Below are positions 1 to 64,000 of a DNA stretch of 64,000 nt, one piece after another (position 1 is the first letter of the stretch; each line of letters begins with the position of its first letter). Below the pieces are notes generated by a model that saw only the letters and a list, made by a program, of their open reading frames with translations, had not been told where the DNA came from and made no database searches. Made by a program: the position numbers and the translations under genes. The DNA comes from Enchytraeus crypticus (Eukaryota > Annelida > Clitellata > Enchytraeida > Enchytraeidae), in NCBI GenBank assembly GCA_905160935.1, contig CAJHZI010000423.1, positions 2,834,001 to 2,898,000 on the forward strand, read 5' to 3'.

Positions 1-661
1 GCAGAATACAGAGAAGAGTGGAGGCGTTATATACCATGGACCTGCCAGTAGGCCATGCATTGAGAGAAAGAAGTGTCTAATGATGTGTTAGTACTGAGTG
101 CTAGATGTTGTCATATTGCATAATGTTCTGTATCCGTTGAAAGTGACATTGTGTTGTCATCAAAGATTGCAACTGTTCATTACTCTTTTCTAACAAATAA
201 TTCTACAGATTATCCCTTTTCTAATTCAATGATTTTTATGCTGAGTCCTAGAGATTGTGTAATATATTGCTATCAGATAGATCTTGATTCTTTGATTGAT
301 TGTAATACTACAGTCTAAACAACATATGTCTCATGTTGATTATTGACTTGATTGATTGTAATACTGCAATCTAAACAACATATATCTCATCTTGATTATT
401 GACTTGATTGATTGTAATACTGCAGTTTAAACAACATATATCTCATGTTGATTATTGACTTGATTGATTGTAATACTGCAGTCTAAACAACATATATCTC
501 ATGTTGATTATTGACTTGATTGTTGTAATACTGCAGTCTAAACAACATATATCTCATGTTGATTATTGACTTGATTGTTGTAATACTGCAGTCTAAACAA
601 CATATGTCTCATCTTGATTGATGACTTTCTGTACTTGGTAATATTAATTGATTCTCTGCAG
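1..661 (+). other. Intron of PDCL
   Basis: No coding sequence recognised. It holds a fragment of a GA-tailed interspersed repeat (about 1-80) and the 56-bp tandem array described separately; the acceptor of the next exon is at 660-661. Confidence 0.6.
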
Positions 662-670
662 TCTATCAGT
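293..670 (+). repeat. 56-bp minisatellite running into a splice acceptor (PDCL)
   Basis: Six units start near 302, 358, 414, 470, 525 and 580. Each carries gtaatactgcagtctaaac or a close variant. The true exon begins ctctgcag|TCTATCAG, so the 10-mer ctgcagtcta of the array is the same as the real acceptor plus first exon bases. The last unit is degenerate and grades into the exon. Confidence 0.8.
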
Positions 671-1963
671 GGACTGCCAGCACTCCTCGTATATCGCAAT
701 GGAGAACTGATAGGAAATTTTCTGCGTCTCGCTGATGAGTTAGGAAGCGATTTCCAAGCAGGAGATGTGGAAGGATTCTTGATTGAGTAAGTTTGATTGA
801 GTTTGATACTAGAATTTAATTCCTCGTGTTGTGTCCGGGTTACTTGAAGAATAGACCAACTGTGTAAATATGCACGTGTCTTAGAAGGCGACACAAAAAC
901 AAGATCCAAACCAGCATCAGAAAGGGGATTCAGTTGGTGAGCGCCTTGGCTCCAGAAATTGCTAAAAAAACTTAACGAATGGAAAATAGTCTATTCGTAT
1001 CCCAACCCTTGTTAAACTAGGATTTAAGGGAGGATGATGATGAATAATATAATTAATGTACGTCCTGTGTTGTGACCGTATCGCTAAGGAATAGACTAGG
1101 AGTGGAAATAAGTACCTTGGACCTACCACTTGGCAGGACACTAGAGAGACAAAAAGCACCTTATAGAAACAATTTGATGCCACCTGTCTAGATGAATGAC
1201 GAATAAGCCACCGGTTGTGACGTCACTGAAAGTGTAACTCATAACCCCTTGTACTGCCGGCTTAACCAGTCTTGTTGTCTTCTAGTCGATCATTTGCAAA
1301 GTCCTAAATAATTTCTGAGGCAGTTACAGAATTGACTATTAGTCGATAAACATTTTGCAACATCAGTTTTCATAAATTTAATATAGTTTTTTTGTAATTT
1401 ATTTTAGATTATATTCTATTCTTTTGAGGCCTTCAGGCTAAACGTTCGTTTGTAAATTGATTTACATTTATATGTTATTGACGATGTTTATGCCTCATAT
1501 TGCTCATATTTGCACTTTGTTATTTTTGCCTTTTATACTTTATTTTCATTTCATTGGTTTTTACATCTTGTATACTTTAACCTATATGCGTTTACACACG
1601 TGCATATTGTTATTTTGAATTAGTGCTTGTTAAGCGTTATTTATATTTAATTGTCTTTCTATATATTTCTTCTGACAAAACAGATAAAATGACTACTGTT
1701 GCAGTTATGGCTGGAGCCATTTATAAGACACTCGACCGCGGATCCGTATTTGCGGGATTCAAATCCTGGGCTCGCCGTCACTGACATGACTTTCGAGTGA
1801 GGTTTCATTTGACGTTAACCTTAGCTTTACCTTAGTTTTATGAACTTGTACTATTACACTTTTGTATTGTTGTTGCAGAAATGGAATGTTACCTGATGAG
1901 CCGACCAGATCAAAGGCTGTGATAAGAAATTCTGCAGTGCAGCAAGATTCTGATAGTGACTAG
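662..1963 (+). CDS. PDCL: Phosducin-like protein, last two exons (5' part outside window)
   Basis: Exons are 662-786 and 1879-1963, joined in phase 2. The joined reading gives LPALLVYRNGELIGNFLR, then a region ending GDVEGFLIENGMLPDEP and a tail VIRNSAVQQDSDSD before TAG at 1961-1963. Family knowledge: this is the C-terminal thioredoxin-like half of phosducin/PhLP1. The LPALLVY..GELIGNF core, GLLP-like turn and acidic SRNSA..DSDSD tail are closer to PDCL (PhLP1, a CCT co-chaperone for G-beta-gamma assembly) than to retinal phosducin. Acceptors are ctctgcag and gttgttgcag; donor is GA|gtaagt. The upstream exons with the N-terminal helices are not in the window. A 56-bp tandem array occupies the intron directly before the first exon. 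Expected to act in the cytosol. Confidence 0.9.
822..1045 (+). mobile_element. SINE-like family C, full-length copy
   Basis: Starts cctcgtgttgtgtccgggtt, includes 'gaatagacca', 'cagaaagggg', 'ctccagaaattgcta' and ends gggatttaaggga followed by (GAT)n. The same order of blocks recurs at about ten other places in the window on both strands. It lies in the PDCL intron. Confidence 0.75.
1060..1170 (+). mobile_element. SINE-like family E fragment
   Basis: Shares 'taccttggacctaccacttg' and 'gcaggacac' with the inverse of the long copy at 55640-56015, and begins with a tgttgtg head resembling family C. It lies in the PDCL intron. Confidence 0.5.
1705..1835 (+). mobile_element. tRNA-derived SINE, family B
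   Basis: Contains gactactcgaccgcggatc-like and gggattcaaatcctgggctc blocks. The second matches a Pol III B box (GGTTCAAATCC type) and the first has an A-box-like look. The 3' part reads ttcgagtgaggtttcatttg and 'gacgttaaccttagctttac'. At least eight more copies lie in the window, mostly inverted. It is in the last PDCL intron. Confidence 0.75.
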
Positions 1964-2324
1964 TAGTTTGATAAAGTAGTCCTATTTCATTAGTATTTTC
2001 AGATCTAAAGCTTCTGTTAAGATCTATTTTTTGATACATTTTATTTTTAGGTGTTCTATATGCCTTCAGATATACAATAGATGGACATATATGTCCATGT
2101 GCTAATGTCTCTGACAATACACATGTGGTACAGAAGCAGACGTCAAACTTTTAAAGAGTATGGCATTCTGAATAGATTTCATGATTCGGCAATGCTACAC
2201 TGAGTAATTTTTTGAAAGTCTGTACTTAAATTTGTTCGAGTCTAATTAGTTAAGGACAATAATACACTATTGTGTATACATGTAGTAATATACGCTATTG
2301 TGTGATATACACTATTGTGTATAG

Positions 2325-2395
2325 TATAATAATAATAATAAAGGTTTAACGTCCGTTTCCTCATACAAGGATGATGTCAGGGACGTCCTCCCATC
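2325..2395 (-). mobile_element. Short interspersed repeat, family D
   Basis: Reads (AAT)n then ggtttaacgtccgtttcctc, 'atacaaggatgatgtca' and gggacgtcc. In the opposite orientation it is a short unit ending in an (ATT)n tail. Copies recur at 4130, 13250, 16560, 46862, 50100 and 60700. Confidence 0.65.
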
Positions 2396-3074
2396 ACATG
2401 TCACTATAATCGATGTACGTATAGAGTGTACCTATATATAGTTTATTTTATGACAATAGTACTCCTTTGATGTTCTCTGTCGCTGTGTGTGCTTGTGCTT
2501 AGATTACTAGCTGCATCTTTGTTTATGTTGTTTGTGTAACACTGCTTTTTTGTATTTTGATATATATATATCCGGAAAGACTTTCTTGAACAGATATTGT
2601 CACTGAGGAAAATGGTGTTATAATCATTTTAATCAAAAATCTATTTAATAATTAATGAAACCACTCGATTCGAAATTGATTCATTTTTGATTCATATGAC
2701 TATGTAGAAATTGCTCTTCATTTAATTGTGTTTTTTGTATTCATCTCAGCGATCATTATCATTATCGTGCCGAAGCTTTGCAAGGCAACAATTAACCACC
2801 TCAGAGCATAACGTTTTCTCAGTTGAGGGAACATAAGAAGACTAATCCGTTTTGTTAAAATTGTTAACTATTATTTTTCAAAGAACTGAGGAATATTGAC
2901 TAAGTGATTTGATTGACTAATCAACTGTGTGTCGTATTTGAAATTTAATAATGTGCACACTGCACGGCTAATTACACGTGTATCTTGAATTTGGACAACG
3001 AATCTATTGATTTTGCTGTTTGACCTATAGTCTGTTGAAGTTCTACTGTGTTATATTATCTTTTAAAAAAAACT

Positions 3075-3225
3075 TATGTTATCGTCAGTTTCCTCACTCG
3101 AAGGCGATGTCAGTGACGGGCGAGTCCAGCATTTGAACTCCTCACATACTGATCCGCGGTCGAGTATCTTATCGACATCGCCACTGGCTCCAGCCACGTC
3201 GCCACTGGCTCCAGCCAATCATTAA
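3075..3225 (-). mobile_element. tRNA-derived SINE, family B (inverted)
   Basis: Contains cagtttcctcactcgaaggc, 'gatccgcggtcgagta' and a duplicated 'cgccactggctccagcca' end. The reverse strand shows a B-box-like block, here changed. Confidence 0.75.
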
Positions 3226-4129
3226 GTAATCTTATGAATGTTTATTTTAATGTTCGTCGGATGATTTGCCTAGAATGTCGTCGTTTAGTTTTGAACGTCT
3301 AGTCATTTTTTGCAATGTTCTGTTTTTACTTTGAACTGAATTTTGTTTGAATTCTGTTTTCGAAGTCATACCTATTATAGTTTATTTATTACACTTAGTT
3401 TTGCAGACAGGTTTCGTTGTAGACTTTGCGAAATTAGTCAACCTACGACTTCATGTGTTTATAAGTGGCGACTAATGAACTAGCAAAATAGAATAATAAA
3501 AAGATATATAGCTATTGAGAAGAATATCCCTGCTGTAGATCTGTCCATATCTCAATTACAGAGTAGTATGTTGCTGTGGTCTAGATCACCACGTCAGTTG
3601 TGGCCCTTGATGACTAGGCTACTTATAATCTTATACCATTTAGTGCTTCTGCTCCGCTCAGCAGCATTAGATATTATACCGGCGTGAGTTATTCAATAGA
3701 GTAGTCATCAGTAATTGTGACATGAGAACGACGATTGCATTAAACGTCAGCGACACTGTCATCCATGACAGCATCAACATCGACCATCGAAAGCTAGTAA
3801 CAATTCTCTTAGTGGTATTAAACGATCCAAAGACAAAATTAAGAAAAACTCTGTCAGCATGAAATGCAAAGTAGCTAGGAGAGATAGGTAGAAGATGAGA
3901 TGGTTGACAGTTTAAAACAATCAACATTTTGTAAGCCTACTAGTGTTACTACACTGTTTAGCTATACGCTAAAGATCTAAGAATCCAGACTGAATCAAAC
4001 ACTGATTCGAGCAGTGACGGAATAAACTACTGAGTTTGGATTTCGATTAAAATTGATGATTCACTTTGAGCCATTTTGACATATTGAGGAATAGACCTAA
4101 TAGCCTAACAGAGTCAATAAATATAGGTC

Positions 4130-4205
4130 TTTTGGGACGTCCCTGACATCATCCTTGTATGAGGAAAACGGAGGTTATACTTTTATCATTATTATTATTA
4201 TTAAG
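4130..4205 (+). mobile_element. Short interspersed repeat, family D
   Basis: gggacgtccctgacatcatc, then 'cttgtatgaggaaaacgga' and an (ATT)n tail; mirror orientation of the copy at 2325-2395. Confidence 0.65.
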
Positions 4206-4958
4206 TTCTTAACTATAATAACTGAAAAGTGTTATTTCAGTGATACGAATATCAAGCGTACAAACATAGAAAACTTGACAACATCAACAACACATACTGA
4301 ACAAAGTAGTTCCATTGAGGCAGCACGGCAGGCTTAGTTTGCTCTCCACACATAGTGATAATACTTGTATAACTGAGATGCGTGGAGGCTAGACCGTTTC
4401 CTTTGTTATAAGACTATGACTAATCTAACGGCATATTCACCATCCCTACAGATTAAATATAAGCCTCCTCCTCAAGCGCATTTCATCACTGCGAAGCGCA
4501 TGCTGCTGAGAAATTTATTCAAGTCAAAGGCGCCAAACAAAATGCGCTAAATTGGAGCAAATAAATTGTAGAAGGCTTGAGACTTGTTTTCGTTAGTAAC
4601 TTTCTACCTATTTGCTACTATATTATTTTAGGATGTGATTTAATTATAGAATAATGATAGTACCGTTGATATTATCTCAGCTCACTGCTTTAACATGACT
4701 GAGCTTCTACTTAAAGCTGTGGTCAAATTTGCGATCTACAAACTTATAATAACTGGCTCTACAAATCTTAAACACAATAAGCGACTGTCCGAACCTGAAT
4801 AACGAGAATATAAAAATACTGTCACCACTATAACGCATCGTCGCATGCATGGACTTCGCAAGACATCAGTTCAATCATTTTCTTCATTAATGCTGCCATT
4901 ACGATAACTTTGAAACAACCTCAAATCAACTCCTACTAACATCGAACTGTAAAAACTT

Positions 4959-9460
<4,502 letters not shown>

Positions 9461-9671
9461 AAGTATCCACAGTTACCAATCAAATACAGTTCAATACGAT
9501 GTGGTTACTAGAAATGAAGCAAATACGATATAGTTAATTGTGCTTGTTGGAACGAAAGACAAATTATTTAATCATCTCATTAAGACGTTGCATCTTTTAG
9601 TGAATAAAAAGTATTGTAGAGCAATGCAGTAGTTGAGTTAATAATAGTTACAGGTACAATGCAATTAATTA

Positions 9672-9895
9672 AGGGGTAGCTGTAGCTGTATGACTCTCTT
9701 TGCTGCAGCTGTTTGACGCTATTAGCTGCAGCTATATGGCGCTATTAGCTACAGCTGTATGACGCTATTAGCTGCAACTGTATGACGCTCTTTGCTGAAA
9801 CTGTATGACGCTATACAGCTGCAGCTGTATGACATTATTAGTTGCAGCTGTATGACGCTATTAGCTGCTGCAGTATGACGCTCGTAGCTGCCGTT
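9672..9895. repeat. 23-bp minisatellite upstream of caveolin
   Basis: Roughly nine units of agctgcagctgtatgacgc plus tatt, with variants. It lies 200 bp upstream of the caveolin start codon, so it is in promoter or 5' untranslated sequence. Confidence 0.85.
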
Positions 9896-11364
9896 TTATT
9901 ATCATAGTCACGTGAAGGACAATGCAATGTTTGGTTTATTAAATGTGTTGAATACAAACATTAATAAACATGTACTAATAATGCTCTTTGCTTTACACAA
10001 TTCCATGGCTTTATTAATAATATTACTTCAATAAAGGTAACTATGAATTACAATAAACCTATCGACTTAATTCGTGCAACTATAGCTTTGTTGTTTAACA
10101 AATACTACAAAATATCAGACCCTAAGTGTTATAGAATATCAGGCATATTCTAAGAATATAAGTGTTAAATATAAGTGTTCAATATAAATGTTAACAATAT
10201 AAGTGTCAAATACTTAGAATATAAGTGTTAAACTGTGTAATATCGAGCTTTATGTCAGTGTTCTCCTGGCACTTAGCTATTAGAATACACGCATAATACG
10301 CTCACGAGTTAAGAAATTTCAAATCCTTTGTTGTGTCAAATATATTATAAATATTTCGGGCTTGCTGCTACTTGTACTATTTTCTTCTCTTATGGTAATG
10401 CTAAAAACCTCAGCTCATCGATGTTTGTGCTATAACGCAGCAGGCCAAACGTTTAAAGCTCTAACCACTAATGCGCTCTTTGGCCTGGCGCGAGAGGCTA
10501 ATTACATTTAATATGAGATCTCTAATATCCAGAGCTCCTCTCAGCGACATCCAGGCAGGAAATGAGTCCGCGCAGTGAGAGTCCATCCAGTGACGGGATG
10601 CTGTCCGAGCGATTAGATCCGGAGGGCTTAGTGGATTCAAGCTCCCTTAATACAAGTCTAACTATTTGTCGTTTTAAACCGATATTGCTTCAATTTTGTT
10701 AGTCAAAGATTTCAGGCGTCAATACGGTGAGACTAATGGCCGTATTCACCAGTGAGATAATCAATTGATTAAACCTCAACAGGCGCTTAAACTATTGATT
10801 AGTTACAAACGGATGTTAATATAAGATTTTAATGGACACAGCATGCTGATGACAATGGGATTCTATCGGGATCTCATAGTTTTTCACGATGAAAGTACCA
10901 TTTGATTGGTGTAGTGTAGAAAAGTTTATAGGCCTCGGTTTTCATTTGCCCTTTATGTACCGGTAAAGAATTGATGGCAATTGAAGTCCGGTTTTTGATT
11001 ATTGATGAAATAAATTAGAGAAAAATATGAGATGTCGAACAGAGATAAACAAGCCGTTAATTCGTGATGTGAGTTGGTAGCCATTTGACTGTAGAGAGTA
11101 ACTTCTGCAGCCGCTCAAGAGATTTATATCACTTCTGAAATACAAATTCCCTCCTGCCTGTAAAAAGTGATGACTGGCGACCTCTCTGTCGGATTAATAA
11201 TTACTGTTATCGACTAATTATGATAGAGAGTAATTTATATATTAATATATTTAATATTGTTTGAATATATCTTTTAATATATTTAAAGTCTACTTAGAGC
11301 ACGAGTAATTTTTTTAACATTCTAACAACTGGAGAGTTGAGATAAAACTATAGACCAGATGTTA

Positions 11365-11485
11365 ACGTTAGTTTCATTCCTCGCAGACGCTGTCAGTGAC
11401 TGGCGAGCTCAAGAATTAGTCCCCGAAAATACTACTCTGCAGTCTGATATCTTACTGACAACGCCACTGGCTCCAGCTTGTTTCC
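11365..11485 (-). mobile_element. tRNA-derived SINE, family B (inverted, diverged)
   Basis: gatgttaacgttagtttcat, 'gacgctgtcagtgactggcg' and a terminal cgccactggctccagc. Confidence 0.65.
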
Positions 11486-11514
11486 AGAAGTAAAGTAAAA
11501 GTAAGCACGTATTA

Positions 11515-11700
11515 TAGTGAAGTGATCAACTGTGTTGATATCTATCACTTTTGATATCACATGCTTAAACCGTTAAGCATTTAGATCATTTTCCGTATAA
11601 CCAGTCCAGTGAATGTCCTAGATTTTACTCTCAGATCAGCGCGGCTGGGATTCGAACCCACGAAGGTTCAATTCACTTGAGGATCTGTCATTTAAAATGG
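11515..11700 (-). mobile_element. tRNA-derived SINE, family A (inverted)
   Basis: Reverse complement order of family A: gttgatatctatcacttttg, 'aaccgttaagcatttaga', cagtccagtgaatgtcctag, 'gattcgaacccacgaagg'. Confidence 0.8.
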
Positions 11701-11829
11701 CAGAAGAAGAAACAGTTTGCATCCATGAATTCATGAATATATTATCCTCTCCTCCCTTATCTATAAAAGCTTCATATCAGACACTGGACGGCGTGGATTT
11801 CCCAGAGTATCATTAGAGTCCTGCAGTCA

Positions 11830-11873
11830 TGGAGGCAGCTGCTCGAGCAGCTCTGCTTAAACAGCTGCCTCCA
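11830..11873. repeat. Short perfect inverted repeat
   Basis: tggaggcagctg and cagctgcctcca are exact reverse complements around a 20-base loop that itself contains gctcgagc. Confidence 0.8.
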
Positions 11874-12399
11874 GCCTAGCTGCTGTAACTGCTGTTGCTG
11901 AGTGTCCGGGGTCGACCCGTGGGGTGTTAGTTTATGTTGTTGTTGTTGTCGTTGTTATTGTTGTTGTTAGCTAGAGCTTAAATCTTATTTGAATTGTTTG
12001 ATTGCAAGAAATAGTTCAACAGCGTCTAGTAGATAGATAAATAGTAAGTCAATGAACTTGATGATTCACTGAACTTTGTGAATATTTCATAAGTTTATCT
12101 TTCTCTATAATTTCTTTAACATGGGAAAATATGACTTTACATTTTATTTCCCACACTAGGGTACCAGGTTTTCTGAGCAGGTAATATTTCTAATACAGCA
12201 TTCGTAGGCCCTACTGGCATTTCAAGAACTTTCATATTTTTAATGAAATCACAATTCAGCTTGTTGTGAGAGATCTTAATTGGAACTTAGAAATTGAGAT
12301 GATTATATTGAATTATCCGTCTCTAGTATCTTTTACAAGAATAAGTTTTTGTCTAACTTTAAATACGACAGATGTGTCTAATTTTGAACACGACACAGT

Positions 12400-12660
12400 G
12401 TACATGTTTTGAACGAAGCCAACAACAGTCAGAGTAAACCTTGACTGTCAGGCCACACTCTGCAGTGCAGTGATGCTAATGAGGCATTGTTGAGAGGTAA
12501 GCCTTTGCAGAGAAAATAGCCAGGCCAGAGGGCGCGGTACACTGACCCAATTATCGATCTGTAGCGTGCGCATGCGCAACACAACGCAGCTCTGGACCAG
12601 CCTCAGCTACCCTGAGTTATCCTGTCTCAGAGTGCCTCAGGTCTGTCATCTCTCTTCCTT
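12400..12660. promoter_or_regulatory. Promoter-like GC-richer patch with an NRF1 palindrome
   Basis: The 12-mer tgcgcatgcgca at 12567-12578 is the full palindromic NRF1 recognition sequence, typical of constitutive animal promoters. The surrounding 250 bases are visibly richer in G and C than the flanks. The nearest coding start it could serve is caveolin (minus strand, 3.1 kb away) through an unseen 5' untranslated exon; this is inference. Confidence 0.45.
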
Positions 12661-13249
12661 CGCAACTGTAACTCCGATGAATATTCTGATATCTTCGTTG
12701 AGCTCGAATTACTAGAGAGTATCTTCTTCTAGTGCACTACATAACGGCTGATCAGTGGCATATAACTTATTAAAGTAATCGTGCATTATTCAGTGTAATA
12801 TATAATTCACTGTAATTTCTGTGCATACTTACCACCTTTAACTTTTCTACATTAATCTTCATCCCATACCTCGACGCCGTGATATTCAGATCATTCATAC
12901 CCCTTTGCAGTCATACTTCACTATTACTATAAGTATTTGAAAGCATACTTTCATCATCTGAAAACCTAACATTTTTGAAATTTTAAAACAGTGAGCCAAT
13001 GAATGCCCTTTCTGACGTTGGTTTTGATTTTAGTGCTTTGTATACTTTTACGTACACGGTTAATCTATTGTTCTAAATATATAAAATATATACATAAATA
13101 AATATATACATAAGAGTACAAATATAAGCCAATAAATTTTGCATTATATATTAATATTAAATTGAATTCAATAAACTTAATATATAATAAATTAACATTA
13201 AATTTAACAAAATGCACTTCATTAACATAATGAGAAAACAATAAAATAT

Positions 13250-13360
13250 AACAATAATAATATTATTAATATTATTATTATTATCATTATTATTATTGTT
13301 ATTATTAAAGGTTTAACGTCCGTTTCCTCATACAAGGATGATGTCAGTAACGTCATATCA
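13250..13360 (-). mobile_element. Short interspersed repeat, family D
   Basis: (AAT/ATT)n stretch, then aaaggtttaacgtccgtttc, 'ctcatacaaggatgatgtca', ending at a cgtcat variant. Confidence 0.65.
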
Positions 13361-14860
13361 TACCATTCAATTCATTCAAATGCCGTAATCAAAAACTGCA
13401 AATACAACATAATATTAAAAATTATCCTCAGCTATATCAGATATTAAAGAAAATTCTAACCTGTAAACAAATCTTTTGCCTTATGTTAATTTTCTGCCGT
13501 AATTAGCAGATCTTGATTCTCAGATTTCTTTCATTGTTTTCAAGAGCAAATTAGTCTAGCATGTCTAATTCATTGCCATGCAACAGACGCAGTGTTTATT
13601 AGCAAGTCTGTCAATCCCTTATTCGCTACTCTAGATTCTACACGTTTAAATATAGATTAAATGCTGTAAAGTAAAATTTGTCCTCTACTCCAATTCCACA
13701 TTATGCATTGATGAGTCTTCGATGAGCGAAACAGACGTTAAATGAGACTAAAACTAATGGTTCCTCGAGGCATGAGAACCAACTAAAATTGCCATTCCTG
13801 ATAGCCATTAATCGCTTTCATTAAATTTATTTATTTTATTGTATTATTGCTATATTTGTTTTGAAATTAATTGAAGAATATTTGTATAAATTTTATGGAC
13901 ATTAACATGCCCTAAGAGTAATTTGCGTCTACCTCTTTTTTATCATAATACGATATTTATAATACATATTATGTGTGACTATTACGCTACTACTACATGT
14001 ATAGCTTTCCGGAGTCAATTGGATATCCTAATAGGTTACTACACATTATTTGCTGTTACACTGTTGCAATCTACATGTATATGAAATTTGGTTTTCATTT
14101 GCAAACAAATGTAAATCAGGGCTAATTTGTTAAATAAATCTGGGATATTGTCAGCATTTGCTTCCCCGAATGTTTAAAATCTTTAAATAATACATTTCCC
14201 TATGAAATTGTAGGTACGAGTATACTGTAATTTACGCAGTTTAAAAATATTAACTATGAAAGCATATATATTTCAGGATATTATCAAACGCTTCTGAATT
14301 TTTCAACTAATAGGAAAAACATAATAACTTGAATAATCAGTGGCTTCCTATTTCGTTAACAAATTCGGCATACAGTTTGCCCTAAGCTCAGAAAAAAGTA
14401 CGTCAAGTACTTACATTAATGGTAACGTATTACAAAAAGTAAAGCAATGTCATCACACGAAACATCGACTCGGTGATATCAGAGCCGACGTTCGATCAAA
14501 GCTTATTTCCTAATCTTTCCTAATCCTTTGCCTTCTAGTCCCACGTAGCCAATGCTTAATTAAAGATTTGATTTATGTTCCAATTACCGAAGCCGACAAT
14601 CCCGTTTGCTCAGTAGTGATACGTCCAACAACAACATCAAAATATTTAGTGATCAACGCCGTTAACGGTTGTTCAGGATGACTTTAAGCAATATGATACT
14701 AGTGCCTGGAAGACGAGCAATGCTAAATAGAATGGCCTTTAGAAGGTGCGAAGTCTAAATAACAGAAAACTTGTAGAAGAACATGTATATGTATTGAATA
14801 ATTAAGAATACAAACATAAATAGTATATCCATAAACCTTATGTAGCATTACCATGCGAAC

Positions 14861-14863
<3 letters not shown>

Positions 14864-14906
<43 letters not shown>
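14864..14906. repeat. (TA)n microsatellite
   Basis: About 42 bases of uninterrupted TA dinucleotides in intergenic DNA. Confidence 0.9.
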
Positions 14907-14909
<3 letters not shown>

Positions 14910-15294
14910 ATTTCTATAAATATATGCATTATATATACGTATAAATATGTACAAAGAGATGAACATTTATATATAAATTTCGGGCTTACAATAAGCAGAA
15001 TTAAACAGCATAAACACATTGAGAACTTCTTTAGTTTTACTAGTTAACATTACTAAATATGCGAATTTATTTAAAACAGACATCCTTAAATCATTTCTCA
15101 AAAAAATACTCAATTACTCAAATGTAAATCATTTTAAACTAATATACGCCAAACTAACTCCCACGCATTTTGACGAAGCCTCATATCCTGATGAAGTCCT
15201 TAATTGCAAGTGAAATTAAATTAAAGATCCTGAATTTAAGTAGAAATGTAAATCTGGGATAAATTATGGCGTAGTTAGTCTTTTTCACATAATA

Positions 15295-15340
15295 GAAAGA
15301 GAGAGAATAGAGAAAGATAGAAGAGAGAGAGAGAGAGCGA

Positions 15341-15371
<31 letters not shown>
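15295..15371. repeat. (GA)n microsatellite, imperfect
   Basis: GA run with AGAA and GCGA interruptions, downstream of the filamin-like gene. Confidence 0.85.
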
Positions 15372-15372
<1 letters not shown>

Positions 15373-15667
15373 TTTACACTTATTTACACATTTTAATCAA
15401 TTATTACTTAAATTATAAGGGGATAATGCGTAATGGTAAGAATGTTCGCCTCGCGGTACTTGATCGACTTAGTTCAAAGCCCAAGAGAATCAATTACTAA
15501 AGGCTATCCCTAGGAACCCAGGTAAGAATGTATCCGAATGGATCCTGTATTGGAGCTTGCTGCCATTTGGAGCAGTCCACAGCAAAAATATGATAAATAG
15601 TGGAAAGTATTCATTGTAGCGCGTGCGCCTGTCATGTAATATGTGAAAACAGTTAGTGTCTAACTCA

Positions 15668-15950
15668 TCATCATCATCTTCCCTTGAATCCCAGTTTAAC
15701 TAGGGTCGGGATACTGTCTCAAATCCTCTCTGTCTTACATCATATCGTCAGTCAATCCCCTATTTGAGACTTTTCCATTCGTTTAAATTTTTTAGCAATT
15801 TCTGGAGCCTATCGAATGCCCTTTCACCAACCGAATGCCCTTTCTGTCGTTGGTATGAATCTTAGTGCTTTAGTCGCCTTCTACGACACGTGCAGTCACA
15901 GGTTGGTCAATTCTTCAAACAACCCGGACACAACTCGGGGAAATTTTAGT
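15668..15950 (-). mobile_element. SINE-like family C (inverted)
   Basis: Begins catcatcatcttcccttgaa and ends 'aacaacccggacacaactcg', mirror image of the copy at 822-1045. It includes a 'gaatgccctttc' duplication. It lies just downstream of the filamin-like stop codon. Confidence 0.75.
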
Positions 15951-15985
15951 GTCTATACTAAAAATGAAAAACAAAAAAAAATTAA

Positions 15986-18900
15986 TTATTTTATCTGGAC
16001 TGTAAATGGACTTCCGGGAACCTCACAGCCTGACCATCGGACATCAATCACATACATTCCAGGCTCAGTGGGATTATATTGGCACAGTATCTTACGTCCA
16101 ACTTTTTCCATTTCCACCAGAAACGATCCTGAATGTAAATAAACAGCAAGCTAATAGATAAATTATCTACAATTTTATTTTGTAAAGTTTCCATTATATC
16201 TCGCTAATGTAAGTCTCACGTTATTGACAATTAATTTTATTTAGTGTTCTAGCCAACTTTACTAACTTTAACCCGAATTGTTCCTGAAATTAAACAAACT
16301 TAAAAATAAATAATTAAATTTATTACAATTGCTGGAATAGTGTCTATGTGCCTATATTTTGTATTGTGCTAACAAGTGGTAATATAAGTTGCGTGTCGTG
16401 TTTGATAGAATAGGCTACATTCAATGATGAGCTTCAAATCCAGATATGAAAGCTCTATCAATGTATTTACTGCCAGTTGGAGCTTCTGGGGCGTCTGAAG
16501 CAGCTTCCTATGCTGTCATTGAATTTGAAAAATAAAATACACTTCATATCTCACTAAATCACATTAATAACAATAATATTATACAAAGTTTAACGGCAGT
16601 TTCCTCATTCACGGATGATGCCATGACTTAATGCATATTAATATAGGCCTATCTAATTTGCTTATTGATAAATGGTTAAATGAATTTATAGAAAAATGGC
16701 GAAACCACCTGGTCTTACCCTTAGGACCCCTGACTTTAACAGAGAGTTGTCCAGACCCCGCGGACTTGGTTTCCACTACGAAGCTACTGTCGTAGTCCGG
16801 CAGGAATCCATCCAATAATCCAGATCCGCTTACAATCAACTTGTCAGCATCCGATACATCCCATCCACTCTTTCTTCTGGAGTGTACCAGCTCACTACCC
16901 TTCGATGAATTCTCACTGTTGTTGGCTACCATCTCACTGTCACGTGACGTCACCTTACTGTCACGTGATGTCGCCTTACTGTCACGTTCTGTAACCTTAC
17001 TGTCACGCGATGATAACTTCTTCATATCAGACACTTCACTTCCAATCCTTCTTCGGTTCATCATTGAATCAGTGTAGATTACATCCGATGAACTTCGGTA
17101 AGGCGGGATTATCTTGTCATTTAGAGGCATGCAATTTATTGGAGACGTTCTTCGAACATTGATTGATAGTGAATCATCAGTATATCCGGGTTTCTTTGAT
17201 ACTGAAGAATTTGTTACTAAAGCAGTTGTATCTGGATAATCTAATACTTGATCAGGCAGTTCTGCATCGAGGGCAGTTTGAGCTTCAAATGGTAATAATT
17301 TAACTGGAGACTTGCTTGGTGTCTGATTAGAGAAATTAGAACCTGAAATATTTGTATAACTATACTTAAAAAAAAGTAAATTAATTATTAAGGCTACCCG
17401 AGTTGTGTCCGGGTTGTTGAATAATAGACCAACCACAGGCTGTACTTGTCGTAAAAGGCGACTAAGCACTAAGATCCAAATCAATGTCAGAAAGGGCATT
17501 CGGTTAATGTGCACCTATGCTTCAGAAATTGCTACACCATTTTCTAAAACCGACCCTTGCTAAGCTGGGATTCAAGGGAAGAAGAAGAAGATGATGATGA
17601 TGATGATGAAATGATGATGATGATGATGACGACAATATTATCAATTATTAGAGCATGATCGTCTTCAAGTATATCATATTTGCAAGAATTATTGATTTTA
17701 CTTCAATATTGCCAGATATTTTGCAAGGACCACAACTGTCTCAACCGCAGCTGATTTTCCCAACTTCCTATGAGATACGGTTTGATTTGCTTACTTCTAT
17801 CGCTAAAACATTTTCTCACTAAACATTTATTCTATAATTTTATAAACTTTCAGCTTATGTTTGAAAGAGAAGCCGGAGTTGTAGTGAGCAGCGCTAAGTC
17901 CTAAGACATTTATACGATCCTCGCGGGTTACATTAAAGCGTCCGGTAAAGCGATAAATATCACTGCAGCTACAGGACCCTGGATCCTACAAAACAGCTTC
18001 CGTTTAATAGCCGGCTCCTCGTTTACTGTAAGTTATCTCTACAAACCACTACAGTATCTTTGCTGCTTAGAAAATGCATTTTAAGCTGAAACAATAACGT
18101 CAACTGCTTTATTTGAAATCCATGCTTTGATAGTCAATTGGCCTAAAACAATAGTCAGCGTTCAGAATATTTATTGCAGCTTAAGCCAGACGAATTAAAA
18201 AATACTCCTAAAACGAAATTAATTGATAGGCCATTATTGCAACAGTTGGGTATTTTAAATGCAGATCATCGAGTGGGAGGTTCAAAAAAGGTTCATCGGT
18301 CATAAATGATTTCAAGAGAAAAAGACGGACGTTAAAGCTGGCAGACAACCGTTGTGATCAACTGCTTCAATGTCGGGTGTGCCATTAGATTTCTGAGAAT
18401 AAATACTTCTTTCTACAGATTAGAATTTGATTTTATGATAAGATTTTCTTATAAGCACGGTAACTCGATTACTGTGATAATAAGCAGAGCATTTAAATAA
18501 CGCATTGTAATAGACAGTAAATAATTTTATTTATTTGATAAAAGTGAGTGTAATCAAAAGTAGTGAACGGTTAAGCATTGCAGATATTCAAGAACGGTTG
18601 AGCATTGTAGATTTTCAAGTACGGTTGAGCATTTAACAGATTTGCTTATGTTACAAGACAGTGCGTAACTTAAACAACTTTCGAAATGGTATACTTAAAA
18701 CACACGTGTAACTACATTATAGGCTACCTGAACTGCTGTTAACAGGCTTATAGATATCATCCTCTTTCAGTTTACTACTGGCGTTCTTCGTCGTTTTAGT
18801 TACGTGATGCTTATTGATGACGTCATTCACTACGTCATCGGTACCATCATTAACGTCATCGGAGACGTTGTTTGACAGACCATCCGAAGTGTACCGCGGC

Positions 18901-21900
18901 GCCGGATGTACATGAAATGGAAATGGAGAGCCCGGAATCTGATATCCCGACCACGTGACTTGCAATAAATAGTAACCTAATATTAAAAATGTTTCTTTTA
19001 TTACATGCAGTGGCGATAACTGGTAGATAACATTGAAATCTAGTAATATAAAACACAACAGAATAGAGACACGGCTCTTGGCAGTTACTGATGAATAGAT
19101 GATGGCAGATATGATTTGGACACAGAAGTTATTCTTGCCATTAGAACTTATATGCAATTACACTCGAAGTAAAATGTTGAAGTCTTAAATATTCTTCACG
19201 CTCTCGATTTAAATTAATCAATTACAACTACAACTCATTTATTAAAATTAGCCTAATCATGATGAACTACTTTCAACGTGAATGTTAGTCAATCAATCAA
19301 CAACAATCAATCAAAGTTCACTAAAATTAACAAAGCATTGCGTCTTTTTTGAATAAGTTCTGTGTAACTGTGTGACAAACGAACACTACAGCATCCGTGG
19401 AAATTAATCATATTGAATAAATTGAATCATTAGAAGTAAAAGAAAGACCTGGAGCGGTAGGCAGAATGTCGCATTGGTATAGAGAAGGACTTATCGATAC
19501 ACATGGGACCCTAGTTGAACCGCGATGTCCTAGAAATAACATGCTGGCATCACCTGTACATTATCAATTCCTTATCTACCAAACGTACGAGAGTCAAATT
19601 ACATTAATAAAATATACGTGTATAAGCATTTCTAAATCTATATCTACACGTATATTTAGAGGATTGACTGATGATATGGTTTGTGACAGAGAGGAATGGA
19701 GAAGGTCTATTGGAATCCCGTCCCTAGCTAGACTGGGATTTAAGGGATGAAGATGATGATGATGACGCACATCTAAATCCTGCACTCAGCCGTGGAAAAT
19801 TGATCAAAATAAGTTATGACAATCATTAGTAAACTTAAATTATAATTATAGCTTAGTTTCACGTAGAATTAACAGATGTAAAACGACTGAAATTAAACAT
19901 GGAGGTCGACCTTTAACAGCAAGAATATACAAAAAGTACAATAAATTAAAAAAGTAGGAGATCGTCTTAATCTAAATATGCAAGAAATCGCATATTAAAC
20001 ATTCTCAAGCTTCCACAGCAGTCACACATTACGTAGTAACTACAATCAATTCGCCGATTTGAGAAGAAACGTAGAGCTTATGAGGCCAGGTGAACAGCTT
20101 GATCTTAATTTTTCATCAACTAGCTTAGTATCTAACCTCTCCATACCTTCGGGTAATAAGCCAACTTGTTACCAACTAGCCACTAGGAGGTGTAGCTTAT
20201 GCTTTGCAAATTCTTTTAGCACGATGTTCAGTCCACCATATAAATGGCTAAACGGTATAAAACCCCGTTCAACCGTCTGAAGACACAGACCTAATTGAAG
20301 GATAGGCTTATACATGTAGATTCAAACCTAGCCAAAGTTTACATCTCTACAAAGACACTAAACTGATGGGGTACACTGGCTTAGGAATTATTTTGAATTC
20401 GGCTAAAATTTTTTAAAAAGTCATGAATAAGTAGATAAATATCTAATGAATATGTAGATAAATATCTAAATCACGACACTTGCCTGGATAATTTTTAGTG
20501 CCATCAATCAGCAAGTGAACGACTTGCCCAACAGGGATGTTGTTAAGACTGATCGATGACTTGAGAAAAACCATCTCAGGGGTAGCACTGTGAGGAAAAT
20601 AAATCCTCGGAGTTGGTAATAAAGCGCCGGAAGATACGAGTTTTTTCGAATTAGGCGATAATTTTTTCTTTCCTCCCGTAGCGATGCACACAATAGGCGA
20701 TGACGTCACAGGAAGATTGTTCCAGAATATTCTGAATAAGTATTCACCTTCAACAAATAATAAATAAAAGTGTTCATTATACTGAAAAATAAATAAATAT
20801 ATATTTTGGAAATTTTTTCGACTTTCCGAGAACGGAGAGCTGTTAAGGAAATGTGACGGATAATTTGAAAAGAAATTCTTATGATTCTTTGCTAATTACA
20901 TTGATGGTCACATCCTAATCATTGATACTAATTTAAAAACTTGCATGTAATTTATTATTGCAAATTAAGTTTACAAAATATAAAATATTAAAATTTAAAA
21001 TTGAATAGGTAAGCGACAGTCTATTCCAGTGCACGACTTAAACTATATAATGTTCTTAATTACGCCGGCAATTTCGGTTTTAAATCAGTTAAGATGAGTT
21101 TTAATTTTATCAACCTTTAACTGGAGGGGTGAACTTGATGGAATAGCGATATCTGGAGGAGTGAGTCACTTCTGGAAGAATTTCCAGCTCTGCCGGACAT
21201 AACAGTTGGGCGGTTAACTTACCTGTGCAAAATAATTATAGATTTCACACAATGTATTTTAGAATCAGAGAATCAATTACATCTAATTACGCACTCGTAA
21301 TTAAGTTCTCGATATTATCATTGATGCCTGTAGCACTCTAAGTGTTGCTATTATTCTTATTGTTTCGTAAGAGTTAATTATTGATGATTCGTTAGAATTA
21401 TTTCAACAATACCTGGTCCAGCTCGTTTTGTGTTGAACGAAAGACATTTTCGCGCGTTAACCTTGAGAGGAAGAAATCCGGAAACGTCCAGAATTCGCTT
21501 CCAATTTCCAACCAATTTTACTTGATTAGGATCAAATATCCGTGATTGATATGGACTTCCTGTAATATACAGCGTTGTCAAACATCTACTTAATAGCTAT
21601 AGATCCATTATGAGTAAACGTAAACTCGTTACGCCACTTATTCGGTTTAAACTAATTCAAATTCTTTAAAAAAGTCAGGATCAAGCATTTCTAGTTTTTT
21701 GCAGTCCAAATTGCACGCATGTAAGCATTAACACAAAGGATAAGATAATGTAATAAGGATCATACGGATTGTTTAAATCTAAATGTAGCGATTATCATAT
21801 TGTATATAAACGGAGATGACACTGGCACTCAGCTGAAGTTTTCCTATACAGATTTGATTTACAGCTTTATTTATAAATCTACTGATTAATTCGCAGCGTT

Positions 21901-22422
21901 TGATTTGTCTATATATGAATTTATTTGAGTAATCCCTGACATTGAGAATGCTCTAGATCTAGTTTAAAGTAAATATATGCTGGTATTCTAGTTTTTGGAT
22001 ATGCACCGTTTAGTGGATATTTATATCTTTGTTTATCGGCTTGACTTCTCACTCTGATTCCATAGTACCCGACATTGTCACGGACTAAGCAGTAACTAAG
22101 TCGATCGGTTTTGTTGTTGTTACGTTGTGATAAATTGTCCGACCGCAGAACAGCAGGCGACGAGTTCAAATCCTTTTTACGCCCGTCAATTGTATGTTTT
22201 CGGAACAATAAACTGAATTAAACTAGGCTTTTTATTTTAGTTGTTGCTACAGCTAAAGCCAAGTCTAAAGTCAGTTTTCTGCTCGAATAGCATTTCAGTG
22301 ACGGGGAGAGAACCGAATTTGAATCCTGCACCTACTGACCAGTTATTGGACAACTTGCCAACAAGCCACCTACTCAGCCCATGCTCGTAGCATGATGATA
22401 GTAGCACAGAATGATGAAAATC

Positions 22423-22491
<69 letters not shown>

Positions 22492-22572
22492 TATAACAAT
22501 ATACATGTAAATAGATAACTATATTTTATAAATATATATTGTTTTATATATATATATATATATGTCAGTAAT

Positions 22573-22624
<52 letters not shown>

Positions 22625-25600
22625 AGGAAGCTGATGATCATTCCAGGTCACAGTGATATAGTGGACTCCCACATCCGTAGGTCTGAAGGTGACTCTGTGG
22701 GCGGATCTATCTTCTGATGAGTCCACTAAACATTTCAACTCTGACCTCGGACCTAAAACATTATCAATCGCGCATGGCTTTATAACTTATCAATAAATAA
22801 AACATTGTAATTATAAATTACATTGGAATTTTTAATCAAACGAGTTAAATTAAAACAAATTTAATGTATTAATCAATCAACGTCAAAATTCGGTTAAAGG
22901 ATCATGAGTAGTTCGTAAAAGCGACAAAATTCGGAGAGAATTGGTAAACATTAAATCTTACATTTCGCATGAATCATTCAGTAATAACACTATAAAGGAT
23001 GTCTCAGTAGCATAGGGGTAACGTCATGAAGTTTTCAATGGCAGACCCTGAGATGAATTGAACCCTCGTGGGTTCGATTCCCAGCCGCGCTGATCTGAGA
23101 GTAAAATCTCGGACATTCACTGGACTGGCTACACGGAAAATGGACTAAATTGCCTAACGGTTTAAACTTGTGGTATTAAAAGTGATAGATATCGACATAG
23201 TTGATTGTTTCATTGCAATGCGTGTTTACTTTACTAATAACAAAAGCTACACTGTCAATTTCTGTATCCAAAGGATCAGGGATCTCATATCCAAGGGATA
23301 AGGGATCTCTCCAGCTCATCACTGCAAATGGATGCATCAACTCGAATGCGATTTTCCGAATTGTGCTGACTTAGAAATATGGGGAATGGTGATATTAAGT
23401 ATTAGGAAATATACTGTATATGTAAATTAGCAAAAGAATTCACTACAGAACTCACCTTACACGGAAAGCAATGGCAACGCGCAAATGTTAATAGCATTTT
23501 CAATGTTTTGCAAATTTTCATTGAGATTTGATTTTATATTAGCATATAGATTGAGAAAAATTAGAATTTGCATTGTAAATTAAATACCTTACAGATGATT
23601 TTCCTTTCCTTTATATTTGTTTACTGAAACAAGTCGAGCAATGTTTTACATTTGATCGAATTGAGTTAAGATTACAAATGAATAAGAATTGAGCTGTTAT
23701 GCAGATTGGATAATTTTTTGTTGGATTTTGTGTTATTGGTAGATCAAATTAAATTAATTTTTAATTTTTTATATTTATTGTAAATTAAATCTTACTGTAC
23801 AGCATAAATTCTATTCTATAAACCGACCTTGGACGTGCAGACTGAGACTTCCATTGTAGTGCTTCGATTCGACAAAGAAGTGGGCGGTCTCAAGTACAAC
23901 CCCGCCCACAAGACCTGAACCATGAACATGTGCCGGGGAGTAGTAGTCAGAGGCCGTCATGAGTCTAGACAATGTGCTACCTTCTGATACAACACATAGC
24001 ATACATATAGCGTCTAACACAAAGCACATAACAACTAGCACAAGGAATATAAAAACTAACACATAACACCACATATAGTGTAACAGAGATGAATGAATTC
24101 AAACACTGTGCTACTTTCTAGTACAACACATAGCATTGAAATCATAGCATCTTACATACAACACATAACAGCTAACGCAAAGCAAATAACAACTATCGCA
24201 TAACAGCTAATACATAACAACTAACACATAATAACTAATACATAATACCACATAAAACATGACGGAGAATAAATGAATTCAAATATTGTGGTAATTTTTA
24301 ATATGACATATAGCATACAAATCAGAGCATCAGTGTAACTACAGCCTATCACTGATATTATATATCATAGAGTTTCACTCTAACTACAGCCTATCACTGA
24401 TATTATATATCATAGAGCATTACAGTAACTTCTGCCTAACTATGATATATCATAGAGCGTCATTATTACTACTGCCTGTTTATGATACAGTACGGAAGCT
24501 GCCACAAGGCTGCTTCGTATATAAGGCCGAGCAAGAGCAGTAGATAATTTGATGTTACATGTTTTCAAGAAATGACTCATCCTTGATTTTATAAATGTAG
24601 ATTTCTCAGGCCCTAAGTAAACTAACAGTTTCACACGTTTATTAATCTTATTTAAATCGCAATGGTAACTAAATATAGGAAACTAAAAGTAATACGAGGA
24701 CGTGGTTCCTGCCAGGGGTTTCCGCTGGAGGTCATGGAAGGTGGAAGATCTCGACAGAAGCAGCACTTGACGGTATCGATCCATCGCTTTGAGCTTCGGT
24801 GGATTGAACCCTCCTGTCCTGGGGTCAAACTCTCAGAAGGGTGATATCGATGTTGGTCATAACCGAACGAATTGCAGTAGTCAAGTTTGATCTTCTCCGA
24901 CATACAGTCTTTTTTGTCTGAGATCTGAGACATATAAAAGAGAGAGTATGTCTTGATGCTGTTTGAATATGACAAATACTGCAGGATTAAGATATCAACC
25001 CCCTGTATACAACTTTTACTGACTTTAAATGTAGCGTACCTTATCTTGAAATATTTGCCACTGGAACTCAGATTTTCCACATAATTTTGCGTTTCTACCA
25101 GAGTAAAACAGATAAATCAGTTTGGCTTTGGCATTTGCGATGCCAGATATTCTAATTTCGAAACAATTTTAAAAATATAATCTTGAAAGAATAATCAAAT
25201 AACAAATTTTAACGCTTAAAAAATTCAAATATCACAAGATATTTCATTAAACTACCTTTTGATATTGTTAAAGAAATTTTTCTAATTCCAGGCCAAATTC
25301 TTGCTGTTCTAGCTGGATTGCAGTCTAAATTCTAAATTAATTCTTCTAACTCTAGGTCAGTATTTATGTGTGTTTATAAAGAAAAATTAAATTAAAACTA
25401 GAGATGAGATATAAAACAATATCGGAACACTATTACACCATTGCTGAAATGAGAGGGCTAATATTCACCTGCTCATTTGGCATAACCACCGTTGAATCCT
25501 GCTGGTATTTATTTATCTCAAATGTCTCCATCGTTGTTTCCCCGTGCCTTCTCTCAGCCTTCAGCTTTAACATCTCCCTATTAACAATGTCATCCAGCTG

Positions 25601-28600
25601 ATGCACCGGCATCAATTCCAGATCCTCCTCATTTGTTCCACTGGTTGCTAGGCTGGACTCCTCGACGCCAAGAGTTCCGTCACCAGTGGACTGCTTTCTA
25701 ACGGAAATCAGCGGAGAGAGGGTCCAATTTCCTTCAATTCTACTGCTACTTCCATTTAGTGCACTGCATGAGTTGCTATGCATCATTCGATCTCCAATAC
25801 GTTCTCGTGACATTTTAGAAAAGTGAGATCTTGAGCGATGCAATTCATTTGTGGAAGTATCATTCACGTCGCCCATTGACAATTCACCGTCCTTTCTCTC
25901 TGAAGGTCCATTTCTTTCATAGAATGACGAATCAACCATCAGCTCACTGCGAGTGGAGTACCTATAGTCTTTACCCCACAAAGTCAAATTCAGATTTGGC
26001 TTCCGAGAACCGATGAGATTTCGACAACTTCTATTTCCCGTTCGATGATACGAGGTTGGTTCCGGAACAGTAACTGGCATTAAAGAAAAAGGAACTGCAC
26101 CAGTTCGTCGATTATTCCTGCCAGAAAATGTAAAAGTACACTCTCCATGAATTCCAATCGGAACCGGGTCTCCGGAATGGTTGATTAGTAAATCGGAATC
26201 CCGATCTCGGGCTACTGATCTTGGAGGAGAAGATTTTCTGGGAGGCCTCGTCTGAGGATAGGTGGAAAATCCGCTCGTTATGGTATCGTCAGTAGAGTCG
26301 TCCGTAGCTCTGGAAATACTGAAGCTACAAATGCATCGTGGAAGAGCCGGAGATTCGTAACTGTCGCTACTCGACCTTGAACTTCTCCTCTCAGCTTCCG
26401 GTCCCTCGCAGCTGTCGCTGGTCATGGAACCTGGAACGTCCTGATCTAAAGGAGGTTCGTGGTTGCAGATCAAGGCACTGCCTCTCGACGAATATTCAAA
26501 GGCGTCAAATTCATTCGAAAGATAATTATTTGCTCGAAAGACGCTTTCTTGCTTATGAACAGAAGTCAACCCGTCTTTACTCTCGCATACGCCAGTTTTA
26601 TCTTTTAAATATGCTTCTTTCGCACTAACGCTTGACTCTGCCGATTTGATTTGGCTGTTCTTACAATAAACTGAATTAAACTGAGAGGCACTTGATGATG
26701 ATATTTCATCATTGCTATGACTTTCTGTTTTACTTTCTCTCCAACAGCCAATACTCAGATCTGGACAGCTCTCGGATATTGCCTTCTGCAGTTGATAGGG
26801 CACAGCTGTCACCGGCGATGAGCAGAGACCCAGGTCACTCAAGTCATGTGAGCACTTGTAGTAAGAGAATGAGAGAGTACCGATGGTAGATGTACGCGAA
26901 GCCTCGGCCGTCTGCGTCCATAGAACTTCTTTACGTTTCCTTGAGTTTCTGCGTTTTCCATTAGCAATTTTAGATGACGTAAATGAATTGCTCGCTTTAG
27001 TTGCGTGCTTAAGTTTGCACTTGGACGTTCTGCTAAATTTCTTTTTAATTTGATAACCTTTAATTAGCTTATTGAGTGATTCCTTCTTTAATATATCTCG
27101 AGCTACTTCGGCATAATTATTTCCTTGAATTTCATTTATTGCAGCATCGGGTTGATCTGTTAAATCCTTCTCGGACTGAGTTTTGCCACTCCAACTGACA
27201 TCACAATCTGAATTTAGGCATCTCCTAAATTTCCACCCATTGCTGTCGCTCGATGTGGAAGGATTCTGTGTCTGCTTGTCGGTGGAAGAAAAACTGGAAT
27301 GCTTTTCGTTTTCGATGGTAATATGTGGGTACTCTACACACGTTGGGGATATAGGTATTTGAATTGTGACTCCGTTTATATCATCGTAGCTTGAAAGCGA
27401 ATCACTATGCTGTAGAGATTTACCTAAAGTAAGATTATGAATTTTATTTGTATAATTAACCAATGTAGCGTTAAGCTGACTAATAGCAGTATCTTCGTTA
27501 CTGTGATGTTGTTCATCTAGGCTTCTTTCATTTACAAATCCTACATTAGTGTCTCCTCTGAAGTTTTTATCTACGGAAGTTTTAGTTTTGTGAAAGGATC
27601 CGCATGGAGTTTTACCACAAGAAACTTTATCGCAACATGGCCCATCTTCCTGATCTTCTAAATTCAATTTACTCACGAGATACTTTTCGTGAGTCAACGC
27701 TCTGAATGTAGATTGCTCATCGATTTCATTTATAACTGCATCTAAATAACCATCGCATTTCTCTCCAAACTCTTTAATCGAACGATCAAAAGCACTGCTA
27801 CTAACTTCAAACTTTTGTTGGCTACTATCATCAATGATTTCATATGAATTTCTCTCAATGATTGCAGATCCAATAAGGCATTCATGGACATCAACTTGAG
27901 ATATTTTGTTACCTGCTGAGGCCGTGATCTCGAATCCTTTTTCAGCAACAAGGAATCTATTTCCTAAATACTGAAAACTTTTTTCATTACAATTTACTTG
28001 AAAAGGGATGCAATTCTCGTCATAGCACCTTGTTGTTTCATAGCAAGCACCGTCACTTTTACTTCTCAAGTATTCTACCTGTGCCTCCCTGCTAAACTTG
28101 GAATTCGTTTTGAACTCACTATTTCGAGTGGTGCTTTCGCGTCGCAAACCGTTCCCGGAGTACAAAATTGACTTCCCGCTCTTCAGCTTCATTTCGAGGT
28201 CCACCACGCTAGCACTGTCAACATGTCTGCGTCTCTCTAGAATGCTGCGGAGTTCTCCGAACAGCTCTTTCTTTGAGTTAATCAACTCTCCGTCATCACA
28301 TATTTTGGTGGTAATTAGCGAAACCGAGCTGACTAAGTTCGGTTTCTTACGAAGATTGTCTACCTTGTCCGAATTTCGTTGGCTCGAATCTAGTGTTGCA
28401 GATCCACTTGTGTTCGGGGTTTTAGTTTGTTTAGTTACGATGTCGGAAGAAGAGCTGGAAACTGGAATAGATGCAGTAGAAATATTTGAAAGTGTAGAAA
28501 CGCTTTTCGAAACTTCGCTGGCACCGACTTCCTTTTCCAAACATGAATTCGATTTAAATTTTCCTTCGCATTTGCTAGCTGGCTCTAATAAGTCAAATGT

Positions 28601-29017
28601 GTTTTGCTGATAACCTTTGCAGCCTGAAGATGCATCTTTGTTAGATTGATTTCCCTTTTCTTCGGTATTGTTGTTGCAAATAGCTCTGTTGTCTACCAGT
28701 GGCTGTGATATTGCAATAGATGTAGGCCTATTCAAAACTTCATTTGATTTTACCAATAAAGTTTTATCTTCATTTCGTCCTGATATTTTATCCTCCGCCT
28801 TCTCAGTGAAATTATTTGATCCCAAATTATTATTGCAGCAGGCATTTATGCTCTGACTAGAGGAAGCTTTAATCAAACGTTGCTGAGATCCTTCTGGAAC
28901 TTGGAAGATTAATTCTTGAGATGAAGCTGCCGCCCTCTTTAGTTTAGATAGAGCTCTCTTCAATTCTGACAAAAAGTCAAATTCTACTTGATCTGAAGTC
29001 ATTCTTAATGTTCTCAT
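15986..29017 (-). CDS. Filamin-repeat protein with a long disordered head, 11 coding exons, complete
   Basis: Coding exons in order: 29017-25469, 24924-24696, 23983-23828, 22752-22624, 21559-21413, 21222-21115, 20747-20484, 19529-19449, 18976-18728, 17342-16719, 16128-15986. All phases agree, giving 1,892 residues. Exon 1 holds 1,183 codons of Ser/Asn/Lys-rich, probably disordered sequence beginning [16 protein letters not shown]. An in-frame TAA lies two codons before the start, and the acceptor at 29053-29054 implies a 5' untranslated exon. Four filamin Ig repeats follow (roughly residues 1270-1400, 1400-1520, 1520-1690, 1800-1892), shown by [55 protein letters not shown] and [17 protein letters not shown] at the C terminus. 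No calponin-homology domain is visible, so direct actin binding is doubtful. Filamin repeats normally serve as docking and mechanosensing modules. I do not recognise a named orthologue. Confidence 0.85.
16560..16625 (-). mobile_element. Short interspersed repeat, family D (diverged)
   Basis: Has taacaataatattatacaaa, then 'gtttaacggcagtttcctc' and 'cggatgatgccatga'. It lies in the last intron of the filamin-like gene. Confidence 0.5.
16928..17025 (-). repeat. 21-bp coding tandem repeat in the filamin-like gene
   Basis: Four units encode [22 protein letters not shown] and RDSEMVA inside exon 10. Each DNA unit contains tcacgtgac or a close variant. The repeat keeps frame and sits in the linker before the last filamin repeat. 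Confidence 0.8.
17395..17630 (+). mobile_element. SINE-like family C
   Basis: cccgagttgtgtccgggttg, 'gaataatagaccaacca', cagaaagggcattcggtt, and a long (GAT)n tail with GAC and GAA changes. It lies in the intron before exon 10 of the filamin-like gene. Confidence 0.75.
19665..19770 (+). mobile_element. SINE-like family C, 3' part
   Basis: 'tgactgatgatatggtttg', 'ctagctagactgggattta' and a (GAT)n tail. Confidence 0.6.
20480..20486 (-). promoter_or_regulatory. GC-type 5' splice site, filamin-like exon 7
   Basis: The exon ends TATCCAG and the intron begins gcaagt. The same intron position in the homologous repeat encoded by exon 5 uses CCAG|gtattg. The phase-1 join to the next exon (ctag|GACATC) needs the cut here. 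Confidence 0.75.
22250..22380 (-). mobile_element. SINE family B (inverted, diverged)
   Basis: 'agctaaagccaagtctaaag', cagttttctgctcgaa and 'aatttgaatcctgcacctac' match family B but with many changes. Confidence 0.5.
22425..22622. repeat. Three (TA)n microsatellite blocks
   Basis: TA runs at about 22425-22480, 22550-22562 and 22576-22620. The last abuts the donor of filamin-like exon 4 (CTTCCTG|gtttatatat), so the intron's first bases pass into TA repeat. Confidence 0.85.
22997..23232 (+). mobile_element. tRNA-derived SINE, family A, full length
   Basis: atctcagtagcataggggta, then an exact B box in gggttcgattcccagccgc, 'ggacattcactggactggct', 'tgcctaacggtttaaact' and end 'gcaatgcgtgtttactttac'. 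It is a good family reference copy, in a filamin-like intron. Confidence 0.88.
23965..24310 (-). repeat. Tandem copies (134-180 bp) of the filamin-like exon 3 acceptor
   Basis: On the minus strand the real junction reads tgtgttgtatcag|AAGGTAGCACA. A second unit 134 bp upstream reads tgtgttgtactag|AAAGTAGCACA, and a third, more diverged one lies another 180 bp away. AACACATAAC-type words fill the units. Confidence 0.7.
24325..24485. repeat. About 52-bp tandem repeat in a filamin-like intron
   Basis: Units of the type taactacagcctatcactga plus 'tattatatatcatagagc' occur about three to four times with decay towards 24485. Confidence 0.75.
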
Positions 29018-29479
29018 GAATTAGTTTCCGATTGTTTAAATTGTGTGTGGAGCTATTAAAATAGAAAAAAAGTAAAAACAACAAGATAGAACAAATTAGA
29101 ACAACACCCAACTATAAATTTTGGTTAGTTAATAAATAATTTAATATATTTAATTTCAGAACTTATGAGTATCTTGATTTAATTAATAACCTGAATCTTT
29201 GAAATATTATTTTTTCCCATTTAGGCCTATTATATAAAAAATTATCATAAAGCGAAATTCCTTCTAATAACGTAATTTCGCAGCTACATATGCGCCAAAC
29301 TACGTTTGTAAATTTCATGCAATTACTAAATTTCCATACTATATTAGTATAAATTCCATAGTATATTGTATAGTAGGCCTACATAAGCATCAGTAAAATT
29401 ATTGACCGTTATTTCTCAAAGTCATATCGTCACACCTCAGCTGAATTATAAGTAATTAGAGTTTCAGTTTTAAAGTTTT

Positions 29480-29650
29480 AGAAACTATCGTTAACTCCGT
29501 GCACTCATTTCTGCGTGAAACTTTTTGCAGCATGTTGCACACGGAGCCCAAACAACACTGAAATGATGGCGGTATCTGGTGCTCAGCAATCAAACGAAAA
29601 TGTATCTCACAGATGTGCAGGTGAAGGCTCTCTCGCAGGCTTTTACTTCA
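29480..29650 (+). promoter_or_regulatory. Candidate promoter and first exon of ILKAP
   Basis: Contains aaatgatggcggtatc, resembling a YY1 motif overlapping ATG as in many housekeeping genes. An open frame MMAVSGAQQSNENVSHRCAG ends at a strong CAG|gtgaag donor. That donor leaves phase 1, while the next ILKAP exon seen (32037) needs phase 0. Either another exon intervenes or this is not the coding start. Tentative. Confidence 0.3.
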
Positions 29651-29952
29651 ATCCGTATTCACGTTGGTAGGCTTTTCTAGAAACATCTGTGTCATGACTT
29701 AAAATTACACTCATTAATTTGAGTAATTATTCATCTCACCTCATAAAGGCTGAAGCCTGATTTAATTGGTGAAGCGTCGTTTTGGTGTCTGGAAAGCATA
29801 TTAATGACAGAGCTGACTCTAGAACTTTGTTTGAATTCTAGACCCACTGATGAACAATCGAGCAACTTACCGACATACAATCCGTTCAGTCCTCTAACTA
29901 GAGGCGTAAAAATATTTCATTGGTTTACACTATAATTATATTCTATGGTGTA

Positions 29953-29956
<4 letters not shown>

Positions 29957-30033
<77 letters not shown>

Positions 30034-30070
30034 GTATAAACTAAATTATATTCTGTAGTGTATACATATA

Positions 30071-30119
<49 letters not shown>

Positions 30120-30135
30120 ATATATATATATACAT

Positions 30136-30204
<69 letters not shown>

Positions 30205-30232
30205 TATATAAACATATACATGTATATATGTA
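29957..30232. repeat. (GT)n and (TA)n microsatellite cluster
   Basis: About 62 bases of GT, then TA blocks with TACA and ATGTA interruptions. The copy of 'ctaaattatattctgtagtg' next to 'ctataattatattctatggt' shows that the left flank is duplicated. Confidence 0.88.
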
Positions 30233-32036
30233 GTAGTAGGAATTTACAGGGCAACGTGGAGCATGAAAACGGTTAATTATATTAATTGTGCTACACAAAA
30301 TCAGAAGAACAAGTCTTCATAATGTACCACTACTATATTTAAACCTGTAGAGTATTCATTTCCGTGTTCTTCGACACCTTTCGTGAAAAGTTGTTGTGAA
30401 CTTTTAAAAATTATTACAAACTAATTATAGACCTAAGTAATGAGAAGGGCGTCAAATAGATCTAACTGCGTACCTAGCGATGTTCAATCTCTATCTATAC
30501 ATACATCTTTCTCTCTGAATTACCACGACCATCAATACATTATAACTAGGTTCTTCTCAGTGGCGTAGAGATCTAGGGAGCATGGAAGTTCATGCACTCC
30601 CCCAAAAAAGGTCATGTTAAATTTCTATGAAGTCCATATAGTATAAGTACACAAATTACATTAAGTCTGTACCTCCCAAATATTAATAGCCCCCCACCCC
30701 TTTTATTGAATATCTACTACGCTACGTATTTATACTTCTCAAGAACTAATTCGTTGAATCTGAATATGTACCCTTTCACGTTTGCTAATTAGCCTACAGC
30801 GAAATGAAAACGTATGCTTCAAATTTGGCATGAACGCAATCTCGGGCATCAAAGCTTTGAAACTCTCTCATGATTTTGACTAGAAGAAGTGAATGATTAT
30901 AGTTATTTATTTAAAAAGCCATAAACGGATTAGGCCTAAGCTAGCTATAATCATGTTGCATACTTTATTTTTATTTAAATAATAATCAAAACAACAATTA
31001 GAGTGCTACAGTTACCAATGACAACATCGAAAACTATTTAGTCAAAATCAAGCCATCGAGCAAAGGAAGGTCCAAAAACGGTGCAAATTCTAAAATCCAG
31101 AAAATCAGTCCAAAGAAAAAGGTAATTAAATATAAGTATAGGTTTAGGCGCTGGTCGCAACTCACGTATACTGGATAGAAAAGAGAGATAGAAAAGATAG
31201 GTCTTCAACTGCCTATGGAATTGCTCATAGGAAAGCAAAGGCTGATGTGATTCAAATGAAGATTTCCGAAGATTGAATGGAAGAGAATTCCAGATCTGAA
31301 GTGCAGCATGCTAGAAAGAACGATTATAGCTTAGAGCTTGAAGGCAAGCTTGGTCTCACAAGAGTAATTAATTTAGATGACCGAGTAGCAGCAGAATGCA
31401 TCAGTTTAATCAAGTGAGACATAAAAGTTTGTCCAGGGGTGGTGATGGACTTATTAGTTAACGAAGCTGTTTTATAAATGATACGCTCTTTAATCTTTAT
31501 CTAGTGCAAAGACTTAATTTAAAGTAAAAAAGTATATATATCTATGAAAACAGGTTAATTCGGTTCTAACTATTAAAGCCGTAGAATAAAACGTTTCGCA
31601 TATCAATCGCTAAATTAGATGAATTATCTAATTATTATCTCTGCTAAGTCAAAACATACTTCGTTAATTTCAGTCAGCCTACAGCTATTAACTGGAGTCA
31701 TTAGCTCTAGTTTTCAGATTCAGTTAAAACCTTGATATTCAAAGATAAATAAAGTACCATTGGGAGAGAGAATGAGGCAGAGACAGAAAGAAAGAGAGCG
31801 ATGGAGAGCTATAATCAGTTAGCATTCCTAAATATTGTCCTGGACAGCGATTTTATTGCACTGTTAATGTCAATGCATGGAAACGCTGACGTTCTGTTGG
31901 TTGCGAGCAACTCGGTTTTGTTTAAGTACAAAATAAATAGCTTATTTATAACAAATGTTAATAAATTTGCTAACTTATATTAAGGTGAATTTATTAATAC
32001 AATATGAGACGAGTATCGCAAAGTATATCATTTCAG

Positions 32037-35000
32037 GCAAAAGTCGACCTATTTGACGATTTACCTGCGCCATGTAAGTACGCGTAATTTTTGTACAGTC
32101 GTAGACTTATAATCTAAATCAGTACATTGCGATGGTTAAATCCCTTGTTGAATTATAGCGTCTTTTCCAGTAAACTTCAGCGTACGGATAGATCTACCGT
32201 AAACTGAACTTGCACGAAAGCTTAGATTTTTTCAATAAACGACAATAAATCCCAATGTTGGTGCCCAAGTGTATTATAAATCTCTGCTGAAGATTGTAAT
32301 TTATTTGTTGTTACAGCTCAGGCTCAGACTGTTGCAAATCCCGAGACCCAAGACACCTCAGGAAAAGACACGGTGGCAGAGAGTGATGCAGCTACAGCAT
32401 TGCATGTTGTGCCAGCGGATGATCAACTATCGTGTAGCACTGCTAGAAAAAGAAGTCTTGAATGCGATGACAAGAGTTCTGATCTATCCACAAAAAAATT
32501 GGCTACAGGCTAGTTGTTGGAATATTTGTCATTAATAGACTTTAAAAATTGTATTTTGATAAGCCTTTCAATTCATTTGAAGATATCAACGATGACGCCT
32601 TGGATCTCGCACTCTACACGCTCGATCTAATTTAACGCAAATCTCACATGTGCTGTTTTGCAGGATGCATTCCTGTTACATATCTAGTATCTATTTTACG
32701 CATTAAAATCAACATATGCGATAATCTCTCGTGGCAATTCGGCAGTGTTTGTGTTAATTTATCTGCGAGTGAGTTAGTTACTAGGGTAGGGTGACCCAAG
32801 TCATTACAGCAACGTGATCTGCCATACCTAGCTCTAGGAAATCAGATTTGAGTAGTTTCCATAACTAGTGTGCTCTGTGTTCTCTGAGCACATCATAATT
32901 TAGGATAGCTCAGGCTAATCCTGCACAACATAATGTAACTATATATGTATTTACCTATGCAATTAAGACGATTATAATTATATGTGTATATATAATAACT
33001 CCAATATAGTACTGCATTTATAAATAAGTAATTATAATATTATAATTAACTTATGATGATCTGATGTAAGACAGAGAGGATTTGAGACAGTCTATTTGTA
33101 TCTCGACCCTAGTTTAACTGGGATTCCTGGGAAGATGATGATGATGAATTAACTTTATGGCCGGTTAATAATTGTTTTTCATACAGTAACAGTGGAGTTA
33201 CTCAGAGTGAGTTTTGTAGTGTCATTACTTGTGGGTATTATACAATGAATAGATGTCGTGAATCTGAAAGCATATGCAGCTGACAGAAAGGGAGAAAGAG
33301 AGGAAATGCAGGATGCTCATATGATTATTCATAATTTTCTTCCTGAGATTGTCAGCCATGTTGGAGAATGCAGCTCTTTGTTAGTATTAATCAATATCAT
33401 TGTATAAAAGATATTTCAAGATTATTGTATAGTGTACATGTGCGGGTTATAGGTATACCTGTAGAGGCTGATTTACTGAGGTCAGGTATTCATATACTGA
33501 AAGCGGGGATTCTTTTATGGAGGGCAGGATTTCAGTGCATCTCAAATCTCAATTAAAAATATAGATGCATTGTACACTTTTTGATGTGCTTTGGATCCTT
33601 TCCTGTCTCTTTGTATAGTTTTGCATATTGAATAGATTTACTCAGTTGTTGACAACGTTGATTAAGCACTTAAGAATTAAAAATTTTAAAGTTGCATCAT
33701 TTTCTCAGTAGATTAAAAAATGAGTATAATTTTATAATGCCTTACAGTATAATGTTTGTCTGTTAAGGCAACATTTGTTGTAGTCAGAGCGCTTGATAGA
33801 AATAGTTCTTAAAAAATTAGACACCTCCCTTTTTTCTTATCATTTTAAAGATTTTTCTTTGTGTGGATGCAAATTGCTTATTTTTCATCCAAAGATGAAA
33901 TTTGCATAGAAAAGTTTGATATGTGCAATAGATAGGCTGAAACTCTGTCAGAGATTTTATACTATCCTTATACATCCTAGGCCATCCTTAGCATCATCCT
34001 CAAATGAGGAAACAGATGTGGAATTATTGTTAATATTATTGTTATTACTATTGCAATAAATTAATTTTTGCTACTAATTGTAGGATGTTTTGTCATGCTT
34101 GGATGAGGAAACAGATGTTAAACCTAAATTATTATTATAGTTATTATTATTAGTATTAGTATTTTTTTTTTTTTTTTTTTTTTAATATTTTTACCCCGGT
34201 GTAAAGAACCTGGGGTTTGAATATTATGAATATTATGAATATTATAATGGTATTAGTATTATTATTATTATTTGTTATTTATTATTAAATTATTATAATT
34301 CTTTCCCCGTGTTGTGTCCAGGTTGTTTGAAGAATAGACCAACCCTGTAAACATGCACGTGTTGTAGAAGGTGACATAAAAAATAGATCCCAACCAACGT
34401 CAGAAAGGGTTCAGTTGGCGAGTGCCTAGGCTCCAGAAATTGCTACAAAAAACTTAAACGAATTGAAATAGTCTATTCTTATTCCGACTTTCGCTAAACT
34501 GGGATTTAAGGGAAAATGATGATGATGATTATTATTATTATTTGTAAAATTATTTTTGATTGTTTTAGATCTTCAGTTTCTTACTTTGCAGTGTTTGATG
34601 GTCACAGTGGAGCCAGAGCTTCTAAATACTCAGCTCAACATCTGCACAAAATTCTTGCTCAAAAGTTTCCTAAAAGTAGAGCTACGAATAATTATTTATA
34701 TTTAATTATACATTCAAATTACAGTGTTAAAATTAAAATGATAGATTTACGGTTTGTGTTTGCTTTTATCTTATGGCAAAATGTTAATTATTACAATAGC
34801 AGAATTATCAAATTTCCAGTGAAGGCACTATGCAGAACCTTCTTGTTGTTTTATAGCTTTCAGAAATTTATGGAACAATTTTATTTCCTATCCAACACCT
34901 ATACTGGTTTTGACTGATATCACACCTGTAATCTGCGGTGGCAACCTATGTCAGTGTCTAGATGTTGACTGGATATTGAGAATTGTATTGAGAGTTGCAG

Positions 35001-38000
35001 CATAGTGGTTGATGTAATGCTGCTGGCTGCAGAACAATCATCACTCAGCTATATTACTTAAATATTGAATTAGTCTAGACAGTTTGCACCTTTTTTTGTG
35101 TGATTTGTCAAATATTTTTACATGTCCTTCTTAGTGCAGCTTTCATTATTAGACTTTATTGGTGAAAAATATGCTTGAATGAATTCAGTGTAGAAATTAC
35201 TATTATATATTACATGCTGGAGCTATCAATTTGAATATTGTAAATGTTCTATTTATCCTTTCTCACACTAGTGCGATGCTGTTGTTGCTGTCAGGTGAAG
35301 CTAACTTCGAGAAGGACATGCGACGGTGTTTGGTCGAGTCATACAAGAAATTGGATGAAACGTTTCTGGCAGAAGCTAGAGTTAAGTATGACGCATTCTG
35401 TCTAGTGTGTGTATCATCACTAGTGAATATTAGTGAATGGCTCTCTAATTATATCAAGGCTCTCTTAGTATATCAATATATATTGCATATCATTTCTCGG
35501 TGTTTAGCTCGATTACAAAAGGTTTCCTCAGAAACCTAAAACTAGAGTAATTGTTTTCTGCTCTTGCAGTTAAATTACTAGATGACTATGTTATATTAAA
35601 TACTATTATATTACTATATGCTAAGCTCGATAATACTACGTCTTAAGTGGGAAGGTCACTGCTAAATCTTGTTACCAGTTCACAAGATGGCTATCTGATG
35701 GGACATCCAGTGATAACTGTATTAAGTATATCAACATCATCATCATCTTCCCTTAAATTCCAGTTTAACCAGGGTCGGGATACTAATCGATTTTCTAAGT
35801 TTACCCATTCTTTTAAGTTTTTGTAGCAATTTCTGGAGCCAAGGCGCTCACCAACCGAATGCCCTTTCTGATGTTGGCTTGGATCTTGTTTTTATGTCGC
35901 CTTCTTCGATACGTGCATATTTACATGGTTGGTCTATTCTACAAACAACCCGGACACAACACGGGGATTATATCAGCATCACTTACAATTTTTCTGAAAG
36001 AACCACGTGTAAATCCTGATACTGATGGATAATTGTTTTGACTGATATTGCAGGAAGCCGTCGTGGAAGGACGGGTCTACGGCTGTGTCTGTTCTAGTTG
36101 TGGATAATACTCTCTATGTAGCGAATGTGGGAGACAGCAAGGTGTGCTAGGCTATAGCTATCATATTATTCTATCTGTATACTTTAATTTTTTATTTAGT
36201 ATGGCAACCAACGCCTGAATATAGTTGATTATTTGAAATTGTAATGATTGTATCGGGTAATTGTGGTAACAATATTTAAATAGCCTTAAATAATAATATT
36301 AATAATAATAACAACAATAAGAGTGCTACAGTCATCAATGACAACTTCGAGCGCATTGAGACAAAATAAAGCCAACGAGCAAAAAGAAGGTCCCAAAACC
36401 GTGCAAATTCCAAAATCCAGAAAATCAGTCAAAGTAAATAATAATTTAAGATCCTTTGTTTTATATTAAATACCATGAGCTTATATATAGCGTTTCGTAC
36501 AGGCCATTCTATGCAGAAGAAATGCAGAGACAGGCAAATACTCGGCTCTGTCTCTCTCAGTGGATCACAGTCCATCTCTGTATGAGGAGAGAATGAGAAT
36601 ACAAAAAGCTGGTGGTCACGTGAGGTATGATTGTACTTATTCCTATTTATCATTTAATTGCATTGCTATATCATCATAATGGCATCAGGCCCTGCATCTG
36701 ATATAAATATTGCAATGCAAGGCGATACAAATATATTTTTACGATAAGAATTCTCTTTAGAGTTCTGACAAGAGGTAGGTCCAAGGTACATGTTCGTAGT
36801 CAGAGTCTGTTTTCACACTCCATGGATCAACAAGTTAAACCCTTCGCAATTCTATGCATTTGTGAAGGGATTATGATAAGAACACTATTCGTCTAGTGCT
36901 CAAACGGTATAAACACTTGGTAGACCTTTATAAAACACTCTAGTTATTGTTTGGTCTCTTCTTGAGAATTTGATATCAAGCTCTTTGTTTATACATTCTA
37001 TTCAGTCACGATTCATTTGACATTTGATTCATTTGACAGCTTTCCATTATGTATTGTCCTTTGCGATTAATAGAAATTTTGTTGGCTTTATATCTTTCTT
37101 ATAGTGTAATTTGGGTTACATAAATTTATAGAAATCTGTGGAAATATTTCATATTATATATGTTAGATTATTCCAAAGATAATCAAATATTAAATGTTTA
37201 TTCTGCTTGCTATAACTGTTTGCATTATATCTGTTATTATTTTGCACTATATCCTTTATTACCATTTCATTCATCATCTTCCCCCAAATTCCAGCCCAGC
37301 CAGGGTCCAGTTGCAGAAATTTTTGTAGCAATTTCTGTTGCCTAGGCACTCACCAACCGAATGCCCTTTCTAATGTAGAATTAATATGTTATAATAATGA
37401 ACTGATATTGAATCCGTTCACTATTATAACATATTAATTCTACTTACTATAGCAGTATAATTATATCTATTTTCCATAAGGATATATTGTTCTACTTGCT
37501 ATAGCAGTATAATTATATCTATTTTGCATAGGGATGTATTGTTCTACTTACTATAACGGTATAATTATATCTATTTTCCATTGGGATATACTGTTCTACT
37601 TACTATATAACGGTATAATTATTTATGTTTTGTATAGGGATGTATTGTTCTACTTACTATAGCGGTATAATTATATCTATTTTATATTGGGATATATTGT
37701 TCTACTTACTGTAACGGTATAATTACATCTATTTTCCACAGGGATGGTCGGATGATGGGTGTGCTGGAAGTGTCGAGGTCTATAGGGGATGGGTCATTCA
37801 AGAATCACGGGCTCTCCTGTGTTCCTGATATCAAAAAATGTCAAATCACACCCGATGATAAGTGAGTAGGCATGTCGGCTCAAAATAACTCCATTGCTGG
37901 ATGACTGTCTTAACTTCCATGACTGTCATGTATTGGAAACTTTTGTGATCACTATGGTTCAGTAGCATTTAGTCTTCTGAAATAATTTTTTTTAATTGTG

Positions 38001-38943
38001 AACTCATAACAGAAAAAGTTTTAAAGTTAATTATAAAGTTAAGTATTATTCTAATGCAATAGAATGTAGAAAATTCTAGAAAGTTCTAGAGTGCAGAAAA
38101 TTATCTAAAATACAGCTTTATTTTACGCTCAATAAAAACATTAATTTGAAGTGCTTGTTTGTGTGAACTGACTTATTTTCTGAAACAAAAGGTAAACTTT
38201 GGATTAAAGTTAATGTCTAGTAACTTCTATAATTAAAACACTCTTGCGACTTTTTGACGAGTTAGATATTTTTGTTGTTTATTATTGTTCTTGTTACTTT
38301 GTATTCATGCCTCCTTGTTTCTGCTATAAACTGCTAGATACCTGATTGTGGCATGTGATGGTCTGTGGAAAAGGTTTGATAATGAATCTGCCATGGAATT
38401 TGTCAACAATATCTTAGAGGCAAGTTATTGTAAATTTGGATAATTTTACTATTAACATTGCTAATCAATTCAACCTGAATTATGTAAGAAATCAAAATAA
38501 GTTAAGAAATCCTCGGCTTAACTCTTTGTGTAGTTCTTATTAATCTCTTGTAAGTACTGCTTGTCTATATTCGTCAATGACATCCTTTTAAAGGTGAAAC
38601 ATACGATAGATTTGATTTAGCCCTTTTATAAAAATATATAATTAAAGTCAAATAGGGCCTACTATGAGGTACAGACACAAAGTAAAATTTTTTATTAGGT
38701 TGCGGCATGGTTAGTATTTTTTATTAAAGTCTCTAGGCTAAATTTAAATATTTAGAAGTTAAAGTTCATTTCTATTTGTTTTAGGACGAGACTATCCAGG
38801 CGACAGATACAAAGACATCGCTAGAGGTACGATGGGAAACGGCGTGCAATCGTCTGGCTAACGAAGCCGTTAGGCGGCTCAGCGCTGATAACGTGACTGT
38901 GCTACTCATTGCCATTAACCATCAGCCTGCTGCTAAACGATGA
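32037..38943 (+). CDS. ILKAP: Integrin-linked kinase-associated PP2C phosphatase (exon 1 not identified)
   Basis: Exons: 32037-32073, 32317-32508, 33253-33379, 34569-34675, 35295-35385, 36054-36141, 36503-36624, 37742-37861, 38338-38419, 38785-38943; phases agree throughout. The N-terminal LFDDLPAP motif and a Ser/Lys-rich linker match ILKAP, followed by the PP2C fold: AYAADRKGEREEMQDAH, YFAVFDGHSGARASKY (metal-binding Asp in DGH.G), GSTAVSVLVVDNTLYVANVG, EERMRIQKAGGHVRDGR, GVLEVSRSIGDGS, ACDGLWKRF, and SADNVTVLLIAI with the last metal-binding Asp. All catalytic motifs are intact. Family role: Mn/Mg-dependent Ser/Thr phosphatase that dampens ILK1 signalling. It ends in TGA at 38941-38943. Oddities: a GC donor at the end of exon 38338-38419 (GAG|gcaagt), a probable second at 32508, and a 52-bp minisatellite on the acceptor at 37741. 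Confidence 0.93.
32505..32514 (+). promoter_or_regulatory. Probable GC-type 5' splice site (ILKAP)
   Basis: Reading KKLAT needs one leftover base to join AT GTC GTG at 33253, which a cut at ACAG|gctagt gives. No GT nearby gives the right phase, and the frame stops at TAG three bases later. Weaker consensus than the other two GC donors. Confidence 0.5.
33060..33148 (+). mobile_element. SINE-like family C, 3' part
   Basis: 'agacagagaggatttgagac', 'ctcgaccctagtttaact', then gggattcctgggaagatgat tail; in an ILKAP intron. Confidence 0.6.
34000..34185. repeat. Simple ATT repeats with family D scraps and a T run
   Basis: 'cctcaaatgaggaaacagat' and 'tgcttggatgaggaaacag' look like two family D ends with ATT tails. 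A run of more than 20 T follows near 34163. Confidence 0.5.
34305..34545 (+). mobile_element. SINE-like family C, full length
   Basis: ccccgtgttgtgtccaggtt, 'gaagaatagaccaaccct', ctccagaaattgctac, 'gctaaactgggatttaagg' and a (GAT)n(ATT)n tail ending about 20 bases before the ILKAP acceptor at 34567-34568. Confidence 0.8.
35738..35970 (-). mobile_element. SINE-like family C (inverted)
   Basis: catcatcatcttcccttaaa at the tail side and 'aacaacccggacacaacac' at the head side; in an ILKAP intron. Confidence 0.78.
36770..36860 (-). mobile_element. SINE-like family E fragment (inverted)
   Basis: 'aggtccaaggtacatgttcg', tagtcagagtctgttttcac and 'ggatcaacaagttaaaccct' match the body of the copy at 55640-56015. 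Confidence 0.6.
37268..37378 (-). mobile_element. SINE-like family C, partial (inverted)
   Basis: tcatcatcttcccccaaatt, 'agccagggtcc' and 'accgaatgccctttctaatg'; internally deleted relative to other copies. Confidence 0.6.
37438..37746 (+). repeat. 52-bp minisatellite running into an ILKAP acceptor
   Basis: Six units: ttctacttactataacggta, then 'taattatatctattttccat' and agggatgtattg. The last unit ends ctattttccacag|GGATGGTCGG, the true junction of the exon starting 37742. At least two earlier units end ...tgcatag|ggatg or tgtatag|ggatg and so are decoy acceptors with the same first exon bases. Confidence 0.85.
38416..38425 (+). promoter_or_regulatory. GC-type 5' splice site (ILKAP)
   Basis: Exon end TTAGAG followed by gcaagt. 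Joining E at phase 0 to GACGAGACT at 38785 gives NNILEDETIQ, which aligns to the family's SCLEDEKIQ without gap. No GT alternative keeps the frame. Confidence 0.88.
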
Positions 38944-40465
38944 TTTCTTTCAAGTTCAATCTCCTTTTCTCCTTGTCAAATGATGGCTTTGATTTCAAAC
39001 AATCCCGTTGAACCGTTTCTATTAGTAATTATTAAGCCCAACTCCCGTAGGATGTAAAAGTAATGGTTTATTTGATGAGATTATCCCGTTTTATTGATTC
39101 ATTTGGTTTCTTTATTTTTAATTATGGAAAATTGTTAGTTTAAAGTATGGAAAAGAAGGTCTATTCATCTCCGGATCATTGTTAAACTCTGATTCAAGGA
39201 AAGATGATGATGGTTATATTTTTATGTGATGATGTATTCTACTTGAGGAGATTTAACTCGTTATAAAAAACGCTTTCTGATTCAAATGAATGAATCAAAT
39301 GAATATTCATTCGACAGGAGAACAAGAATATTTTAGAGTGTTGAAAACTGTTGCAGTTTGGCTTAGGTATGGGCCTATTTTGTATAGACACATGTTTGTG
39401 AACGATCCTAATGCAATAATTATAACTAATTATTTATATCGCAGTGTTAATATGAAATGAAAAGAGATTCCATTGGAAATACAATTTTTATGGGATGTTG
39501 ACAACACTCTAGTAATGTAGTTGATACCGAACTATAAAGAAAAAATATAATTTACAAAATGCATTACTGTCTTGCATTCAGCAACATTTGTCTGCAATTT
39601 ATTTCTGAATAAGTAATCCATTACTAGGCTTTGTATAAGTGATTCATATTTGTAGGAATATATTCGTTTCTTTTAGTTTTTCTTCTATCATTTCTCTTTT
39701 TCTCTTACTAAACTTCATAGATATGGTTTACATTTGTAAGCTTACATTGCAAATGTTCAAGTAAAATCTTTGTAACAGAAACAGTTCTTCCTTAACAAAC
39801 AAGTGTTTAGTGACCGACCTGACGTTAAAGCACGCACACTGAACTGTAACAAGTCAGTTATGATTAACTGCTGAACTTCAATTAGAAACATTCAAAGATT
39901 TGCTTAAAAGAATTAAGTAAACACGCAGTATAGTGAAAAAATAAACTACGTTATCTTGTAACTACGGAACTAGTAACTGCGTTATATCTTTTAACCTTTA
40001 GACAATTTAGACCATTTTCCGTTTAGCCAGTCCAGTGAATGTCTGAGATTTTATTCTGATCAACGCGACTGAGATTCGAACGCACGAGGGTTCAATGCAC
40101 CTCAGGATCTATCATTTAAAACTTCATGACGTTACCCATACGCTATCAAGACATTCATTACATTCCTACATTGCTTACAGTCTTATTGCATTCATCATCA
40201 TCTTATCTTAAATACCAGTTTAGCTAGGGTCGGGATTACAGTTCAATTGTATTATAAAAATACATCAATGAAATATAAGTTTTCATTCAAAATCCCGTTC
40301 TTTCGTTTTGAAGTGTTATGTGGAATAAAAACATACAAATACTTGTATTAGAAAATGTTTGCATCGAAAAATTCGTTGCGAGTCTAAATATGCTTGTACC
40401 GCATACGTAACCTATAAAATTCTATATGGCAAATTAGTGTGCAGAAACATATATCATACTGTATA
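38944..40465. other. Gap between ILKAP and TRNT1 3' ends
   Basis: It should contain both 3' untranslated regions. I see only a family C fragment (39140-39215), an inverted family A SINE (40005-40165) and a family C fragment (40195-40240). Confidence 0.6.
40005..40165 (-). mobile_element. tRNA-derived SINE, family A (inverted, 5' part)
   Basis: 'agccagtccagtgaatgtct', 'gagattcgaacgcacgagg' and 'cttcatgacgttacccatac' are the family A head read backwards; the distal 3' end is missing. Confidence 0.75.
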
Positions 40466-43400
40466 TCATGATTTATCAATGTGCTTCGATTGCTCAACAA
40501 ATTGCAACAATTCGTCTTCGGTTAGCGTATACCTACTCTCTTTCCACTTATCTCTTAACGACAACAGCACCTTCGCAAAAGCGGGTCCCTTTGGAATGCC
40601 CATCTCTACCAATCTTATTCCATTCACAGGAAACTTTGGCGGTTGCCAGTCGTTAACTTGAACGACTGTGTCTCTGAGGTTACGATATTTGAGTAGCTCG
40701 ATCAGACGTTCCTTAGATTTTAGCTGTGTTCCACGAATATCGCACATAATGTCCTGACAGTAACCAAATGTGTCTGACCCTAAATCATCGGTACGATGGT
40801 TTATCAGGAATAATCCCAACTGAAGCTCTTCATTGGACATCTTTACCCGATCCAATAGAGAATACACCTGAATATAAAATAGTACTAGAAATATTGATTA
40901 CAAAGCTTAATATTGATTTAAAATCTATCGCTCTTCTTAAGATTAAAGTTGGGGACTTCATAATTGAAATATATACAAATATATTTCAGTTATATTTATA
41001 AAAATATAACTGAAATATATCTAAGAGTTCTTAATCACTGAACTAAATCAAATTACAAATAAATGGCCCGAGCAGTGGAGTGCTGCTGCGATTTGAATGT
41101 ATCGCAATTTAGTGAAGTAATGATAAAAGCAGTTTAAATTGGCTCCTTCATATAATGTGGAGTTCATATCTTTGAAGGTCCGGCAGAGTGCAATCAAATG
41201 AGGCAACATGGAAAACCATTGTCACTGCTCTTTCTGTCTGCCTGTTTGTCTGCCTGTCTGTTTGCTCTTTCTGACTGCCTGTTTGTCTGCCTGTCTGTTT
41301 GCTCTTTCTGACTGCCTGTCTGTTTGCTATTTCTGTCTGCCTGCAGGTCCGTCTTTCTGTCTGCATTTTATTTTCTTTGTTGTCAGTAGTGTTACCACGA
41401 GCCTTTGTAGCAAAAACATAACATCTTCATCTATACTCTTACTAGTATATCTTATCGTATAGTTTATCTTATTTGAATTACTATATAATTTAATACGGAG
41501 AGGACTCGAGCACTAATACTCAAATAGTGAATGTAACCTACATAAGAAAACTAAAATAAGATTACAGTATAATCTTCAAAATATACTTTATTTAGTTGTT
41601 TATAGATTTGGCATCAAATTGATTCATGCCAGTGAAACCCGGCTATCATGCCGTAAGATATGAAAATTTCTCAAAATGTACTGCATAGCAGTATTAATGG
41701 TTTGTGATTAGCTGCTCGAGGTGTATAAATATTCCACTGTGAGTGTTAAACAGTTAAAGCATATCTAAGCTACAATACCTCAGCTTCAGTGTTGAGCAAA
41801 GAGGAAATGATAGTCATTGGCTTAAGCTTGAGATCCGCTGAACATTTGTACACTTTCTCCAACTCGTCTAGATTAGCACTCTGTGGAAATCCTGTTCAAT
41901 TTCACCAAACAGAAACGAATATTGATTAATAAGACTTTGCCACAATATAATTAAGCTCAAAAGCTGAGTTTAATGTCAAATTTTAGTCTCACAAGCTTGT
42001 ATGTCTGTATATGTTTGCTGCACGATAGAATGTTCTGGAGAAAATACTGGATTTACACCAAACCTTGGTATAATTTTTGATGCAAATATAAACTTTAAAA
42101 CACATATTTCAGCCATCTGTTCTCTTCAGAGCGCATGAAAGCAGATTCCGAGTATGAATAGACTGAGACCCGTCCTTTGGAAGAACACTAGAGAAAGACA
42201 CTGCTAAACCCTTGATGCTATAAAATTGGGCTTCTAGAGATATGATCAATAATATAATTATTTCTATATTCATTAATATTTCAGTTGCTCTATAGATCAA
42301 TCTTATCCATATACATGTGGTGTTAAAAAGTGATAGATATCAACACAGTTAATCATTTCACTATAATGCGTGTTTACTTTTAAACAACTATTTGATAATT
42401 ACTGTAGTAATCAATCGAATCAAATGTTTTGCACAGTGGATATTTCCTTTTCCTTTTTGTTACGCACTTGACAGAAGCACACTCCTTTGCTTATGTTGCG
42501 ATTTTAAAAATAATAATATTTGTAATATTTTTGTATTTCTATGTGAGATATATTTGGATATAATGCGATATATTTGGATATACTGCATGCAATGTATTTG
42601 GATATATTGCGTACTTCAATAACGGAAAGCACCATTTAAATCAGGTCTGTCAGAAAAGAATAATCTCTGCAAGTTTTTAAAGCATAAACTTGGTCATAAC
42701 TCTAGTAACGTAGACCTCTAACATAGTTGCGGAACTGTCACAAACCACATTTCTGTAGAACGCCCAATTCAAACATAACTCGTAATATACTGTCGACATG
42801 TTTGCCTTCTGTAATCTTCTTTATTTCCGTCCAGATCCTCTCTCCTGCTATCTCTGCTCATATAAGACGATGGCTGATTTAATATATATAAAACTGAATT
42901 AATTAATTATTGATTGTTTGATATATAAAATTTAAATTTCAGTAAATCTTTCACCTGAAGGCAACGAGAGTGATCTATTCTATATTGTGCTACCGTACAG
43001 TATATTTCACTTAATTATTGCTATATAAAGAAATTATATCACGATAACATGTTGTCGAGATATAATTAAGAAACATATTATGATAATCTAAAAATTTGAA
43101 TTTTTTTGAAAATTTATTAGAAAGATATATTTTACTCAAGCACAGCCTACATAGAAATAAAAATAAATTAAACATAATTAATTAACCATCAGATTAATCA
43201 TCCGTAACAATATCAGAACATATTCTATCTAAATCCTACTAACAGCATTATAACATCTACATGAACACCTATCTTTTTACATAGATATAAACACATATTT
43301 TAGAATACTAACCTGAATATTACATTTAATGTAAGACAGAAAGTTAGTGAAACATTATATATTTCAACAAACCAGTTCAAAAAGTTAAAAGTAGGAATGT

Positions 43401-46069
43401 AAAAATAATTGCATACTACTTAGTCCATCTGCATTGTCCCTTATAGCCTTCAATGTACTGTCGTTATGAACATTTGGTTGATCTGATATTCTACCAAAGA
43501 ACCTTTAATAGAACAGATAAAAACAATATAAACTATCAAATAGCATCATCTAAAAAGTAAAAAAACGTATGATTGATGTTTAGATATGTATGCTATATTT
43601 ATCTTCAATATGATATCAGGACCATAATAATTTAAATGTAGAAAACAGGGCTGAAATAACATAACATAACATAACATTACAGAGTCAGGAAGCTACTATA
43701 TGCTTGTTTAAGACTCATCAGGCTCTTAACTAAAACCAATTAATATTAATAACACATAGTTCAACATAAAACATAAAATGTAGACAAGGCACATCCATTG
43801 TATCAAATGACAGAAAAATTTAAGTTTTAACTATAACTATAATGGAGACTACTTCTAGTGTATTTGAAAACACTGTAAATAAGCTATTCTTTAACATGTA
43901 CAAGCTCTACAAATTATTGCTTGAGGGAGTGATGGAGACCGAGACAGACAGAGAGAGAGAGACAGACAGAGAGAGAGAGAGACAGAGAGAAAGAGATATC
44001 ATAAGCAACCTATCTAACAATTTTTCAAACATGTGCAACCCACCTGAAGTAGCGTAGAATTCTCAAATAATCCTCCTGAATACGCTTGGCGGCATCTCCA
44101 ACAAAACGCACTCGTCTACTTTCTAAATCCTCCCGTCCATTGAAATAATCATACAAAGTTCCATCCAAACCTGATACAAAATGAATTAGACAACATAAAT
44201 GCAAACAAATTATATCATATTTCTTTTTATATATGAACATAAAGAATAAAATATAGCAAGCAAATATACACTTGTATTGAACGTATATTATACACAAGTA
44301 CAAAGATCATGAATAATGATAATCAGCACAATTATATAAATATGTGGTTTGGTTAGTTAGTATAGAGAAAGAATCAAGATACCCTAAATTTAGTCCCTTC
44401 AAGGAATCAATAAAATAAGTTTTGAGGTGTTCATCTGGAGTCAATGGTTCATCCATTGCAGAATATAATTAAACATGCAAAACTAACAGTAAATCTAAGA
44501 TTAGCTTCAAAGTCTTGAAAATAATAACAGAGACGGTACTTATATGCCAAAATTTTGCAAGATGGATTAACATAAATCATAGGCTAACCAAGAAACAAGG
44601 AGTTAATGGTAAGATCCCGCCTCTCAGCATCGAGCTGCCAATCTCGTGTAAACTCCACCTCTGCATGTCGTCCATCTGTCACTACATCAATCCGCAGAGT
44701 CGTCACTTCAAAATTTTCCTGAAAACACAAACTGTGCTTCATTAAATATTCAGTGGCACAGGGTAATATCAAAATAATATTCCAGGACAGGAGTGGAAAT
44801 ACATTATTCAGATCCTTGCAGTCATTCAAACATTTAAATAGAAACTCCTATAATTTTACATTTTAAAACAAGAAAAGTTGATGCCAGTAATTATCATAAG
44901 TTACCACATAATTCAATATTTGATGTAATTTATATTACCATGTTGATAATTTATGTAATTAGCATTACTTAATGAGTATTGGTAATTGACATAATTTGGA
45001 AGACCCTATTACATGATGTAATTTACTGGAGTAACTCTATCATTAATGTAATTTACCATATATTTTTAGAAATTATTTCTTAAATGTTAACTGATATCAC
45101 TTATTTACAGGGTGCGCATTAAAAAAATAATTCCCTAGCGAAAATGTGATAACTTGGTCAATTCTTGATATTTTACCTAGAAATTTTACTCGTCTGTAGA
45201 TGAGGAATTTCTCCATAAGCTCACCAAATTTTGTCGAAGTATTTGAATAGGACCGGAGTTATATAAGTTGTACAACGAAAATGATTTTTAAATTGACAGG
45301 ACATTAAAATTGAAGTTAAATCTTTTTCACTTCACAATTAGCTTCAGCCAGACAAAGTAAACACACAAATGACGTCAGGATTATGGACCAGTGACGTCAA
45401 GCTAACAGACTAGTAACCTGGCTTAGTCTAGTTTATAAATACTGTGAAATCTAATGAAGACTTCTGAGCTAGATTTTCAATAGTTGATTCATAGTAGCAA
45501 CCAATGATCAAAATCCTCAAGCATAAGAATCCTATCGCTTGAAGCCTGAATGAGAATTCAAACGATAATTACTTGCTACATACGTCAGGTGAACCATGTT
45601 GGAAAAGTAGCATACATTCAAACCCAAACACAGAAACACGACCAAAGTAAAGGCTGTTTTTCAAAGGAACTGGAAAGATCTACCACATCAGTCCATTAAC
45701 AGTGCAATTCTATCAGTAAGTAACAGAGAAACACTTCTGACTTACATCAAAGATCTGGGCAGTCATTTCGAATACAAAATGTAGCGCAAACATCAGAGTC
45801 GTCATCATCTAACAGCCGTTTACAGTGCCAACAAAAATTTTGTCAAAAGGAATAAATTGTAATTCTCGTTTCACGTTGCATGTTAAATGAAAAATAATAA
45901 TTTGTTCGTAAAACATGCATAAGTCTGGTCCTGTTCAAAATATATCTACAAAGGTTAGTGAGCTTCTCAAAAATTCCTCCTCTACAGACGACTAGAATTT
46001 CAAAATGAAATAGCAAGAATTGACTAGGTGACCACAATTTGGCTAGGGGATTACTTTTTAATGTGCACC

Positions 46070-46152
<83 letters not shown>

Positions 46153-46620
46153 TATATCACCTATCTCGTCAATAGCAGATGCATTTTAAATTACATTAAG
46201 ATTAACCAGTTAAACACTTTACATTACCTTATCATTCAAGCGACAAGTAATCGTTCCATGTTTCTCTCCCTTGTTATTGATCATCCGTATTCCCTCTTTA
46301 TCAAACATTTCCTGCATTTGCTGAGGCGTAGCTGTAGTAGCAAAATCCAGATCATGCGGCTGTTTCCCCATTAGGAGATCCCGCACTGCTCCTCCCGCTA
46401 TTCTCAGCTCGAAATCATGCCGTTTAAAAATTTCTACCAAACTCTTGAGTTCTGGTGTAAAAAGAGAGTGAAATTCTGGCGTGTCAAATTTCATTTTTTT
46501 ACAACTAAGCTGTCGTTGCAAAATAAAGGAAGATCTCGGGGTAGCCAAGGAACGGCCAATCAGAGCAAATCGATCAAGTGATGCAGGTAATCGTAACGAA
46601 TATAACGTTCTAAGTATCAT
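40466..46620 (-). CDS. TRNT1: CCA-adding enzyme (tRNA nucleotidyltransferase 1), seven exons, complete
   Basis: Exons in order: 46620-46228, 44718-44589, 44170-44044, 43502-43417, 42853-42746, 41891-41779, 40867-40466, all in phase, 452 residues against about 434 in human. The head-domain motif [20 protein letters not shown] carries the catalytic Dx[61 protein letters not shown] and [12 protein letters not shown] follow in the family order. Role: adds CCA to tRNA 3' ends in mitochondria and cytosol. The first 42 residues are Arg/Leu/Ser-rich without acids apart from one Asp, as in a mitochondrial presequence, and an internal Met at 43 ([12 protein letters not shown]) matches the usual cytosolic start. 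The exon 4 donor has two GT choices three bases apart (gtagta); the second gives the better length match. Confidence 0.95.
40981..41018. repeat. Perfect 17-bp hairpin in TRNT1 intron 6
   Basis: atatttcagttatattt and aaatataactgaaatat are exact reverse complements with a 4-base loop. Confidence 0.85.
41218..41355. repeat. CTGT/CTGC-type tandem repeat
   Basis: Units of tctgcctgtctgtttgctct repeated about four times with internal 4-base periodicity; in TRNT1 intron 6. Confidence 0.85.
42310..42382 (+). mobile_element. 3' end of SINE family A
   Basis: 'acatgtggtgttaaaaagtg', atagatatcaacacagtt and 'ctataatgcgtgtttacttt' only; the head is missing. Confidence 0.7.
42535..42610. repeat. Short tandem repeat around tatttggatata
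   Basis: Four diverged units of gatatatttggatatactgc type in TRNT1 intron 5. Confidence 0.65.
43945..43995. repeat. (GA)n/GACA microsatellite
   Basis: gagacagacagagagagaga repeated, about 50 bases before TRNT1 exon 3's donor in genomic order. Confidence 0.85.
45108..46072. mobile_element. Non-autonomous DNA transposon with long TIRs, TA target site
   Basis: The left end is cagggtgcgcattaaaaaaa and the right end, inverted, is cagggtgcacattaaaaagt; both are flanked by TA, as in Tc1/mariner elements. The inverted similarity continues for about 190 bases (taattccctagc, 'gtcaattcttg', cgtctgtagaygaggaattt). About 600 bases lie between. A short + strand frame near 45640-45780 ([16 protein letters not shown]) might be a transposase scrap; this is not certain. 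It lies in TRNT1 intron 1. Confidence 0.7.
46073..46148. repeat. (TA)n microsatellite
   Basis: Starts at the TA target duplication of the transposon that ends at 46072; one TG interruption. Confidence 0.88.
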
Positions 46621-47603
46621 TACACGAATTAATTGATATTTGCTTGTCCTATGACGAATACCATTGTAGATATAGCTGCAGCAGAAAACATAACTTTAGC
46701 ACTGACAGGACACTAAAATGAAAACAGTGTAGTGATTTAAAATGTATATGCCCTTTAACATATTTAAAAATTATCAATTCATTACACTATTTCTTTCTAC
46801 AATACTTTAAAAATTGACAGTTAAAAGATAAGAAACTACAAAAAATTCTGGCATATAGGAATCAATAAGAATCTAACGTCCGGTTCCTCGCCATAAGGCA
46901 ATGTCAGGAACGTCACTTGCAGACTCTACACAAACAGATGCCAAAACACCACACGATGACGACTGAGTACACAGAGACCACACTAGAAAAAATTTTGGAT
47001 TCTATCAGAAATACAACAAATGCAGTGTAGAGATCTGCTCCAACATATTCCTAACTGCACTGGCATCAACAGTTGGGTCACAATTGAAATGAAATTCTAA
47101 AACGTTTGCTTGAAAAGGTCAGATCGACGGTTTACCATAATTTAATCCCTTAAAAGCCAAGTCATCTTGAATTTTGGAGTTTTCTGGATTTTCGAATTTG
47201 CAGTTTTGAATCTTTTTTGCTCACAGGCTTGCATTTGTCTCAATAGTGTTGTCATGGGTGGTAGTAGCACACTAAGTGATATATTATGTGTAATAAGTAA
47301 TTACCTTATTATTGTGCAATCTGAAATATTGTGTGGGCACTTAGTAAGAAGTAAATAAGTGACACTTAAAATATATTGTTGAATAGGATTTATGAATATA
47401 CGTCGAAACTGTTTAATGCACCGTATATTTTAGTGAGCCTTAAATAGTCATTTGAAGCTTCCGAATCCAGTACTATTAATATAAGTTACAATTTAGACTT
47501 TATTTCAATGAGCGATATTCACTTATTTTTTTGGCTCGAGTCACTTTTATTTTTTTAAATTTTACTAATTTTTATTAGTTTCTTAGGAATATGGTACGTT
47601 GGG

Positions 47604-47632
47604 GTTAGGGTAAATGGTAAGGGTTAGGGTTA
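47604..47632 (+). repeat. Short interstitial telomere-like TTAGGG words
   Basis: ggggttagggtaaatggtaa followed by gggttagggttagcg: four TTAGGG-like units with one interruption. Confidence 0.6.
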
Positions 47633-47690
47633 GCGATAGTTTTAAAAACTAAAATTAAAATTACTCTTTTTTTAAAGTCAACAAATCCTT

Positions 47691-48066
47691 GAGGTTTCAC
47701 GAACACGTCATTTTTTGTTTACATTACAAAGCCGCCATTTTGATGCAGAAAACTCTATATGATACACGGCTATATATGTATCTTTAAGCAGTTTTTCTTT
47801 TTTTTGCATGTCCCATGCACTAATTGGCAGAAATAGAAGAAATGCTGAAATTATGTGCAAAAGAACTTTCAAGAACCATCATATCCATTACCAGTTCATT
47901 AACCTGTAAGAAAGAGCCCATGTCCATATGCCAGACACAATTTCATACCAAATTAAGATGAAAAACTGCTTAAAGATACATATATAGACGTGTATCATAT
48001 AGAGTTTTCTGCATCAAAATGGCGGCTTTGTAATGTAAACAAAAAATGACGTGTTCATGAAACCTC
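47691..48066. mobile_element. Long palindromic (foldback or MITE-like) element
   Basis: Left arm gaggtttcacgaacacgtca through ctttaagcagtttttc (about 107 bases) is repeated inverted at about 47960-48066, ending gacgtgttcatgaaacctc, with only a few mismatches. The middle of about 160 bases is unique. I see no clear target-site duplication, so the superfamily is open. Confidence 0.75.
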
Positions 48067-48332
48067 TCTATGCCAGCAGGTGTCTAAAAGTGGGCGCGGC
48101 TAACAACTGTGAAAGTTATCTATATCAAGCATTTTATGACTTCCATGGTAACTCATGTTTTGATTTGTATTGCGGTGCCCTATTATCGTTCGGTGGAACT
48201 ATTATTATGTTTTAAAATTTGTTAATTTAGCGGTATTTACGAGGTCTATTTAATTTTTCAATAAGTTTATGATTGTTCCCGAAATCGCTGAATTAAAAAA
48301 ATTATAATCCCTATGACAGCGTTTTTGTAAGA

Positions 48333-50699
48333 ATGAACTATATCGAGAAGGAGTTGTTTCGTCAATTCACAGCTGTTGTTCCGTTAAAGGAAATAGATTT
48401 TCAGGTTTGTAGGTTTTTTGTTTAGTATTGTATGCTTTATAATATTATCAATATTTGTCATGTACTGATTGTATTAAATTGTCAGGCTTATTGGCTTCTA
48501 GAACAAATCTGATCTAAGAATTTGTTTGATATTTCTTGCATTGGTGAAGTCCAATCCTCGATTTATTAAATTTGGGCTGGTTTTCTGGATATTTGATTTT
48601 GCATCGTTTTGGATCTCTTTGAATTTTTCCATTCGTCTTAGGTTTGGTTCCGTTGTGTTCAATGTTGTTAGTGATGACAATTGCACTCATGCCATTGTTT
48701 GGAACAATGCAATCATAAATCTAGAAAACAGTTTTTGAAACGCATATGAAAGATGAAGTTTCTCAGGATACCACAGAAGAAGAGGTTTACTTGTAGGTCA
48801 TAACGTGGTCACCTGGTTGAAAAAAGATTATAATATTCCATTATTGCTGATGAAATGAAATAATAGTTGACAAGATTCCATATTTGTACAGTAGTAGAGC
48901 TATTACTGTTGTGTAGTTTACTTCACAAGGTAATGCTTAGTCTGTTAGAGGACTGCCTGGTATCAAGTTGCTTCATCTCTCTCATAGTGCACTGCTTATT
49001 GGCAAGTCCATAGTATATAACTGCTCCACATATTTCTATCCTCTGCCTTTCTCTTCATACAACATATGAAGTAGCTTTCAAATCATCGAACATCCTATGT
49101 CTCGGTCTTCCTCTAGCCTTTTTTCCTTCCATTCTTCTCTCAAATACCTCCTTCTGCAAACAATTCTCTCTCAGTACATGATCCATCCAGTTGCCTCATA
49201 TGATAATTAAATTACCATTATTTAATATAATTATTTTTAGTATAATTGATTATACTGCTTCAAATTTATGTCCTTGTAATAATAGTTAGTGATTAGAGTT
49301 TATTGCGCTCCCTTGCCATCATTTTCTAGAACTTTGCATTCAGATTTCTCTAATTTCAGATAGGACCTGGTTTGCTTGAATGTTTTAGTTATAGTAATGT
49401 TAATATTCACTCTGTTTTGTAACCTAACCCTAATTTGAAAGCTGTAAGTCTGTATCTTTAAAATGCTAAATCAGAAAGAACAAATAAAAAACAAAATATT
49501 AAGATGCAAGTAGATAATCAGATTTCCATTAAGCAGAGTTAATTAACTAAGTTTTAATTGATTAATTGTCAAGGTTAATCAAGTGTAGAATTTCTGCAGG
49601 TGGCTTAAACATGGAAACTGTCTTCCACCATAATACTTCAATCTATTTCTTTTTTACAACTACATTAGGAACAAATTTATAAAATCATACTTAACTTTTT
49701 ATAATTACAGGTATTTTCTTCTTGTGGAATCTAACTAATTATATGAAGGTTTATATATTAACCAGAATCGTTTATGAAACATTTTCTCTCAATATTTTTA
49801 TATCAATCGTAGCTGTATGTTCAATTTAAATAAAATAGATGTAAATCTTTGGTGAAATAATATGTAGATTTTTAATAGAGGTCTTTAATTGTAATAGCTC
49901 TATATTTTGTGGCTTTTTAAACAGGGTTTATTAGGTAGATGGTCAGATATAGGTGAAGAAACGCAGCAGACTATTGTACGGAGTACTGTTGGACATCCAC
50001 ATTCAGTTAAATACCCTGCTCCTATTCAGTACAGAAGATGCTTTCTGAAACATATTATCAGTTGTGTAAGAAGTGCTCTGTTTTCTGTCCCATCGTTATA
50101 ATAATAAGAATAATAATAATAATAATAAAGGCTTAACGTCCATTTCCTCATACAAGGATGATGTCAGGGACGTCCCCCCATCAACAAAATAGAGAAATAA
50201 AGAGAGAAAAAAAGAGAGAGGTGGATAGAGGCAGAACAGAGAGAGAGAGAGTTAGTTTTTAAGTTTCTGTTTAGTCCATTTAGGCTCAATATTTGTCAGA
50301 TAATATATTTCACTAATTTTTATGCGAAAATATTTGGACTCAGGAATGCAGATTGAAATTATATTTTATAATATATTTGATATTTATTTTATAATATATA
50401 TTGTATATCACTAGTTTACTTTACAAATAACTCTGTTCATCTCAGTTGACAAGTTTTGTAGAGTTCTTATATGATATTGTATATGATACGATATATTATA
50501 TCATACAATTCTATATATGATATATTTTTGTATCCAGTATCAATTATTGAACTTTGCCAAGGAACAAAGTTTCGAAAGCATTTATTAGGTTCAACTTTAA
50601 CCTTCAAATTCTCTTCATGTCCAATCATATGTATGAAGAGAAAATGGAATACAGAGAAGTGTGGAGCCATGATATGCCATGGACCTGCTAGTAGGCAGT

Positions 50700-50750
<51 letters not shown>

Positions 50751-53700
50751 TTTATCCCAAAGTGGACACTGTATCATAAAATATCACTATCAAATATTAT
50801 GCAAAAATTAATTTTCAAAATGATCTAAAAGCTTTATTTTCTCAGAGGTAAACTGTATCATAGTTATTCAGTAAGTTATTTGTTTGATTTTAGCTGGAAG
50901 AATGTAACGTGGAAGTGGCAGAGTGCTTATACAAAGAATATACAGATGTTGTTTCAAGGTCATCTTCTGAAAGTGAAGCCACTTATAAAACCTACAGCAT
51001 CGTTAGTTACATAATTCTATCATCAATTTAAATGCTTTTTATAATATCTATAGGCCTAGGCTGACAGAGGCGAGAGGTGCTAAGTGATTTAACGACACAC
51101 TAGTATAAATAAAGATGCGAGGAAAGCAGAGGATAGAATTAGTTGAAAGAATATTATGTCCATGTGCCTGTCAGTAGGAAATACTCAGGGAGAGAGAAAG
51201 AAAGTTACAGAGTGAATAAGGACCTTATTTTTGCATAATGCATATTCCATTAAGTATTGTAATGAATTTAGGGTTGCTTGAAAAATTTACCCTGTCTGCC
51301 AGAGGCTGCCAATAATTAATATAACAATATGTTGCCTTTATTTTTTTATTTTATACCTCTTTCTATCGCAAATTTTAGTCTGACTTTCTGATATGTTGCT
51401 TATTTTTCAAGAAGCAGAACATTGCTTCCTTCATTTCTAGTAAGGCAGATAATTAGGCTAATTAAGTTGATTAATGCTAATTATGTAACTACTTAGTAGA
51501 CATCATTGATGTCGTCTTTTTGCTGACTTTGGTCTCATACTTGCTGGCTCCAATTTATAAGGCAGTTAATAAATCCAATCTTAATTATGAAATTCGATTT
51601 TTAATTTCTATCTAATTAACTTTATTTAAATGTGATTCTAAATATTTTAGAATGATCAATGCTGTATTGTCTTAGAAGAATCAACTAGAATTGTCTCCAA
51701 TGGAACTACTGGTCTATGTACCTGGCAGGTTAGTTACTGTATTTTTATTTTTTAGCTTTAATTATTGTTGTGATAGTATTGCTATATATGTTTATTACTC
51801 AACAGTATTGGATAAGGGCATGATAAATTATCACCGATGATTTTAGAGATCGGCAATCAGACTTTAAAGTTTCTCAGGATGGATTATTTTGAAATTGTGT
51901 GACATTAGCAGCGACTATATACGCTGGACTGTTTACAGTCCCAAATATTTTGTGCATGAAATGTTAACAAAATCCAGTGAAGAAGAGTGAAAATGTCAGA
52001 ATTATTAGAGAAACTTGGAGTTGTAAGAGCGGAGAGTTTGAAATGTAATATAAAGATTTGAAAGCAGCGTGATGTAACAATTTTTGAAGAACCTTGGCAC
52101 TCATCCTAGCGACCTTACACTTTGTGTTTTCAAAGATTGTTTACAATCCGGAAATTTAATTTGATTAATTTCTTCAGTTTTGCACACTTAAAGATAACGC
52201 CTGTGAGAGATATGCAGACATTAGTGAAGTCTAGTAGCCAATTAACTAATAGATGCCAGATGGATAAAAAATAATGAATTCTACTGCTTTTGGAATCAAA
52301 TTTTATCAATTTCATTTCACTTTTAGCTTGAAGGCCCATGTTTATAGAGTATGTTATTTAATTTTTAAGTTATAGATAAAAACCAAATTTGTATAAATGG
52401 TTTTCAGTTACATAATTACTCCACTTTCTTTAAGTATATTGATTATTTAATGTATGCTTATATCTATACAAGCTTTAAAATTTAATTAAACATTGTTTAG
52501 AGATGCAGTTAATTTATGTTTATGATTTCATAAGCTGTTGCATTGCATTTTTTCACAGGCTGCACAGTATATGGCAGAATGGATTTTGGAAAATGAGAGC
52601 ATTTTCAAGGATAGGTATTGAACTTTTTAGAACATATTTTACTTGGTTTATGTAGCACGAAATAAGTAATTATGTAACCCTGTTATTAAAATGTCAAATT
52701 TGATATATTAGATCAATTCTTAATAAAGCATATAAACTATTATTAGTTTTTAAGTAATTCCTGCTGCATTAACTTTTTTGATTAGTTTCATAAATTGTAT
52801 TTATATTTGCATTATTTGATCCTTAATGAAATGCGTTAGTTTTTTTGCATCTTTCAGCCTTTTGGACTGAATATCTGTTAGTAAAAGTACTAAAAAATGG
52901 TTTTAACGGTTTAGTCATTTAATGCTGCTAGACTGTTAGGCCTTCATAAATACTCTCTCAGAGACTGACCGACTGGGTTTCAAACTCGTGTCCTCATTCC
53001 TATCAGACAAGTGAGCTGACAATTTGGCAATCCAGCGGGTGTAATGACCATTAAGACGCTGATCACATTAAGATTAGCGACTATTTAACATTGATTTACA
53101 TCAAAAATAAAATATACTCTATCTTTGCACGTGTGCGCCACACCTAATTAGCGTATTTATGTTTGTGTGCAATTTATATGTGTGCTGATGTTGCAAGTAT
53201 TTTCTCGTGTATGTGTACTGCAAATAGTTATTTGCTTATGTTTATGGATGTAGGTGTAAGCTACATCTAATTAGTGTGCTTATGCTGATATGTTCAGGTG
53301 TATGCTACGTATAATTAGTGTACTTACTTTTGTGTATGCAAGTGTTTACTGCGCCTAATTAATGTGCTGATGTTTGGGTGTGCAAGTGTTTGTTACGTCA
53401 AATTAATGAGCTTATGTTTATGACTGCAGGTAAGTGCTACATCAAATTTGTGTGCATATGTCTAATTAGTGTGCTTATGTTTGTGTGTCCTACTTCAAAT
53501 TAGTGTGCTTATGTTTATGCATGCTATGCTTACGTGTGTTTGTGTTCTACATATAAATAATGTGCTTATGTTATGTCTGCAGGTGTGTATTGGAGCTAGG
53601 GAGTGGCTTAGGCTTTACTGGACTTGTTTTGTTTAAATGCTGTCAGAGCAAGCGAGTCACTCTGTCAGACTGCCACAGCAGCGTTCTAGCAACTCTGCGC

Positions 53701-55118
53701 TCTAACATTCTGCGTAATGTTGGCGATGAACTTTTCAGAGAAGGGTTTCTTGGTAGTGACATTGAAAGTAGTTGCGACACAAAAGATGATGAAAGAATCG
53801 ATGTACTAGATTTGGACTGGGAGAATTTTACTGATGAACAACTGGATTCTCTAAGGCAAACCTATGAAGTGTTCATCGCTGCTGGTAAGTTACAGCCCTT
53901 CTGAGACTTCGTAACGAATGAATATATTAAGGTTTTATTTTTTTATTATAATAATCTATTAGATTTGGTTTCTAATGAATACAAATAATGCAAATTCACA
54001 TTTATTGCTAACTCAGCTAATTATAATCAAATAACTGAGTTATGTTTTATAAATACTTTCATTTTATGTGACTCCTGTTTTCTGCTTGGGCTATGGCGTA
54101 ACTATTGAAAACTGTTCAGAAATGTTGAGAGTGGCCTAGATCAAGAAAAACAGTTGGTATTCTCATGCATACATATTTTGTCTAGAATTTTCTACTATTT
54201 TATTTTTGTAGACGTCGTGTACGATGTGAGTATAATTCCTGCTCTTGTTCGACTTCTTTCGGCAGTTCTCCACTCCGTAGCCACCGACAGCTCCACAGAA
54301 AAGTTTTGTCTGATGTGTAGTACCATCCGAAACGTTGACACATATCAACAATTCCTAGCCAGTTGCGGTAATTTCTCGCTTCTGTTGTAACTAAAATATT
54401 TAATGTAAGTTTTTAAAGACATTGTCATCGATATACCTTGAAACCTGGGAAATTCAAATCTGGCCTATAGCCAGAGCTTGCTATATACACGTTCCTCGAG
54501 CCCTTTATTTTGACAGTTTCTGGAGTTCTAACCTCTTAACGAATATTTTAAATTAAATTTTCTCTGTTCTTAACTGATCATTTCGATTTCGGATGACCAA
54601 CATTTAATTGATCCTATGTTTACAACTTCGATAGAGAGTGGCTTTGGCTTCGTAATACGCGATCATGGATTAACTCTTCATCATCGTTATCATCTTCCTT
54701 TAAATCCCAGTATAGCTAGGATCGGGATACGAATAGATCTTTTCCATTACTCTCTGTCCCACATCGTATCATCAGTCAATTCTTATTTTTCATGTCCTTC
54801 TTAATCACCGCTTGCCATCTCGCTACCATGGAGTTACTGTCAATGGAAAATGTTATTTAACATTTTCACTATTGTTGATATTTCTACAGAAATATTAATT
54901 TCAGACTAGCTGCTATTCGAAGTTTTTTTATTTATTAAAACATTTTTATGTATTTTGCAGATGACGCTGGATTGGAGCATAAACGACTGAAGAAACCACT
55001 AAATAGAACTTTTTATTTTGATCGAAAAGTACCCATAGAAATTATCCTATTGACAACAAAATCTAATTTCGTAAATATTTATAGGCAACTAGAACATCTT
55101 TTGATCAAAGATGAATAG
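48333..55118 (+). CDS. EEF2KMT: eEF2 lysine methyltransferase (FAM86 family), eight exons, complete
   Basis: Exons: 48333-48404, 49925-50065, 50894-51001, 51651-51728, 52559-52614, 53583-53884, 54212-54367, 54961-55118; phases agree, 356 residues (human about 330). MNYIEKELFRQFTAVVPLKE and HPHSVKYPAPIQYRRCFLKH match the FAM86 N-terminal region. GTTGLCTWQAAQYMAEWILE leads into the class I SAM-binding motif VLELGSGLGFTGL, then LSDCHSSVL, DLDWENF and IAADVVYD. Family role: cytosolic trimethylation of a conserved Lys of elongation factor 2. Start ATG chosen because it opens the conserved N-terminal block. The stop TAG is followed after about 20 bases by AATAAA (55140). An acidic insertion of about 25 residues after the LRSNIL block makes exon 6 longer than in human. 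A minisatellite lies on the exon 6 acceptor. Confidence 0.95.
50100..50180 (-). mobile_element. Short interspersed repeat, family D
   Basis: (AAT)n tail, aaggcttaacgtccatttcc, 'tcatacaaggatgatgtcag', ggacgtcccccc; starts 35 bases after EEF2KMT exon 2. Confidence 0.7.
50645..50750 (+). mobile_element. SINE-like family E fragment with (GA)n tail
   Basis: 'ggaatacagagaagtgtgga', 'gccatggacctgctagtagg', cagtgcaca then about 46 bases of GA; the same block opens the window (1-80) and a diverged copy lies at 51115-51210. Confidence 0.65.
53110..53590 (+). repeat. Minisatellite (about 45 bp) running into the EEF2KMT exon 6 acceptor
   Basis: Units contain taattagtgtgcttatgttt plus 'gtgtatgcaggtgtttgcta' variants, about nine times. 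The true junction is tgttatgtctgcag|GTGTGTATTGG. Earlier units read atgactgcag|gtaagtgct, atatgttcag|gtgtatgct and ggatgtag|gtgtaagct, all decoy acceptors with exon-like following bases. Confidence 0.8.
54678..54795 (-). mobile_element. SINE-like family C, 3' part (inverted)
   Basis: 'tcatcatcgttatcatcttc', ctttaaatcccagtatagct and 'aggatcgggatacgaatag'; in EEF2KMT intron 7. Confidence 0.65.
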
Positions 55119-55139
55119 TAATATAAATAGATCAGATCT

Positions 55140-55145
55140 AATAAA
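55140..55145 (+). terminator. Polyadenylation signal of EEF2KMT
   Basis: Canonical AATAAA 22 bases after the stop codon. Confidence 0.6.
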
Positions 55146-55267
55146 ATGTTATTGACCCGACTTTAATTAGATTAACGTTAGTTAAATTATTTATTATCTA
55201 CGATAATCCATGACAATTGCCTAGATTTTAAATATTTGGTTTATATCTTAAAAGCGAAAAGAAGCTG

Positions 55268-55408
55268 GTAAAGCTAATGTTAAGGTCAGTTTTCTCACTC
55301 GAAAGCGCTGTCAGTGACGGGCAAGCCCAGGATTTGAACTCCGCACATAGGCCCTACTGATCTGCGGTCGAAGGTCATACCGATATTGCCACTGGCTACA
55401 GCCAGTAT
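55268..55408 (-). mobile_element. tRNA-derived SINE, family B (inverted)
   Basis: 'ggtaaagctaatgttaaggt', tcactcgaaagcgctgtcag, 'aggatttgaactccgcacat' and 'gccactggctacagcc'. Confidence 0.78.
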
Positions 55409-55564
55409 TGCAGTATGGCAGTCAAAAACAAAACCGCTATTGTTCTACAAATGACCATCATTGCGTTGCATACCAGTACCCAAGACTCTTCTGTCGTCAC
55501 CTCCAGTGCAGTAGCTAGGGTCTGAGGCCCCCCCGAAGCTATAGAAGGGGCCCTCAGAAAAGAT

Positions 55565-55573
55565 TATATATAT

Positions 55574-55643
<70 letters not shown>
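55565..55643. repeat. (TA)n microsatellite
   Basis: About 78 bases of TA with TACATACA near the start. Confidence 0.9.
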
Positions 55644-55645
<2 letters not shown>

Positions 55646-56020
55646 TCTTCTTCAGTGCACTGCCAAGTGGCAGGTTCAAGGTACATATTCATACTCAAAG
55701 TCTGTCTTCTCGCTCCGCAAGAGCACTCCTTAGATCAACAAGTTAATCCCTTCACAATGTCTATGCCTTATCCATACTTTATGTAGCCTATAGCTTAGGA
55801 AAAATATTTCTTCGGCGATGGTTTCCCGTTGCCTTCCTCTGTTAGGTGAATTAATTGCCATTTAATCCTGGAGGAAAATATTTCGTGATGAGGTGGGTCC
55901 CCTCTTACCATCCTCAGCTCCTGCCTTTAGTCGCCTCTTCCGTACACGCGGCAGATTGTTTGCGGTTGCCATATTCTGCAGTGGTCCAACCACACCCGAG
56001 CACAACACGGGGATCCGTAT
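55640..56020 (-). mobile_element. SINE-like family E, longest copy (inverted)
   Basis: cttcttcttcagtgcactgc at the tail, 'tcaaggtacatattcatac', 'ggatcaacaagttaatccc'-like body, 'tttagtcgcctcttccgtac' and a head 'accacacccgagcacaacac'. The head resembles that of family C, suggesting the two families share a 5' module. Confidence 0.7.
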
Positions 56021-56041
56021 TATAAACTTATACGGCGAGCC

Positions 56042-56126
56042 TATAAGTATATAATATTATATATATTTATATATATATAAGTATATATATATATATATAT
56101 ATAAGTATATATATACTTGTATATAA

Positions 56127-56191
<65 letters not shown>

Positions 56192-56556
56192 TATATAATA
56201 TATATATATATATATATAATATATATATTTATATTATATCTATATATAATATAATATATATTATATATCTATATATAAGTATATGTGTATATATATATGT
56301 ATATATATATAGGCTTATATAAGTATATAATATATATATATATAATATTATATATATATATACATGTATATATATTATGTATATATATTATATAATATTA
56401 TATATATATACATAATATATATAATACATATATAAGTATATATATGTATTTTATATTACTTATATAATACATATAATACTTATTATATAATACATATAGT
56501 ACTTACTTATATAATATATAATGCTTATATATACATATATAAGTATATATATATAT

Positions 56557-56614
<58 letters not shown>
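56042..56614. repeat. Long AT-only tract
   Basis: Over 500 bases made almost only of TA, TATAAGTATA and ATATTATA words; higher-order variants such as 'ataagtatatatata' recur. Confidence 0.88.
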
Positions 56615-56615
<1 letters not shown>

Positions 56616-56619
<4 letters not shown>

Positions 56620-57379
56620 CTAGGGCAAAAAATAATCCCCTAGCGAAATCTCAATTAAATTTAAGAAAACTCAAAATATCTCTACAAAATTTATGGAGCT
56701 GCTAGGGGAGGAATTTCTGCGTATATCCTGCAAATATGATGAAAATATTTTCAGTAGTTACAAAATTACAGCATTTCTACGAGAAAGGTGCTAAAACCAA
56801 TTTTAACAAGGCTTTTTGATATGTCAGTCGTTCCTTTTAAAGAAAAAAACGACGACCCTGAAAAAGGCCGTTTACTTAAGTGGTGGAGTTTAAGCCTGCA
56901 CTACCATGTTAGCTACTCCAATAAAAGATGCTTAAAATTCGTTCTTCTGTTAAAATTATTTCTAAATTTAGAAGAAAATGTCCGGTACTTTTGTTTAAAT
57001 AGGCCTTGTTAGAATTGATTTTAACTTTTTTTTTCAAAGAAACGCTGTATTTTTGCTATTTCTGAATATATTTTCACCAAATTTGCCTGATATATGTAGA
57101 AATTCCTCCTCTAGGAGCTCCGAAAATTTTGTAAAATTATTTTGAGTTTTGTCCAAATTATTAAGACTTTTGTTTAAAAAAGCCTTGTTAAAACTTATTT
57201 TGCACTTTTTTCGTAGAAACGCTGTAATTGTTTTCCTGCTCATTAGATTTTCATCAAATTTGCAGAATATACGCAGATATTCCTCCTCTAGAAGTTCTGT
57301 AAATTTCGTAGAGATATTTGTTGTTTTCTTAAAGTTATTGAGATTTCGCTAGGGGATAATTATTTTTTGCCCCAGTCTG
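56616..57379. mobile_element. Non-autonomous DNA transposon with long TIRs
   Basis: Left cagactagggcaaaaaataa, right inverted cagactggggcaaaaaataa. Similarity continues for well over 100 bases, including 'cccctagcgaaatctcaat' and 'gaggaatttctgcgtatat'. Internal blocks (aaacgctgta, cctcctctaggagctc) repeat the TIR, so the element is partly built from TIR copies. The taatcccctagc block is shared with the element at 45108-46072. It is inserted in TA-repeat DNA, so the target duplication cannot be read cleanly. Confidence 0.7.
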
Positions 57380-57399
57380 TATATAGGCCTATATAAGTG

Positions 57400-57401
57400 T
57401 A

Positions 57402-57470
<69 letters not shown>

Positions 57471-57476
57471 CTTATA
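57400..57476. repeat. (TA)n microsatellite
   Basis: TA run between the TIR element and the LINE fragment. Confidence 0.9.
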
Positions 57477-57479
57477 GGC

Positions 57480-58110
57480 CTATATACAGAAGTGAATATC
57501 ATTTAAAGCCTTTTGCAGATCCGCACAGTTAGATTTATTCTCAATAACTGTGAATAGCTTAGTATCATCTGCATAGAGATAGAGAGAGACAGGGTTAGGA
57601 CAACAAACGCTAATGTCATTTATATAGATCATAAAAAGAATGGGCCCCAGGACGCTTCTCTGTGGTACCCCACTAATAACAGGTGACCACTCAGAGCATA
57701 CACGGTTAATTCTAACTGATTGAAGTCGACAGGACAAAAAGGAGGTCAACCAGTCCAGCAAATTTCCATCTATCCCGTACAAATTTAATTTATATACATG
57801 TAATAGTTTAGAGTGGACAATGCAATCGAAAGCTTTCGAAAAATCTAAGTAGACAATGTCAACCTGATTTACACCACCTAATAATGAGGACAAATCATTT
57901 GTATAACGAAGGAGTTGGCTGTTAGTGGATCTTTTGGGTGAGAAACCATATTTCTTAGGGTATAATGTTTTTGGTTTTCAGGTAGGCCTAAGCAAGTAGT
58001 TTGTCTTTAATTACAATCTCCATAAGTTTGCAAATAATAGAGGTAGGCTTAAGACTAATTGGTCGATAGTTTTTGATATCCGACCTCACACCCTTTTTAA
58101 ATAATAACAT
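57480..58110 (-). mobile_element. LINE reverse transcriptase fragment (CR1/Jockey-like)
   Basis: The minus strand reads KKYGFSPKRSTNSQLLRYTN, then VDIVYLDFSKAFD, WLTSFLSCRLQSVRIN, SGVPQRSVLGPILFMIYIND and the catalytic LYLYADDTKLF. Upstream, in another frame, SDIKNYRPISLKPTSIICKL gives the preceding RT block, so at least one frame change separates them. The piece covers fingers and palm only, with no endonuclease, 5' end or tail. It is a dead, 5'- and 3'-truncated copy. Confidence 0.88.
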
Positions 58111-58229
58111 TATTTATTCCTTAAGTAGCTAACTTGGGACTAAAATATCTTCTCAGGTGGTTTCCATTTGCTTTCCTCAGTTCTTGCTATCATTTTTAGT
58201 ACAGTTATTAGATAATATTTTTGTAAGGG

Positions 58230-58355
58230 TAAGGCCAAGTTTAACGTCAGTTTTCTTCTCGAAAGCCTGTCAGTGACAAGGAGAGCAATTGATTTGAAAA
58301 CCTGCAACTACTGCTCCGCTGTCGAACAACTTGCCAACAAGCCACAAGGTTTTAG
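58230..58355 (-). mobile_element. SINE family B (inverted, diverged)
   Basis: 'aaggccaagtttaacgtcag', 'ttttcttctcgaaagcctgt' and 'gatttgaaaacctgcaac'. Confidence 0.6.
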
Positions 58356-58384
58356 TTAAACAGACTACGACAGCTCCAGTCAGT

Positions 58385-58520
58385 TAGAAATTTGCTAAAC
58401 GGTCTTGTGATTGTCCAAGATTTTCCTCTCAGATAAGCGCGGCTGGGATTTGAACCCACGAGATTTAATTCCTCTCAGGATCGGTCATTTAAAAGTTCGT
58501 GACGTTACCCGACACCTGAT
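58385..58520 (-). mobile_element. tRNA-derived SINE, family A (inverted, 5' part)
   Basis: 'gctaaacggtcttgtgattg', 'gcgcggctgggatttgaacc', 'gttcgtgacgttacccgac'. Confidence 0.75.
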
Positions 58521-58944
58521 CCATACAGAAGATGTTTTAGTTTAATCCACCAGTGCATTGTATTTAGCCGAATAAATCATAGAATTAAGAGATTTTTATT
58601 ATCTAATTCAAAATTTCGATTTTGCATAGCAAATATAGGGGCCTACAGTGTAATGTAAATAATGGAATAGCACTTTATTGCAAAATCAGGGTTAACCCAA
58701 GGTACTAAGCAATTATAGGTACCCGAATAAAGGAGATTGAAGTGGTTTTCCTGATTTCTATTCTATTCTCATATTTAGGTAATTCGTAAAATACTATGAT
58801 TTTCCTGTACGAATGCCGGTAGAATTTATTTTATATGCCAAAATCAATCGTTTATAGATTTGTTTTATAGCTCATTGTTAATTGCTAAAAGCTTAAAATC
58901 TAGCTAACAATGATAGAACACGATAATAAATTAATATTTACTAT

Positions 58945-59195
58945 TGTGAATGTCATAGTAGCGTAGAGGTAACCGTGGTAACGTGATGAAGTTTTAAATG
59001 ACAAGTCCTAAGGTGAATTGAACTCTCGTGGGTTCGAATCCCAGCCGCGCTGATCTGAGAATAAAATCTCGGACATTCACTGGACTGGATACACGGAAAA
59101 TGGACTCAATTGCCTAACGGTTTAAACATGTGGTATTAAAAAGTGATAGATATCAACATAGTTGATCATTTCACTATAATGCGTGTTTACTTTTT
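58945..59195 (+). mobile_element. tRNA-derived SINE, family A, full length
   Basis: 'atagtagcgtagaggtaac', gggttcgaatcccagccgc (consensus B box), cggacattcactggactgga, 'gtttaaacatgtggtatt', 'gatcatttcactataatgcg' and a T-rich end. Confidence 0.88.
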
Positions 59196-59212
59196 TTACT
59201 TTTTACCCAAGT

Positions 59213-59385
59213 TGTTGGGTAGAATTACAACCCCACCTGACCCAAGGTATTTGGTAGAATTACAACCCCACCTGACCCAAGTTGTTGGGTAGAATTACAA
59301 CCCCACCTGACCCAAGTTGTTGGGTTGAATTACAACCCCACCTGACCCAAGTTGTTGGGTAGAATTAGAACCCCTTCTGACCCAT
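59213..59385 (-). repeat. 40-bp minisatellite starting at the TBK1-like stop codon
   Basis: On the minus strand the gene ends gggtcagaaggggttcTAAttctaccc. Four to five further units read gggtcaggtggggttgtaat plus tctacccaacaactt. The unit therefore includes the last coding bases and the stop-codon region. Confidence 0.85.
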
Positions 59386-62300
59386 GTGGCCTGGACGGGA
59401 GGAGGGCCTCTGTATCCTATCCAGCAGCTCATTCTGTTCCAGTACAAATGACTCCACGTCCTTCACCAGGGCAGAGTTCTCTTCTCCAGTGATCTTGAGA
59501 GCGTCCATCAGTTCCTTGGCCTCACTGGAGGTGGAACACTCCCTCCGATCTACCACATCGAACCCCTGCGCTTCTCCATGTGCGCTGAGATACATGCGGA
59601 CGATGACTCGACACTTTGAGGGCTCAGATACGCCGAAATGGAATTAACGTGTGAAGGCAACTTGTTGCTTTCAGGAAAGATGTAGGCGGAGCATGTGGAT
59701 GACGCACTGGAAGTGTTGCTGGAATTTCCAGCAGACGCGACCCTTCCAGACGATGGAGCAGAATGGGGAAGGTGGAGAAGATTTGGAGTAATGGAGGCTT
59801 CTCGGACATCTGAAGGTCTGGGAAGGGTTCCAGTGAACCCTGATGCTCTCGCCCTGTTGGACAGTCCATCGGGATGATCGACTATCGCTGTTGGATGATG
59901 ACAGAAAAAAGACGATCAAAAGCTTCCACGTAGATCTTTATCATCCCCTTCAGCTTATCCAGATTCACTTCAGAAGAAGCCAGATTCAGTCTGAGTCCAT
60001 TAGTCTTGCTCATCCATTCCTGGTACAGCTTGTGGCGATACTTCACTCCTGGCAGACAGAAGTTGGAAAGGATAGAAAGAGCTTCGATGCAGATTTGAGG
60101 AAATTTTTTCGTCCGTATTGCTGCTCCAGTTGGCGATCCTTAGTTAGGGATCTGGCCAAACGATCATGCTTCCAGGCTTCCCTCTGCCTCTCCAAACTTT
60201 TGATGATCTCGTCCAGTTTGAGCAGGTTCTCGTCCTTTCTCCAGGAATCCACGTCGCTTCCTCGCTCGAACAGAGCATTCGCTTCCTCGAGAGATTTTTT
60301 GAGACGATTTTCTGCATTTTTCAGATCAAGCGTCATCTTTCCAGCGTAATCATCCATGTTCATGTTCATGTCCATGATCTCACTGACCCTCGTGTCTCCA
60401 GCCTAACAAGCACACATACATAGACTCATATGTAACGACATGAAGTTCTAAATGTCTGTTGGTGAGGTCCTGTAATCAGTTGAGCTGATCAGAGCGTAAA
60501 ATCTCGGACATTCACCTTTCAGGGTACACCGATACATCTGACGTCCTTAAGAAAAACACTTCCGGTTTCTAATATTAACTTTAAACCCGCAAAATTGACC
60601 ATTTTTGATCACCGGACCGGCTTTCGTTTAGAACTTTACTTCTCAGCACATTTCTTTTTCAGATTGATCTGGGTGAATTGATCTGTAGTGATTTGTGCTG
60701 TGGGGACGTCCCTAATCATCCCTGAATGACTAAAAGGACGTTAAACTTTATTATTATTATTATTAAAATAATAATAATAATCATCATCATCTTCCCAAAT
60801 TAATAATCTTTATTCAATTAATTTTTCTTCAAAATACTAATTTTTCTTTAATTTTTTCTTCATCAAAATAATATTAATAATAATAATTAATGTTATTATC
60901 TTTCTTGCATAATACTGGAGCACTGCTAATTGGACTCGCTTCTAATTTCCAATCTTAACGTAAAACCCAAAAAATTATAATAATTAATATAATAATTATT
61001 ATTATCTTACCTGCATCATGCTGGGGCACTGCTGATACGCCTCCTCCCCGATGAAGAGGTTGAGGCGCGTGGCGAGTTCCTCGAAGAGGCTGTAGACCTT
61101 GTCCACGGCGGCTCGCTGGGTGGCGATCATGTTGTGAGCGAGATGGCGCTGGTAGGTGGCGGCAGCTTCCCCCAGGAGGGCGGAGTTGTGCAAGAGGTCT
61201 GCACCGTGAGGCGCAGGTAGTGGACCACCTCGCAGCAGGCTGTGATGTAGAGGTAGTAGGGGTCAGGAAGGGAGCTGTTCGGTAGAACCTAGTGCTCAGG
61301 AAGTAATAGCTGCTTAGTAGACTTAAAACAGTTCAAAAACATGGGGTCGGTCACTCACGGTCTCTTAGGTATATTTTTAGACCTGTCACTCACAGTCTCT
61401 TAGGTCTATTTATAGACCTGTCACTCGCGGTCTCTTAGGTCTATCTGTAGACCTGTTAGTCACTGTCACTAAGGTATGTTTATAGAACTGTCACTCACAA
61501 TCTCTTAGGTCTATTAATAGACCGATCACTCAACGTTTCTTAGGTCCATTTAAAGACCTATCACCCACAGTCTCTAGGTCTATTTATAGACCTGTCACTC
61601 ACCGCCGCTTAAGTCTATTTAGAGACCTGTCACTCACCGTCACTAAAGTTTATTTACAGACCTCACCGTCACTTAAGTCTATTTATAGACCTGTCACTCA
61701 CTGTCTGTCTGTTAGGTCTATTTATAGATCTGTCATTCATGTCTATTAGGTCTATTTATAGACCTGTCACTCACCGTCGCTTAAGTCTATTTAGAGACCT
61801 GTCACTCACCGTCACTAAAGTTTATTTACAGACCTCACCGTCACTTAAGTCTATTTATAGACCTGTCACTCACTGTCTGTCTGTTAGGTCTATTTATAGA
61901 TCTGTCATTCATGTCTATTAGGTCTATTTATAGACCTGTCACTCACCGTCGCTTAAGTCTATTTAGAGACCTGTCACTCACCGTCACTAAAGTTTATTTA
62001 CAGACCTCACCGTCACTTAAGTCTATTTATAGTCCTGTCACTCACCGTCAATTATGTCTATTTATAGACCTGTCACTCACTGTCCGTTAGGTCTATTTAT
62101 AGATCTGTCATTCATGTCTATTAGGTCTATTTATAGACCTGTCACTCACCGTCATTTAAGGCAATTTATAGACCTGTCACTCACCGGCAGTGTGGGCATG
62201 ATACGATCCACGAAGAGCTAGCGGTAGCACCGGTGGTCATGTTTGTTGAGCTGATGTAAACAAATATAGGGTTCGAGGGTGTGGTTTTGCTACTTGGCTC

Positions 62301-63357
62301 CTCCTCCAAATTGACTTCGTTACCATTAAACAGTATCAATTGATTCTCTTTCTTTATACCTTTATCAATCAATCAAGAACAAATCAAAGATCGACTTAAT
62401 CAATCAATTAACTCAGTTAAATAAGCTTTCACAATTCCAATGAATAGAGTTAGCTCTAACAATATCTTAATATTTTATATAGGACACTCTTATTAAATTT
62501 ATTACGATAGACCTAACAAAATATAATCTTAAATATATTAATCAGACTGGATTGAAGCAAAGAATCACTTGCAACCATAGTTAATGTTAAATAACACGAC
62601 CTTAAAAGACAACGCTATCACGATCAAATGCGATAATATGATAAAAATCCCGTGAGGGCAATTATTATCATATGTAATCATCGTTAGCAAAGATTATAAT
62701 GATCATTACCAAAGATTTTTAGAACCATTATAGACCAATCGGTGACTGCACGTGTCGTAGAAACCGACTAAAGCACTAAAATCCAAATCATCGTCAGAAA
62801 GGACATACGGTTGGCGAGCGCCTATAGGCTCCAGAAATTGCTACACAATTTTCTAAAGCGAATGGAAAAATTGGGGATTGACTGATGATATGGTATGGTA
62901 TGGGAAAGAGAGGAATAAAGAATGTCTATTCTTATCCCGACCCTAGCTAAAATGGGACTAAAGGGAAGAAGATGATGATTATAATAATCATCATCATCTC
63001 TTTAGAATACAACAAACAACCATTCAAAACCTGTTTGCTGTTCAACCAATTTTATAAACTCCGCCGCCGCCCCCGGCGCGCCGCGGGGTGTCTTAGCCCC
63101 CCCTGAGTTCAGATACACCCTCAGCAGCCCGCCGCCTAGCCCGTCAAACACGTAGACGACCCTTCTGTCCGTGATATCCTCGGCCGCCGAGAAATATTGC
63201 TCGTAGGTCCAGAGCTTGTCCCGGTGCCACTCGAAGAGCCCGGCCAGCAGAGGCGTGACGAGGGCCCTGAGCCCCTGGGAGAGGCGGCACTGGTCGGGCA
63301 GCTCCCTGGACCAGGCGATGGGGCCGTTACGAGACGACTGCACTCCTGAGATCACAC
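59365..63357 (-). CDS. TBK1: TBK1/IKK-epsilon-like kinase, C-terminal part; frame broken as sequenced
   Basis: Recognised pieces in order: 63357-63031 (SGVISGVQSSRNGPIAWSRE to VEQQTG, end of the kinase domain and start of the ubiquitin-like domain); 62359-62185 (KKENQLILFNGNEVNL, SNPIFVYI, then LFVDRIMPTLP in another frame); 61288-61011 (LPDPYYLYITACCEVVHYLR, then NSALLGEAAATYQRHLAHNM); 60402-59365 (coiled coil with LKNAENRLKKSLEEANALFE, KYRHKLYQEWMSKTNG, and the C terminus KELMDALKITGEENSALVKD). The order matches TBK1 ubiquitin-like, scaffold-dimerisation and C-terminal adaptor-binding regions. Family role: innate-immune and autophagy kinase. The kinase core lies beyond the right edge. Frame changes occur in three of the four pieces (about 62300, 61200, 60105 and 59600-59900), two of them at runs of six A or T. 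It could be a decaying copy or carry assembly errors; the neighbouring genes are clean. Confidence 0.8.
60425..60540 (+). mobile_element. SINE family A, diverged fragment
   Basis: 'aacgacatgaagttctaaat', 'gagcgtaaaatctcggacat', tcacctttcagggtaca; in a TBK1-like intron. Confidence 0.55.
60700..60785 (+). mobile_element. Short interspersed repeat, family D
   Basis: 'ggggacgtccctaatcatcc', 'ctgaatgactaaaaggacgt', taaact then (ATT)n. Confidence 0.65.
61345..62195 (-). repeat. Higher-order minisatellite expanded from the TBK1-like donor site
   Basis: The basic unit of about 46 bp reads, on the plus strand, tctatttatagacctgtcac then tcaccgtcacttaag. A four-unit block of about 172 bp is itself repeated (the word gtctattagg at 61741, 61913, 62115). 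The last unit is the true donor: on the minus strand CTGCCG|gtgagtgacagg. The 8-mer ggtgagtg occurs nine times, eight of them decoys inside the intron. Confidence 0.88.
62725..62990 (+). mobile_element. SINE-like family C, 5' truncated
   Basis: 'tagaccaatcggtgactgca', cgtgtcgtagaaaccgacta, 'ctccagaaattgctacaca', 'gctaaaatgggactaaag' and a GAT/CAT tail; in a TBK1-like intron. Confidence 0.75.
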
Positions 63358-63660
63358 CTGAGGAACACGTAGAGAGGTTTGAAAGAGTGATGAACTTTTG
63401 TCGTGTCAACTAATGTTGTTATTAGCATTTCGGATTATTAATTTATAACAACAACTTTATGATATATCCAATTCAATTTAGTTTAATATAAACATCAATT
63501 GCAAGGGGCATTCAACCCTGTAGACTTCACATATAAAACATACTGGCAGGCAAATGCAACAGGAAAAACACAAACTAAATGTGAACTATGATGAACTATA
63601 GTAGTTTATATAGATTTTGTGATCAAGAGAACTTTATGAATTTTACTACTCTGATTATTC

Positions 63661-63661
<1 letters not shown>

Positions 63662-63736
<75 letters not shown>

Positions 63737-63740
63737 TTAG
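63662..63740. repeat. (TA)n microsatellite
   Basis: About 65 bases of TA with one TG interruption. Confidence 0.9.
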
Positions 63741-63769
63741 ATAGAGCTGCAAACAGTGTTGTTATATGA

Positions 63770-63985
63770 GGAAACTCTATGACATGAGTGGGGTAACGGC
63801 ACGAAGGATAAAACGGCTGTTCATGAGGTCATGGGATCAAATCCCAGTAGAGCTGATTGCAGAGAGTAAATTCTCGGACATTCACTGGACTGGCAATATT
63901 GCCAGTGACTAACGCTTAACCATCAGACATTAAAAGTGCTAGATGTCATCTCAGCTGATCATTCAGCATTCAGTGAGCTTATTTC
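63770..63985 (+). mobile_element. tRNA-derived SINE, family A subfamily
   Basis: 'atgagtggggtaacggcacg', 'gggatcaaatcccagtaga', 'attctcggacattcactgga', 'ttaaccatcagacattaaa'. Consistent differences from the other copies suggest an older or separate subfamily. Confidence 0.7.
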
Positions 63986-64000
63986 GATCTGTTTTTCGAT

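Follow-up and report, generated by a model that had tools for sequence, protein, structure and literature searches.

Minisatellites that abut splice junctions carry copies of those junctions, with the real splice site as the innermost copy, in several genes of the window (the whole stretch of 64,000 nucleotides analyzed here) and in DNA outside it. The anatomy of these junction-copying arrays is real. We think it probable that they reflect general minisatellite growth, in which a duplication that spans a coding edge stays silent, since the exon keeps an intact copy of that edge.

Arrays were called with TRF, and copies of junctions were sought by gapped alignment, using a probe of 30 intron and 22 exon bases. 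A sequence-only reading of the window had placed arrays on exon-intron boundaries in six genes. At six of the seven junctions that it named, two of them in caveolin, the neighboring repeat clearly contains copies of the splice site together with 2-22 exon bases (Table 1), and the alignments also bear out its description that units copy the splice signal with adjoining exon bases and that the real junction is innermost among the copies crossing it. The PDCL case is weak: the array ends 34 bp short of the junction, the two have the core CTGCAG|TCTA in common (score 13), and its own junction ranks second, in a tie, among the 67 annotated in the window, a number that had been put at about 40. Units are 29-77 bp long and diverge from each other inside one array. 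In ILKAP, each of five copies besides the real acceptor matches the 30 intron bases of the probe and 4-5 bases of the exon, and the EEF2KMT copies that cross the junction hold 2-10 exon bases. A further copy at the caveolin donor lies nearer than the array, with 22 exon bases matched imperfectly. Copies are few at the caveolin and filamin-like acceptors and form no regular array; those of the filamin-like gene include up to 15 exon bases and are irregularly spaced. TRNT1, the seventh gene of the window, has no junction-copying array, and neither a tRNA nor an Rfam scan of the window gave a match.

Table 1. Arrays and copies at splice junctions and stop codons (positions are those of the window unless stated otherwise)
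Feature	Position	Strand	Details
PDCL acceptor (weak case)	292-661, cut after 661	+	56 bp x 6.0 array at 292-627, plus decayed end
Caveolin exon-3 acceptor	5238-5307, cut 5237	-	a single additional copy (18 intron + 7 exon bases)
Caveolin exon-1 donor	9008-9226, cut 9226	-	array 9008-9174, 59 bp x 2.8
Filamin-like acceptor	23983-24322, cut 23983	-	two more copies that cross the junction (starts at 24148 and 24322)
ILKAP acceptor	37438-37746, cut after 37741	+	52 bp x 5.9; last unit is the acceptor
EEF2KMT acceptor	53222-53582, cut 53582	+	44 bp units at 53233-53461, decayed copies beyond
TBK1-like stop-codon array	59205-59384	-	35 bp x 5.1; last TBK1-like reading frame stops in first unit
TBK1-like donor	61350-62186, cut 62184	-	35 bp x 24; first unit (transcript sense) is the donor
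AGGF1-like acceptor	outside window		
AGGF1-like donor	outside window		
TBK1-like kinase exon	outside window		
Perlecan-like	outside window		
SNRK-like exon	outside window, other contig		
PAK-like exon	outside window, other contig		
Stop-codon array, L026	1240-1417 of L026		

Six more clear cases were found outside the window, in sequence that had not been selected for repeats. Both kinds of site are affected: donors in the caveolin, TBK1-like, AGGF1-like and PAK-like genes, and acceptors in ILKAP, EEF2KMT, the filamin-like gene and others. Two arrays lie at stop codons and not at splice sites. Judged by the reading frame, the one in the window marks a coding edge that is no splice site.

Across 264 kb, 7.2% of unmasked positions belong to local duplications. 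Around window acceptors the share is 14-17% between 40 and 300 bp upstream, 10% at the acceptor itself, 4% from +4 to +15 and 0% farther in; in the annotated window genes as a whole, it drops to 0-1% more than 15 nt into the exon. This drop, and the presence of arrays at the ends of coding sequences, agree with the earlier suggestion that selection tolerates duplication there. Under the growth model that we favor, the genome would generate and retain many minisatellites, the breakpoints of tandem duplication being arbitrary. Duplications would be purged within coding sequence and would persist in introns and other noncoding DNA. When one crossed a coding edge, the intact edge would stay on the exon (as the last copy at an acceptor and the first at a donor), and the mRNA would be unchanged provided that the decoys, which are probably rarely used, were passed over. 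Later growth, by slippage or unequal exchange, would occur on the noncoding side. Edge duplication and growth of this kind would together give arrays ending at a splice junction or stop codon, with no process aimed at splicing.

It is possible, if rather doubtful, that duplication instead begins preferentially at or near splice boundaries, acceptors above all, for example through breaks tied to transcription or splicing, and that survivorship then shapes the arrays. Such a process had been proposed on the ground that the junction arrays were far beyond chance, a claim that does not hold up. Among 65 unmasked window junctions, 5 have a local ungapped copy scoring at least 16, compared with 5.2 expected (P 0.60) from the 8.0% of all unmasked window positions that have one, in a position test that misses gapped cases (PDCL, EEF2KMT, filamin-like). 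Comparison with randomly shifted exon ends, the check that had been recommended, was run on the flanks, and there too real ends were much like shifted ones (acceptors, 6/93 vs 4.3; donors, 3/88 vs 4.4). These results, and the two stop-codon arrays, argue against a splice-linked start.

An excess appears only under nulls that let an array touch the junction with its end unit. Arrays called blind (leaving out L024, one third of which is N) met a junction in this way in 9 of 63 instances, with 2.11 expected and at least 9 in 0 of 2000 simulations. Pruning reduced the 9 to 6, or about 3-fold over an expectation kept as it was (2.1; Poisson P 0.02): two doubtful exons were dropped by eye, one in the left flank (56890-57255, where the predicted exon falls entirely within the array) and one in the right (54476-54561), and L026 was reclassed as a stop-codon array. 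When junctions were counted under a null of this kind, 9/181 were affected vs 2.95 expected (P 0.003), an excess carried more by acceptors (7/94 vs 1.5) than by donors, which were no more frequent than the null (2/87 vs 1.4). The roughly 3-fold excess under the end-unit and unique-neighborhood nulls, the acceptor count, and upstream acceptor flanks that are richer in duplications than the farther intron all favor a splice-linked start. When arrays were ranked against junctions, five put their own junction first without a tie; one of these five, the array at 20423-20469 with filamin acceptor 20747, is AT-rich and on the exon side, and was taken as chance. In a separate scoring, eight own pairs reached at least 13, two of them on the wrong side (the PDCL donor and filamin 20747), and the TBK1-like donor did not score because too few of its exon bases match. 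A process starting at splice boundaries is not needed, and the 3-fold excess, together with the richness of acceptor flanks, would allow for some preference for splice edges.

It is very unlikely that the pattern is an artefact of wrong exon models or assembly stutter. The junctions do rest on homology, splice consensus and open frame rather than on transcripts, and the TBK1-like frame has breaks in places. Against this, PDCL, caveolin, EEF2KMT, ILKAP (C-terminal exons) and TRNT1 match known proteins and are spliced without internal stops, units inside an array differ from one another, and the pattern recurs on other contigs. Exons in the flanks come from a predictor that had the window as its training set; Pfam confirmed part of them, the AGGF1-like FHA exon having no Pfam match and the window TBK1-like exon at 63 kb none above a cut-off.

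Some decoys score equal to the real site, and the TBK1-like donor array keeps many copies, 14 of them with the exact motif, as might be expected if repeated splice sites tuned splicing or expression. Such a function is nevertheless highly improbable: decoy use would leave the frame stop-free in 1/20 acceptor decoys and 0/27 donor decoys, so that it is predicted to be destructive in 46 of the 47 counted, and the decoy units of the perlecan-like array are without the 6 bases that carry AG. Retention of decoy AGs fell below the prediction from unit identity in some arrays; we did not take this as evidence of selection against them, in a count that included the real site, left out two donor cases and treated neighboring units that share losses. 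There is next to no chance that the arrays are what is left of a dispersed mobile element or an introner, inserting at splice sites or carrying them in, despite a perfect 22 bp inverted repeat flanking the start of the ILKAP array, as units differ between genes and each of the two arrays searched against the whole genome, in a search that skips very common words, matched only itself and has one copy in the assembly. Hairpins were also rejected as a driver, since stems in the units of 26 arrays did not exceed the length seen in shuffled sequence (combined P 0.48), the caveolin donor unit being the one exception (P 0.003).

We tentatively suggest that these arrays may form a genome-wide class in a lophotrochozoan, affecting a few percent of exon ends, with about a 3-fold excess at splice edges that is greatest for acceptors. 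In this view the spliceosome would choose the innermost site from as many as two dozen that are almost identical, and the arrays would keep supplying new splice sites and introns. If the stretches seen are typical, a few percent of exon ends would mean thousands. If general, such loci would be ready-made tests of splice-site choice, setting a real site against many near-copies that would ruin the mRNA if used, and would bear on the gain of splice sites and introns.

Earthworm metallothionein genes have minisatellites in their first intron, likewise intronic tandem units in an annelid; the passages of PMC12783039 that treat them describe no copying of exon edges or splice sites. The Rogers model, in which introns arise when an exon segment containing AGGT is duplicated in tandem (potato RdRp is an example, PMC4974935), also involves tandem duplication near splice signals, whereas the arrays here place copies of existing junctions in the intron and no new intron is seen. 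The closest counterpart is the amphioxus 'mirages', set out in sections of PMC3087553 and PMC3902484 as minisatellite-like tandem duplications of exon-intron boundaries in Adh3, the globins BflGb6 and BflGb9, troponin C and PGBD5, with units of 10-72 and 150-160 bp, and with normal splicing and haplotype length change demonstrated. Here too, at six window junctions and six outside, tandem units run across the boundary and include the AG or GT signal with adjoining exon bases; 5' and 3' boundaries are both affected, unit sizes overlap, and the authentic junction stands at the cluster end. The link to mirages drawn earlier therefore holds as to kind and fails as to lineage: the cases in those sections are all cephalochordate, whereas the host here is a lophotrochozoan, perhaps an annelid, by its protein relatives, the best named being Helobdella (leech) for ILKAP and Lineus (nemertean) for TRNT1, with Branchiostoma far down the TRNT1 list. 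Arrays at stop codons are a further difference from the mirages as described there. Treating lineage as non-defining, we regard the present arrays as the same kind in another lineage; if general, they would show amphioxus-type mirages to occur in a second, remote lineage and would favor a general rule, that coding-edge duplications are silent, over a cephalochordate peculiarity.

The assembly comprises 524 Mb in 802 contigs, and the window (G000:C330:2834001-2898000) contains spliced animal genes, whose models we assembled manually using homology, open frames, and splice consensus. The models of PDCL (two last exons), caveolin, EEF2KMT, ILKAP (eight C-terminal exons), and TRNT1 match known proteins and have no internal stops when their exons are joined, and a filamin-like gene carries filamin repeats in two pieces. 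A TBK1-like gene was confirmed via a kinase exon immediately beyond the window edge, with TBK1 as the top PDB matches; the exons presumed to belong to it within the window gave, where tested, no Pfam match above a cut-off. Frame breaks occur in its window exons (59381-63345), and the kinase exon (positions 181-525 of L013, a sequence outside the window) has DFR where human TBK1 has DFG; the gene may be decayed, diverged, or affected by sequencing errors. Instead of the roughly 40 junctions counted in the sequence-only reading, 67 were annotated; an intron each of ILKAP and the filamin-like gene, as well as the TBK1-like 3' part, were uncertain and excluded. Other elements, named by eye, include a reverse-transcriptase-like open frame on the minus strand (57480-57977) and dispersed SINE-like elements with tRNA-like boxes (e.g., 5338-5450, 22990-23230, and 58925-59190); tRNA and Rfam scans of the window gave no match. 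A short TTAGGG-like repeat run (47600-47640) is internal to the contig.

Repeat units were earlier described as copying the splice signal plus adjoining exon bases, with the real junction innermost. Gapped alignment of each junction against its neighborhood bore this out for six junctions (ILKAP, EEF2KMT, the TBK1-like donor, the caveolin donor and acceptor, and the filamin-like acceptor), at which copies cross the junction, include 2-22 exon bases, and have the real junction as the innermost copy. PDCL is a weak case, as its array ends 34 bp before the junction and has only a short core in common with it. When the window's 26 TRF arrays were each ranked against all 67 junctions, the nearest junction was the sole top rank for five (caveolin donor, ILKAP, EEF2KMT, TBK1-like donor, and one filamin pair), compared with about 0.4 by chance (26/67, simple arithmetic); the PDCL array placed its own junction second, tied. 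The AT-rich filamin array-junction pair, though top-ranked, was judged to be chance. At ILKAP, a perfect 22 bp inverted repeat (37375-37396 and 37422-37443) overlaps the array start with its right arm. Upstream of the start codon of caveolin, a 23 bp x 9 array (9677-9891) matched no annotated junction, and an in-frame 21 bp x 3.7 repeat of SRDSKVT-like units within a filamin-like exon (16936-17012) is among the few arrays that lie in coding DNA.

The excess over chance is modest and depends on the null. Local ungapped copies scoring at least 16 were found at 5 of 65 unmasked window junctions, and 8.0% of all unmasked window positions qualify, giving an expectation of 5.2 (P 0.60). In the 200 kb flanks, where a small window-trained model supplied the exon predictions, comparison with shifted exon ends gave 6/93 acceptors versus 4.3 expected (P 0.26) and 3/88 donors versus 4.4 (P 0.83). 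The association had been called far beyond chance, and shifted exon ends, the comparison proposed for it, thus revealed no enrichment there, since local duplications abound in this genome, covering 7.2% of the unmasked positions in 264 kb. Arrays cannot extend into an exon, and therefore the end unit alone can meet a junction; on this end-unit null, 0.37, 0.45, and 0.89 arrays are expected on a junction in the left flank, right flank, and window, and bare TRF coordinates gave 1, 1, and 2. Alignment placed five window arrays on a junction (caveolin donor, ILKAP, EEF2KMT, TBK1-like donor, and PDCL; Poisson P 0.002), these being cases selected in the sequence-only reading. A position null demanding a unique, exon-like neighborhood yielded 9/181 junctions versus 2.95 expected (P 0.003; at three other thresholds, P 0.044, 0.002, and 0.011), with 7/94 acceptors versus 1.5 and 2/87 donors versus 1.4.

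The blind set drew on the 200 kb flanks together with a 10 kb collagen stretch and, on other contigs, nine kinase loci. In this set, 9 of 63 arrays matched their own predicted junction versus 2.11 expected (258 predicted junctions), a count reached in 0 of 2000 simulations. Two matches fell on doubtful exons and one at a stop codon; the six retained still exceed 2.11 (P 0.02). Weaker two-copy cases were an RPF2-like acceptor and an MST-like donor. The names AGGF1, SNRK, PAK, MST, RPF2, and perlecan are tentative ones suggested by the peptides, and Pfam support was obtained for G-patch, Ig with laminin G, Brix, and Pkinase domains. The perlecan-like decoys, i.e., unit copies of the splice site besides the real one, are without the six bases that hold the AG. 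Most junctions examined had no such array, as in the collagen stretch, where the other ten predicted exons had none.

Arrays at predicted junctions outside the window (positions within each sequence)
Feature	Sequence	Positions	Repeat	Exon bases copied
AGGF1-like acceptor	L006	4471-4710	50 bp x 4.8	~26
AGGF1-like donor	L006	6827-7117	31 bp x 9	
TBK1-like kinase exon	L013	515-757	29 bp x 8	
Perlecan-like acceptor	L021	3325-3643	57 bp x 5.6	
SNRK-like acceptor	L031	1371-1580	three units	~29
PAK-like donor	L030	1317-1566	four units	

The duplication profile around exon edges, together with two arrays whose edge lies in the final codons and stop codon of a reading frame rather than at a splice site (window 59205-59384; L026, also outside the window, 1240-1417), points to coding constraint as what sets the array edge. 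In the annotated genes of the window, duplication stands at 14-17% in the stretch 40-300 bp upstream of acceptors, drops to about 10% at the acceptor itself and to 4% at +4 to +15 on the exon side, and is 0% farther in; for donors, it is 7% at the junction, then 3%, 1%, and 0%. Flank exons are predicted and some are false; their acceptors gave the same profile at lower values, and for their donors duplication was 0.9% right at the junction and 3-5% within the exon. Palindromes as an explanation of the units were not borne out. Two arrays queried genome-wide had no occurrence elsewhere.

If used, decoys would preserve a stop-free frame in only 1/20 acceptor copies with the motif kept (six cases) and 0/27 donor copies (four cases), and some match the real site in score. 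Judged from these sequences, decoys would be mostly destructive, and hence either the spliceosome would be very good at choosing the innermost site or wrong products would be destroyed.

The best named relative of ILKAP by E-value is from Helobdella robusta (63% identity); two contig proteins without a species name reach 65-67%, other named relatives (molluscs, sea urchin, and mammals) mostly 57-59%, and two aberrant vertebrate entries 50%, yet with high rank. For TRNT1, the best named relatives are from the nemertean Lineus, molluscs, and Lingula (54-56%), compared with 53% for Capitella, 52% for Dimorphilus, and 50-51% for Branchiostoma. These relatives place the host among the lophotrochozoans, perhaps among the annelids, rather than in amphioxus. 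The suggested link to amphioxus mirages, minisatellite-like tandem duplications of exon-intron boundaries, was therefore misplaced as to lineage; as to kind it was sound, since the structures match those described in the portions consulted of PMC3087553 and PMC3902484. Among open-licence PMC papers, with hits outside amphioxus judged by title and opening lines of the abstract, and PMC12783039 by passages of its text, no lineage besides amphioxus was recognizable with the same structure. The arrays thus extend a known kind of structure, mirages, to a further lineage, and their excess at splice edges is modest in the sampled loci.
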